DNA from: Arthrinium phaeospermum
Lineage: Eukaryota; Ascomycota; Sordariomycetes; Amphisphaeriales; Apiosporaceae
Reading direction: 5' to 3'
Assembly (NCBI GenBank): GCA_006503535.1
Contig: QYRS01000004.1
Span: forward strand, 3,658,001 to 3,722,000
DNA length: 64,000 bases
The position numbers and the translations under genes were made by a program. Of this stretch, positions 1-64,000 are shown one piece after another. Each line of letters opens with the position of its first letter. The stretch's first letter is position 1. A model generated the notes under the pieces. It was not told the origin of the DNA and searched no databases. It saw only the letters and a program-made list of their open reading frames with translations.

Positions 1-1246
1 CAGGCCATTGCGAATGAGCGCGGGGATGCGCGAATCTCTGTTTGCGAATTATGATTAGTACTGCTGTTTGCGGCATACAGAAGGCAGTAAATGAGAGAAA
101 GCCTTCGCCAGAGTATACTTACACAGCTTTGCGTCCCATGATGGCGATTGGGTGTGCTGAAGTTCAAAGGCGCATACAATCGGTCGGCCACTCGCGATCT
201 TTAAGTCCAGCAGATAGCTGCGCTTCGAGGTCCTGCAAGTCCAAAACTTTTTTGCGGAGACTGGGATTCTGCCAAGGCGGTGAGAGCGAGTAGACAGCTC
301 CAAGCAGGCCATGGTGGGGTAGCTCGGCATTAGACTCACACCTAACCACCCCACCACCAATGCCTTCTCCCATAGTTGATATTGATTGGCCCAGTTCACC
401 TGAAGCAGGCCAATAGGGGGGAGCTTCCAAGCTCCAATTAGTCATTCTTCTTCTTCTTTTTTCCCCCCAATTCATACTAAAGTTTCCCGGCAGCAACGAA
501 AGACTCATAAAGAGCAGGTTACCTTAAAGAATATTGCAACAATTATGACTCCTATAGATCGACAAAAGCTTGATAATGGCCGGTGACTGCGAAATCCCCT
601 CTCCGGTCGTGGTGACTCAGCGGACTGCATACGAAAGGCTGCCCTCGCTTCCTCTGTATATTGCTTGAACTGAGTCCTCTATCCAATGATGGGCTCGATG
701 GTAAGGGTGACGAGTAGATCATACCGAGGCCACACCCAGTGGCACAAACCTGGAGGGAGGGAGGAAGGGCGTCACATAAGGCCAATTAGGTAGTCTCAAG
801 CTTTGCCAATCGATAATATTGACATCAATATTTCACACACAAATATGAACTCTCAAAGCAGTACAGTTTAGCCTCTTGCATAAGAGGACTCTGATTGGTC
901 ATGGCTGTTCAGCTACCAGAGCAACAATTGCCAACGATTTAGAGAGCATCGTCGTCTACACCCTGAAGCGGGAGGAGGAGCTTCTGGCCATATATAAGAG
1001 CCCCGAGTTGCTATACAGATGAGATGGAAGGTTAGCAGGGATGAACTGGAGCGTTTTCACGTTTGCACACTTGTTGACGCCGAATCTATAATTAGTGAAT
1101 ACTTAGTGATCATTCACGGTCGAGGTAGACGAGACAAAGAAATTACTAGAATTGCCATCTATTCGTGTATGATCACTGGCTTTCTTGAATACCCTGCTAA
1201 ATTACTTGCTGGACTTGCCCTTGTCGCCATTGCCGCCGACAGTACC
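1..1246. other. Intergenic, no supportable gene
   Basis: Only short overlapping reading frames on both strands, none with recognisable protein character or splice support. The right end is the 3' flank of the small-protein gene that stops at 1247. Confidence 0.6.
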
Positions 1247-1754
1247 TTAAGCATCGTCGCCATCATCGTCCGCGATATCAGAGATCTTGAACAAGTTGTT
1301 GGTCCATCGGATACCGAAAACGTCCTCGTTGTGGTGAAAGACGCTGTTGATGGCATTCAGGACAGCCTGCTCGCGGGGATACACAGTGCGCGGGGGCGTG
1401 TGGTCCATGAAGTCATCACTAGAAAGAAAGAGAGTAGATGTCAGTATAAGGAGGTTTTCGTGTAGAACTAAAAAGGGAGATGTGCGTTTCTGCAACAGTG
1501 GCTTCGAAAGAGGAGGCACGCTGTACTTACATGTTCTCGCTGAGAAGATCGATGATCTCCGTGCGCGCAAGGGCTTGCTTCTCGGCGGCAAGGCTAGTGA
1601 AGGCTGGTGTGTTCGACAGCACCTTCTCCATGACTGCCTTGGCGCGGTGCATTCGCTTCCCCTTGCGCTGCTGGCCGTACTTAAGATCGCCGCTTGTCGA
1701 AGGGGCAGCAGGTAGGTCGGCTTTGGCTTTGGCTTTGCCTCTTGTCTCAGGCAT
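1247..1754 (-). CDS. Small two-exon family protein, member A (131 aa)
   Basis: Exons 1531-1754 and 1247-1418 join across a 112-nt phase-2 GT-AG intron to give 131 residues. I recognise no known domain. The N-terminal half is basic (RGKAKAKA near residue 5, QRKGKRMHRAKAVMEK near 30) and predicted helical. The second exon begins with IDDFMDHTPPRTVYP and continues with a HHNEDVFGIRW segment and an acidic tail. The same layout and the same intron position recur in seven other genes of this window. The start was chosen because the ATG follows a TATA box at 1891-1899 and gives a family-like N-terminus. After the TAA stop the frame stays open for another 14 codons. Function unknown; a nuclear or nucleic-acid role is only a guess from charge. 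Confidence 0.8.
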
Positions 1755-1890
1755 ATTGAAGCTGCGTGCGACAGATCGGCGAAGTTTTCGGGACAATTGT
1801 AGTGATGTTGAGATGTTGAAGCTGGACAAGGGATCTTTGGGTTGTGTCGTCGGCGAGAAAATGAAAGTGACAGATGGGTTGACAATGGAG

Positions 1891-1984
1891 TATTTATACC
1901 CTTGGTAAATCAACAGAGTATTGAATCGAAGAAGTATTGAATCGAACGAGTATTGAATCGAAAGAGTGTTGAATCGAAAGAGTA
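1891..1984 (-). promoter_or_regulatory. Promoter of member A: TATA box plus four 16-bp direct repeats
   Basis: On the minus strand a GTATAAATA box lies at 1891-1899, about 140 bp before the ATG. Just upstream, at 1921-1984, are four head-to-tail 16-bp units of the form TTGAATCGAANNAGTR (plus-strand reading). Their core, read on the minus strand, is CGATTCAATAC or CGATTCAACAC. A related ATTCAATAC core occurs before members C, D and F. The arrangement looks like a clustered transcription-factor site, which is inference. Confidence 0.6.
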
Positions 1985-2237
1985 TCACGTCAAGATATTT
2001 CTGAATCGGTACCATTATCAAACATTGAATTCTTCGCCGCCTTTTCACCCAGATCTTACATTACCTGATGTAATGCTCGTCCCAAAGCTCTCACTACGCA
2101 GGTCCAGACGCCAATGAAATGAGAGATTTCAGCCTGGTATTAATCCGATTACAGAGAAGGGCACCGAGATGTTGACAAGAGTACGAGTAGTTCAATTCAT
2201 GATAGCTTCCTGTCCTAATCGGCGTGGCAAATGAGGT

Positions 2238-2381
2238 TTATTGCTGATACTGGGAACCCTCACTAGAGTCCTCAGCAGAGCCTTCATCTAATTCCCTCTT
2301 GCGACCATTGCTAGTAGTCTCATCAGACTCTGCAGACTCTGCAGAACCGGCATTATCACCAGCAACCCGAATCTTTGTGCC
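2238..2381 (-). other. Open 47-codon in-frame extension after the stop of member B
   Basis: Directly after the TAG of member B the same frame stays open for 47 codons to a TAA at 2238-2240. The encoded peptide is acidic and serine-rich (repeated SAES) with a short basic GRKRE stretch. It could be the former C-terminus cut by a nonsense mutation, a readthrough extension, or chance. Confidence 0.45.
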
Positions 2382-2862
2382 CTAAGCCTCTGCATCGATC
2401 TTGAACATGTCCTCGGTCCAACGAATGCCGAATCCGTCCTCATTCCAGTAGAAGACGCTGTTGCAAGCACTCAGAACAGCCTGAACGTGTGGGTAGCGGG
2501 TGTGGGGAGCCGTGTTGCTCATGAAGTCCTCACTAAACGACACACATATGTCAGCGCGATGAACATTGCAATTCCTCGAACGAGGAGAGATATCCTTCAC
2601 CCTTGACTAGATAGGGGGTACTGGGCGGGGGCGGGGAAACGCACATGTTTTCGCGAAGCAAGGCTTCAATCTCCTCGGTCGCAAAGGCTTGCTTGGCAGC
2701 ATCCAGGCTGGCAAAAGCTGGGGAGTCCAGCAGGACCTTGTCGAGGTAGGCCTTAGCCCGCTGGAATCGTTGCCATACGCGGAGGGGGAATTCTTTTAGG
2801 TCGGCGCTGGTGAAGACGACCGTAGGAAGCCGTGCCTTGCCTTTTCCTTCCTTGCTGGACAT
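2382..2862 (-). CDS. Small two-exon family protein, member B (122 aa)
   Basis: Exons 2645-2862 and 2382-2532, with a 112-nt phase-2 intron, give 122 residues. The N-terminus is basic (MSSKEGKGKARL), followed by a helical RVWQRFQRAKAYLDKVLL segment and DSPAFASLDAAKQAF. Exon 2 reads IEDFMSNTAPHTRYPHVQ and then FYWNEDGFGIRWTEDMF. It is closest to neighbouring member A, which has the same orientation, intron length and FGIRWT motif, so the pair probably arose by local duplication. The stop is TAG within GCTTAGGGC, and the matching place in A is GCTTAAGGT. The long open frame beyond the stop is listed separately. Function unknown. Confidence 0.78.
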
Positions 2863-4133
2863 CGTGAAACTGCGTGAAGGTGATGTTAATAGGCAAATAC
2901 AGGATACAATCTCAGAATACCTACCTCTTGAATTCGAGAGCGGTCGCGTCTTAGGAATAGGTGTACTGGTGTTGAGAACTTGAAACTCAAGAGGTTATGG
3001 GACAGCGGATGTCTTGAGATCGGAATAATTTTGATGTGAATCTCGCGGGAGCTCGTACCACATGTGAAGCTTGATACCACAAGTGCTGATGCTCGCCGCA
3101 GTATTCTCACTACACCAATTTCGTATTTTAAAATTGAATTGGGAGCTAAAGGCTGCTACGTCTCTACTCACGAAGTTGATCACTGTAGTTTAAAATAAAG
3201 ACGCGACTTCCTGGTATATATTCATGGCTGTTCCTGCAAAGGGACTTCCAGCTCCAGGTGTAGCCTAGGTAAATGTCCCCATTGCGACGTCATTGTCCCT
3301 ATTGCCCTGTGAATCATACAATGGTTTGTCACTACGACTACTCAATATATGTGAATAATGCTGCACCTTAATGTTGATTGTCAATCAGATGTTAGGGGGT
3401 ACACTGGACAACTGTGTGCCGTTGTCTAGAAATGACGACTGCGAGCTGAAATGATGTGATTGCTCGATACTGTAGCATACCAGACTTCATCGTAGGGATC
3501 AAGACTATGACAATGAGTTAGGCACAAGGATCTGCATACTGCTGCCCCTGGGATATGGGCGACCAGACCCCGCAATTGGAGAGATGAGAAGAAGATTGTA
3601 AGCATGAGTGAATCGGAATTTAACAGCTCGGGAGTCATCCCAATCGACATGTCATGTCATAGGGTGCCAGACCGTATGTATGCCACTCTCAACGTATTCA
3701 TCTGCCATTTGCGAGCTGGTGAAACCTGGTGATTACAAACCAGTGAGCGTCAGGGGTAACCACCAGCAAAATATCGTGACTCCTGACCGAATGTCACCCT
3801 ACCCAAATTTCCCATGAGACAGAATCGATAAGTTCTCACTATAAAGTATCTCCCTTCCACAGTTAATTGGGGGCACAGGAAGCCCCTAGGAGGCCTGGCA
3901 AGGGATGTTTACATACAAGTATTAATGCTTTGCGGCTCAGTTGTAAAAGGAAGCATTTGAGTACGACCAAGCGAACGTGAAGGTAATGGATGCTATCTTC
4001 TCCCACAAGTCTTGCTACTGAACCTCGGTCGGCGTTTAGCTTAGCTGTTATCTGTATTCAATTTTATTCTCGCAAAATTCCTATAAGGCGGTACGAGAAC
4101 CGTGAAGCCCGAGTGAATGCAGTGTCCCGAACG
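2863..4133. other. Intergenic between divergent members B and C
   Basis: Shared upstream region of the divergent genes B and C. A TATATA stretch near 3214-3220 could be the TATA box of B, giving a long leader. No further gene is supported; the short frames here have no protein-like character. Confidence 0.5.
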
Positions 4134-4212
4134 ATTCAATGTGCCATATTGTTCTCCATTCAATAGTACATTCAATACAGCTCCTCGATTAGCAATTCTC
4201 TAGCTATAAAAG
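4134..4212 (+). promoter_or_regulatory. Promoter of member C: three ATTCAAT boxes and a TATA box
   Basis: ATTCAAT occurs at 4134, 4158 and 4170, the last as ATTCAATAC, followed by TATAAAAG at 4205-4212, about 145 bp before the ATG. The same core stands upstream of the TATA box in members A, D and F. Confidence 0.5.
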
Positions 4213-4357
4213 ACTCCCTCCATACCACCCCTCAACACCCATCTCGCCGACTCTGTAACACATCGCCGTCCCTGCAGCGCCTCGCCAACTGTGCAGCACC
4301 ACGCCGAGCCTCTCTTCCGAGAATAATTGACAACGACACGCGAACGAAGTCCTGAAG

Positions 4358-4964
4358 ATGTCCGACCGCAAGGGCAAACAGCGAGCCACCCGCTCTACCG
4401 CTCAGGGCCAGAACAACAACGACGCGTCCCAGAACCAGGACAACAACAACGGCGCCCAGCCCAACCCTGCCCCTGCGGCTCAGACCTCTGCCGACCTGGA
4501 TTTCATGCCCATGCGTGTGTACCAGCGCCGTATCCGAGCCCGCGTCACCATGGAGCGAATCCTTGCTGCGTCGCCGAGATTCGCCGTACTGTCTGCCGCC
4601 AACCAGAACCGCATCCGCGAGGCGATCGAGGACACCATTCGTGAGAACATGTACGTGAAGCACTGACCGCGTAGAGTACATCGTCGCCGCACACAGAGTT
4701 GAGCGCTGACCGCGTAGACTACGTGGTCACCGCACAAAGACACTCCCCCCCTTGACATTACAGCATAGACTGACCAATTTCCCTTGACTATCTAGCCTCG
4801 ACTTCATGCACAACAGTGCCCCGCGGACCTTGTACCCCTACGAGGCCGCCGTTCTGAATGCTGTCCGAATGACCATCCAGTGGAACCCGGACATCTGCGC
4901 ATACGATGAGAACGAGTGGCAGGCTGGTTTGCCCGATGAGGCTGATGATGATGAGGAGGATTAA
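4358..4964 (+). CDS. Small two-exon family protein, member C (153 aa)
   Basis: Exons 4358-4650 and 4796-4964, with a phase-2 intron of 145 nt, give 153 residues. It opens with a basic MSDRKGKQRATRS and an Asn/Gln-rich low-complexity stretch (about residues 18-45). The helical MRVYQRRIRARVTMERIL segment and SPRFAVLSAANQNRI follow. Exon 2 begins ILDFMHNSAPRTLYPYE, continues IQWNPDICAYDENEW and ends in a run of Asp/Glu. The basic-then-acidic layout and the intron position place it firmly in the family. It is divergent to member B. The intron contains a 43-bp tandem duplication. Function unknown. Confidence 0.82.
4663..4743 (+). repeat. Two-copy tandem repeat inside the intron of member C
   Basis: A 43-bp unit starting CTGACCGCGTAGA at 4663 is repeated from 4706 with several substitutions. 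It accounts for most of the intron's extra length over other family introns. Confidence 0.75.
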
Positions 4965-5629
4965 TGCGCATCAATGGTTACATGACACGGCGTCAAAGTC
5001 ATCGTCGATGGCTATGATAACTGCCTCGACAACGTCATGATAACCCGGTATTCGACTGGCGGCAATGTGACCTTTGGCAGACGTGTAGTTCTGACTAAAA
5101 GGGTATATACAGACCGTGCACTCGTTGCCTAAAGTGCACATATTTACTCATACACAAAGAAGATGTTCACCAAAAGAACCGGCAGTATATAGGCAATAAT
5201 ACATTGCTCTTTACTCCCTGAGGTCTAGATAAGACTCTGTGATGTGCCATAGTGGTAACTATCTCAGAGATAATGCCTTAATCAATATGGTGCGCAGCTT
5301 GAAATATGTATTCTGTTTCGACCCGACGTGATATACTGTGAGATATACTGTGATTGCTGTCAGAATGACGACCGTCAGTACGGATAAAAGGAAAACTATA
5401 CTGGTATTAACCGGAGAGATCAGCTTATGGCAACTAGGGGGAATAATACTGGCATGCCAGTACACAAAGTAAATTGCAGCCTTGGTAGGAGTCATGCGAG
5501 GTGCTAAGTGGCTGTCGACAGTGTCCGGGCTGGCCGGGAGTCTGCGGAACGGCGGGGATACCAGCGGCCGGCATGGCATTGCGACAGCGACCAAAACCAG
5601 CGGGTTGCTCACGTATATCGCGGGGTGTG
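4965..5629. other. Intergenic 3' flank of member C
   Basis: No supportable gene. A minus-strand frame at 5259-5669 contains one hydrophobic stretch but its other end runs into the GC-rich repeat, so I do not call it. Confidence 0.5.
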
Positions 5630-6200
5630 GTAAAGGCGCCCCTTTCGCCCTTACCGCCGCCCCTTTCACTGCCCCTTTCGCCGCCCTTATCGCCGCCCCT
5701 CTGCCACTCTTTCGCTACCCTTCGCCGCCCCTTCGCCGCCCCTCCGCTACTCTTTCGCCGCCCTTTGCCGCCCCTTTGCTGCCCCTTCGCCGCCCCTTCG
5801 CCGCCCCTTCGCCGCCCCTTCGCCGCCCCTTCGCCGCCCCTTCGCCGTCCTGTTGCCGTCCTGTTGCTACCCCTTTGCCGCCCTCGTTCGGAAACCGTTT
5901 ATAGATTTTTTTTTTTTTTTATAGCCCTTTAAAACTTTTTTAATATTTAATTTCTTTATTATTCCTTCGCCGTCTTTTCGCTGCCCTCGTTTTAAAATTG
6001 TTTATATAACTTTTTTATCTTTTTTATATAAATTTTTTAAAATTTAACTTCGTTCGTATAATTTTTAATAATAATAATAATAATAATATTTCTTAGCTAT
6101 TAAGCTCACTTTTAATCGGCGGTAAAGGACAGCAAAGGGGTAGCGAAAGGGGCGGCAAAAGGATGGCGAAGGACGGCGGCGAAAAGGGCCCGGGGCGCGC
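5630..6200. repeat. GC-rich minisatellite arms in opposite orientation around an AT-rich core
   Basis: From about 5630 to 5890 the plus strand is an array of roughly 11-bp units of the CGCCGCCCCTT type, most regular at 5785-5845. From about 5900 to 6115 the sequence is almost pure A/T, with poly-T runs and an AAT run near 6068-6087. From 6118 to 6180 the same GC-rich unit returns in reverse complement (GGGGCGGCAAAAGG type). The two arms therefore form an imperfect fold-back. It resembles a non-autonomous inverted-repeat element or a structure-forming repeat; no transposase is present and no target-site duplication was identified. Confidence 0.6.
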
Positions 6201-8692
6201 ACGGGGTGGTCGGGAAATCTGAACAGCATGGATCTGCCAGTTTTGAACGGCTTGTTTCTGCGCTGCTCGGGACACCGTTGCCAAGGTCCAGACTCTGCCC
6301 ATGGCATCGCGGTACTGGGTTCGTCGGAAATCCATGACCTTCTCGAGATTGGGGAGGTTGCTACTCTCCGTAATCTCCTACCCTTTGGTAATGGCCCAAA
6401 AGAAGGAGCCCAGGAGCGCATCCGACTTGACAACACCCCTGTGTAAGGGGTGGTGATAAGCTCTAGTAGACAGTCAAGCGCTGCCTTGACAAGACCGTCC
6501 TTCTGGGGTCGGGTTGGCCGGTTGATTAGATGTCACACGCGGATGCAACAACTCACTCTGCAGGACCAACTAGGCATGCATACCGGCCCAACGGATAACT
6601 ACATTCCTAGACGGCTACGGCACGTAGGATCAATATCCAAGTACAAGAAGGATGTACCGATCGCGGGCAATGTGTATATATAGCCTTACTCTCACACATC
6701 ACGAAGGGAGATAGAACCAGAGCCCTTAGAAGTGCCATAGTCAAATATTAGCTGAATCAGATCCAAGCCCTACAAGCCCTTGTCACATTAGAGCACCGGT
6801 TGCGGCGCCGTGACACTTTGTACTGGGCACGGTCGAGGTTGAGGCCGAGTTCTCTCAGCACGTGCTCAATCCAATCCTTCACCATGTTCTCGCCTGCCTC
6901 GGGTGAGTTCCTGGACAACACCGTGGGAATAATGGGAGTCAAAGCAAATAAGCGTCTGGAGCCGCTGGAGGCTCGACAAGTTAGCCTCGATGGAGCGGCC
7001 GAACGAGCCCAAGTGTATATGGATGATGCCCATAATCAAAAGGCCAAATACGAAAGGGCTACCAACGCAATTCACAGCCTCGTACAATTCAAACATGATC
7101 CGGTAGACATACTGCGGAAGCACAACATCAGCATTACCCCGGCCGCTAATCATAGCCTCCATCTGGTTGATAGTCTTTCAGAACATGGACCAGGTCGGGG
7201 TTAATGATCAGTGGGGGACTCCCATACCACCTGGCCGCACGTCGTAGTTTGTTACCGGCGGCGCCCTCTGTCTACGACGAAATCAGCGCCACTCTCATGC
7301 CAAAGAATAACCAAGTAATCTATACGGTCAAACGAACTCTTATTCCGCTCAATCCCGTTCAGCGTCCATTGTGCTATCGTCCCCAAACTTAAGCTCGCTC
7401 TGGAGGGGAGTGGTTCCCTTTGATATGTCGAGTGCTATCGTAACCTACATATTTTATGCTCAGGCTACCACTCTCCAGTCCGGACAGACTGTGCCTAGAG
7501 CTTAAGCTTACAGCCAGCGGGTTGTCACATCTCTATTGCATGCACTTCTAGCATCAAAGGCTTCTTGATTTTCAACCTGAATGCTGGCCTGTCACGCCAA
7601 CTGCGGCGACTCGGTACAAAGTAGGTACATATGCTTGTACCTTGGTTGGTCATGGTCACCTGTCGGGGTTGCTGACTGTCATCACTCATGTCGTTACTTC
7701 CAGTCCAAACTTATCGGGAATTATCTACAGACTGGGCAATGAGGCACGTGGCAATGGTACTGGACAAGGGAAATGTGCATCTAATCGGAATTGACCAACC
7801 AAAGCTGGCCATGGGCAACTTGACCCATGGCGTGAATTGCAGCCCGCACACTCGTGACCTCCTATTTTCCATTTTACAGGAATGGAGAGATTAGCCCCGG
7901 CAGTAATCCAGCATGGAACACGAAAGCGAGCCAGGACAACAGCGCCATGGGAAGCATGCCATCTGCGTTGCTCACCATTCACATCATGGCATCGACACGT
8001 GGGAACCGAGCAGGAGACAGGGCAATGCCCTGAACTTTGAATACTATGTAGGTATCCTCTAGCAGCACATAAGCCACATACAAGGTGATAGAATTGGCCG
8101 CGAACCAATTATTCATCATGTCGCTGGCGGTGGGCCATGTCGGCAATGGACAGCACTGTGACTGTAGTCAGTAAATGGATGGCCATGATGGTGGCTCACC
8201 AACCGCAATTGCATGTGCACATTCCAACACCAGCAATTGCGGTCTTGTCACACGCTCTGCTAGAAGGTTCATTGTGAGGATAGAATTGGGGCACGTGCTG
8301 TCCATGGTGTGTTACTGGAAAGCACAGCCCGTCATGGGTTGCAGCAGCACTCATCACTTTGGTCGGGCCTGAGAAGGAGCGGTGGAGACGCCCTCAATCG
8401 CTGACAATATGGCATCAGAATGGCAGGAGCCAATTCACCTTGGCTTTGCTGCCCTGTTGTCGGGTGACTCGAGGCATGAATCACCAATTTGGGGAAGTCA
8501 AGGTATAAAAGCCAGCTGCTTTGCCAGTTCCCTTTGCACTTCTCTCCTTCAACATCACAACCACAACCACACACTCCTGGCAGCACAAAGCTTCAACATC
8601 TCCCACAGTCAATCATTTCAACATTCCAGTGTTTCCAACACCAGATCTCTCTTTCTACCCACTCAGTCTTTCAAGCTTCAAACACCGCCAAG
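6201..8692. other. Intergenic, possible unrecognised gene remnants
   Basis: No gene can be supported. A 98-codon minus-strand frame at 6866-7162 (hydrophobic FVFGLLIMGIIHIHLG) overlaps a 134-codon plus-strand frame at 6800-7204, and a second minus-strand frame at 6757-6942 looks protein-like. These could be frameshifted remains of one gene, but nothing is recognisable. A TATA-like GTATAAAAG near 8503-8511 and a CT/CA-rich leader at 8520-8690 belong to the secreted-protein gene that follows. Confidence 0.4.
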
Positions 8693-9294
8693 ATGCAGTT
8701 CTTCGCCATTGTTCCCGTCCTCTCCGCCCTTGCCGGCTTGGCTCTGGCTTCACCCGTCCCTGACGCTGTCCCTGATGTCCTTGCCGGCCAGGCCAAGGAC
8801 ACCATCTTCAAGTATTGCACCGGTGATGATTTCGGCGGCAACTGCAACCGCGACGACGACAGCAGCGTGAACCATTGCGGTGAGTGACTAATCTGTGCCC
8901 TTTCTCCCTCGTTCTGCGACATCGATTCTTGTGCTGACAACAGGCCGTCTTTGCCTTTCTCATTGACAGAGGCTGTATCCTTCAAGACCATCAAGTCGCT
9001 GAAGGTTTACAAGGGCTACAAGTGCACCATCTACATGTAAGTGAGAAGTTCCGACCACCACTGCCCCAAACCATCTCTTGGGCCGCTTCATTTCGTTCCT
9101 CGTCCGGTCCATTTCGCTCCTCATCCGCTTGTGTTATCGTCGCCGCGCCTAGACCGCATGATGCTGACCTACTTCGTTTTCTTTTCAGGGCCGCAAGTTG
9201 CACTGGCGACAGCCGAGCCTACACCGAGGGTGAGGTCCCAACCATCCCTACCATCTATCAGGACTTCCAGTCCTACAAGTGCGTCAAGGTCTAG
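8693..9294 (+). CDS. Small secreted cysteine-containing protein (119 aa)
   Basis: Three exons (8693-8879, 8970-9036, 9189-9294) splice in frame to 119 residues. Residues 1-19 are a classic signal peptide (MQFFAIVPVLSALAGLALA), probably cleaved before SPVPDAVP. The mature part carries six cysteines (KYC, GNC, NHC, YKC, ASC, YKC), an even number suited to three disulfides in the secretory pathway. It resembles the general class of fungal small secreted proteins, which includes effectors, but I recognise no named family. The start is supported by the CA-rich leader and the signal peptide. A longer in-frame start at 8489 would spoil the signal peptide. Confidence 0.85.
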
Positions 9295-9638
9295 GCCGAG
9301 AACATGACTTGAGAGAACACACGGCAATGTCGACGGGGATCAATGGAGATGCAGATGTGATAGGAAACACCTAGAGCATAGCAATGAGAATCTGCCCGGG
9401 GACATCAGGTAGTCGTATACAAGGATCAAAGATAGTCACTGAATTGAGGCAATGATTCGGTACTCCTACTTGCAGAATGTGAACGTCGTCTGGTGTATTA
9501 TGTGTGGGAATGCTCTAATTATATCGCCATGGGTATCTCAGATCCGTCCTTGCGTCGGTCAATCGCGTCCCACGCCCGTTCATTCGCGACCGGCTTTCGA
9601 TCGATATCTCCAGAGCCTTAAGCATCGTCGCCAGCGGC
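9295..9638. other. Intergenic between convergent genes
   Basis: 3' flanks of the secreted-protein gene and of pseudogene D. The frame of D stays largely open here after its stops, as described in the findings. No separate gene seen. Confidence 0.5.
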
Positions 9639-10083
9639 CTAAGCAGCGGCCGCACCAGGGGCTTGAGGGTTGTTGTCAAACATGCCGGCAACCCACTGAA
9701 CGCCGTACTTCGGGTTGTTCCAGTGGAAAATGGTCTTGAGGATGGCGCGTACTGCCTCCTTCATCGGGTAGATAGATCGCGGCGGGTTCAGATCCATGAA
9801 GGTGGTGCTAAGCATAAGGAGAAAACGTCAGTATACATGCATACATACAATATAGGGGGGAGGTGATGAATTTCAGGGGGTGACAGTACTTACACGTCAT
9901 CGTAAAGTTGGGCCTTAACCTCTTTGAGGATTTCCTGAGACCGGCGGTGGCGGGCGTGCTAGCCAAGAACTCGGCGACATAGGGCTTGCACTTTTGGATA
10001 CGTTCCCATCGGCGCTGAGGTAGATTTTTCAGCTCGGCGCTGGTAGCCGGCTGTGCGGCGGTGTTTCCTTGGTTGTTGGACAT
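9639..10083 (-). pseudogene. Small family member D, frameshifted in exon 1
   Basis: Exon 1 (9894-10083) and exon 2 (9639-9807) align closely with intact member F. They share AAQPATS near the N-terminus, then QRRWERIQKCKPYVAEFL, and in exon 2 FMDLNPPRSIYP, IFHWNNPKYGVQW and GMFD. Exon 1 is 190 nt, against 209 in F, and has the wrong length modulo 3 for the conserved phase-2 junction. After STPATAGL the frame slips, and the family-like sequence SQEILKEVKAQLYDDV continues in another frame, in phase with exon 2. About 16 nt relative to F appear to be missing around 9940-9950. Exon 2 ends at a TAG. The gene looks recently disabled, unless this is a sequence error; a shortened protein could still be made. 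Confidence 0.7.
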
Positions 10084-10545
10084 TGTCGGAGAAGGGGTGT
10101 TATGGTGTGATGTCGCTATGCACTTTCGTTGAAGGGGAGTGTGTAATGGAGGATCAAGTTGAGTTATTCTGTGTCGGCGATTTGAGATCTATTTATGCGG
10201 CTTTTGGTCGGTGAACACGGTGTTCTGATGTGAATACAACGTCCAGTGTGAATAGAATATCCTGGCGTAAATACGAGCGCGGCGTATTCAATGTTCTATA
10301 GTGAATGTATTAGAAAAAGAACGGTTGTTGGACATTTTCTAGGAAGAATTGGTATGATGTGATGTCGCTATGTATTGTTGTTAGAGGGGGTTGTATGATG
10401 GAGGATTAAGGTGAGTGATTCTGTGTCGGCGGTATGAGGGTCTATTTGTGTCGCCCATGGTTGGTGAATATATGTTCTGGTGTGAATAGAACGTCCTGGT
10501 GCGAATATAGGCGCCGCGTATTCAATATTTTATAGTGATGGTAGA
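10071..10545 (-). repeat. Tandem duplication of the D promoter and start codon
   Basis: The block 10071-10312 (first codons, leader, TATA box at 10189-10197, GTATTCAAT at 10284) is repeated imperfectly at about 10323-10545. The second copy has a GGTTGTTGGACATT start-codon block at 10323, a TGTGTCGGCGG leader and GTATTCAAT at 10518. It has no coding region behind it, so it is a promoter remnant. The D leader also matches that of member F (ATAAATAGATCTC followed by a CGCCGACACAGAA block). Confidence 0.75.
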
Positions 10546-11068
10546 AGTGCATAGCTCGTGACCTCTTGGAGGGTGCTGTACTGGCAGCTATAGGATTGGG
10601 GACTTGGACAATCACTCTGATAATACAGACATCTTTACTACCTCCTCACTGACTCTTTACGGGGCCTTGGCTACCTATTTTAGAAAACGTAATATTATGT
10701 GCTGGCACATGTTACTGTGTCTGACTTGCTAATCAAGTGGTAGAGATGAAAAGTCTTATAAGCTATACATGTATAGTGGCAGCTGCTGTCAGGTCTTTGT
10801 TGGTGCTAATATCAACATGGTAACGTCTTACCACTGCCACTTGATGATAGCAATTAATACGTGCGAGCTCAGTGAGCATGGTGAGTCCTCTCTGGGTATG
10901 AGTCCGCAGCAAACAAAAACCACAACACCCTATTTGCTTGATAGCTCCAAACACAAGAGTAATGCACCCAGATGACGTTAAGATGCTAATAATCTAGTTT
11001 TGTGGCTATTCCTTCTGCTCGGAGTTTGTGCTCCTGTGAGAGCTTGCAAGTTTGCTTTAGACCAGCTT
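10546..11068. other. Intergenic, nothing recognised
   Basis: Short frames only, with no protein-like pattern. It separates the D promoter remnant from the 3' end of the dehydrogenase gene. Confidence 0.5.
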
Positions 11069-12181
11069 TCAGGCCTCGTCAGTTCCCTTAAACCTATCAA
11101 TGATGTTCCTGATATCGGCGAAGCTGAATTCTGCCAGTGTCTCTTCCCATATCTGATCTCTCAACGCCTCTCCTTCAGTGGTATAAATGATTGGTGCCAT
11201 ACTTCGTATGGCGTCGTGTATTAGTTCGAGTATGCGAAAAAGAGGTCGAGAGGGTCAAGATGAGACAGACTTACGGCTTAATCTTCTGTTCGGAGAGGTA
11301 CTGACCGTGTGATTCTGGTCCATGGTTGACGGCCGCGTCTAAGATGAGACGGGCAGCCATCGCAGAAGTGTATCCTAGCTTGCGTCGGATCGGCTCCACG
11401 ATTTTGCTCGCCAGTTGAGCCTTTGTCTCACGGTTCATATTGGAGTCGTGAACCATACCGGGTGTCGCCAGGTTGATGACGGCCATGGAGGGGGAAACCA
11501 CGGTGGCGAGCTTGGCAACAAAGAATTGGCCCAGAAGCTTGGCAAGGAACTGGCGATCGAGGGCGCTCCAGGGTGCCGGCTTATCGAGTGCGGAAAGCAG
11601 AGGCTTCTGCTTTTTCTCGCTGAACTTGGTCCAAGCAGCGCCGTCAGAAGAGGTGATGGTGATGCGAGTGGGCTGACTCTTTGGTTTCGTCCTAATGACA
11701 TCCAGGAGCAAGACCAGCAGGAGGCACATGGATAGGTAGTTGACCTGGACGCATTCGTCATGGCCGGTCTGGGGGTTCAGGGTCTGCTTCGCCGGGAGGC
11801 TACCGGCATTGAGGATGACGAGATCTATCCTCTCGAGGTTTCTTGTACGATCTGCAAAGGCGCGAACTGAGTCGTAGGAAAGGTAATCCAACTCCCAGAC
11901 CTCGATGCTGCGGCCCGCGAGATTCCTCTCGCGCGAGAGGTCGGCAGCAGCAGCTTGGCCTCGTTCCTGGCTCCTGACTGCCAGAATAAGCCTGGAGATG
12001 CCCAGATCCAGTAACTGGCGACTGCATTCGAGGCCAACTCCGCAATTGGAGCCTGTCACAATTGCCGTTTTACCCTCAAGGCTGACCCCCGCTACTTGTT
12101 GAGGGTGAAGAAGAGTTGGCGATAGAGATACGAGGGCACGCTACCCTCCTTCTGAGGAGTAACATCAAAGTTCGGGGCCAT
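11069..12181 (-). pseudogene. Short-chain dehydrogenase/reductase with a frameshift and degenerate active site
   Basis: Exons 11275-12181 and 11069-11201 encode a fungal NAD(P)-dependent short-chain dehydrogenase of the retinol-dehydrogenase/WWOX-like type. Visible motifs are the nucleotide-binding TGSNCGVG, the strand motif LVILNAGS and ITSSDG at the catalytic-serine position. The C-terminal exon reads MAPIIYTTEGEALRDQIWEE. Two defects are visible. The ATG-proximal part (MAPNFDVTPQKEGSVPSYLY) is out of frame by one base with the rest; one extra C near 12103 would restore the frame. The usual YxxSK active-site segment reads QFLAK, so the catalytic tyrosine is missing. It is therefore probably a pseudogene or a non-catalytic paralogue. 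A sequence error could explain the frameshift but not the missing tyrosine. Confidence 0.65.
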
Positions 12182-14039
12182 TCTCGATGGGAGAGTAGAG
12201 AGGTGAGCGCGAGCTTGATGGAAGGGAGAAAGACGTTGGAGGAGGCAGCAGTCAAGGCAGCTGCAATATGTACTGCCCAACGGTGCCAGGAATTCCAGTC
12301 TGATTGGCAACATACATATGACAGGGCATGAGGCATGTACTTCAATAACACATGTAGTTAGCTACATCCTAGCTACATAGTTTCTAAGGGCCAGCAAAAC
12401 CTGCTGCCCTACGGTGATGTCTTAAGCTCCCTCTTGCAGTTGCCCGTCCCCCTTGCCCCGCCATTGGGGTGGGGAGGTGGAGTGATCCGGCCTTACGTCT
12501 AATTATAACCGTATCCAGTTGGAATGGACGATCATGTTCCCCGCTGGCAGGATGCAGCTGGAGTTGCAACATTGTCGCGTACTGTCAAACTGTCTGCTCG
12601 GACCGGCAGGCAAAGCAACCACGATTCCCTGTTGCCAATCTTAAAGTGCAAGGATATGTGGTTTTCGTCCTACCAATCGCCAACCTCCCAACTGCAGTGT
12701 GATATGCTACCATACCTGTGCTTACCTATAGAGGCCATACCTACTTAGGAGGCACGTTGCGTGTTACACAGCCAACAATAATTGGGCTCCACCAAAGCGG
12801 TATCTTTCCTGTTCTGCCAGTGACCCAACTTAATTGATTCTCCATCGTAATACTTGATACATCACCACACACACACCACCCCGCCTTGTTCGAAGAGCAT
12901 TCGTCCCCCAAAGGTGGACACTACCAGCATAGACCTCTTGACCACAGTCTCCTTGGCTGTACATGGTGTCAAGTAACGCCTGGGCGCCATTGAGCACGCA
13001 CCGAATCGTGGATATCGAGGCCAAGGTTAATAATGTAGCACGTTTATCGGCGTATGCGTGCTTTCGACGGAAGGCATCCGCAACTAGTTCCATCGTTGGG
13101 ATATTATCATAATCTTATCTAGATGACTCTCAGAAAGGGCCAAGGCCGGCGTCTCAGCCGCAGACTCAGGCCTGTCCGGACCCGTCTCCCGTAGACCTAT
13201 TACCAATATATCGGACCCATTCATCCCTGTCAGCCCAAGATAGCAGGAGAACCCCGAAAGGACAACAGGAAGTCGTCCGCCTGGGTCTCCCCCTCTTATA
13301 ATTCTTTTCTCTCCCCCCCTCTTTCTTTTCTTATTCTGTTTTTTTACACAGTTCATACCAATCAGGTACATCACTGCTACCCCCTTGTGCGTTGACACGT
13401 TCATCTGGGGCAATATGGACTCCAACCAACAGAACCTTCATCACAATTGTCAACGGCGGATGCAGCAACACCCCGTCAGGCCCACGGCTCGGATCTTGTT
13501 CTACACATGCATTCGAGCCGCCGATGTCTGGAGGAAACACGACGCCGGTTTGAAGGCTATACTAAGCCAGCCAAGCCCAATATCCTGGGCCACCTAACCG
13601 AACTCCAGCGCGCACATTTTCGCCCTCGAAGACCCTCCCCAACTCCTATGAGAATACGGACACGCCCTGCCCGACCATCGATCAACAAGAGATGTTGCTT
13701 TCCCCCTTTACTGGACTCTGCGGATTCAAAATGGTCTGGATCATTGGCATCGAGGAGCAACTGGCCAAGACTTCAACAACTACAACCCCCCCACTACTTA
13801 TTTAGGTTTGAGTATACTTCATTTTCTGCCTGGAAGCCACAGTCACAACCAAGTCCACTTCAGAGTTTTTCAGCATCATGAAACGTTCAGGTGGTAAAGT
13901 TCTTTACATTTCCTCCGCCAGAAACACTTTGTTCTATCGACATTTCGAAAGCAAATTTGTACAGAATCTGCAAAACGACTCATACCTCAACATCACGCAA
14001 GCTGTCACCACGAAACCATCGTGATTGGCTTCATTAATT
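12182..14039. other. Intergenic, nothing firmly recognised
   Basis: Several short frames (for example 12830-13093 minus and 13447-13881 plus) have no recognisable motif or splice support. The last 150 bp or so should hold the promoter and leader of member H. Confidence 0.45.
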
Positions 14040-14525
14040 ATGACCAACTGTCTCGATTACACTGCTATAAGCAGCCCTATTGCTTACCGGCCAATATGGG
14101 CCAAGCGCAAGAAGACCGAAGCCATTGCCCGACACTTCTACATGAAGAGCGCGGCGGGGCTGCTGGGCACCAGCGACCAAATCAAGCTGTGGGCACTGGT
14201 CCAAGTTCGGATATCTAACACCGTGTAAGTTCTACTCCCAAGTCTCGCGGCGACAGCGAAGCTCTGCGGTATGTTGATTTGCTGTAGGCAATATCTAACC
14301 TTGGTCTCTAGCGAACAACACATCAAGACAAACGCACCTTGGGCGGTGTTCTCGTACGAAAGAGAGGCCAAGAAAGCCGTCAGGTCATCGTTGGTAGACG
14401 GCATGGGACCATACGCGGTCCAGGGGGAGGACGAGCCGTTTCCCAAACGCTTGATGGACATGCTAGATGCGTTGGAGGCTTTGGATCTATTGCATATTCT
14501 GGACACTCGCCTTGTCAGATGTTGA
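14040..14525 (+). CDS. Divergent small two-exon family protein, member H (132 aa)
   Basis: Exons 14040-14224 and 14312-14525, with an 87-nt phase-2 intron and a TCTAACC branch site, give 132 residues. Sequence similarity is low, but the plan is the same. Exon 1 has a basic YRPIWAKRKKTEAIARHF helix followed by KSAAGLLGTSDQIKLW. Exon 2 begins VEQHIKTNAPWAVFSYEREA, aligning with the IEEFMDETAPRTIY segment of member F. The tail is long and leucine-rich (LMDMLDALEALDLLHILD) instead of short and acidic. The family call rests on intron phase and position plus the aligned motif. Confidence 0.65.
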
Positions 14526-15413
14526 CTGCCAACGCAAAGTATTCATCCTACTTTATTTCACGGTTGATGACGACAACCTATCACAATGGCCACATCTAGG
14601 ATGTTTGGCAGCATTGACCTACATAATTACTCCTCTTTGGTCATCAGGCGTCTCATCAGTCACATGGTCAACTGGTCATACAAAAGGCAATGTAGTCAAG
14701 TAATCAAGCAAGCGTCAAACACATGTACTATAGGTTTTATTTGTTGGATGTGTATACGGCATTTCATGTATATAAGCAGAACCATAAAAGAGGACCAAGT
14801 CACGACGGTCTTATACACGAAAGCAACTGGAGAGCCAGTGGTTACTTATTACCAAGATCTTCATGTGAGGCTGAGAGTGATGACGATGCCCTTCAAGACC
14901 GAGAATCTTGGTTCTGGATGGGAGCTTTCCATCTAGATGGAGGTGCTTCTATTAGATGCTAGATGCCACTTGGCGATCGCGTAACTACAAGCTCGAGGTT
15001 CGAGGCTCTGGGCAACGTAGATCACATGGCAGATGGACAACACAAGAGATTCTGACGATGCAGAAACAATACGACCTCTATAACAAACAAGCACTGATTG
15101 TACACATAGAGGCGCTAGCAGCAGCAAGGGAACAATGGGGCATAAGGACGGGCTCGGCACTGCTTACCTTTCCTCCAGTGACCAAGCTCTCAAGCTGTCA
15201 ACAATAAGTGAAGTGGCCGTGAAGCTGAAGTGCTTATGTATCGCATACCTTTTGCTACTATAGTACGTATTCATAAGCTGGACCTCTTCCCGCGTTCCTA
15301 AATAATTCCACCCCGAACAACGAACATCGTCTTTCCACAGCGCACACCCCAACCCGATCGTCATCCGAACTCCCACGATCGCCTACCAGTACGCCGCAAA
15401 GATACGCGACACA
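14526..15413. other. Intergenic between members H and E
   Basis: No convincing gene. The last 200 bp should hold the promoter of member E; CCTAAATAATT at about 15297 is a weak TATA-like candidate. Confidence 0.5.
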
Positions 15414-16130
15414 ATGGCTGATGTAAGTGCTCCTGGATTCGTTCAGCGTTCAGCACAAGAAAATTTCTGACCCGATCCCGTTTCTCCCACAAATCAGACA
15501 TCAGACAAGAAGCGCAAGCGCACCACCCGAGCGGCCGCAGCTAGCAGCAGCCAGGCCGCTGCCGATTCTCCCAAGCCGCCGACAAGCGGCAAGCTCAATT
15601 ACCGGCCGAGGCGAATCTGGAAGCGACGCCAGCGGGTGAAGGGTTTCGTGGAGCAGCAGCTCAAGGAGACTGCCTTTGTTCTACTTGAAGATGAGAACAA
15701 GAAGAGCCTGCTTTTGGAGGCCATCGACAAGTGTTTGACCGACGACATGTAAGTTGTTATTCTACCAGAATTTCGCTCTCTCTCCATTACAACTCCTGTG
15801 GGATCATCACGCTGACTGATGCACTCATTTACAATCAACAGCAACCACTTCCTGGACAACAGCCCTCCCGGCGCCTTTTACCCGTATGCGCTGCGGGCGC
15901 ACGCCGCCATCCAGACTGTCTTCCGAGACAACTTGGACCTGTTCAAGGGTCTTGGTGTCGAAGGCACCAACAAGGAGCGTGAAGATGTCGACGGCTTCGG
16001 CAATGTCGTCGCTGAGCCCGTCCTTGAGGAGCTTTTCCTCCAGGGTGAAGAGTTCTTCCTGGAGATGAACGCACCCCGGGACGCCAGCGACGACGAGATT
16101 AACGATACCCCAGCCTCGAGCAAGGACTAA
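15414..16130 (+). CDS. Small family protein, member E, with a 9-nt first exon (182 aa)
   Basis: Exons 15414-15422 (only MAD), 15498-15748 and 15842-16130 give 182 residues. The basic N-terminus reads TSDKKRKRTTRAAAA, a plausible nuclear localisation signal. YRPRRIWKRRQRVKGFVE aligns with the basic helix of the other members. The conserved phase-2 intron separates CLTDDM/I from NHFLDNSPPGAFYPYALRA. The C-terminal region is longer than in other members and acidic, ending near DASDDEINDT. The start is inferred: an ATG with a GTAAGT donor nine bases on, keeping the frame. Alternatively the protein could start further downstream without the micro-exon. Function unknown. Confidence 0.75.
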
Positions 16131-17273
16131 ACCATGATATGGGATGGCAGCATTGGCGAAACTATCCGACTAGCTGGTCGCTTAGGTGTGTTGAACGCGC
16201 TTTTTTCTGTCTACGGATAGAATCTCGGGCTTCACTAAGCATCTCTGAATATGGAACGGCATCATAACGAACACTTGGCAGAGCTATGCAGCGCAGGAGT
16301 GGGTGGCCTTCCCATTTTCACCTACTAGACCATGGCCGTAGATAAAGAGCCATCACCTTTGCTTGTCCACCATCTTTGGTTTTCATTATGTTTGTTGCTC
16401 CGAATTGTGGATTGATCCAATTGGCGAGTCTGTCTGACGCCGTATACGATAGGACCATGATCTGGCTAGAAAGAATATGAACTATGAGCAATCGTATACA
16501 CCCGTCATTAAGACTATGAGTAATGGCTTGCTCATTTCCATGCGACTTTTACAGCAAACGGCAACTATTACTGGGTTTGAGTATTTCCAGAAGACGCAAT
16601 CCAACATGACTTTTAATATGACAGCATGGCTTGTCTCCAAACACCTCCCAGCTTTCCACTTGGGAATACTGATACGGATAATAGCTATAAAGCCCTGAGT
16701 CCTCCTCAGTCCTTCCGTGGTCTCCTACTACAGTATCTCAGCAACAATGTATCAAATTCGACCTCGTCCATTGGAATGCAAATGATTTCACCCTGTACTT
16801 TGCTGTGGCCAGTCTCAACAGTTCAGCCGCCCATTTGTTGGCTGTCAGTTGTACTGAGGGTCGGCGGTCTCGATTAGCAACTCCTGAGACCCGTACGGAG
16901 CCCATTGAATGACATGAACAATGGCACCTGTGCTGCATATAGCCAAGAATGCGTGAAGGTCGTGTGATGGCCATTCAGAAGTAGTTATGTTATTAGAACC
17001 TCATCCTTCTATTGTTCACGATGTAAGTGCCTACATCGTCAGTGCCAGAACCGCTCAATTACCCGCATCATGCACAAGACCACAAACTCCGTCGCTTAAC
17101 TTGCTTTCTTCGCTTTCGAAACCTTCGTCATGCCCAGTGGTTAACCTCTCCGGAGGGATAGCCGGCAAGAACCGTGAAGCGTGAATACATCCAACGGTAC
17201 ACATCATTGCCCCCCTAAAATACTACCCGTTACGCAACGTTCTCTACCGAGACGCTATATTCCATACAGAAAA
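16131..17273. other. Intergenic, nothing recognised
   Basis: Short frames only. The right end leads into the promoter of member F. Confidence 0.5.
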
Positions 17274-17348
17274 TTGAATCCAGCACTCCTGGATTCAATA
17301 CCAGACTACCAGTATTCAATATCACGACGAGAAATCCCGTATAAATAG
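17274..17348 (+). promoter_or_regulatory. Promoter of member F: 10-bp palindrome, GTATTCAAT and TATA box
   Basis: TTGAATCCAG at 17274-17283 is repeated as its exact reverse complement CTGGATTCAA at 17289-17298 after a five-base spacer. A further GTATTCAATA follows at about 17312, then TATAAATAG at 17340-17348, about 100 bp before the ATG. CTGGATTCAATACCAG at 17289-17304 also occurs exactly upstream of the aspartic protease gene at 23275-23290. Confidence 0.6.
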
Positions 17349-17445
17349 ATCTCGAAGTCGCCGACACAGAACCACTCAACCTCATCCACCACCACACAAC
17401 TCTCGCCAACACACCCTCCCTTCTAGGCGCAAATCACCAATCACC

Positions 17446-17901
17446 ATGTCCGCCCCCAGCAACAACAACAACGCCGCCCAGCCGGCTACCAGCGGCGAGT
17501 TAGCGAATCGCCACCAGCGCAAATGGGCACGCCTCGAGAAGGCAAAACCTCACATCGCCGCATTCCTGGCTAATACCCCTGCTCTTGCCAACCTGACTGC
17601 GGAGCAAAAGGAGCAGATCCACCGCGAGATTCGAAGCCAACTCGGCGATAATATGTATGTGTATCCCCCCCTTCCAGCATTCTCACATATATAAGTATAC
17701 TAACCCCTTATTCCTGTGATTAGTGAGGAATTCATGGATGAGACCGCCCCTCGCACGATCTACCAAAACAAGGAGGCAGTCCGGGCCGCGTTCAAGGCCA
17801 TTTTCCACTGGAACGAACCCAAGTATGGCGTTCAGTATACCGATGGAATGTTTGACGATGCGAACCAGGTCGTTCCCGCTCGCGTCAACAACAACTCTTA
17901 G
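17446..17901 (+). CDS. Small two-exon family protein, member F (128 aa)
   Basis: Exons 17446-17654 and 17724-17901, with a 69-nt phase-2 intron, give 128 residues. It opens with an Asn-rich stretch, then AAQPATSGELANRHQRKW, LEKAKPHIAAFLANTPALA and NLTAEQKEQIHREIRSQL. Exon 2 reads IEEFMDETAPRTIYQNKEA and IFHWNEPKYGVQYTDGMFDD. It is the closest relative of the broken member D, and they also share promoter and leader sequence, so they are recent duplicates. F looks intact, with clean splice signals and a good TATA box. Its acidic tail is shorter than in A and C. Function unknown. Confidence 0.82.
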
Positions 17902-18417
17902 CTGGACGACAGAAGAGGGGTAGATGAACGGATGAAGATCAGTGCAGGAAAGGACACAGAACGAAATAGGAGGCACCGAACATTGGGTCGACAGTAACAC
18001 AGAGCAAGCGTGGACGTTAAATATGCCGCCTCTAATAAGAAAACGTTAAAGTGAAGAGAAGAGTGTCTTTGATTCTTTCATATATCCATCGTTCATCACC
18101 GTGATCCGGCGGCCCCCAAACCGAAGTCTCATTATATACATTTTCCTTTCTCTCCTGATCTTCCTAGATCAGAAACAGGGGGCCCCTTCCAATTCCATCC
18201 ATCCATCCATCATCAAGCCATATCTTCCTCTATGCCGTCTACAACTTTCTGATGTAGCAGGGAATATATGTGTCGTCACAATGCTGTACATGCTAATAAT
18301 ACACCATCATGCGTAAAGTAAAACTTCGGCCAACGCCGAAGTCCCGAAACTCCCCCTCGATATGCTTCATTAAGAGAAGATCTCTCATCATCCATGAACA
18401 TGTCGTTGTTAGTTCCT
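17902..18417. other. Intergenic between convergent member F and MEF1
   Basis: 3' flanks only. A short CCAT repeat lies near 18197-18210. The frame of F stays open for 32 codons after its TAG. No gene. Confidence 0.6.
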
Positions 18418-20907
18418 TTACTTGGTTCGCTTCGCCTCGAGCTCCTTCTGGTACTTGGCGACAAGCTCCTTCCTGTAATGGTTGTTAGTTATCAATTGCC
18501 TAATAGGGAGACATCAAAGATTGGATTTGTATCCAGAGGTTACTTACTGCAGATGCGGGGGCGCAGCGGCATACTGGCTGAACTCCATGCTGAACTCGCC
18601 CTTACCCTGGGTAGCCGCGCGCAGCTGGCTGGAGAAGCCGAACATGGCATTCAGGGAGCAGTCGCAGATGAGGGTGAAGTCCTCGCTGCCAATTTCGGTG
18701 TCGATGATGGTGGCGTTGCGCTTGTTCATCAACATGAGGATGTTACCCTGGAACTCGTTGGGTGCCGTGATGGTGGTCTTCATGAGGGGCTCCAGGACGA
18801 CACCGCCGGCCTCGTCAAAGACCTTGCGGAAGGCCATCTGGGCGGCCAGGGAGAAGGCGTAATCGGACGAATCAGTAACGTGAGTGGCACCGTCGTTGAC
18901 GGCCATCTTGGCGCCAATGACCTTGTGGCCGAGAAGGGGACCCTTGTTGCAGGCAATCTCGAAACCCTTGGCGCAAGCAGAAATGAACTTGTCGGGAATG
19001 AGACCACCGACGACCTGGTTGCTGAAGGCGTTGGCCTCCTCGCTGTCGGGGTTGGGCTCGATCCAACCGCCAACCTTGGCGTAATCTCCAGGACCACCGC
19101 TCTGGCGACGGAGCAGGTAGTCGAAGTCGGCCCGTTGGGTGATGGTCTCACGGTAAGCGACACGAGGTTGACCGGTGATACAGTCGACCTTGTACTCGCG
19201 GCGAAGACGTTCGATGTAGATCTCGAGATGCAATTCACCCATACCCGAAATGATCGTCTCCTCACTCTCCTCGTCGACATGGAGTCGGAAAGTGGGATCC
19301 TCACGTTGGAATCGGTTCATGGCCTTGGAGAAGTTGTCGGCGTCGGTGCTCTTCTTGGGCTTGATGGACAGCGACATGACGGCATCCGGGACGAACATGG
19401 ACGACATGGTGTAGGGGAGGTTACCGTCAGTGAAGGTGTCTCCCGAGGCACACTCCACTCCGAAGACGGCACAAATCTCACCGGCGCCAACCTCATCCAC
19501 ATCCTCCATCTCGTTGGAGTGCATTCGCACGATACGAGGAATGCGCACCTTCTTGTCGTTGCGGGAGTTGAACAAGTAAGTACCCTTCCTCAGAGTACCT
19601 TGGTAGACTCGGATATATGTCAGTTGGCCGTAGTTGTTCTCTTCCAGCTTGAACGCCAGGCCGACAAACGGTAAAGAGTTGTACGGCACCAGCTTGGTCT
19701 TTGCTTCATCCTTGGAACGATCCAGAGCGATGTTCTCGACATCGGCAGGCATCGGCAGGTAGTCGCAGACAGCGTCCAGCATAGGCTGGACAGACTTATC
19801 GGCCAAAGCGGAGCCCATCATGACGGGGCTGAACTTCAGGGCGATTGTGGCTCGGCGGATGGCATCCTTGATCTGCTGGGGCGTGGGCGTCTGCTCTTCC
19901 AGGAAGATTTCGGCAATCTCGTCGTCGACGTCGGCGAGCTTCTCAATGAGTGTCTGTCGCTTCTCCTCGGCCAATGCCCTGACCTCCTCGGGGATCTCGT
20001 CGGTAACTCGGACGTTGACACCCTTCGGGCCCTCGCTGTAAATGGCCTTCATGTCGATCAGATCGACCACACCCTTGAACTGGTCCTCGGCGCCAATGGG
20101 GACCTGGATGGCGGCGGCGGGAATCTTGAGCTTGGAGTTGATCTGCTCGACAGCCTTCCACGGGTTGGCTCCCATGCGGTCCATCTTGTTGACGAAACTG
20201 ATTCGGGGAACGTTGTACCGCTTCATCTGACGATCGACAGTGATTGTCTGCGACTGGCAACCACTGACGGCGCACAGAATCATGACGGCTCCGTCCAGCA
20301 CACGCAGCGCTCGCTCGACTTCGATGGTGAAATCGATATGGCCGGGGGTATCGATCAAGTTGAAGTAGTACGTCTCTTCCTTGCCATTCTCCACCTTCTT
20401 CCAGTCGCAGAAGGTCGCGGCAGACTGAATGGTAATACCCTTCTCTCGCTCGAGATCCATCGAGTCCATCTTGGCGCCGGCGCCGTCCTTGCCTCGCACC
20501 TCGTGGATGGCCTTGATTCGTCCGGTGTAGAAGAGAACTCGCTCGGTGACGGTCGTCTTTCCGCTGTCGATGTGGGCGGCGATACCAATGTTTCGCACCT
20601 TGGACAGTCGCTTCTTCTCGTCGGGGCTCATCTTGGCGAAGACGGCTTCGGGGGTGAGGGAGGCGGCCTCCTCGGCGGCCTTCTTCAAGGCGGCAGAGGC
20701 GGCGGCGGCGACGTTTCCGCCGACCGCCATCCTAGGCCTCGAGACATTGAAGTATCGGCGACCTTGGATCTGCAGCGGGGCCTGTCGCCATTGCATCTGG
20801 GGGGTTCCTGAGGACGCCTGGGACGCAATGCCCATGAAGCGGGCGCTGCATTTGGACGTCAACAGCCGGCTGTCGGCCAGACTGAGGGCAGCTCTAGCAC
20901 CCCTCAT
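18418..20907 (-). CDS. MEF1: Mitochondrial translation elongation factor G 1 (804 aa)
   Basis: Exons 18548-20907 and 18418-18472 give 804 residues. The protein catalyses GTP-dependent translocation on the mitochondrial ribosome. An N-terminal presequence of about 60 residues rich in Arg, Ser and Ala precedes the GTPase domain. The GTPase motifs are G1 AHIDSGKTT (about 111-119), DTPGH (186-190) and NKMD (240-243). The rest follows EF-G domains II to V without gaps, including [19 protein letters not shown] and the C-terminal elongation-factor fold near the end. The last exon adds a short charged tail ([17 protein letters not shown]), in frame across a GTAAGT donor. Length and motifs match fungal MEF1. 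It is the clearest housekeeping gene in the window and sits between the small-protein family and the protease. Confidence 0.97.
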
Positions 20908-21611
20908 GTTGAAGATGGAAGACTAAGGAACGTTCTAGAAGAACAAATCAAGTGAAAGAGGGAGAAAGAGAGTGGAATTGCCTCCCCAGAATGGCGTCGC
21001 GATCTTCAATCGCGGAATTCAACAACGGCTTTCCTCAATTGACTCTCTAGAAATTATTTCTCGACCCTTGTTCCTGTGGCGCACATAACTTTCCGATTGA
21101 CTTTTAGCGTGTGGCTCGAGCTGCCCGTCGGGATAGCCCGGGTCGCTCACTGGCTGAAGACACTGGGGTTGGTTGTGGGAACCTGCCAATCAATGGCCCG
21201 CAGAGCTGTGCGTCTTACTTATCGGGGAGCATGCTGCCAACACCGATGGCTGGCACTGAAACCTGCCTGACAGTAGGCAAGCAAAACACTTTGTACACGG
21301 TAAAGAAAGATAAAGATATTATTTATAGAGGTATTCAGGTTCCACCGTATTGATCACCATTTCAAAGTCAATTGGAAAATTTCAACGGATGTGGATGTAG
21401 GTTTGTATACATGCCGCCGTGGCGGTACGGCAGCGCAACCACCCACCCATGGCTCCTTCCTATTCTACGTTCCCGCAACCAGGAACAGCGGCCTCAGTTG
21501 AATGCAGACGCACATGAAGCCAAAGACAAATTAGACACCCCTCGATAACTCGCTAAAACGCCAGATCATGAACACATATGCGTAAACGTGTGTGTGTACT
21601 CGTTAAATAGA
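20908..21611. other. Intergenic: MEF1 promoter and protease 3' flank
   Basis: No gene. The first 200 bp should carry the MEF1 leader and promoter. Confidence 0.6.
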
Positions 21612-23196
21612 TTACAAGAGGAAAAGCCCGCTGCCGGCGAGCATGAAGACGGTGGTCGCCCCTACCACGGCCAAATGCGCCCACTCAAAGGCGGGGACGA
21701 TGCCGGCCGCGCTCTGGAAGCCTTTACTAGCGGCGTACGTGGGTTGCGCGACCGAGCCGTCGCCGGATCCCGTGGCGGCGACTTGATTCTGGACAACGGT
21801 GCCGCTGGGAACGGCAGCGCCCTTGCTAGGGAAGGGAACAATGTTGGTCTTGGTCGAGTTGAAGTCGGTCTTGGCCATGCCGATCTGGTTGTTCTCGAGG
21901 TCGTAGACGACGTAGGCGGATCGGAGGAACGTGTCGCCCAGGAGGAACGGCTCGCTGGTGAAGTTTTGGATCCCGAACTGGCAGATGGGCTGGCCCTTAT
22001 ACTGGCCCGACTGGAACTTGGGGACGTCGGCTCCCTCCGCGATGTCCAGGACCAGCTCGGTCATATCGACGCTGATCTTGGGGCCGTTGGGGCCGGCGAA
22101 TCCAAACTCAAAGGTACCCTTGCTGTTCTCCATTCCGCAGGGAACGAAGGCCATTTGGGTGTAGGTGTCGTACACGGCGCCGACCTCCTTCCAGACCTGA
22201 ACAGCAAGCTCGGTGGGGAGGTAGCTGAGAGTGGTACCAGAATCCAGCACAACAGGGATGGGGAATTGGCGGGTCGTGAGCGTATCGGAACCGGAGGGAG
22301 AGTTGGCGGTCAACGAAGTCATAGCGACGATGAAGGACGTGAACGCGTTGGTCTGCGAGTCCTTCTGGACGTTGATGACCGACAAGTCGCCTTCGTACTT
22401 CTCGGTATCGACACCGCCAAACAGGATTTGGCCAGTGCTAGCATCCAGATCGTTCAGCCACAGACTGTAGGCATTCGTAGCAATCAGGCCCTCGTCCATC
22501 ATCTGCACCGGCAGATTGCGGTAAGCCGACGAGGCTTTCTGCGTGTCGGCAACAATGGCCTCGTTCAGCGCATACCCAACTCCGATCAGCCCATACGGTA
22601 TATCGGTATCGAGCCCCAGGCCCATCGTCACGTTGGTGAGCTTGCCGCCACCAATTTCGAAGTCATCGGTGAAATAGTCGCCATTAGAATGACTGCCATC
22701 GACGTAGGAGATGTTGAAGAGGTTTTTGCCGACTATATTGAAGGACGTCGACTTGCTGGAATCGACTGTGCGCAAATCCGTTAGCTACCCAATCCGCGTG
22801 GGCCAGCACAGTGAAATTAATTGGGGACTTACATGATCCGAGGGTGCAACCCTCGTCATCTCCCCCCGAAGACTCGCCGTCGCCTCCTCTAGATCCGCCC
22901 GACGGAGAGGATTTTGTGCATACTGATGAACTGCTCGATGGTACCCAGATATCACTCGAGCCCGTGTCCAATTGCAAGGTCAACTTCTGGCCCGGAGACC
23001 CGACCGATACTGTCGCAAAGTAACCTCCCCGGTTCACGTCGTTCTTAATGGTTTCTTCGTAAGTTGTAGCATCCCGCCTGCTCAGTCCTTGCCGTTTGGG
23101 ATGTGTTGCTCTCTTGGCAATATCGAATTGCACAACCTGCGCGTGGGCGGCGGAAGCCATCAGCGACACGGTCGCTAGTGTTGCAACGGTCTTCAT
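21612..23196 (-). CDS. Secreted GPI-type aspartic protease, yapsin/candidapepsin-like (505 aa)
   Basis: Exons 22833-23196 and 21612-22765 give 505 residues. A signal peptide (about 1-19) and a short propeptide with dibasic KR and RR sites precede the pepsin-fold domain. The two catalytic aspartates lie in DTGSSDIW (77-80) and DSGTTLSYLP (about 296-299). A Ser/Gly/Asp-rich insertion near 87-115 precedes the CTLGS region, typical of yapsin-like enzymes. The C-terminus ends in a small-residue and Ser/Gly linker and a hydrophobic tail (AVVGATTVFMLAGSGLFLL), which indicates GPI anchoring to the plasma membrane or wall. The family (MEROPS A1) cleaves cell-surface or secreted proteins. The promoter shares a 16-bp element with member F. 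Confidence 0.93.
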
Positions 23197-23274
23197 GGTT
23201 CGGGTCTGACTAGGGTCCCAAATGCTTGTTCGATGGGTTCTTGGAGGGGCTGGTGGGTGTATGTATTGTATTGA

Positions 23275-23290
23275 CTGGATTCAATACCAG
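23275..23290 (-). promoter_or_regulatory. 16-bp element shared with the promoter of member F
   Basis: CTGGATTCAATACCAG, about 80-95 bp upstream of the protease ATG, is identical to 17289-17304 in the member F promoter. It is itself close to palindromic. Confidence 0.5.
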
Positions 23291-26200
23291 GAATTCCAAT
23301 TAGGTATATCGGATCGTGAGAAAATGTCGTTCTAGGTCTTCTAGGTCGAGATAAGGGCAGAAGTAGAAGCCGGCTTCTTGTCCAGCCAGGGGTCCGGAAC
23401 GCTGTGCTACCGAAAGTGTAGCTCTAGGCCGTGATATTGTTTACCGGCGACACAAAGACACAAGGCTCGCTCACTCCACAAAGGGCGGGAGCGTCTGGAC
23501 AAGAGAAGATGCGACGACAGAGTTGGTGCAAGGAACAAAACGATGAGGTAAACAATGAATGGAAACGGCAAGGAATTATGACGGGCGCCCAGACTTCCTT
23601 TCTATATCTGATGTTTCTATGGGTTGACGATCAGAAGGTTGCCGCAGGTCCAGCTGAAGCGTGCAGTTCGGGCCAAGAAATGGAAAAAGATGCCAAGAAA
23701 TATCCCCAATTACCCAGAGACTGGGGCTGACCTTCGCTAGCCCTTTTAGCTGCCGGGGGCTGGGCGCAACGATCATTGGCACTAAAACAACATGTCACAG
23801 AGCTCTTCAGCTGTGCCTCTTTCGCGTCTCTGGGTCTCGGGTCGCAAGGCCTCCCAACTCTGCCGGACTCACCTATCAAATGCGAAACGGAAGCGTGGCG
23901 CAGTGATGCTAGTGCCCATCAAGCTTATTAGTTGGCTCCTATCGTCAAACGTTTCCATGCACAAGCAACCTGGCAAGCTGGCCTTCTCGCTGCTGCCTTC
24001 GGATGAGCCGTGCCGGGCGCTTACTACTTAGGAACACCGGTCCTGCAGAGCTTGGGAGCCAACGGTGCATTTAGAAATTGGTGATGACGACGCTTGATCC
24101 TGAGCCTCGCAACTACCAGCCCAGCCTCTTTGAGTCTCTGTCAATATTACGACGGCACCCTCATCTATGGATTCCTACTAAGAGGGTTCTCGGTAATGGA
24201 AATAGAAATCCCGCCCCTTCGGTATTGCGAAGATTTGTAAGTGCGTGGACATCTGCAGGCCTGACATGTACAGTAGAGCTCCTCCCATCATGATTGATAC
24301 ATTAGGTATCCAAGCGGGGCCTCTGCTGTCGCTCCTACACACTATCCAAACTATCAACTCCTTAATCTTCTAATCTTGCTGACCGGAAGTCCTGCACTTC
24401 CGAGAGAGGGTTTGTGTGTGTGTCGCCCGAGAGGGCATTCACCTGGCAAGCATTGTCACCCACGATAGGCTGGATCCCGTTGGTTTCGTGTTGCGACTTG
24501 TCACTTGTAGCGAACCGCCCAGGCGACGATGCATGAAAGAAGCATCTAGCCCAGCACGCCACCATCCAGCAACTGAACAGTGCACTGCCACGCATTGGAT
24601 GAACCCCGTCGGTGGTGCAACGTACCCCATGTTACAGACAGGTGATACCAATCGCTAGGTTCGTGTGCCCGTCTACCAAGTCGCAACTACGAAATGAACA
24701 GAGCGACGGGATAGTTTCGATCAATTGATCTGTCAGCAATCGCCTATCGCAGCGGTCTCGTTTCTAGGCTCATTTGACAAGACCGATCAATTGACGTACC
24801 TGCAGTAGCAAACCTTCAAGGTAGCAAGCTGAAGGAAACCCAGAAAAGTGGTGCGCGGGTATCTCCCGCTTGTCGTTGCTTGTTCTCGCGATTTCGCTCG
24901 GGACGTGCCAGATGCCCAGTGTTTTTTTCTGAGTTCGAGCTGTTGCTGGTACGTGTAAGCTGGATCGACCGTTGTGCCCACTATTCTGTCCCCGTGCTTG
25001 GCGAATACCTAGGCCGCATTCGCTGTGTGATCACCCCCCAAAAAGAACGTTACGTAGGTAGGTAGGCAAGGCGCGCAAGGGGACAGTTTGAAGTCGGGGC
25101 AGTCGGGGCCCGCTGGATGACGAACGAACATAAGTTTGTCGGCCAGCCCTCGTTCGAGGGGGCCATGACTCGCGATGCCGTTGCAAGCAACCTTGTCGAT
25201 GCCGATCTTCCGGAGGGCGGTCTGCCATCCTCGTCATGGTGGTGAAGGAGCCGTTGGCAATTCAACGCCATCCTCGCGGCACGTGTACTTGTCGCTGGGC
25301 AAAACGTGTACAGGCGTCTGTTTGCCGCTGGTGGCTGGCCAACGCGACGAGGTTATGTAGCCTACTCCGTAGATTCGTACGAGAGGCGGGCAGCAAAGCT
25401 ATGGTTGTGCTTCAAGCTCCCTGCTGTCCGAGTCTTGGCTCGCTTGGCTCGCGCATCGTCATCAATACTCTGTGCGACAGTACACATACTATTGTGTTCA
25501 CATATAGAGGTGAAACACCGCTTGTGATCCCGCAGCTCTTGGTGCGCCCAGTGCCTGTTCTCGCAAGGTGGTGGACGCTGCGAATCAATCAAGCAGGTTG
25601 CACGAACAAGTTGTTGGGTGTGCATCGGGGCGCATCAGCCGCAATGCAAACAGGGGCGCTGGCACTGGCACTGCTACCATACGATAGCAGCGTCACACCG
25701 AGTCAAGTCAATTTGCTGTCCAACGGCTTCCCTCCGCCCTGCTACTGCCGCGGCCCTGCCTTCCCTCCTCCCGAGTCTATATGAGAGATATTTTCGCCGG
25801 CAATCTGATGGTCTGACATGTATGCACTACCGGCCGACAATTACCCCATACGCAAACGAGTCCCCGTATTCATCATAAGAATTTCCCCGTTGTCTAAGGT
25901 CAGTGGTGTGGGACGAAAGGGGGGAGCTCCCGGGGAGTGTGGGTTAGGACCCCTAGAACTTGCCCAGTGATGTCACTCTCCAGTATTTTGCTCCAGCGGA
26001 AAAAAGGTTGAAGATCTAGCAGATAAGGAGATTTGGGAGCCATCTCCCAGCACCTCAACGTCGCGGCTTCATGTCGAAAACTTCCCCATGTGATCCCCAG
26101 ATGCGATAAATCGACCAGCCAAGTTCTTGGCAGTACCGAACTTGAATCCGTGATTGGATCTCGATTGGAAGCCGGACCAAACCAGGCGAGCGAGGTGTCA

Positions 26201-26891
26201 GAACAGCAAACAGGCCGGAGCTGTCCCTCCAGTCTGGACCCACAGAATTGCCCCAGCTATTCTGACAGCGACCCCCAAACGCTGGTCATCGTCTCCAGCT
26301 TTTTTGAGAGCGAGGAAAACTCCAAAGATGGCATCGAGGCCAGATCCAACATTATTCCGTGGGGTTTATGAGCATGAGCGGAGTTGAGGTCCGTTCGTTC
26401 CCCTACCTATATAAATAGACATATGTCAGGTAGGTATATATAGAAGAGAGGTGGCTCTCTTGCTGCTTCACCAAGAACTTATCCCCCCTCCACTTGTGTT
26501 CATCACACAGACAACGAAACGTATCAGCCACCAAAATAACACCACCAAGACCGACGCCAATATACCAGCGCCCTCCATACATACATAAAGCAGCTCCTGA
26601 ACATCGACGGAGCGACCTTTTGTCTTCATTTTCGCATCTTGTTCCAATTGTAATCAGCCGCTAATGACGTTGGGCATCTGCATGAGAGCCATTACACTCC
26701 TTTTCAACTTCGGCATCCCTTGAAGAGATACGCACTCCAGCGACATATCACTACATAACTTACTTTGGTCCTTATCACTATCACCGCTAGAGCACATACT
26801 TCATAATCATTTCAGAGACTCCATATTATATTCTTAGGACCTGCTACATACTTGCCTGGCGTTGAGAAGCTAGACATACACCAACAGAAAG
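23291..26891. other. 3.6 kb intergenic region
   Basis: No supportable gene. Frames of up to 182 codons (25236-25784) lack recognisable motifs or plausible splice partners. The right end holds the promoter and leader of the 72-residue protein: TATATAAATAG at about 26409 and a CA/CT-rich leader of roughly 450 bp. Confidence 0.5.
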
Positions 26892-27110
26892 ATGTGCCCA
26901 TCCAAAGCGCTCCGCCGGGTCTGCCAGGGCTGCCATTCCATCAACTACCAGCAGCAGTTCGAGATCAGCTGCCCGACGGCCAGGAAGCAGCAGTTCGCGG
27001 TCCTGAGCGACTGCCCGTACTACCACCACGAGAACCTGGACATTAACAACTTCGTCTGCGACAGTTGCGTCAAGAGCATCGGCTGGGATCGTGAGATCAT
27101 GCGGAGCTGA
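26892..27110 (+). CDS. Small Cys-rich, probably zinc-binding protein (72 aa)
   Basis: A single exon of 72 residues. Cysteine pairs and singles are spaced CxxC (about 11-14), C, C and CxxC (about 55-58), starting MCPSKALRRVCQGC and ending near FVCDSCVKSIGW. There is no signal peptide. The spacing resembles small fungal proteins with paired CxxC metal-binding sites, but I cannot name the family. A TATA box at 26409 and a long CA-rich leader support transcription from the left. The downstream frame closes quickly. An intron in the long leader is possible. Confidence 0.6.
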   Translation: MCPSKALRRVCQGCHSINYQQQFEISCPTARKQQFAVLSDCPYYHHENLDINNFVCDSCVKSIGWDREIMRS

Positions 27111-28009
27111 GCCCTGCCCCGGGGAGGCGCTCGTGTCCTGAACCAGCAAGCTGCAGATGCTCTCAGCTTGATGGATGAAGTATGATTGGCCGGTCAATTG
27201 GGTTGGCGACGCAACGACGGGTGTTAGGCGAGCGAATCGGATCACGCGCCGGGGAGTCCTGAAGTCTTCCCATGGTCACGCGAGGGAAGCTGATCACAAC
27301 GACGACGAACCAGGCATGACGACGACGAATGTACATTATACAGAGTACCCCAAATAAAGCCATGCTATTTTGCTACTTTTCCGTCCTGCTTTTCCCCCAC
27401 ACACTGACACTGTAGCGATGCTGTGGCGCTACGGGCGATCCGGGGTCATGGGGAAAATGAAGTCACTGCCGATTGGTGCTGGCCCCTGGTCAATTGTGCG
27501 CGCGGCAACCGGACTCTTCCCCGGGCAAATGCTATATGTCTAGGGCAAGCCCCAAAGCATGATAGATTGAGCGATGGTTATTAAGGAGTTGCTAGTTGGA
27601 GACCGGCCTTGACGTCAATCCGACCGGGGGCGGAGGCTGAGGACGGAAGCATGTAGTCGAACCGCCGCCTGGGCAACTCACCCGTCGCCCCCAACAATGC
27701 ATGCACTCGAAAGAAAACGCAAGACTGATAGTTAGTTGTAATCTGTTCTTTATAGAAATATAGAAGTAGCATAAGTAAGAAAATATGTCAACACCTCATT
27801 AGTCAAGTCAGTCCCCTTAGAGGAGGTGCAATATCCTTGTCCCCCATCCCCCCTCTTTGAGAACGTGACTTCGGGCGTGATGAAGTTGACCTGTTGGTGC
27901 GATCCGAAGCATTTCCTTCGGATTTCACCCTCGTCAAAGTCCCAACACACCGACTCGTCCACCCGGCGCGACCTCACTGTCGTCCGTTTGCCCGTACGCC
28001 GCGCGGGCT
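27111..28009. other. Intergenic between convergent genes
   Basis: 3' flanks; no supportable gene. Confidence 0.55.
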
Positions 28010-28763
28010 CTAGTTCATGCCGAGCAGGTTGTAGGGAGGGGCCCAGCCCACGCACTTGAAGAGCGATTGGCCCTGGACCTCGCCGCATTCGAAGTGGCCG
28101 GAGGTGTCTTCCTTGCACTTGCTGTTGACCTTGTCACCGGTGTCGTAGATTTTCCAGGGGCCTCGGCTGTTGAAGATCGCTGCAGTTTTACGTTAGTATA
28201 AGGTAAGGCGAGATAGAAGGGAGAAAGCAGCATAGTAAAGGAGCTTAGGTGGGAACTTACTGAAATGGACCCGGTCGGTGTGCAATTCCAAAGCGTGAGG
28301 CAGAGAGGGCCCCACGCCCGGCTCGTGGAAGCGGCTGCCGAGAATTTGGCCGCTGAGGTCGTCGCCCTTGTACCAGATCCTGGAGGCTTTGGCGGAGGAG
28401 CACTATTGGGAGGTCATTTAGCTTTCTTTTCCTTCTTTTTTGGGATGACGCCGCTATTCTCTCGGGCTTTCCGGGAGAGCGTTTGGGGGGAATAGAGCAT
28501 CGTTTGGTACGATTTCAAATATCAAATGTTCGCAAACATACCGTGATGTTGGGACCCTCCAGAGCGCGAATGCCTCTCACGTTGCCGGCAGCGATGCCGC
28601 CAATGTTGCCGCCATCTTCGTAATCAGAGTAGAGCCAGAACTCGTTGAGCTTGTAATCCTCGAAGACATCATTGAGCATTCCTCGCTGTGTCGGTGGGGA
28701 AGCAGGCGCGGCAAAGACTGCCAAGGGCGCGATAGCGAGCAGGATAGAAGCGATGGACAGCGT
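28010..28763 (-). CDS. Secreted protein with no visible ATG start (about 177 aa)
   Basis: Exons 28542-28763, 28261-28402 and 28010-28179 splice in frame with good GT-AG signals and a TACTAAC branch site before exon 3. The protein opens with a strong signal peptide (LSIASILLAIAPLAVFA, cleavage before APASP). The mature domain contains FWLYSDYEDGGNIGGIAAGN, a central CSSAKASRIWYKGDD, and a C-terminal part with three cysteines and GPWKIYDTGDK. I do not recognise the family. No in-frame ATG precedes the signal peptide down from the TATA box at about 28923-28930; the codons there are ATT ACG CTG. The first in-frame ATG (28679) lies after the signal peptide. Translation may start at a non-ATG codon, the ATG may be mutated, or an unseen upstream exon may exist. 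Confidence 0.65.
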
Positions 28764-29459
28764 AATGGAAGTGGATAAGTTGGTGAGAGTTTCTGTGGTT
28801 TTGAGTGTTTGGTGGCGTTCGAAAGAAGTCGAGATTGGTAAGATGAAAGAGGTTGAAGTTGGCAGGATGAAAGAAGTTGAAACTGATGGGATGAGAGAAG
28901 TTGAAACTGAGAGGATTGGCGAGCTGATTTATACCGTTGGATGCATGGTGAGGCAAGGGCCTGTACCTAATCTACTCAGTGTGGGCCATTTGTAGCAAGG
29001 TATGAATTACCACCGGGATGAATCTATTGAAGAGAATCATTGGGAGTCTTAATCTACTACTGTGTACTTGATGATTTTAGCCCAAGGCTGTGTTTTGTTT
29101 TCCCTTTTTGCTACCTGATTAACGAAAAGCTTTGTTGCCAAACGGCCAACATTGCCCCATATCAGGTTTTGTATTTTCCACTGAACGAAAGGGACATACC
29201 AGTGAGTACCGGCGGGGAAGTTCTTACAGCTGGAGAGCCGCGTGACATTCTATGCGTGTTGAACAATGACTGCCAGAGTATTACGTTCGGCACTGCGTAG
29301 TGACTGTGCATTTACCTGCCAAGCCTGCCCAAGGTAGGAGTGAAGAAGTGATCGGCGATATGAAATATGACTTGGTCTCTTTGAGCGCTGATGCATCAGT
29401 GAAGCCCTTTTCCATGTAGTTGTTTCCGACCAAATTACTTGTCTTCCTCATGAATGCTG
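28764..29459. other. Promoter and leader of the secreted-protein gene, plus intergenic
   Basis: Minus-strand TATAAAT at about 28923-28930 is followed by a leader made of imperfect repeats of a TTTCAACTTCTTTCATC type (28820-28910). The rest shows no gene. Confidence 0.5.
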
Positions 29460-30745
29460 TCCAACCTGGAGCAGGCACGCAGACTAAAAGGAGTCGGCGG
29501 TACTCGCGACAAGCTTTTGCTTATCGATACCTACCAAGGCTCAGGGCGTACGGAAGGGGCCGCCGGTAATAAAGAAGATTCCGCCGGCTCTTTCCACGAT
29601 GAAGCAGCAGCGAATGCGGTCCAAGCCGGGCCAGGTACACAAACAAAAAGGGTCGGAGATATTACATATCAGTACTTCTAAAATCTCGGAGGGCGCACGA
29701 AAGGTGTCGGCGAAACACGACAACCTTCTGCACATCGGTCCCTACCAAGTCTCAGGGCGTAGGAAAGGGGCCGCTGGTAGTGAAAGAGATTCCGTGGCTC
29801 TTTCCGCGGTAACGCAGCAGTGAATGCGCCAGCACTTTCCGCGGTGGCATAGCAGTGGATACGGTCCAAATCGGAACAGGTACACAGACAAAAAGGGTAG
29901 GCGATATTGCACATGGGTGCCTAACAAGTCTCGGAGGGCATACGAAAAGGGGTCGGCTGTATTGGAAGTGATTCCGCCAGCTCTTTCCATGGTGAAGCAA
30001 GGTTCCACCGGCTCTTTCCACGGTAAAGCAGCAGTGAGTGCGGTTGGTCCAGACCGGGGCAGGTGCGCAGACAAAAAGGGGTCGGCGATATTGCACATTG
30101 GTGCCTACAAGTCTTGGAGGGTATACGAAAGGGGTTGGCGAAACTCGGCCATACTTTACACATTGGTATCTACCAAGTCTAGGAGGACGTACGAAAGGGG
30201 TCGGCGGTAACCTTCGGGTATTTGGTCTATTGACACGAAAGGGGCCGCCTGTAGTGAAAAAGATTCCGCCGGCTCTTTCCACGGTGAAGCAAGATTCCGC
30301 AGGCTCTTTCCACGGTGAAGCAGTAGTGAATGTGTTCCAAACCGAGGCTGGCACGCAAAAAAAAAGGGGTCGGCGATACTGCACATGCACATCAGTGCTT
30401 ACCAAGTCGAAGAGGGCACACGAAAGGGGTCGGTGAAACTCGACAGTATTTTCTATATTGGTGGTCACTAACTCTCGGAGGGTGTACAAAAGGGGTCGGC
30501 GGTATTAGAAGTAATTCCGGCTCTTTCCACGGTGAAGTAGCAGTGAATGCGCCAGCTCTTTCCACGTTAAACGTAACAATGATTGCGGCCCAAACCGGGG
30601 CAAGCAAATCAACAAAAAGGGGTCGGCGAAACTCGACAAGCTTCTGCACATCGGCGCCTACAAAGTCTCGGAGGGCGTACGAAAGGGGCCGCCGGTATTG
30701 GAAATTACTCCGCCGGCTCTTTCCACGGTGATGCAACAGTGTAGC
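29460..30745. repeat. Degenerate tandem repeat array, about 1.3 kb
   Basis: About six copies of a composite unit of roughly 180-290 bp. Each combines modules that recur many times: CCGGCTCTTTCCACGGTGAA, an AAACCGGGGCAGGT-like block leading into ACAAAAAGGGGTCGGCG, a TTGCACATNGGTGCCTACCA-like block, and GGAGGGCGTACGAAAGGGG. The GGGGCAGGT-like block occurs near 29465, 29628, 29873, 30055, 30345 and 30597. Long reading frames cross it on both strands (up to 245 codons), but they are repeat-derived and change with copy variation. No transposase or terminal repeats were found. Confidence 0.75.
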
Positions 30746-30905
30746 CGTCTACCAAATAGATTTTACGGGTCATTTTACTTGCCCTTTTGTTGAAGAAATG
30801 CAGCCCAAATACAGCCGGCTGATTGGTTCTCGTGGGGACCAAAATCGGCATTGTTTACCCCACGATCCTCAAGTCACGTCAACAAACCATTTCACCCACC
30901 TCTCA

Positions 30906-31265
30906 CAATACTTTCTACCCAAACATTTCCGCAAGTCTCCTCCGGACTTGCAAAATAAAGCCTTCCGCAACCCCAGAGCATTCCGGAAGTCTCACCCCTC
31001 CGCTCAAACTTATCAGTCCCGGTCACGACCGCAACTTTCTCATCCGGCACTCAGGATCCGGACCCCATACACACATAATTTCACCTTTAACAATACTTTC
31101 TATTCAAAGAAATCCGGAAGTCACCCCCGGACTTGCAAAACCAAGCTTTCCGCAACCCCAGAACATTCCGAAAGTCTCACCCCCTCCGCTCAAACTTACC
31201 AGACCCGTTCAAGACCGCAACCTTCCCATTCCACACTCCGGATCACAGATTTGATACACAAATAA
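30906..31265 (+). repeat. 185-bp tandem duplication upstream of the Myb-like gene
   Basis: The block starting CAATACTTTCTACCC at 30906 is repeated from 31091 with about 80-90 percent identity by eye. It includes CCGGACTTGCAAAA, TTCCGCAACCCCAGA and CTCCGCTCAAACTTA. The second copy ends about 35 bp before the ATG at 31302, so the duplication covers leader and probably promoter. Confidence 0.7.
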
Positions 31266-31301
31266 CTGCCTCACTCAACCTTTGTTGATCCCAACGCAAA
31301 C

Positions 31302-32040
31302 ATGCCTCCCAAGAAGAACACCAACCCTGAGACTGCCACTGTCCCTCTCAGTGACGCCAAGATCCTCTGCTATGCCATGAGCACTGTCTCCGGCTTCCAC
31401 GTCAACAGCCGACTCCTGGCCACCGCTATGGGCATGAACGTCCCCAGCAATGCGTAAGTTATTGTCAGCCCCGTTTTACCTTCTCTTACCCGATCCAACA
31501 TTGTCAGCCCCGTTTTGTCCTCTTGCCCGATCCAGCATTGTCGACCCCGTTTTACACTCTCTTGCCCGATCCAGCATTGTCGACCCCGTTTTACCCTCTC
31601 TTGCCCGATCCAACGCTATCCGGTGGGCTTACACTTATCCCCCACATGATACCACGTGATACCCTACCGGTTCAACGCAGACAACAACGGAACATCCCCT
31701 TGGTAAAGTCACACGGAAGCTAACCAGCAGCAGCACCCGCAAGCTTCGAACCATTGTCGAGGCGGCCGGATTCGAGCTAAAGGAGGGCAAAATCACACCC
31801 AAGGACGGCTCCTTCCTTCCCGACGCCGCCGGCCCCTCGGCCGCCGCCCCTCCTGCCGCTCCCGCCAAGGGCAAACGAGCCGCTGCCAAGACCGAGGCCC
31901 CCGGAGGCCAGCGCGCTAGCAAGCGAATTAAGGCCAAGCACGCCGAGGACGAGGACGAGGACGAGGACGATGAGGAGACCGTCAAGCTCGAGAAGGAGAT
32001 CAAGATCAAGGAGGAGAACCTGGAGGAGGGTGAAGCCTAA
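31302..32040 (+). CDS. Small Myb-like/nuclear fungal protein (154 aa)
   Basis: Exons 31302-31453 and 31728-32040 give 154 residues. After a basic MPPKKN start, residues about 15-75 form a small helical domain (DAKILCYAMSTVSG, RLLATAMGMN, TRKLRTIVEAAGFEL). It resembles the short Myb/SANT-like DNA-binding domain of many small fungal proteins. The rest is low complexity: Ala/Pro-rich, then a basic KRIKAKH nuclear-localisation-like stretch, then an Asp/Glu run and EEGEA. A nuclear, DNA-associated role is inferred. The 274-nt intron is longer than usual here because it carries a four-copy minisatellite. The family call is by pattern only. Confidence 0.7.
31461..31614 (+). repeat. Four-copy 37-39 bp minisatellite inside an intron
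   Basis: Units start ATTGTCAGCCCCGTTTT or ATTGTCGACCCCGTTTT at 31461, 31500, 31537 and 31576, and each ends in a CCCGATCCA block. The array lies wholly within the intron of the Myb-like gene. Confidence 0.85.
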
Positions 32041-33882
32041 AGTTGTCATTGCCAACATTTGTTTCACCAAGGATAGACCACATGGGTTTCTTCGGATTTC
32101 TTCGGCGGTTCATTTGTTTTCTTCGGCGGTTTGTTTGCTTGTCCTTTTAAGATGGACACTGCAACTTGAGTTGCAGCATGGATAGTTGATACAAACCGTT
32201 TGTGACCACACTTGCCCGCTGTGCCCCTCACGTAGTCTATATGTCTCCCGGCGCCTCTACTCGTCAGGTCGACGCTCATAGCGGAGTGAGTGCTTCGAAA
32301 CAATGGGTAAGGTGTCTCTGCTTTTCCAAGGTGGAAAAGAAAGGGAAAAGAGCGAATCCACTGCGGCGTCTCCCCTGGTCTCGGCACTGCAGGCGAGAGG
32401 CGCACCGGCGTCAATCTTATTTCCTGGGTTTGGTTCTCCTTCGCTTCGCTCGCCATCTTTTTCCAAGCCTCAGTGGCTAGTTTCCCACAGCCACAAGTGA
32501 GAAGCGTGCTCAGATAAGATCTCACCAAGCGAATCCCAAGTTTCGTTCTTGTCGGTGTTGTTTCTGGCAAAACATGGGGTGTGCATATACCGACCGATGT
32601 AAGATTTGAGGCGGATTTCGGCATCGTCGTTTTGCTACATTGGTATTCTACAACCGGCGATACTTTAGTCGGTAACAAACAAGTATCAGAAGGAAGTCCT
32701 GGTGGGTTGGTCCAGGCTATGCCACGAGAATCGCTCATGGTCCGGCACCCGTTACGATCTTGATGGAGCTATATCCAGTCTGGAGATCGGTGCGTGAATT
32801 GCAATCCCCTGCGATACGTGAGCTCGAGCCTGTGCCCTTCCCCGTGGGCGATCGAACATCAATTTGTAGTATGCTTACAGGCAGGATGGGGGGCGTGTTC
32901 TTTGTCCCCTTGCAGGCCTGTGGGCAAGATAAGCTCGGCGTGGCTATCATTCCCGGTCTAGCAATATAGTACCCGCCTGGAATCGCGAAGGGACCCGCTG
33001 AATGAGGGCGTGGGGCGCGAGAGGCGTCCACATTGGGGGCAGTGATACGCCATTTTCCTGCCTGGGGTGGGGAGCCGCATGTTTTCAGCAAGGCACGCAC
33101 AGACCTGGGCCAAACCTTCTTCACCCCTGCCCGCAGCCATCATCCCATGTTATCGCCTAGCATTGGGCCAGTCAATGTGACCAATATCCACCGACGCCCG
33201 GACTTGACCAAGATTGAAGGTCGACACACGGAGACACGGCCGAGTGGGCGAAGCCATGCAGTCGTTGAAAACGTGCAAACAACCTGGGCACCTTCATAAA
33301 GAACCCGCTTTCCTCCCCTCCTCCCCTCCTCAACGCAGGAACCCCGCGAGTAATGCTCGCGCATGCAACAACGATAACGCCGAACATGTGGGGGTTACGC
33401 TTCGACACTGCAGTAGCTGCCGCTGTAACCTTACAACCTTAGTTGAAATATCGGGTTGGGATTGGGGCAAGATCCGCAGGGAATGGGCATCGTTCGCCCG
33501 GCCACGTGAAGCAGGCAGGCCGGTTCCCTGTCATCTGGACTTTTGGCTTCTTAAATACCTGGGGATGCAACGGCGCTTCCTCCCGTCCTTCTCCCTGGCC
33601 TCCTACATCACGGTTCACCGTGTCACCCAAATATACCATCGCTACCGCCTCATGAGGCCCGACGAGGATCGCCTTGTCATATCGGCCCTCTTGCTAGAAT
33701 AGCAGCAGAAGCAGCCGCCACGCCACGCCACGATCGACACTCATTTCTGTCTCTTTGCCTCCTGCTCGGTATTATTACGATTCGATGCCACTTTAACCCG
33801 GCAGAAACGAACGACTCACCAAGAACGGGTTTTCCCCCGAATATATAAACTCGAAAAATAAAATCACCACAAGCAACGAACA
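32041..33882. other. Intergenic, 1.8 kb
   Basis: No supportable gene. The last 100 bp carry a TATATAAAC at 33842 and an AC-rich leader for the membrane-protein gene. Confidence 0.55.
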
Positions 33883-35275
33883 ATGGCTTTCCTCTTTCCC
33901 GTCGAAACAGGCGCGCAGTACCTGTTCGTCGTCTGGTCGGTGTTCTTCACCGTCATGGCGACAGTGGCTGTGGGCATGCGCCTCCTGGCTCGCCGTGTCG
34001 CCGACAGGAAGCTCGGCTCCGACGACATCCTCATGGTCCTTTCGTTGATAGTGCTCCTAGCCTACCAAGTCGTCAGTATCTTAGGTACGCCCGTCCCGCC
34101 TCTAGAGGACCACCAGCCTGGCTGGCTCCTCCTAAATCGCATCGTCGTGCGCGTTATTGACTGGGTATCATCCACTATGCAGCCGTAGTAGTTGGGGGGA
34201 TGGGCTTCCATATCGACGACATCGAAAATCGGTTCCTAGTTCTCCCGCCATCCGAGATCTTCACCAAGGTAAGACGGGGACTCTGCCGGCCGTTACTAGA
34301 AACCTTCACTGACCTTCCGATAAACTACAGTACCTCCTGGCCACACAAATTATGTGGTGTGTCAACCTGACCCTGACCAAAGCCTCCATCTTGACGCTGT
34401 ATACCAAAATCTTCACCATGCGGCCTTTCGTCCTTGTGGCCAAGATCACGATGGTGGTGACCGCCTCCTGGTAGGTTCCTCGAGTCGGACGCCCCCTTTT
34501 TCGAGTCGGGAACAGTGTGCTAACCCACGACCGATCAGCTCCATCATTATGATCGTAGGGTCCCTCTCGGTTTGCCGGCCCGTCGCCTTCTACTGGGACA
34601 AGAGCATCCAGGACGGCGCCTGCGGAGACTACCCGGCTCTGTGGACAGCCAATGCCTGCATTACCATCGCCACCAGCGTGGTCACCCTCGTCCTTCCCAT
34701 CCGTCACGTATGGAATCTCCAATTGGAGCGGAATAGTAAAATCTTCTTGATGGGAGCTTTCAGTCTCGGATTCTTGTACGTTCTGCTCTATGCGCCTGCC
34801 CCTGACATACTTCCCCATACACGCACACCAATTCATCAATTATCTGGGGAGAAATCGGTCGACTAATTTTCCATCTTTCATTCTCCGAAACAGAACATGC
34901 ATCGCCGGCGCCGTCTACATCAGCATGATCGCGTCCTACGACCCCTCCGACTCGACCTACAACGCCCTCCCGCTGATGCTGGTGGCCTTCGTGGAGCCGG
35001 CCATGGGCATCGCGCTCGGCTGCGTGCCGGTCATGCGGCCGCTCTTTCATAAGGGTGGCACCAACAGACGACACACGGGAGCGTTGAGGCTGGCGCCGGA
35101 CTCGTCGGCCGTGTCGGCCAGCTGCCTGCACTCGAAGAACTCGTACAGCTCCTCCCCGGCCCTCGGGGGCGGCGGCCAGCACGAGCTCCAGGCCATCACG
35201 GTGAAGACTTCGTGGTATGTGCATCACCAGGGGTCGGATAGTCGGTCGTTTCTTGGGAGTCGGAGTAGTAAGTAG
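33883..35275 (+). CDS. Rhodopsin-domain (Pth11-like) integral membrane protein (348 aa)
   Basis: Five exons (33883-34084, 34183-34268, 34331-34470, 34539-34775, 34894-35275) splice in frame to 348 residues. Hydrophobic segments (FVVWSVFFTVMATVAVGM, ILMVLSLIVLLAYQVV, WCVNLTLTKASILTLY, SIIMIVGSLSVC, ACITIATSVVTLVLP, IFLMGAFSLGFL, LPLMLVAFVEPAMGIALG) fit a seven-helix bundle. RLLARRVADRKLGSDDIL, LTKASILTLYTKIF and DGACGDYPALWTANA are hallmarks of the fungal rhodopsin-domain family. This family includes Pth11-type receptors but also many orphans. No CFEM domain is present. The C-tail is Ser/Gly-rich and cytosolic. Its ligand cannot be predicted. Confidence 0.9.
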
Positions 35276-36666
35276 GTAGTGTATGATACGGAGGGTAGAG
35301 ATATTGGGAGGCCTTGAGTGGCTCCTTCACTTGTACGATACTATGTCAGAGCGCATTACTAGTGATTAGATGCTCGTGGCCCTTGGTATGTAGCGAGAGC
35401 TTATTGTATCTATTACTGAAATACAACATTTGAAATAAGAAGTCGTGCAATTCTTCTTGAATAGTCGTGAAGCTCGATCGAGTAAAGATACAACGAGCAA
35501 ACGAACGATTTGGAAAATGGAGAAGACCGAATACTTTCCGCCCATATCCTCGACAACGGTGGGCTCCTCGATTACATAGGTACACTTGCTTCAACCTGCC
35601 CGCCTGCAACGTTGCGGTAGGACTTTCACGGTTGCATGGGACGGTCAGGTGAGGACCCCGCGCCGGCGGCGCTCGACGGCTGAGGCGGCACAAACGGTGA
35701 TCTTCTTCAAGCTCACCCTAAAGGCTCGCATACATACAGCCGAGGGGTCGTCCCAGAAACAGAAGATAGGGAAGGTAAGCAGCAGCATGATGTAAGATTT
35801 GATAAGGGAGAAGCCTTTGATGCACTAGAAAGAAGATGCTCGGCTACCTCAAAGTCATGACAGTGAAGGTATTCCTAAACCAAATAAAAGTAAGCAGCGA
35901 TCGAATAAAAAAAGAAACGAATATGAGGAGATGGAGCTGAACCTCCTGTGCTCACCTGACTAAGATGGCTGCAAGAAGCAAGCATAGAATGTCGAAAGAT
36001 GCAGCCCGATGACATCCGCTAATGCACGGCATGTTAACCGAATGCTTGTTTGTTGCCCTGCGCACCTTCGGAGCTGAAGGGTCGTGCGACCCGAGGATGT
36101 GGTGAGCGGTCAGCTTTTTAGGGTTCGGCTAGGCAGGAGACAGCTTCATTCTGCGAGGTCGGCAGCCGGCATCCCTGGCCGACCTGAACTCATTTGGCGC
36201 TTGCAAACCTAATGACAAACCAGCTGCACACTCTCCTGGCAACTGGGTCAAACATTGGAATTTCCTGCTGTTCAGCTCGTTTGCCAATAAGCAGCCACCG
36301 CGCCCTGGAATGCAAGGCACCTACGTCATTTAGACGGAATCTCCGGGACGCTTGCTCGAAGACCATGAGGAAACAAACACGACAGACAGAGGCCCATGGC
36401 AGAGGGGTCTACCACCGCCGGTGGCTTGCTTACGGCGCTGCTCGTATTTGTTTGGCGGTGGCGTTTGTGTTGATCTTCATTCGAGTCCCCCTTCCCCCTT
36501 TCTGACTGGACAGCGGCGCGAGCCAAGACAGTATAAAGACCAGGCCAACGGCTGCCAAGACATTGATCATCAACTCGCATACCAATCAATCTGAATCAAC
36601 TCACTCTTGAAGATCTCCATCATAATTACATTCTTACGTGCCACTCAAGATTCAAACTCAATCAAG
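35276..36666. other. Intergenic, 1.4 kb
   Basis: No supportable gene. The end carries a GTATAAAGA-type TATA box near 36531 and the leader of the following secreted-protein gene. Confidence 0.55.
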
Positions 36667-37201
36667 ATGCGTTCCTTCACCATTGCCCTTTCTCTCCTCC
36701 TTGGCTCCGCCTTTACGTAAGCACCCCATCCTCCTCCCGGACTTAGAGCTTGTTCAAGACACTAATACCCGATAGTTCCGCGGCGGATGCGGCCGTGAAG
36801 CCCACCCAGACCCTTCCGGCCACTTGCACGACCACCAGCCGGTACGGACTCGCGACCCACAGCTGCTACACGGCCACGCGCTACACCACCCGCAGTGCGT
36901 CTATACCCCTTCTCCTCTCCACCATTTCTTACCAGTTATACACCTACCTAATATACACATACTAATACGCGAGAACACAGTCGGCGGCTGTGAGCGCCTC
37001 GAGTGCCCCCCGCGTACCAACCACGTCGAGTGCCCCCTCTTCATCCCCGTCACCACCGTCGAGGTCCCCTGCAAGACCGACTGCTGCCCCACCACACCGA
37101 CGCACGTTTCCACCACGCCCTGCCCGGAGCCGTGCCCGGAGTGCCCCCACTCAACGCAGACCCGGACCGTTACTACCGGCTGCCCGGTTTCCCAATATTG
37201 A
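36667..37201 (+). CDS. Small secreted cysteine-rich protein (129 aa)
   Basis: Exons 36667-36716, 36776-36894 and 36981-37201 give 129 residues. The signal peptide is MRSFTIALSLLLGSAFTSA, and the mature chain holds 12 cysteines, including CC and CPEPCPEC. The C-terminal half is Thr/Pro-rich, suggesting O-glycosylation and a wall-associated or extracellular location. I recognise no named family; small secreted Cys-rich proteins of this kind are candidates for surface or host-interaction roles. No GPI signal is seen. Splice phases (2 and 1) are consistent. Confidence 0.85.
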
Positions 37202-37471
37202 AAGCAAAGGAGTGGATGGGAACGAATCACGATGGCTGTATTTCTTCGACGAGAAGGGACGTAGATGGAGATGATGGAAATATTTCTTCGACGAAAGGGG
37301 ACGAACTACTGGAGGTTATGAGTAATGTTTATGTATTTGTTATGAGGGGGGTTGGAGTGGCTGGTTTCGGGGTGTAGGGATAGCTTTGTTTTATGAATCA
37401 CGAAATTGATTTACTGCAGTCACATTTAATAAAGGCATTTCGGGAAAGTCACTTGACTGGAAGCCCTTTGC

Positions 37472-37648
37472 CCAATACGGGTGCGGCGTGCAATTAAACT
37501 GCCAAATCTTCATAACGTTGTTCTCGTACTTCAGGGCCGCCGCTTTGTTGTTGTATACGTCAAGGTAGTTGGGGGCCGAGAAGATGGTCATGACACTTGG
37601 GAACCCCGTGGTCCTCGTCCTCTTTCGGTCCATTCGGTAGCCGGCATC
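37472..37648 (-). pseudogene. Calcineurin A (PP2B catalytic subunit) gene fragment
   Basis: The minus-strand frame from 37648 down to about 37472 encodes the phosphatase-domain segment of the calcineurin catalytic subunit. It contains [46 protein letters not shown] and [10 protein letters not shown], close to the conserved end of the PP2B catalytic core. About 59 codons match; the expected following helix is absent and the sequence turns unrelated. There are no introns and no upstream catalytic metal motifs. It starts immediately after the TGA of small family member G and in the same frame. It is a partial duplicate, not a working phosphatase. Confidence 0.85.
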
Positions 37649-38152
37649 TCAGTCGTCCTCGTCCTCGGCGTTCTCGGCCGGGACGGCCCAGTCGTCCTCG
37701 TTCCAGGCCATGACGTCCGGGTTCCAGTAGACCGCCGACTTGACGGCGGCCAGGACGGCCCCGCCGTAGTCGTACATGGTGCGGCGCGGCATGTGGTCTT
37801 CGAGGTCGTCCCTATATAGAATTGCAAATGAAACGTTAGTCATGCCTATGATCATAGGTTGGATAGGGACTGGGTCCGTGCACTATAGGATAGATACTGG
37901 GTCCGTGCGTTACGGGATAGTGAATGGGTCCGTGCGGGTATAGACTTACAGGTTCTCGGTGATGGCCTCCGTGCAGGCATCCCGGATCAGCTTCTGCTTG
38001 CCGGCGGGGAGGGCGGCGAAGGCGGCCAAAGCCGAGAGGATGCTGTCCAGGATGGACCAGCATTTTCTGTAGCGGTTGTAGAGGCGCATGGCCCGGAGGT
38101 TCGGCGGCTTGGGACCCGGCTGGGCACTTGCATTGTTCATTCTGCTGGCCAT
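37649..38152 (-). CDS. Small two-exon family protein, member G (121 aa)
   Basis: Exons 37950-38152 and 37649-37811, with a phase-2 intron of 138 nt, give 121 residues. Exon 1 has an Asn/Gln/Pro-rich start, then LRAMRLYNRYRKCWSILDSI and AALPAGKQKLIRDACTEAIT. Exon 2 begins LDDLEDHMPRRTMYDYG, aligning residue for residue with IDDFMDHTPPRTVYPRE of member A. It continues VYWNPDVMAWNEDDW and ends in an acidic EDEDD tail like member C. This is the only family member outside the first 18 kb. Its stop codon abuts a calcineurin A fragment. TATAAATAG at about 38361-38369 may be its TATA box. The intron holds a three-copy 27-bp repeat. Confidence 0.8.
37861..37941 (-). repeat. Three-copy 27-bp repeat inside the intron of member G
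   Basis: The block NTGGGTCCGTGC occurs at 37870, 37897 and 37924, each within a 27-bp unit. It is confined to the intron. Confidence 0.8.
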
Positions 38153-39085
38153 GATGGTTGTTCTGTGTTCGGCGATGTTATTATTATTAATAGGTTGTGC
38201 TTCGGCGACGATGAGGCTGGCGATGTGTTTGTTTGGTGAGAGATGAAGTGGTGCAACAAAGTATTAGGTCAGTTTTTTTTCCACTCACTTCAGAGCTTCC
38301 CTCTTTCACAATCGACGAAAAGGGGAGTCAAATTAGAATAAATATTAACCATACTTTCTATTTATAAATTTAACTGCTTCTTTATCTTTTATTTTATCTA
38401 GGTGTTCAGAATATTACTTTTGCATGGATTTTTGAGGTGTTGGGGTTCGGCTGTCCAAACCAGAAACCAATCAATCCCTCCTCACACCACCCAGGGATAT
38501 GTTGGGAAACGGAGCTAATGTGTATTGCTGTGCTGCTTTGTTGTTGGTTCCGCCGCTTAGATGAATTCATATCTAGGGCCGTTAAAGTGCAGATTCATTC
38601 AAGGCCTGGTTTCCTCCAGTTGATAGAGCCTCGGCGAAGAAAATCATAAAAACTGCTGCTGCTGAATATTGTTTTGGATAATTAAATATCATTTCTTCGG
38701 CGATCTCTATTAGTTTACCACATTTTTTGGGTAATGTTTGACATTGAACATAGTATCCGCACCCGTCATCTATGCTCACAATCATATGGTCTCGCGATGT
38801 ATGTTATTGATATTGCTGTTTGGTATGACTTTGGTTATTTGCACTTCTACTGACCTCCAGAGCTGAGCCAGTATTAACCTACTTCAAAGCACAGACCCCA
38901 TTGGGTATTCGAGTAGCTGAAAACAAGAAAGAGGTATTGTTACACTACAGAATGAAGACATAAGTCCGGTACAGCCCCCTCAGGGCTAGCATCTATACGT
39001 ATGCGAAAAAGATATTGCCCTCAAAGTATCCAGCAATGGCCCACGGGTCCTGATCCTGCTCAGTTTGATTTGGTCTTGGGTTGTA
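38153..39085. other. Intergenic: promoter of member G and unassigned sequence
   Basis: AT-rich around 38330-38410. No supportable gene. Confidence 0.55.
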
Positions 39086-40464
39086 TCAAAGTCCACTCTG
39101 GGCAAGGAAGTCGGTCATGACACCAAAGGCGCCAGTAGCGTTGAGATTGAAGTTGATGCCATGACCAGATTTTGGGTGCACAGCGGCCTGGAACGGCTTG
39201 GCTTTGCTGAAGATCTCCCGAGCCGGATGCTCTAGGATGCCGTTGCAGTTACCAGCACAGTTGAAATCATATTCTCCAGTCAAAAGCAGAACCTATACAC
39301 ACATGTATCGCGTTAGTCTTTGGTCGTTTTTTCCTCAACGATGCTCAGGAGAGGAAGGTACTCACCGGCCCGGTGAAGTTCGTGGCACCCGGAGGCCCAG
39401 ATGCGGCCGGGAGAAGCTCGATAGCGGCCAGCGGCTGAGCGATGTGCTGCGTGTACCAAAGAGCATCAGGATCGAAAGCAGCAGGGTTGAAAAATGTGCC
39501 GGCGTTGCCATAGATGTCGGCAAACGCCAGGTATCCGCTGTCCAAGCCATGGTACTTGGCGGGGGAGACCGTGTTGGCGATGTTGAGACGCGCGCCCTCG
39601 AAGAAGGCGGGGAAGTCGCTTTGGTTGTAGCCTGTGCCGGTGAGGATGATGCCGTCCGAGAGGGACGGGTCCTGCTCCACGAGGGTGTGCGTCAAGATGG
39701 ACCCGAAGGAGTGGCCTACGTGCACAATCTTGGACGGCTTGCCGATGGTGCCCGTGTACTGGCCCGACTTCAGACTGTTGGTGAGGGAGGTGAGGATGGC
39801 GAGGTGGTTTGATACTTGGCTTTCGTTGTATCCCGAGACTCTGGGCTGAGGTTGGTATCCAGAGGGGGACTGTTCTTGAAAAGGGGAAGACGAGAGTGGC
39901 TTACCTCGAGGACTTTCCAGTTCCAAGCCTGTCGTACATGAAGATAGAGTAACCCTTGGAAACGGCGTACTCCGCGAAACTGTACTCAGAGGTGTTCACA
40001 GTCGGGATCCAGTAGCTAAACGACAGGTCAGTAGACTGAAACAGAGTATGTCACTCAAAGACGGGCACCTACCGTCTATCATAACCAAGGCCATGAGTAG
40101 CCAGGAGAACCGTCTCGTCATGGCCGCCCTTGGAGGAGTTCTTGGGAGAACAGAACGTGGCGCCGATCTTGTAGTCGCCGGTGACATTCTTGCTCCCCGA
40201 GAACGGTTTGAAGGGAATGACCTCGGGTCCGGTGGAGCGTCGGATCAGGGACAGGATGAAGGCGGACACGTCGAAGTTGCTAGAGAATTTGGGCAGGTCC
40301 CAGATGAGGGCCTCGGTTCGGGTCGTGACGGGGATCTGGTAGTCGATGCAGTCGCCTATCTTTTCCATTGACTCGGATGTCAGTGGATACGAAGGGGCGC
40401 TCAGGGCGGGCGATAAGAGTAGTGCACTGAGCAACAAGTGACGGTATTGGTTAAGGAGAAACAT
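39086..40464 (-). CDS. Secreted alpha/beta-hydrolase (394 aa)
   Basis: Four exons (40073-40464, 39905-40015, 39366-39840, 39086-39292) give 394 residues. A signal peptide (MFLLNQYRHLLLSALLLSPA) precedes an alpha/beta-hydrolase fold. The oxyanion region is TVLLATHGLGYDRRYW. The nucleophile elbow is VGHSFGS (Ser about 212), the acid is Asp in TGEYDFN (about 335) and the base is His in HPKSGHGIN (about 370), so the full triad is present. Substrate is unknown; esterase, lipase-like or peptidase activity are all possible in this fold. Several NxS/T sites suit secretion. An upstream in-frame ATG exists, but the chosen start gives the better signal peptide. Confidence 0.9.
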
Positions 40465-41232
40465 GATGGCGACAGGTAGAGAGTCAGAAGATTGGATAAT
40501 AAGAAGTGAGTTGTATGAGAAGAGATGAGTGATGCCCGAAATGTCCCAAGCAACACAGAGAATGACCAAAACCTTTATATACAAATGAAGATTCATATGT
40601 TTTGGCTCTCACCTCGATTGAACCCTAAGCCCCGAGCTGGTATCAATCAACATAGGATTTGCAAACACGGTGGATCACGTTGTACTAGAACAGCTGCGCC
40701 CTTTCGTCAGCACTATGGATTAGCTGCAATGTGCTTTTTCCTGATTTAGTCGACAAAAGTACGACCTTCGACTATATAATTCCAAATACGCAAATGATCA
40801 TGACTGCCTAAATTGTTCGGAATCGGTCTCGTACAGCTTGCCACTGTTTGTGAAAGTTCGTGTGGGCTGGTGGCTCAGCACCGAGGCATTAGCTCCCACC
40901 AGCGCTGCGCACACTTCTCCAGAAACTACAGTCCATATGACTTGAACAAACCGCCTAGTGTAGGTATAAGCCACTGCTACGGGAGGTAATATAAGATATC
41001 CCTCCTTGTCTTGTTTGTTTTCCAGAAGTCGTCAGCAATGATTTGTCATGCCGATGCCCCACTTCAGTCATTTCATCCAAGTAAGCCACCAAAATCTCAA
41101 ATCGTGGAACGAAGTTGCCCACCAGCTCCTCGCACTCGACAATAAGCCCAAGAATCAGAATCATCTCTGGTCTTTCACCAACCAGTATTAGTGTCTTCCA
41201 AACGCGATTTTCAGTATCCAATAACAAATCAT
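40465..41232. other. Intergenic upstream of the hydrolase
   Basis: A 90-codon minus-strand frame at 40955-41227 (ECEELVGNFVPRFEILVAYL) looks protein-like but has no recognised family or splice partner. It ends beside the tRNA gene and could be a gene remnant. Confidence 0.45.
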
Positions 41233-41305
41233 GGTTTGGTGGTGTAGTTGGTTATCACGTCAGTCTAACACACTGAAGGTCCTGGGATCGAGCCCCAGCC
41301 GAATC
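41233..41305 (+). tRNA. tRNA-Val (anticodon AAC)
   Basis: 73 nt fold as a cloverleaf. The acceptor GGTTTGG pairs with CCGAATC (two G-U pairs). D-arm GTG/CAC, anticodon stem TCAGT/ACTGA with loop CTAACAC (anticodon AAC), and T-stem CTGGG/CCCAG are all present. The A box TGGTGTAGTTGG and a B-box-like GGGATCGAGCC are visible, there is no intron, and a short T-run follows near 41312-41320 as a Pol III terminator. Confidence 0.93.
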
Positions 41306-41707
41306 AAGAATTTCCTTTTTGCTTGTTTCACCAAATAGTAATTGGTAAAGCATCTCTTTATAAGACTCATAATAAGCCTATATTGAGATTGTCCAGCTTT
41401 TTGATGGGCTGTTTGATTGCTGAACTATTCGCATTGGTAGAAGATAGCGTACTGTGAGGTTTTGCCAGTAAGAGCCCGCGGAGCGACACGCTATATTTAG
41501 CAGGTAAATTAGCGATGTCAGGGCCACGCGAGCCAAACTCAGCAGATCCTGTATGTCGGCATACGCCATCTGACGCTCCGACTCTAGCGCTGTAAGCCCA
41601 ACAAAACCCGCTGCGTCTGTCTCTTTCATATGCTGTAACAGCATTCTACTCTCCAGCCAAAACCTCCCGGATTTCCATCGGCGCGATATACAATTTATTA
41701 CAGTTCA
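41306..41707. other. tRNA terminator and promoter of the Zn2Cys6 gene
   Basis: No convincing gene. An 88-codon minus-strand frame at 41378-41644 has no recognised motif. Confidence 0.5.
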
Positions 41708-43096
41708 ATGGCAACCCCGGTCCAGAACATGAAGCCCCTGAGGAGGGCATGCGACCGGTGCTACGAACTCAAGGCGCGTTGCCAATTGGCTCAATCGGGG
41801 GCGAAGTGTTCTCGGTGCGAAAGACTTGACCTGGACTGCTCAACTACCCGCCCCATCCGGGCAGCAGGGCGGAAGGTGCAGAGAAGGAAACTCTCTGCCT
41901 CTGCCAAACTGCCAAAAGAACAGCCTGAGGACATTGTCGCCTGGCTAAACGATGCCTCGGATCTACTTCCGGGAGAGCGCGATCTGCTGATCTTTCTCCT
42001 AGGGCGACCCGAAAGCCTGGACTGTTATGTGGTATGCCCAAGCTTTCAAGCCGCAGCGCGACGGTCCCTGGCGACTCAATTGTCAGCAGCTCTACCGACC
42101 GTCAAGGATGCGTATCTTGCGTTTGCTATTGCGCTGAAGCAATTGGAATCATCCATTTCAACGGACACTGATGACATCGTTCGCCATGCATCATCTGCTA
42201 TGGCGACATTGCGCTCCCTTCCAGTCTCAAACCAACAAGACGCGGCCCTATGTCTTACTCTAGGAGCTGCGGTCGCATTGTCGATGCACTCGACTATTGG
42301 GATGGGCGTCGCAGAGATATGTCGCTATTGCTTGACTACAACTATGCCATTCATGAATGAGACGATAGTATCTGATGGGCACTCCAAATCGTGGCGTGGC
42401 TTCTTGGTGTTATTGGAGACGATGGACTGTCTCGTGCATCGCCAGAAGCCAGCAGCGCGACTTCAAGCCGGGGCATCAGAAGCCGTGGATCGGCATCTGG
42501 GTCTCAGCACCCCTTTACTGCCATACTACTACGACTTATGTGTAATAAGTCACTCGTTGACCAGCACGACCGACACCGACGTTCTGGCTTTGCTGCATAA
42601 ACAGCTAGAAGGGATTCATGCATCTGTGGAAGCATGGCGACCATCCCTCGCGGGGTCACCTGCAGGCCAGTTCGAGTCGGCCGAGATTGTCAACCTCCTC
42701 GCCCAAGCTAAGGTGTACCGACTGGGGGCGCTCCTGGTGAGCCACCGACTGCGGTACGCGTTTGGCGAGCAAGACGACTCGGCCGAAATCTGGTCGAAAG
42801 AGATCCTGACTGAGCTGGAGATTGCCCATCAGATCACGCAGAGACCCATCCGGTGCGTGACGCTGCCGTTCATGATCGCCGCGGTCGAGATTCGGGACCC
42901 TAACGCACGCAACAAAGCTATCGAGAGCATAGATACGTATGTCGATGACTGCTCTCCGGTTGTCCGGGGAGCGGCGGGGGATTTCTTACGCAGGGTTTGG
43001 TGTGAGCGGGACTTGCAGATTATGGATTGCTGGCTGGATTCGATTCACAAGCCGTGCCCTGTGATACATTCTATAGAAACTGCATGTGCCGCCTGA
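41708..43096 (+). CDS. Zn2Cys6 fungal transcription factor (462 aa)
   Basis: A single exon of 462 residues. The N-terminal binuclear zinc cluster has six cysteines at 15, 18, 25, 34, 37 and 44 (CX2CX6CX8CX2CX6C), followed by a basic linker (RAAGRKVQRRKLSA). The rest is helical, like the regulatory part of secondary-metabolism regulators. It ends 140 bp from the stop of the convergent amidase gene. The length is short but normal for cluster-type regulators. Binding to CGG-type sites is the family norm; targets are unknown. The neighbouring amidase and the NRPS-like reductase are plausible partners by position only. Confidence 0.92.
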   Translation: MATPVQNMKPLRRACDRCYELKARCQLAQSGAKCSRCERLDLDCSTTRPIRAAGRKVQRRKLSASAKLPKEQPEDIVAWLNDASDLLPGERDLLIFLLGRPESLDCYVVCPSFQAAARRSLATQLSAALPTVKDAYLAFAIALKQLESSISTDTDDIVRHASSAMATLRSLPVSNQQDAALCLTLGAAVALSMHSTIGMGVAEICRYCLTTTMPFMNETIVSDGHSKSWRGFLVLLETMDCLVHRQKPAARLQAGASEAVDRHLGLSTPLLPYYYDLCVISHSLTSTTDTDVLALLHKQLEGIHASVEAWRPSLAGSPAGQFESAEIVNLLAQAKVYRLGALLVSHRLRYAFGEQDDSAEIWSKEILTELEIAHQITQRPIRCVTLPFMIAAVEIRDPNARNKAIESIDTYVDDCSPVVRGAAGDFLRRVWCERDLQIMDCWLDSIHKPCPVIHSIETACAA

Positions 43097-43236
43097 CTGA
43101 AGTTCTAGGCATGTTATTGCTTCGAAGAAAGCATCGATCCAATTCTATTCTTCGCCCATTTCTGTCGTGTTCGTTGAACCTTCTCCAAGTACTCTTGAGC
43201 TACAAGTACATGACAACACCCACCTTTAACAATACT

Positions 43237-45133
43237 CTAAATCCAATCAAACCAGAACTCGTCTTTAAAGCTCAGATTTCCATTGATGATCCCATCGAGT
43301 CTCACCGCATTTTGCATCAACACCTGATCTTGGTGTTTATATCCGATCAACTGAATGCAGACCGGGGCGTCACGGTACTCCTCGGGCCCGGTATCTGATG
43401 TTCATAGTGTTAGTTTAGCTGTGCAACTTGGCCGCAGAGAATCGACTGTAGGAAAGGAGAAAACCGAAAGTGGCGACTTACACAGACTGTAAACCCGAGC
43501 GTCCTCCGCCCCGAACTGGGCATTGCTCACATCGTCGATGACGTCTTCGGCGCGCACCCGATCCACCGGGATCACGACGGCCGGGTAGTCGAGGTAGTTC
43601 CATAGGCCGGTGTAGGTGATGGTGGACCACTTGTCTAGCGGCACGGCGGTGTGGGGCGCGGGGGGCATCATGATCATGTCTAGGCCGTTGTCGCGGAGGA
43701 GGGACAGGTACGTTTTGGCCGCGGCGGCGCGGCGGACGTTGAGGTCAAAGAAACCCTCCAGGGTGGTGCCGGGTTTCAAGAGGAGGGGCTCGAGGGCTTG
43801 GAGAGATGGGACGAGAGGCTCGCCGGTGCGGGCGAATTGCTCGAAGTAATACTGCGGGGTTAGAAAAATGGTTTTGTTAGCAAGAATGTTGTAAAGATAG
43901 TGAAAGGAAGAGCTTGTCTTGTGTGAAATGACTTACATCGCTTCCGGACAACGTGTAGTAACTCAGGAGGTCCTGGAATATCTGTCCGACGTTTGGCAAG
44001 GTGATAGGTACGAGTTCAATGTCGCTCCTTCCCCGGAGAATATCAGCTGCCTTCTTCAGACCTCGCCTCACCGGGGGTGTAGGGGTGTAGAGGCCGTCGT
44101 TCTCCACCAAACCGATGCGAAGCGGCCCTTTCTTGGGGTCCAGATCACACCAGGGCAGCGAGATGGCGGTGCTGTCATATTTCCAGGTCCCCGCCTGCAT
44201 GATGGTCTTGAGGAAGAGCGAGATGTCTCGCATAGAGGTAGCCAGGGGCCCGGCCGAGGACATGACCCCGACCGTCCCCGGAACGGTGAGATCGCGCACC
44301 CCGCCGTGGGGAACCACGCCTACGCTCGGACGGCACCCGTAGACCCCGTTGCACACCGCGGGGACGCGGTTGCTCCCGCCGATGTCCGTGCCCACCCCCA
44401 GGATGCTCCCACGGAGCGCGAGCAGCGCGCCCTCGCCGCCGGTGCTGCCGCCCGCGGTCAAGCGAATGTTGCGGGGATTTAGCGTCCGGCCGAAGACGTG
44501 GTTGTCGCTGTCGCCCGTCATGATGGACTGGGGCAGGTTCGTCTTGCAGTAGAGCACGGCGCCCTGGTCGAGGAGGAGGGCGGCGAGGCTGCTGTGCTCC
44601 GTGGCGGGCTCGCCGACGTAGCAGGCGAGGCCCGTCGAGGTGTCGTGGCCCTTGTAGGCGAAGCTGTCTTTTAGGGAGATGGGGAGGCCCCAGAGCGGCG
44701 GGAGGGGGGCGGTGGGGTTCGCTTGTCTTTGGGCGTCGAGGTGGCGGGCTCGGGCGATGGCTTCGTCGAAGAAGATTTCGGTGAGGCAGTTGACCTGTTA
44801 CTCTGATTAGAATCTCGACATGTAGGAAGAGGTGGTTGGGTGGTAGCTTACCAGTTGTTGGGCAATGGCGGCTCTCTTGCAAAAGGCTACGGCGATCTGC
44901 TCAGCAGTGAAATCACCAGCTCGGAGTTTTTCTATAAGGGCAGTGGCATCATATTCGGACGTAATGTCGATTTCGACTTCATTTAGGACGCCGCAGCTGC
45001 TCGGAATGTTGAGAAGATGAGTAGCGTCTTTGAAGGATTCGGAAGGTATCAGCCAGTCTTTAATTATCTTGCTGCTCCGCTGAGCAACCTTCTCCGCCGC
45101 AATGATTTTGTAGTCTTTTGTTGTTGATGCCAT
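43237..45133 (-). CDS. Amidase-signature hydrolase (555 aa)
   Basis: Four exons (44852-45133, 43937-44794, 43482-43851, 43237-43394) splice in frame to 555 residues, typical of fungal acetamidase-like enzymes. The Ser-cisSer-Lys triad is visible: Lys about 136 in LPISLKDSF, Ser about 211 in TAGGSTGGEGALL and Ser about 235 in GVGTDIGGSNRVPA. The last exon carries the usual amidase ending (DAPVCIQLIGYKHQDQVLM). The enzyme hydrolyses carboxylic amides to acid plus ammonia; no signal peptide suggests cytosol. It is convergent with the Zn2Cys6 gene. An in-frame upstream ATG would add about 19 residues. Confidence 0.93.
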
Positions 45134-46310
45134 GTCTGTGATGTCGACGGCCTTGGTTGGAAAAATGAACTGGGAATGAATGTTGACCAAAAGCGATTTC
45201 AGAGAACTCGGGTGTCGCCAGCTCCTATTTATGCATTTTAGGATTCATTTGATGTTCTCCCCGGAGTTTAATTGGTACCTCAGCGAGCTCCGTATTACAC
45301 AGAGGCCTCTGGTGTATTGCTCCTGCCAACTCCCCTGCCAATCCTCCGGTCAACTCTCCGGTCAACCCTCCGGCCGCCCAGGGGGATCTAGCCTGCGCTA
45401 ATGGTTAGCAAGCCAATGATATTAGTCAATTGGTCTCCACCTTGGTGCCAAGACTCGATGCAGTAATCGCACATTCAATATGGGGCCAAAAGATTGAAAG
45501 CAGGTTGGCTTGACTACACAGCTCTTATTTTTCATGGTGATATTACCAACAAATGGTTTTTGTTGAGTCTGTTCTTTTCGCTATTGGCTGCGTGAGTTCT
45601 ATTTGATTCTTGAACATCCATGCACACCTCTTCTCGCCGAAAAGGGGTTACTGATAAATCAAGAGCTTCAATCATAGATATGCAAGCATGTAATACACGC
45701 TGTCACCACCTGGGTCTTTTCCTACTGCCAGGTCATTTCTGTTGAACTTATCACACAGATAAAACAATCACGAGAGTAGGAAAGCTTACCGTGGTATCGA
45801 TCTCCTGGTTTGAGTAGCTTGTTGGGATTCGCGTTAGACCGATAGCCAACTCGTGAACAGGAAACATAATCAAAAGGAATACATTGGCAGGTCACTTGAG
45901 ATGGCCCCAGGGGTGGAGGGGGCAACTAAAAAGAGAAAGAGATCTCCGAACATGTATAATGCATGTTTCCTGCATGCATATCTAGCCACTGTCTTTATTC
46001 CAGTGCTTCCAAAAACAAGAACAACTATCGACCCTTGTTGCTAAACCCCTTACAAATGAAATCGTTTCTTAACGTGCGCTTGATAAGGGAGCAGGCAATA
46101 TGAACTGTTACATCCATGTCATGCAAAGTATCACAGCAGCGAAAGTCTTCAATCTACAGTGCCATGCATATGTAGCCGAAGATATATGGTTGCTTATTAC
46201 GACATCTAAGGATCATGGATTATGGCCGAAGCTTGTACTCAAGGAGGACCCCATCACTGGTTTGAATAAAGCCATGCTAATGTATATATATCAAGGACAC
46301 AGTGGTATAC
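45134..46310. other. Intergenic, 1.2 kb
   Basis: Amidase promoter on the left; nothing else supported. Confidence 0.55.
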
Positions 46311-46704
46311 TTATGAGATAAAGTTGAGCTCCACTTCGCCGTAACCCTCCGCCAACTGATGATGTTCCTTCGACTTCACGCGATTCTTTGCGTTGGCTGG
46401 GTTTCGTTCAAGCGATTCGAGCCATCCGGTCGCTCTCGCCTCACGCAAATGATCAGGCACTTGTGACTTTCGGCCTCCAACTCCCTCGAACACGATCGTC
46501 TGGTTGGGGATTGTAACCATTTCTCCGCTCTCGACGTTCAAGAGGAAGTTGCAATTTAGCGCCCAAGCTGCTTTGGTTGGTTGTGAACCCCTTTCGACCC
46601 TCAAAGATAATAGGTTGACCATTTGCTGCCGTATATCTATCTCGTGGGTGTCGGGCTATCGCGAATCTTAGAGCACCGTTCTGCAACATATTCTTCCATC
46701 TCAC
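46311..46704 (-). pseudogene. Possible frameshifted gene remnant
   Basis: Two overlapping minus-strand frames look protein-like in succession. The first (near 46704-46600) reads LRFAIARHPRDRYTAANGQ. The second (near 46575-46311) reads AWALNCNFLLNVESGEMVTI and continues with VPDHLREARATGWLESLERN. Together they suggest one reading frame broken by an indel, with no recognised family and no start or splice evidence. Confidence 0.25.
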
Positions 46705-47095
46705 CGCCGACCCCTAATACAGCTAGGGCTCGCCTCAGCTGTCGATTGCCAACCTCCCCACATCGATAGATCAGACTTGCAAAATTCCGTGCTTGGAAGA
46801 CAGTTCTATAATAACTGCTGCCATCACATTACTAACCCCTGACTCCGTCAGTACTTGCCCTTAACAGTGAACTACCGACTGCTCCACGCCGACCCCTGAC
46901 GCCGGCAGGGCTCGCCCCGATAGTAGACTACCGACTACCCCACGTCCGACGCCGTCGTTTAAGCAGTCTTGCATCTCATCGCCGACCCCTGGCACCGACA
47001 AGACCCGCCCCGGATGGCTGCCGGCTGCACCACGCCGGCTTTCGACGCCGGTAGGGCCCGCCCCCGACAGTCGACTGCCGACTGCCCCACGTCCC
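46705..47095. repeat. Irregular GC-rich minisatellite
   Basis: A block of the CGCCGACCCCTGACGCCGG type followed by CAGGGCTCGCCCC and CGACTGCCCCACG recurs near 46705, 46887, 46980 and 47031 with substitutions and unequal spacing. It lies upstream of the PAM2-motif gene. Confidence 0.65.
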
Positions 47096-47279
47096 ACGTT
47101 GTTATCAGCCTTTATTGAATTTTGCTTATTCGTTTTCTTGACTCGATCTTATTCAATTTTTGTGTGCTTCATGTCTGCATCCTATCAAAACCTCAACATC
47201 ACAACCAACCATCACAGTAAGAACGCCGACCCATCCACATCAAGGCATTTGACCGGAAACGTTCCACAACACCGCCAGC

Positions 47280-47797
47280 ATGGTTGACAAGGTCATCTCC
47301 CTCCCGGTCGACCAAGGTATGCCTTTCCCTCTCCCATTCTCTCCTTGGCCATCTCCCTAACCAGATCACGTGCTACAGAGGCTGCCGAGAACGCTACCGG
47401 CCCGACGACCCTCGAGACGAAGCAAGCCAAGGGCCTCAACCCTGCTGCCCCTCCGTTCGTGCCCGGTTCTCGCTCTCACCCGGCCCCGCAAGCCAAGGGT
47501 CTCAACCCTGCTGCTGAGCCCTTCGTGCCTCGTGGTCTCTTCACAATTGCGCAGCCTTTCGTGCCTCGTCCTCTCCGCGCCACCGCGAAGCCTTTCGTGC
47601 CTCGCTCTTTCCTGGTCCCGCCTGCCACCCAGGGTAAAGGCAAGGGCAAGTACAAGGGCAAGTACAAGGGCAAGTACAAGCGAAAGGACAAGGGCAAGTA
47701 CAAGCGAAAGGACAAGGGCAAGGCTCACGAGGTAGAGAGTCTTCTGGCCGAGTCCAAGAAGGGCTGCGAGGAGGCCTCTATCAGTTGCAGCAAGTAA
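47280..47797 (+). CDS. Lysine-rich small protein with PAM2-type PABP-binding motifs (151 aa)
   Basis: Exons 47280-47316 and 47379-47797 (phase-1 intron, CCCTAACC branch site) give 151 residues. Two near-identical segments, GLNPAAPPFVPG (31-42) and GLNPAAEPFVPR (53-64), match the PAM2 consensus LNPxAxxFxP, which binds the MLLE domain of poly(A)-binding protein. Two shortened copies follow (AQPFVPR 70-76, AKPFVPR 82-88). Residues 98-127 are an almost pure Lys/Gly/Tyr repeat of the KGKYKGKYK type, a likely nucleic-acid-binding or disordered basic tract, then an acidic helix. The layout predicts an RNA-associated cytoplasmic protein tethered to PABP. I know no described protein of this layout. 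Without homologues the reading frame rests on splice signals and the motif repeats. Confidence 0.75.
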
Positions 47798-49419
47798 GAA
47801 GGTCAACATGGGGGTGTTTACTGGATGGAAGTTCTGTCAAGCTCTATTGTCTCTTCACCACTTTGAGGCACGACCAAACATGACAGCCTAGAGAATCGTG
47901 TGTATAGTGGTAGATCATGAGAATCGTCAACTGAGATGAGCCTTCCCGCATAACCGATTCCTTCCTGCTCGTAGACACCGTGACTCCAACGGACCGGATG
48001 AAATCTCATTACACGTTCCACAACAAGCCGACTGATTAAGTAAACTAGTTGAGTTGGGTCTGTGACGCCGGCTATTCAAGGCGCATATGCATTTCAATGA
48101 TTATTCCCAATCTGGCAGCTACTCCCGCTCCCGCTTAGCCCGTAGCAAACCGTAACGAAGTAAGCGGGCATGCTCGTCACCACAGACTTGCGCAACACTT
48201 ACATGATCTATCTTAAGGGCTCAGGACTGATTCCTGGGACTGGAGTGAGTAATCATTAATACATGACCTCGGGACGGTTACTGCGGGACAGATCTGCATT
48301 CTCTGATTGGGTTTCGGTAGATAGGTGGGGTCGAGACCCTGTGTCGTCACCGTCACATCGACATATCCCTACCGATGCATCGAGACACCAAGCTTCTGTC
48401 AATGCGACGTGAGCATAACGGAATAAGCCCGCGCAGACAGGGGAACCCGATGCTCCCGTAACCTACCTAGGCAGAGCTTCTCCAAATGTCAAGGAGTGTG
48501 GGCGATCGCCTATAATAGTAGGTTGCACGAAACGTGGGCGGTCACCCGAGCTTCCGTGGCCCTATGTATGAAATAGTGGGGGATTGGGCCCCATTCTGCG
48601 ATCGGTTTTCGGGTGCGGGCTTTATCTTTATCGGCCGAACCGCCGCCATCCGGATGGCAGCTTGGCAGGCACGATCAGAGGTTAGTGCGCGCCTTTCGGC
48701 ACTTGACCTCCCAGGAGGCAGGGAGGTGACTCTGCCAGTCTGCGACGGCTGCCCAAACAAGCTTTGGCTAAAGTCGCTAAAACGGATTTCCGTTCGCGCC
48801 TTCGCGCTCCAACACCAATACTGTACATACTTGCTCTCCCCGCGGGCAGCACACCTCGAAGAACTCCGCTCACCATCGACAACCCCCAATCGAATTCAAT
48901 ATTGATATGGAGACAACCTCGGCCGACGGGTCATGATCTGTGGCCCCGAACACTCGGATACAGCACGGATATGGGGGTAACTTACCACACCCTCTGCCAA
49001 TCTTGTCTCGGGATCGTCGGCAACAGACGCCAACCCCAAACACTTGGCCAGATAGAGTTGTTGCTGGTCCTGGAACCATTCCGCGTCGATGCCAATGCTA
49101 AGCAAAACATGCTGCCAAATAGGACGGGCCGGTCCTGACTGGCGCCTACTAAGCATGGTCGATCTTCAGATGAACTACCACCACGGAAGGAGCGGGCTGT
49201 CACATCGCCTCGCAACAATGCCGAAGCTAACGTCACTGGTGCCATGAGAGCGTTTCCATCCGAAGAGAAAGGACAGACATAAATATCAAAACACGGCATC
49301 CTCTCAATCCTGCACCTCTGGGGTCTCGAAACCATACTCAAAACACCAACAAACCCTTTATTCTCTAATACTCCTATATTATTTCTTATCTCGTACACAA
49401 ACCACCTACTATTACTGTT
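47798..49419. other. Intergenic, 1.6 kb
   Basis: No supportable gene; the frames here (for example 48534-48905 plus) have no recognisable character. The right end is the promoter and leader of the reductase gene. Confidence 0.55.
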
Positions 49420-52400
49420 ATGGCTCGCACGCAGACCAACGGAAGTGCTGCGATCAAGAAACCTGCCAAAAGCCCCAGCGGCAATCGCCTCATACCCCAC
49501 ATCATTGACGATCTTGCTCGTCGAGAGCCTCAGCGAGAATGGGCCCAGATTCCAGTCTCGTCCGACCCCAAGGACGGCTGGCGAACTGTCACCTTCCAGC
49601 AGTTTGCCAATGCCATCAACAGATGCTGCCATAAGCTCATTGAACGATGCGGCCAGGCAGTTCCAGGGAAGTTCCCCACCATTGCCTACATTGGGCCCAA
49701 TGATGCGCGCTACCTGATTCTCATGGTCGCGACCATCAAGACCGGGTACCAGGTCCTGTTCGTCTCTCCGCGGAATTCGCAGGAGGCTCAATTGAACCTG
49801 TTCGAGAAGACAAACTGTAATCTCATTGCCTTCCCGGAGTCCCACACCAGCACCGCCCAACCACTGCTGGACGAACGAAAGGGCATGAAACCATTCCAAG
49901 TAGCCCCGCTCGAGGATTGGCTGGATGAGAAGCCGGCGCCACACTACCCTTACGACAAGACCTTCAAGGACGCCGAGTGGGAGCCCATGTGCGTCCTCCA
50001 CACCAGCGGCAGTACTGGTCTGCCGAAGCCCATCGTCGTCAGGCAAGGCATGTTTGCGCTGGCCGATGCCTGGAAGGAGGCTCCCGAATGGGAGGGAAGG
50101 AAGCCCCTCTGGCATACGTTCGTCACTGGGGCCAAGCGACATCTATGTACAAGTAAGCCGCTCACCCGATGCTGCTCGACGTTGGATACCTCAAGTCCAC
50201 CCAGCTAACATGATGAACCTAGTGCCACTGTTTCACGCGGCGGGTCTGTACATGGCCTTCTGGTTTTCCGTGTACTACGGCGTGCCAATAGCTCTTGGCA
50301 TCGCCGATCGGCCCCTTTCTGGTGACCTCGTCGTCGAGTCCTTGAAATACGTCGATGTTGAGGCGGCAGTCCTGCCTCCAGCCATTCTGGAGGATATGAG
50401 CCTGAGCGATGAGGCGATGAAGGCGCTGGCGAAGCTATTTGCTGTAGCATTTGGAGGCGGTCCGTTCTTCCTGTCGAGCGTCGGAACGGACTTGTCAAAC
50501 TAACGACTTGACACAGGTAACTTGGTTCAAGAGGCGGGCGACCGGCTCGTCAAGGCGGGTGCGCGCCTCGTCAACGTCATCGCTGCCACCGAATGCAGCA
50601 TATGGCCGCTTTACTGGGTCGAGGACCGCAAGTTGTGGCATTGGTTCATCATGAACCCGGACCTGTGCGGCATCGAGTGGCGGAAGCAGACGGGCGAAGA
50701 CGAGGACGTCTACGAACTGGTTTTCGTGCGAAAGGACAAGGATCCCGCCGCTCACATACAAGGCTTCTTCTACACCTTCCCTGACGAGCAAGAGGTCTCG
50801 ACCAAGGACCTGTACTCGCCTCATCCTAAACTGCCGCATCATTGGCTCCACCACGGGCGAGCTGACGACATCATCGTATTCTCTAACGGGGAGAAGTTGA
50901 ACCCAGTCACCATCGAGGGCATCGTAGAGGTGAGCAATGACTGACTCTGTCCTTGACTTAGCACCGGCACTGACAATGTCTCTTTTCCCAATAGGATCAC
51001 CCGCAAGTCAAGGGTGTGCTGGTCGTGGGAGCCATGCGCTTCCAGCCCGCCCTGATTCTCGAACCGGTCACGCAGCCCAAGAGCGACGAGGAGCGCCACA
51101 GGCTCCTCGAGAGCGTCTGGGCCCGAGTGGAGCAGGCCAACAAGGAGTCGGTCGCCCACGGCCGTATCGACCGGGACCATATCATGGTGGCCAGCCCGGA
51201 CAAGCCGTTTCTGCGGGCGGGCAAGGGGACGATCCAGCGGGCCGTCACGGTCAAACTCTACAAGGACGAGATTGACCGCCTGTACGAGAAGGCCGAGCAA
51301 GCTTCAAACGCTGGCGCCCCGCATCTGGACATTGACTCGGAAGATACTCTCGCGGGCTCGATTGCCGAGATGTTCCGGTCCCACGTGGGGGCCGCCAGAC
51401 TCGAGCCGGATACCGATTTCTTCTCAGCAGGTAAGTTTGTGTTTTCATATTTGGACGGCTTCAGCATAAGTGATGTATTGGTCGAGTGCCTTGCTGACTG
51501 ATGACGGATCAAGGTATCGACTCCATGCAGGTGATCAAGGCCTCCCGCATCCTCCGCGCCGGCCTAGCAGTTGCCTTGGGTCACGACGTCGCCGCCTCCG
51601 CCTTGACTACCCGCGTAGTATACAGCAACCCCTCCCCGCGGATGCTTTCCCGCTACATCATGCGCAACGTCGTGGAAGTAGACGGTTCCAACGGCGTGAA
51701 TGGCGCGGCGAGCCCCGAGGAGCAGCATCAGCGAGACATGAAGACGCTTTGGGACAAGTACACGCAGAACCTAATTAAGGTAAGCGACACCAAGAGTTCA
51801 TCTTCTTCTGTTTTCATATCTATTCTCCCAGAATCCTACTAACACCAAATGCACACAGGCGTCTATGGCCTTCACCAGGCCCGAAGCTTCCGATAATGAC
51901 CAGACCGTCCTCCTGACTGGATCAACGGGCATGCTCGGCTCGTACATGCTGGACATTATGACCCACAGCCCACGTGTGCGCAAGATCATCTGCCTCAACC
52001 GGCCCGATGACGGCGGGGCCGAGAAACAAGCGGCGGCCATGAAGGAGCGCGGATTAGACGTATCGTACGTTGACAAGGCCGAGTTCCTCAAGATCGATGC
52101 GTCGCAACCGAAGCTGGGTCTCAGCGACGAGGTTTATAACCGGCTGCTCCAGGAGACGGACCGGGTGGTACTGAATGCGTGGCCAGTCAACTTCAACATG
52201 CCGGTCAATTCATTCGAGCCGCACATCCGCGGCGTGCGCCACTGGGCCGACTTCGCGGCCTCGGCCAAGAGACGGGTGGCCGTCGTCTTTGTCTCGTCGG
52301 TCGGCACGGTCGACGGATGGAAGGGGGAGAGTGACTCGGTCCCCGAAAGGAGGTTCGAGGACATGAGCTTCGCCCAAGGTGGGTACGGGGCCAGCAAGAT

Positions 52401-53013
52401 GGTCGCGAGCCTGGTGCTCGAGGACGCGTCGATGAAGGGAGACTTCCCGGCCGCGTCGATCCGGGTGGCCCAGATCGCGGGGCCCGAGCGAGACGCGGGC
52501 GTGTGGAACCGCCACGAGTGGTTGCCCAGCATCGTGGCCAGCAGTCTGTACCTCAAGGCGCTGCCTACTGACCTGGGCGGCGCCGTGGACCGCTTGGACT
52601 GGACGCCGGTCGAGCGCATCGCCAACCTGGTGCTCGAGGTGGACGGCATCACGCAGCAGGTCACGCCGCTCAGCATCAGCGGCTACTACCACGGCGCCAA
52701 CCCGTCGACGACGTCGTGGAAGAAGCTGTCGCAGGCCGTGCTCGACTTCTACGGCCAGGCGCGCCTCCCCGAGGCGGTGAGGTTCGAGGAGTGGATCCGC
52801 CGGCTCGAGAAGACGCAGAACGAGGCGACGAGCAACCTGAGCAAGAACCCTGGCCTCAAGCTGCTGGACTCGTACCGGGCGATGGCGCAGGGCGGCGTGG
52901 CGTCGACGGTGCTGGACATGAAGCGCACGGTGGGGCAGAGCCCGACGATGCGGGAGAGTCGGGCGGTGACGCCGGGGCTGATGGGGCAGTGGTGCAAGCA
53001 CTGGGGTTTTTGA
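49420..53013 (+). CDS. NRPS-like carboxylate reductase, A-T-R architecture (1079 aa)
   Basis: Six exons (49420-50152, 50223-50459, 50517-50929, 50995-51430, 51514-51779, 51859-53013) splice in frame to 1079 residues. The adenylation domain shows HTSGSTGLPKP (about 193-203), MPLFHAAGL, AATECSIWPLYW and HHGRADDIIVFSNGEKLNP. The thiolation domain carries the phosphopantetheine site GIDSMQ (Ser about 610). The reductase domain has LTGSTGMLGS (about 715) for NADPH and the YGASK active site (about 871-875). Such enzymes adenylate an acid, load it on the carrier and release it by reduction to the aldehyde or alcohol. No condensation domain is present. The substrate cannot be read by eye. It is probably a secondary-metabolism enzyme. 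Confidence 0.94.
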
Positions 53014-53643
53014 GGGGGGATATGGGTTTGACAATTGGGGTAGGGGTCATTCGTTCCTTGATGACTACGCTTGTTGTATCAGATTGAAATGAATATACAA
53101 AGTTTACACAACTCAGCTTCTGTCATACCTAAGGCCACACCAAGACGTGGATAACAAAACTTATTCGAAAAGCCCGGCTTCATCTCATTATACAGTTATT
53201 TGCGATTAAAAAGAATAAGCGTCGTAAAAGATTCTGTCGTTGCGGGGTTGAGAGAATGAGTGTCATGCGAAGGGTGAAGCCAGCTAACAACAAACCCCCA
53301 AAACAATGGACTTATTCTGAGATACGGCAATGCCCGCCATTCGAACGGGTTTTTTGAACAGCTCATTATGAACTACACTGGAACCAAGATCCCCTTCTCC
53401 CTTCTCATTCCTTTGTCGTGGCTTAGCTATCCGTATCCGTTCTAAGCACGCATGCCTTTGTCCCCAATCCAGGCGCCCTTAGATTTCCTTCCCTACTTGC
53501 CCAATTGCCCACACAGGAAGTAGGTCAATCTCTAAAGAAACGAATTTTCAACGATTTTTATAACGCGCCAAGGGGATTCATTGCTAGAAGATCGAGGGCA
53601 GGAATACGAGAAACCTAAAGACGATTCGCACAGCAGCACCACC
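53014..53643. other. Intergenic between reductase and kinase-like gene
   Basis: 3' flank and promoter sequence; no gene seen. Confidence 0.6.
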
Positions 53644-55542
53644 ATGGGCACCCCGTACAGCGACATTGGCGTCTACCTCCCCTACCACAACGCCGGTCGC
53701 GGCCACCAGTGGAGCCACGAGGAGAAGCTGCACGCCGAGGGCTTCCTGCTGGTCGAGGCCCGCTCGCCCAAGGAGTTCGTGGTCCAGTCCCTCGGCAACG
53801 GGAAGCTCTACGTCAACAAGCTGCTCGAGGGCGGCGGCAAGGACTTCGTGGGCCCGCGCCCGCCGGAGCTCAAGGTCTCGACGGCGCCCGCGGAGGGCGG
53901 GAAGGTGTTTGCGACGGGATACAAGGGGGATCCGCAGAATCTGCCGGTGCCGGATCGGTCGGACGAGCCCGGGTGGTGGAGGCCGGAGGACTCGGATGCG
54001 TCGGTCGTGACGGATTGGACGCAGTCTAGTAAGGAGGATGTGGAGACGGACTATGGCGGGGACGAGGATGACTGGATGCCGGGGGAGGAGGAGGACGAGG
54101 ACGACGTCGACATCGACGACACCACCCGGACCTTAGGATGGAGAGAAAAACCGGAGCCCTGGAAACGCGACTTCGAGGTCGTCCTGCCCGCCGACGAAGA
54201 CTGCTTCACCAAACTCCGCTTCTGGCAGGACCTGGGCTACACCTCCGTGGGCCGCCCCCTCTACTCCCTCTACTTCGAGCACGGCAACGGCGGCACCCTC
54301 GCCGACCTGCGCGACGCCTTCCGCGCCCGCCGCCGCCGCGTCCCCGAGCACTTCATCTGGCACGTCTGCGAGCAGCTGTGCACGGCCCTGGCCCACCTGT
54401 ACTACCAGTCCGCCAGCCCGTACCCTCCCGGCTACGAATACGCCTTCGACGCGGGCGACGAAGAAGAGGACGGCGTAACCGTAAAGGAGGGGCAGACCGT
54501 CTACCACCGCGACCTCTTCGCGCGAAACGTGTCGGTCCACTACAAGATGCCCGAGTCCGGCGGCGGCGGCCCCAAGCCCTGCGGCGGCCAAACCGAGGCC
54601 TTCCCCGAGATCCGCCTCGGCGGGTTCGGCCGGGCGTACATCGCAGGCGACCCCGTCGAGAAGATCCGGCCGGACGCCTGGGACAGCGACCCCGTCGACC
54701 GCGTCAACGACGTCCACGCCCGCCCCGAAGAATGGCAGGACGTCGCGGCGCTCGGCACCATCCTGCGCGAGCTCGCCACGACGCACGTCGACCTCCCCCC
54801 CGCCTGGGGCGAGAGCGACAGCGACAGCCGCGCCAACCGCATCCGCGTCCACGACGCCAACACCGGCCGCGCGCCCGGCGCCGTCCCCGGCGACCCGCAG
54901 GCGGGGCCCTACGACGAGGACCTGATCTGGGCCCTGACGGTGTTCCAGTGGGAGGGCATGACGGAGAACCCGCACCTCCGCATTTGCGACGAGCGCGCCG
55001 ACGGCAGTTTCGGACACGAGGACCTCCCGCCCGTGTCCTGGGTGGTGCGCGAGCTGCTGCCGCGGGCGCGGAGCCGGCGGCAGTACCTCTACCGGCCCAA
55101 CCGCTTCCCGCGCGAGGAGGACGGGGAGCTGTTCGGGTACGGGGCGCTGGACGTGTCGTGGTCGAGGCCCCCTAGGCTGATGCCGTTCACTTGCAGCGAA
55201 TACCTCCTCTCCCCTTCTACTTCTTCCAAGGCCCCAGGGGGTGAAGAAGTAGGCCAGGCGCGGCTAGAACGGGTCCGTACGCTGCTGGATCTCCGGGACA
55301 AGGTTCACGGCGGCGCCCCGTGGGAGTTCGTCAGGATCGACTTCCCGGCGGCCCAGGTGTCGCGCGTCGCGAGCCACAGGCGGAAGGGCGACCCGGAGAG
55401 GGAGAAGCTGCCGGAACACCTCGAGGCGGAGCTGCAGGGAGTGTGTATGAGTCCTCTTGCCTCGAGCAGGAGTAGTACTAATTCCGGGGACGGCGACGAT
55501 GACGGGCAGGGCAGGCTTAAGCGGACGAGGCATAGTTACTAA
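53644..55542 (+). CDS. Degenerate protein-kinase-like protein (632 aa)
   Basis: A single exon of 632 residues, starting at the ATG in a CACCATGG context. The N-terminal 150 residues contain a short basic-hydrophobic domain and an acidic run (EEEDEDDVDIDD). A protein-kinase fold follows: CEQLCTALAHLYY helix, then catalytic loop VYHRDLFARNVSV (His-Arg-Asp about 288-290). The expected DFG reads LGGFGRAYI (about 326-329), lacking the magnesium-binding Asp. I see no clear VAIK lysine. WQDVAALGTILREL matches the helix-F region. Similar fungal kinase-like proteins exist. The N-lobe has diverged or been replaced. A pseudokinase is the best reading; function unknown. The gene is very GC-rich in its second half, giving long antisense frames. 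Confidence 0.75.
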   Translation: MGTPYSDIGVYLPYHNAGRGHQWSHEEKLHAEGFLLVEARSPKEFVVQSLGNGKLYVNKLLEGGGKDFVGPRPPELKVSTAPAEGGKVFATGYKGDPQNLPVPDRSDEPGWWRPEDSDASVVTDWTQSSKEDVETDYGGDEDDWMPGEEEDEDDVDIDDTTRTLGWREKPEPWKRDFEVVLPADEDCFTKLRFWQDLGYTSVGRPLYSLYFEHGNGGTLADLRDAFRARRRRVPEHFIWHVCEQLCTALAHLYYQSASPYPPGYEYAFDAGDEEEDGVTVKEGQTVYHRDLFARNVSVHYKMPESGGGGPKPCGGQTEAFPEIRLGGFGRAYIAGDPVEKIRPDAWDSDPVDRVNDVHARPEEWQDVAALGTILRELATTHVDLPPAWGESDSDSRANRIRVHDANTGRAPGAVPGDPQAGPYDEDLIWALTVFQWEGMTENPHLRICDERADGSFGHEDLPPVSWVVRELLPRARSRRQYLYRPNRFPREEDGELFGYGALDVSWSRPPRLMPFTCSEYLLSPSTSSKAPGGEEVGQARLERVRTLLDLRDKVHGGAPWEFVRIDFPAAQVSRVASHRRKGDPEREKLPEHLEAELQGVCMSPLASSRSSTNSGDGDDDGQGRLKRTRHSY

Positions 55543-55928
55543 ATGCAGCTTCTGAAGACTTCTGAATTCGTAGCTATCGGAATCAAATGAGTGAGGCTTA
55601 ATATTAGCCTGTAGATTGGAGACAAAGTGCAGTTACATTATGGGATGATGAAGCATCTCTGCAACCAACTACACGCGTACCGTTAAATCCCTGTAGCAGG
55701 GCGACCTTGCAATATACTACAGAGCAACATGCGCGCATTTTGACATGACATGAACACAAGAGATTAGCAGTAATTAATCCACATGTGTATTGAAAACATA
55801 AACAGTAAATAGACCCTGGTATCCTAGCAAATGTTTGTGGCGGTGGTTGACAGATCACACATCCCACCACCCAAGAAATTTCCAATGCCTTTTCCGAAAC
55901 CCATTCCTTAATAACTTCTGCCTCCCCA
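55543..55928. other. Intergenic between convergent genes
   Basis: 3' flanks of the kinase-like gene and of the large conserved protein. No gene. Confidence 0.6.
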
Positions 55929-58900
55929 TCAAGGCGCATGATCATCAATCACATCCATGAAATCGAAATCCCGAATAATCGGGCTCAGCCCATCCGAACT
56001 ACTCCCCCCACCATCACCGCCGCCACCGCCCCTCCCCAACTCCAGCGGCTTGCGGTAATCCCTCCGCGGGCTGCGACCCGGCGAGCGATGCGGCGGGCTA
56101 TCTTCAAGGTTCAAAAACCCGCCGTTCCCCGTGACGCTCGCGCTCAGGGGCAGCGGCATAGGCGGGATATGTTTTCCGTTAGAGCGATTACCCATACCAT
56201 TGCCGCCAGCCCGTATACTCTGGCCGCGACTGGGCCATCCCGCCGTTGCCGTTGCTGTTATCGCATCGCCGCTGCTGCTCGTCGCCGAGTCAAACTCGCT
56301 CTCGTCGATGCGCCCGGCCTTCGAGGGCGGGACACCAAACGTAGCGTAGCTGCGGACGCTTTTGTTGCCGTCGCGGCTCTGTGGCGGCGGCGGCAATGGT
56401 ATAGTTGGCGGCCCCATCGCGCGATTACCATAGTATTCCCTACAGCTGCCCCCATATGCAGAAGATGGCGTGCGAGCGCCGCCGCCCGATCCCGCCCGTT
56501 CGCGGTAGTAGTAGTCGTCGTCGGACACGGCGCTCATGGCCGAGGAGCCGCCCCACGTGGTCGGCGGCCCGTCGACCGACGTGTTGGAGGACCAGTTACT
56601 GCGCGTGGCCGTCGAAGATGCAGTATGCCAGCCAGACCCCCCACGACTCGCCGTGGTCGCGGGATTGCTCAGTGGTGGGGAAGGGAAATCGTGATGCGGG
56701 TTCCGAGAGAAGTTACGCTGTTGCTGCCTCCTGTTCCCGCCCCCTTGCATGATTTGTGCTTGTTGCCCTCGAGCCTGAGCGCGCATCATCCTCGTCATAG
56801 GACTTTGACCAGTATCCCCACCCGACGTGACAGAGGCATCGGACTCGGTGCCTGCGGACCCACCATTCCAGTCGCGAGGCGCGAGCCAGCAGTACGAGAG
56901 CTCGTGAGCGGCTTCGGTGGCGGGTAACGCGACGCCTTTCCAGGGAGGGGTCTTGGTCCCCTTGAGGCGCGGCGACAGATGGTAGGCAACGTCATCACGG
57001 TATCGGACATTGGGCGAGTCGACAGAAACCGAGGCCAAAGTCTGTAGAATGGTATAGATCAGAACCCAGCGGCCGCGGCGAGCTAGCGACGGGTCGACGG
57101 CGCCCACCTGGTCCCCCTTCTCGAACTTGACGAAGCCGTCAACCAAGGGCGACGGGATCAAGTCTGAGCCCAGGATGTAGATGTTGGTGGCCTCGGTGTA
57201 AGCAAGTTGAACGCGGCGCTCCAGGATGCGCTCGTCGCCCCCGCGGTTGTTCTTGTCCTTGTCCTTGTCCCCCTTCTTGGCCTTCGTGGTGCTTGCAGCC
57301 TGAGCCGTTGGCGCAATAGACTCGGGTACTAGCGGGTACGGATGAGGTATATGTGGGAACCGGGATCGGTTGTCCCATTCGATCAGCATGTCCGTAAGTG
57401 GCAGATCGACCGTGTCTGGGTCGAATGCCATGTTGCCACTCTCCGACACCATCATCCATTTCCGGCTACTCCGGGTTTCTGACTCGTCCCAAATGATGTC
57501 TCGATTGACGAGGTAGTCGTACAATGCACCAAAGTCTTTCTGGAGAGTTTGCGCAACTCTCCTGGTAAGCCAAACTTCTTCACCGTCGGCTGTCATTGCT
57601 CCAGAGGCGGGCGGCGGCCAGCGACCGTAGAGTGATGTGTAATGATCCTTGATGAACTTCTGGAGCCGGTCTGCTGCAGCTCTCGCTGGGCCAGTGGTGA
57701 CGGAGCCCGAAGAGGGCCAGGCATCACCGTACGTAAAGTCGCTCAGCCGTTCCTCTGCTGCCTGTACACGAAGCTGGCACTCCAGGCACGCACGCTCCAG
57801 TAAGGCGCGAGTGATTGGGGTGATGTGTTTGAAGTCGGCACAGCTTTCGAGCCGAGAGTACATGCCAGCACTGTGGAGAAAGGCTTCTCGCCAGCCCTCT
57901 TCCCACCTAACTTCCGGCATCTCGGACCAGGCAAGAAGAGAAACTGCCGTCTCGGGGTCGTTACGAGCGTCATCGATTCCGCGAGCTGATAGGTAATTGA
58001 GTATAGTTCCCACATTGTCAGCTTCGGGGGGCATGTACGCGTCAAGCCGATCGTGTAGGTCAGAGAGAGCCTGATGCAGTGAGATCCCGACTAGCGAGGC
58101 ATGGTAAAGAAGGGCAAACACGTTGCGAGTGGTGATGGCGTGACGGTGCGCATCGATTCTGCTCATGTTGGAGGGAGTGGAGAAATACATTTCATACGAG
58201 ATCTGGCCGTCTGCGTCGGCTAGGCTGGCATCTTCTGACATGGGTGGCGTCGGTTGACCATTGCGGCCCATGCCGTAACCCATGCGCATTTGGTTCCCGC
58301 TGATGCCATGGCTCTGCAGCATCGGAGGAGCCCCGGTTGGGGATGGCAGCATGTGAATATCTTCGTCGGTGGACCCTTCTCGAAGAAGGGTGACGAGGAA
58401 CCTCGACTCCGTAGCTTCAATTATGTGCGAAGAAAGTCGGAAAGACGGGTTGGCTCTAGGGCTCTGTCCCCTATGCCCAAAGAACACGAGCACGTCCCCG
58501 TTGGGATCCCACAGTTCGGGATCCTTGCGCAGCTTGTTCCAACGCTGAACTGGCCTGCCAGCCCCTATCCACCGTTTGGTCGCGGGTGTTGCCCCTGCTG
58601 GTGGCAGCGACGGCAGTGAAGCTGACGGTGGGGATGACATGAATCCCGAGTCAGACTCCCACGTGGCGCCGGGGCTCTGGTTGGGTAAAGGAGGTACTTC
58701 GCTCGAGTTGGGACTATCCATTGGCTCTTGACCTGGTCGTATTGTAGCCGAAGACTGTGGTCGGAGGTCTTCTCCCTTCCGTGACTTCTTGCCAAAGCCG
58801 AACGCCTTCGAAAGGCCTTTGCGCACGCCGTCACTTCGCTTGTCTATCACATTGCGCAGGCCGGATCTCTCAATCCCCGATACATCCTCTGTCTTGATGG

Positions 58901-59270
58901 TGGGCTTTCTCGGCCTCGCATATGCGTAATCATGGCCAGGGTCTTGGTATCCCAGGTTAGAGGAGACACCGTCCCGTCTACCTCCAGAACCCCCACTATG
59001 TTGACTACCGGTGCTTTTGTTGCTGAAGTTGGTGAGCTCGCGGCGCATCGGATCTGCCTCCCTAATTGGCTCCGAGAACTTCAGGAACCTGGCATTGGTG
59101 GTGCCGTACCCGGTTCCTTGGGGTAAGGGGTAGTCGCTAATGGTGGCATCATCTCGTTCGGAGCTTCTAGTGCTGCCAGCCGACTTTGCGCGTCCCCGAG
59201 AGGATATACCACCCTTTTCGGTGGCCTTTGTTTCTTTGATCTTCCGTGCGTAGGCGCTTCTTCCCGACAT
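55929..59270 (-). CDS. Large conserved fungal protein of unknown function (1113 aa)
   Basis: An uninterrupted frame of 1113 residues. The N-terminal 230 residues are disordered, Ser/Arg/Gly-rich and contain a basic GLSKAFGFGKKSRKGED motif. Residues about 240-800 form an ordered region with conserved-looking segments (DVLVFFGHRGQSPRANPSFR, LLYHASLVGISLHQALSDLH, MPPEADNVGTILNYL). The last 280 residues are again disordered, with Gly/Gln/Arg and Ser runs and an acidic end. There is no signal peptide or membrane segment. The layout resembles large uncharacterised fungal proteins annotated as domain-of-unknown-function; I cannot name the domain with certainty. The start is the first ATG of the frame. 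Confidence 0.85.
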   Translation of the reverse strand: MSGRSAYARKIKETKATEKGGISSRGRAKSAGSTRSSERDDATISDYPLPQGTGYGTTNARFLKFSEPIREADPMRRELTNFSNKSTGSQHSGGSGGRRDGVSSNLGYQDPGHDYAYARPRKPTIKTEDVSGIERSGLRNVIDKRSDGVRKGLSKAFGFGKKSRKGEDLRPQSSATIRPGQEPMDSPNSSEVPPLPNQSPGATWESDSGFMSSPPSASLPSLPPAGATPATKRWIGAGRPVQRWNKLRKDPELWDPNGDVLVFFGHRGQSPRANPSFRLSSHIIEATESRFLVTLLREGSTDEDIHMLPSPTGAPPMLQSHGISGNQMRMGYGMGRNGQPTPPMSEDASLADADGQISYEMYFSTPSNMSRIDAHRHAITTRNVFALLYHASLVGISLHQALSDLHDRLDAYMPPEADNVGTILNYLSARGIDDARNDPETAVSLLAWSEMPEVRWEEGWREAFLHSAGMYSRLESCADFKHITPITRALLERACLECQLRVQAAEERLSDFTYGDAWPSSGSVTTGPARAAADRLQKFIKDHYTSLYGRWPPPASGAMTADGEEVWLTRRVAQTLQKDFGALYDYLVNRDIIWDESETRSSRKWMMVSESGNMAFDPDTVDLPLTDMLIEWDNRSRFPHIPHPYPLVPESIAPTAQAASTTKAKKGDKDKDKNNRGGDERILERRVQLAYTEATNIYILGSDLIPSPLVDGFVKFEKGDQVGAVDPSLARRGRWVLIYTILQTLASVSVDSPNVRYRDDVAYHLSPRLKGTKTPPWKGVALPATEAAHELSYCWLAPRDWNGGSAGTESDASVTSGGDTGQSPMTRMMRAQARGQQAQIMQGGGNRRQQQRNFSRNPHHDFPSPPLSNPATTASRGGSGWHTASSTATRSNWSSNTSVDGPPTTWGGSSAMSAVSDDDYYYRERAGSGGGARTPSSAYGGSCREYYGNRAMGPPTIPLPPPPQSRDGNKSVRSYATFGVPPSKAGRIDESEFDSATSSSGDAITATATAGWPSRGQSIRAGGNGMGNRSNGKHIPPMPLPLSASVTGNGGFLNLEDSPPHRSPGRSPRRDYRKPLELGRGGGGGDGGGSSSDGLSPIIRDFDFMDVIDDHAP

Positions 59271-62200
59271 GTCGGGTTGCAGTGCACCGAGTTGGTGCCT
59301 GGGGCGGGTCGGGGTTGTTCAGGGATCGGTCGCCTTGTTCAGAACCTTAATCTTCCGGGAATGACTGCCCGATAGCCCGAGTTGAGCCTGTGGATATCGG
59401 AATGCGAGGGTGGTGAAATAGTGATATGCTCGCCCTGCGCTCTAACCTTTCGAATATTATACTTTGTCCAAGTTTTGCCGGGCCTCAGGTCGTGTTCGGA
59501 TATCGCTGTTGCTCCTTCAATAAAAATTATGGCGACAACATGTCTTGGTTAAGGCCGATATATCAGTGTTCGATTGGATAGTATCCAGGTCCTCTCAAGT
59601 CGTGTTCGACCGTCCGCAACCCGGTGTCAAGATGATCGAGCAAGATAGGGCTGCTTGTAAGCCACCGCGTAAGGGGAGCTGGTGCTAGTCAGCTTCGTCG
59701 GTCCGTTTTGTGAATTGTTGGAACTATCTAGACAGCGTGGAGAGCTGACAGGTGGAACATGGGGTACCGAACTGGGAGAGAAGTGCGATCGTCTCTGAAG
59801 ACACTATCGATGAGGCCAAACGTCTATATAACCGTTAGAGCGAGGGTCTCAGCTCATGGCTGACGATCGTCATCACTCAACGCCAAATGCCGTGGAATAC
59901 TTGCTTTTGCGTGTGTAGCTTGCCAGCTTTGCGTTGTGCCGTTCCTTTTCAACAGGTTGGGGCGAACCTGTATCCAGTCACACCCAATGGTTTCGCGTCG
60001 CAAACAATAGCGGAACACGACAAAGCAGTGAAGCTCAACTCTGCGGGCGAGAGAACATGACTCCCTCCCTCTACGCTAGAGGGATGGGAGTGACACGGCC
60101 TAAGCATATGTACGACGGCTCCAATTCGGCGGCACATCATGCCAGGCACGAGATAGAACTTGAACAAGGTTCGGGCCAATATCTCGTAATAATTGGATGC
60201 ATAAGGCGCAGAGGATACCCTTGCCGTATGCATGTCGACCACGACCTTCTCCTCGGTTGATAAGATCCCCGGCTCCAGAGATGGAGTCATTCCTACTTGT
60301 CATGGGCAGGCAGGAGCTAGCAGCCATCCAACGCGTCGGATAGTTTTGGGGACCCTGAAGATCGCCGTCTGATTGGACGATCGAATGCCTATCAGGGAAC
60401 CCCGGCAGCTGGGCGAGAACAAGCAGGCATGGTCCAATTGCAACATTGGGACGCGAGCAAGACCTATCACATCGCCAATTGACCGAATGGACGGGTGCTG
60501 GTAAAGGGCAATGTAGCAGTTGACTTGGTTGACATGGCCTTAAGACCCTTGTAAGCAAATGAGTCCTGGGCGCAACGCCTTCGGAACAGCCTTGGCCAAC
60601 CGTTAGCTTTACGATGGCATGCAGATCAGCTTACAGGAGGGCCTACCATAGGAGCCGTGAATGGCCCGTCGAAAAAATTGATTTCGCTAGAGCAGAAGCA
60701 ATGACGAGGTGCTTCCACCAGTGAAGCTGGCGTTCTTCTTCACCAAGAAGCGCGCAAACCTTGTCCGCTTTCGTGCCGTGTAGCGATCATTCGACGGCTG
60801 AAGATCCGGGCCTAGAGGAAGGCCCAATACCGCGATTGGATAGGAAGACAGGATTGATAGGGACCTGAAGCGACTTCCGTTTCTGGAAGGCCTCAAAGAT
60901 AGGGTCGTACGACAAATTCAGGTGTTGTGCAACTGCGGATGCGCGCGTGGGGTTTTCAGTGCGCGCTCGTTAATGGTGAGAGCCCAGACTTCTGCCCAGC
61001 CAAATGCTACATGGTAGGCACTGTTTAGCTGGAAAAGTAGCGTCGGTACCAGGACAGATTTGGGCTGCATGGCCGCTAACCTTTCCAAGAGGATGCCATG
61101 CGATGCTAAGGTTAGGGGGTTGAGCAGGGAACACACCCAGTGAAGTAGGTAAACGGGGCACAGGGATCGACCCTTGAGCAACTAATCATGGAGGACGTGA
61201 TTGGATAATGTTTTATTGAGCGTAACAACGGTTCAAAAAAGTGCAACGGTCAATAAAGTGGCAGCTTAAGTATATTTGCTTACATGTACTTTTGACTCCT
61301 GTCAAAACTTTTAGGAAGAATTGGGATTGGAAGTCGCCTGAGTACCTAAGGAAGGTGGGCGAATTGGGGTGTACCTGCCTTGTCGTGGGGTTGGGGTTCT
61401 GCCAGAAGGTTAGTTCAGCCCACCATCTTCACTTTCTCCAATTCAAAGACCTGCCTTCTTCATACATGTACATCTGTGATACGATGAAACAGTTCCCCGA
61501 AAAAAGAAAATACTAATTATCCAATTAGTGCTCATATGTGCATCGGTAGTGTTAATTTCGAACCCAAATTTCAGCTGTCTTCCATGACTGCAGATTGCTC
61601 GCATACACTCATCGATTGACAGGGGAAAATACTTACGTAGCAGTCCGTAGACTTACTCACCTGACATTGACGGATCGATCTCTGCGTCGAGCAAACCAGC
61701 CGTCTGTGGCTTGTCCTGCAAAACAAAGCCCAAAGCCACAAAGCGGCAAGAGGATACCAGAGCTACTGTTACCTAGAAAGAGCATCGCCGTCAACCGTCC
61801 AGTCACCCGTGTGAAGACCAAATTCTCACTGCATATGGCACATAGGAAGTGTTAGCTCTTCCGGGCGGGTGACGGAAGCTACTGCCGGCCGTTTCCAGGT
61901 AGCATCTGGTCGGGCTTGATGTAACTCTCCCTTTTCCGATGCCCGATCTTGTTTCGTTGGCTTCGTTTCGTTGGCTTCACCGGCGTAGTTTTCTAAACAA
62001 CCCAAAGGTGTTGCAACGTGACGGTGCAGCGTAGGATCTACTGGAACCATAAAGGGGTGTCACGTCGTCGTCGCCTAGGAATCAAGGTCGTGCGTATCGT
62101 GAGGATAAGGTAAGGGAGTCGTTAGTGGGTGGGAGCTAGGTACTACCTTTGGTGGTAGGGCAGTAGACAGGTCAGTTCGGGCCATCCAGCCCCATGGTTT

Positions 62201-64000
62201 GAAACATGACGAAACCATTCGAGCAAACATAAAGTAAGTAGACTGCCCGCTCCTAGTTGAGGTACACTGAGAGGGGGTGTTCGTGCTAGATGCTTTTCTT
62301 GATGCAGGGTGAAAAGCAGGACTTGTCGCGCAGGCGGCGATGTGACTCTGGCACAAAGGGAGAGCTGACACGGGGACCAAAGTTGGCGTACTTGGTGGCT
62401 TTCTGCGATGAAACGGTGGAATCAATGTCTCACCCAGTCTCTGGGATACATCTGAGACACCCCGCGATACTATGTTCTAGATCAACTGGTTCATCGGTGC
62501 GCCATGCGCCATCCCTGAGAGTCATTGAGGGAATCAGCAAACATGTTCGACGTTTCCTTGCCTAACCTACTTTTTTCTTTCCGAGTGAGGCGCACGCGAT
62601 ACATCGCGTACATATTTTGCGGACGACGGTACGATCGAGCGAGAGCCTGCAAGCTGTACGTACTTATGTAGGCAACCTCACTGCTGCAACTGGATGCAGG
62701 TAATTATCCCGATTGGTTCTGCCATGCCAGTCTCCCAGCCGCGATGCATGCCTAAGTACTCTATGCAGTCAGCAATAGTGTTATCGCGGCAGGCTAGGCC
62801 AAGCATACGTTTTCGTTATTGAGGAGAATTTTCGAGCCGTCCCAGATGAGGACGGACCGTCACCGTCGCAATCATTTGCCCCTTTCTAATTACAAGAGCC
62901 AGATTCGATTTGGGGGTTGGGCATTGCTTTCCCTGTACATGACCAAGACGACCGGATCAATTGAGTTTCGCCTGGAGCCACGCCCTGCGACTTGATGCAC
63001 GGAGATCATTGAAGCCCGACAAACCCCGCGCACCCGCCCCAACAGCTCCCAGCGGCTCCCCATGTAGCTTTGCCGTAGCGCCCGGGGCGCTAAACATCCT
63101 GGGGAATAAGGAGCGGGCCAGTATTGCGGATCAACTCAATTCGTCTGTCTTGGGCGACATCATACGCATCCGATCGGGTTCTCAAATATTTACGTAAATG
63201 GATCTCAATAATGGCCGGCTGGCATTCCGAGCTTGGGTCTTTTATATCGGTGCTACCCAAAAAACGGCACTTGGTATTAGCGCCAACGTCTTTCTTATGA
63301 GCTTACTCAGTGCCAGGGACTTAGCTACAAGGATCTCGTGGTGTAGCAAACGCGGCTGCAGCTCGAACTGCCTGCTGGCAGTGGAATTTTGTCAAAGCGA
63401 CAGACAGCAAACACGCCTTACAGTTCTTACTACATGTCGACAGAATATGGCACTTCATTCTGACTGACAGCCTTGGCATTTCCATTATGCCGGAACATTT
63501 TGAAATGAACTGGTCCTCGAGTTGCGTGCGCGGATGCTTGCCCCTGAGCGGTTCGGACCTTCTGGTTGCATCGAGAGAACCTCAATATCATGTAGCATGT
63601 CAGGAAACAGGGTTTCTTTGAACTCTTCTGTGGTGCTTCTCAATGTTGAAGGACATTCCCAACAGACATACGGGTAACACGGAATACTTGCCCATCCCGC
63701 AAGAGAGGCAGCATGTCTTTTCTCCTCATCACTGCACCATGCGGTATGCTGGATCCAGAATCTCTACCAGCAGAATTGTGCATTGAGTCTTCCGTTTCCT
63801 ATGTACGCGTTCTAGCCTACTATTCTCCCCATCATATCCACCACAACCGTGGCCAGCAGCTTGGGCTGTTCATGATGCGGAGAATGCGACATGTTCTCCA
63901 TCATGTAAGTTTGTTGGATCCCCGCAGTGTCGACATAATGCTTCTGCTTATCCAGGGGGAGGATCCTATCAGCCTCTGTGTGTATATATCCCAGAAGCCC
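59271..64000. other. 4.7 kb without a supportable gene
   Basis: Short frames only (none above about 150 codons), no motif, no clear splice series, no tRNA and no strong repeat seen. The first few hundred bases are the promoter and leader of the large conserved gene. Unspliced non-coding RNA or small genes cannot be excluded. Confidence 0.5.

Follow-up and report, generated by a model that had tools for sequence, protein, structure and literature searches.

The eight loci under study, termed A to H, are members of one old, conserved multigene family that is confined, among named sources, to Apiospora. All lie within the window, by which we mean the whole 64,000-nucleotide stretch that was analysed. 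The initial annotation had proposed a single family, and leave-one-group-out profile searches together with the match between D and F bear this out. Against a profile lacking its own group, E scored 32.4 bits, compared with 10.5 for the best of 200 shuffles, and the other window members scored 62.3 (H), 100.3 (G), 123.3 (A), 98.8 (B) and 105.0 (C), with 93.6 bits for the F/D group, for which F served as the test sequence. Members outside the window reached 122.0 (I), 98.7 (L), 83.1 (J) and 76.1 (K), and the best shuffle for the ten groups other than E was 3.8–10.1. D, itself not part of this test, was assigned through its match to F (E-values 1.1e-13 and 8.5e-12).

1247..1754, minus strand: A, exon 1 1754-1531, intron 1530-1419 (112 nt, phase 2), exon 2 1418-1247; 131 aa; counterparts P0029 (85%) and P0027 (79%)
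2382..2862, minus strand: B, exon 1 2862-2645, intron 2644-2533 (112 nt), exon 2 2532-2382; 122 aa; counterpart P0019 (94% over 104 aa)
4358..4964, plus strand: C, exon 1 4358-4650, intron 4651-4795 (145 nt), exon 2 4796-4964; 153 aa, acidic tail
9639..10083, minus strand: D, exon 1 10083-9894 (frameshifted), intron 9893-9808, exon 2 9807-9639; intact ortholog P0007
10323..10438, minus strand: relic from the repeat scan, a second copy (79%, ungapped) of the region upstream of D and around its start codon
14040..14525, plus strand: E, exon 1 14040-14224, intron 14225-14311 (87 nt), exon 2 14312-14525; counterparts P0010 (78%) and P0011 (76%)
15414..16130, plus strand: G, exon 1 15414-15422, intron 15423-15497 (phase 0), exon 2 15498-15748, intron 15749-15841 (93 nt, phase 2), exon 3 15842-16130; 182 aa, long tail; counterpart P0005 (87%)
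17446..17901, plus strand: F, exon 1 17446-17654, intron 17655-17723 (69 nt), exon 2 17724-17901; 128 aa; counterpart P0001 (95%)
37649..38152, minus strand: H, exon 1 38152-37950, intron 37949-37812 (138 nt), exon 2 37811-37649; 121 aa, acidic tail; counterpart P0004 (88%)
Outside the window, contig C3, 1.272 Mb: member I
Outside the window, contig C3, 1.287 Mb: member L
Outside the window, contig C5, 2.732 Mb: member J
Outside the window, contig C4, 0.894 Mb: member K

The genome thus holds at least 12 copies, eight of them inside the window. The local cluster described earlier is real, but the family is not confined to that locus, as I, J, K and L sit elsewhere; the flanks (30 kb upstream and 10 kb downstream of the window) yielded no profile match with an E-value below 1. 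The claim of a decayed copy holds for D, in which both splice sites are kept (by eye) despite the frameshift in exon 1, and which may be a pseudogene or reflect an assembly error.

Three protein searches returned 34 relatives, and all 28 with a source name came from Apiospora. The searches covered proteins sharing 5-residue words and their coverage of sister genera, e.g. Nigrospora, is uncertain, so that a range of Apiospora only may understate the spread of the family. None of these relatives carried a Pfam domain, the 11 readable members and 16 relatives gave no Pfam match at curated cut-offs, and nothing among the 16 relatives came near any NCBIfam cut-off, in agreement with the family having been called undescribed. 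Individual members gave weak Pfam matches (HrpB2, T4_CASP, Phenol_Hydrox, Ncstrn_small, PB2 627 and others) that lay far below the cut-offs, and EAD6 in K (E-value 0.35, 11.6 bits against a cut-off of 27) was taken as chance. No publication on the family was found in the literature searched; PMC9453082, in the part available, deals with a different Apiospora species.

Intron position and sequence motifs

An intron at one alignment position was found in the seven window members that can be read through (A, B, C, E, F, G and H) as well as in I, J, K and L, so that the shared phase-2 position, here of predicted introns, stands in 11 of 11 readable members. The phase was computed for A, B, E, F and H and taken from manual frame reading for C, G, I, J, K and L. 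All 11 introns are of the GT-AG type and measure 69–145 nt, and a second intron lies close to the start codon in G and probably also in I. Six of the 34 database relatives end exactly at the conserved donor site; this compact family with a conserved gene structure is often misread by gene prediction.

The exon 2 motifs of the initial annotation survived only in part. PRTxY is strict in A, C and F, with variants at this site in B (PHTRY), D (PRSIY), G (PPGAFY), E (APWAVF) and H (RRTMY). Only B, C and H have the strict form of WN(E/P)D; the site reads WNNP in D and WNEP in F, A lacks the tryptophan, and the motif is absent from E and G.

Divergence and selection

D and F, previously considered near-identical, share 55% protein identity in the exon 1 part and 63% in exon 2, and 71–75% DNA identity over two ungapped stretches. 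Counterparts in another Apiospora genome were found for seven of the eight window members, C being the exception among the protein-search matches, indicating that most of the duplications are old. Even E, the most divergent member, is conserved in other species. In the tree (31 inner branches, 19 starred and three open), A, B, E, F, G and H each cluster with a protein of another Apiospora genome, the E pair with weak support (82/53). These pairings and the intact ortholog of D speak against rapid repeated duplication, whereas the proposed change of tails was supported between subfamilies. The identity figures carry no housekeeping-ortholog baseline and imply neither faster nor slower evolution relative to other genes.

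Three exon comparisons between paralogues gave dN/dS values of 0.24–0.30 (pairwise Nei–Gojobori, 43–55 codons, dS 0.84–1.47). Selection is purifying on average and not arms-race-like, at odds with the rapid, conflict-type evolution suggested before. With its local cluster and dispersed copies, uneven presence, one-genus range among named sources and lack of a domain, the family resembles the orphan multigene families of filamentous fungi, from which it differs in its conserved phase-2 intron, its multi-species counterparts and purifying selection. These three features argue for a settled function, and the family offers a clean case of an orphan family arising, splitting and keeping function.

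Protein features and possible functions

The members in this genome are 116–182 aa long. Each begins with a variable amino terminus, continues with two helices, the first of them basic, and after the conserved intron junction has a third helix and a mostly acidic tail. The predicted model of P0020 has its main helices at residues 5–31, 41–65 and 74–88 (mean pLDDT 74.2, pTM 0.62), and a second model, of P0002, was built on the same 16 rows and agrees with it; confidence in these models is moderate. With segments delimited by an ad hoc rule, the first helix carries a net charge of +3 to +7 in 11 of 11 readable members, consistent with the basic exon 1 helix noted at the outset, and the last 25 residues carry −1 to −12 (11/11), with K, E, F and L at the weak end (−1 to −3). 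The overall pI is below 7 in eight of the 11. Their highest 19-residue hydropathy is 0.33–1.58, and on visual inspection they start with 25 polar residues; by these two measures, which are not a SignalP call, none of the 11 has the hydrophobic amino terminus of a signal peptide. Each contains 0–2 cysteines. By eye, KKRKR near the start of G and RRSARAAKK followed by an SD run in K resemble nuclear signals.

Foldseek searches of the PDB gave a best E-value of 2.5 for either model, corresponding to no known fold, and the best BFVD match of the P0020 model was at 0.69. The helical region-2 domain of bacterial sigma factors (SigE, 8b3z) ranked 4, 1 and 1 in structural comparisons and was never significant, a mere resemblance in shape. 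Poxvirus D5, found with the A4 profile (E-value 0.26) and absent with the related A2 profile, was taken as chance. Known DNA-binding families (HMG box, homeodomain, bZIP and others) gave no Pfam match in the scanned members and relatives, and an initial guess of HMG-box kinship was dropped, as the family lacks any HMG match.

Our best explanation, held tentatively, is that these are small intracellular, perhaps nuclear, regulatory or chromatin-associated proteins. Their site of action would be intracellular and most likely nuclear or perinuclear, where the arginine-rich first helix may contact nucleic acid or an acidic partner and the acidic tail may modulate this contact or mediate binding between family members; the subfamilies have diverged in the tail and probably in expression. 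Counted in favour of this were the homology of all groups, the intron position, cross-genome counterparts, helical models, charges, polar amino termini, nuclear-like signals in G and K, low dN/dS and the promoter arrays described below. The acidic pI is unsuited to a plain nucleic-acid binder and counts against it, as do the absence of a known domain or fold and the moderate model confidence. That same pI, the acidic tails and the helical bundle models would fit intracellular protein adaptors of development or stress, e.g. sporulation, that do not bind nucleic acid. A and K moreover share their array-type promoter with two apparently secreted proteins (L076 and L077); the conserved arginine-rich helix, however, exceeds the needs of an adaptor, and we find this alternative somewhat doubtful. 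Secreted effectors acting on a plant host are extremely improbable and were already disfavoured by the 11 amino termini devoid of signal-like character and the few cysteines, even though lineage restriction and clustering are common among effectors and Apiospora, according to the excerpts available, includes plant pathogens. The dispersal of copies over three contigs, the partial relic copy and nearby low-complexity DNA could point to a domesticated or cargo mobile element spreading as small gene copies. This is improbable: all 11 readable copies retain the intron and were therefore not retroposed, six window copies cluster in the tree with copies of other Apiospora genomes, the scan (minimum 40 nt, above the length of short terminal repeats) detected no repeat pair flanking the genes, and the nine window ORFs scanned contain no transposase domain.

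Allorecognition or conflict genes, i.e. self/nonself markers or their partners kept diverse by balancing selection, are likewise unlikely, though less so, and the one hint of such a role lies in the genealogy of G. G sits between E and F in the window and, by gene numbers, also in A. marii PG985 and in PG991. Despite this same placement, G of PG985 is 73% identical to G of Apiospora sp. TS-2023a and 64% to that of the window, compared with 90%, 85% and 88% between PG985 and the window for F, A and H, respectively. P0013, the E protein of PG985 (72% to the window's E), was excluded from the comparison with G, its gene model seeming faulty. The free tree joins G of PG985 with G of TS-2023a (93/87, and 89/90 in a second run), and constraining the three closely related G proteins to one clade carries a penalty of 8.3 log units, a marginal result (p-AU 0.04) for a clade that was picked after the tree had been seen. 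In group K, the tree sets a PG991 protein with A. saccharicola, apart from the window's genome and PG985, and K itself is the closest match to that protein in the window's genome. Differential loss of old paralogues accounts for the same pattern, three genomes are not a population sample, and the low dN/dS speaks against such a role. Domain support is lacking as well: no HET, NLR or other incompatibility Pfam domain was found to an E-value of 1 in A, B, C, E, F, H, I, J, K, L and 16 relatives, nor in G to 0.001 or in a separate scan to 1. The self/nonself loci of Neurospora, as far as the available part of PMC2988816 describes them, are similar in that G has an apparently species-crossing genealogy and differ in that no shared domain was found. 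We give little credence to a still bolder combination, an Apiospora-specific paralogue system in which basic helices would pair with acidic tails between members and G, perhaps also K, would represent ancient alleles, for self/nonself or mating-linked recognition. With a few added genomes, a balancing-selection test at the G locus is feasible.

Promoter arrays of A and K

The promoters of A and K are of the TATA type and carry, farther upstream, an array of ATTCA units, a handle on what turns some members on, for which no account was found among the best literature matches.

1922..1974, minus strand: promoter array of A, four ATTCA units at 16 bp spacing, above TATAAATA at 1898-1891

Genome-wide, three exact ATTCA units at 16–22 bp steps gave 30 overlapping matches, hand-merged to 18 arrays, compared with 11 matches for the reversed control pattern; some of the 18 arrays resemble simple repeats. 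Two of the 18 stand before family genes (A and K), whereas 12 promoters of 500 nt would be expected to contain about 0.001, a count made after the arrays had been seen and on paralogue promoters that are not independent. Around the fetched members, only two of 558 strand-bins (500 nt) held at least three units, namely those of A and K. Four of the other 16 arrays, chosen by look (L075–L078), showed no family homology (best E-value 3), and a family-specific signal was rejected, as arrays also precede some unrelated genes. Unrestricted k-mer enrichment gave weak matches, uncorrected for the number of words. Shorter runs comprise two units in D and F, a looser word giving three in D and two in E, and in C units occur at irregular steps (by eye). 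Of the 12 members, A, C, D, F and H have a further word, TCGCCGA, no more than about 115 nt from the start codon, and J has it at a greater distance, a sharing that could be inherited with the gene copies.

Family homology, shared intron and extent

The family loci were spliced at canonical GT-AG introns and the products were then aligned. Profiles built with one subgroup left out recovered a representative of every tested subgroup, the weakest recovery being that of E with 32.4 bits versus 10.5 bits for the best of 200 shuffles, whereas the other ten representatives reached 62–123 bits against shuffles of at most 10.1. Member D was assessed outside this test, via its match to F. Together, these data support the initial annotation in assigning all eight loci of the window (A–H) to one family.

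The family is not confined to this locus, since whole-genome protein searches combined with a profile run on the retrieved loci identified four extra members on contigs C3 (I, 1.272 Mb; L, 1.287 Mb), C5 (J, 2.732 Mb) and C4 (K, 0.894 Mb). The resulting 12 copies are a lower bound, because the genome search scores the best candidates only. The flanks, 30 kb before and 10 kb after the window, contained no profile match with E <1.

The proposed phase-2 intron at a single position was found at one alignment place in all 11 readable members (all but D), its phase following from the splicing step for five members and from the reading frames for six. The exception, D, carries a frameshift in exon 1, which may be an assembly error; an intact ortholog exists (database protein P0007). 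The public model of H, P0004, has a C-terminal extension that matches both window 37563–37625 (−), just past the H stop codon, and C11:1132455–1132523; it may represent an additional exon or a repeat common to the two places.

Protein searches yielded 34 relatives in total, and the 28 with a named source are all from Apiospora. The table of these 34 relatives lists no Pfam domains, a Pfam scan of the 11 readable members and 16 relatives gave nothing reaching the cut-off, and neither did an NCBIfam scan of the 16 relatives up to E 0.1. Six entries (P0012, P0015, P0022, P0023, P0024, P0033) stop exactly at the end of exon 1, as expected from reading into the phase-2 GTAAG donor; they are probably mispredicted, with intron retention a possible alternative. 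Judged from database sequences, the family has so far been found only in Apiospora. The original observation as a whole is thus confirmed with corrections, describing a sound, undescribed and genus-restricted family.

Age, gene order and genealogy of G

In the tree, window members A, B, E, F, G and H each group with proteins of A. marii PG985 or PG991, and all of these but H also with proteins of Apiospora sp. TS-2023a, A. saccharicola, A. hydei or A. phragmitis. P0007, the counterpart of D, falls outside the F group to which TS-2023a belongs, indicating that the D/F duplication predates that split. For C, no counterpart was present among the protein-search matches. On these sequence relationships, the family is old. 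Gene order, taken from gene names (PG985: H 011788, F 797, G 798, E 799, D 801, A 806; TS-2023a: A 011456, F 459, D-like 462, G 463, E 464), suggests that the member order is mostly preserved in PG985 but rearranged in TS-2023a. The dN/dS values between paralogues were 0.25 (A/B exon 1), 0.24 (A/B exon 2) and 0.30 (D/F exon 2), representing averages across old pairs in which single-site selection could be masked.

The identity between PG985 and window proteins was 90% for F, 85% for A and 88% for H. The PG985 G protein (P0006) shared 64% identity with window G versus 73% with TS-2023a G. Constraining G of the window, PG991 and PG985 to a single clade cost 8.3 log units (p-AU 0.04), a hint only, as this clade was named after the tree had been seen. 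The discordance would fit either alleles of ancient origin or two old G copies that were lost differentially. The conflict role proposed initially is no more than a possibility, and for one member, G, only.

Predicted structure and proposed action

The P0020 model (mean pLDDT 74) comprises main helices at residues 5–31, 41–65 and 74–88 plus a short C-terminal helix, and the P0002 model, built from the same 16 rows, is similar (mean pLDDT 68). Fold searches with both models returned no significant match. Among the 11 readable members, the helix 1 segment is basic and the final 25 residues are net acidic in all, the latter by just −1 to −3 in four; the overall pI is below 7 in eight, and no hydrophobic N-terminus was found in any. 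From these features and the helical model we infer that the protein would be intracellular and bind nucleic acid or an acidic partner.

Upstream arrays and genome setting

An array of ATTCA units, noticed in the data rather than predicted in advance, precedes A (four units, 16 bp steps, above TATAAATA) and K (five units, 17–20 bp steps, above TATATT). Two-unit runs occur at D and F. In C, the units seen by eye are irregularly spaced, and no run of exact units was found at B, E, G, H, I, J or L. Genome-wide, 18 such arrays were counted (three exact units, 16–22 bp steps, hand-merged). Four of these other arrays were read, at genes unrelated to the family (L075–L078; first 220 bases of every locus, oriented with the gene, which is on the minus strand for L077). 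They have units at ~17–21 bp steps, with a TATA-like box 20–34 nt past the last unit in 4/4, whereas 63/1584 background 100-nt stretches contain such a box. A plausible start codon follows this box at each, and two of the genes seem on visual inspection to encode secreted proteins. The arrays and boxes at these loci suggest that the fungus has a broader promoter class, of which the family makes partial use.

The genome comprises 48.4 Mb in 19 contigs, and the window (C4:3658001–3722000) ends ~0.36 Mb from the nearer end of the 4.08 Mb contig C4. The closest named proteins are from Apiospora marii, with F being 95% identical to P0001 in the protein search, which suggests A. marii or a near relative as the source. 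Pfam identified the following neighbouring genes.

Neighbouring genes in the window (Pfam)
11271–12140, short-chain dehydrogenase
21612–22784, aspartyl protease
34324–34866, fungal rhodopsin domain
41639–43096, fungal transcription factor domain
43877–44797, amidase
51784–53013, NAD-binding reductase-like

A small, probably secreted protein starts at 8693–8887 (+); its hydrophobic N-terminus (MQFFAIVPVLSALAGLALAS) is signal-like, and a Pfam scan gave no match. A repeat scan detected a dense family of degenerate 44–102 nt repeats with several interleaved units at 29450–31250, a stretch with no assigned gene, and 11-base-period low-complexity DNA at 5673–5883, like GCCCCTTCGCC.
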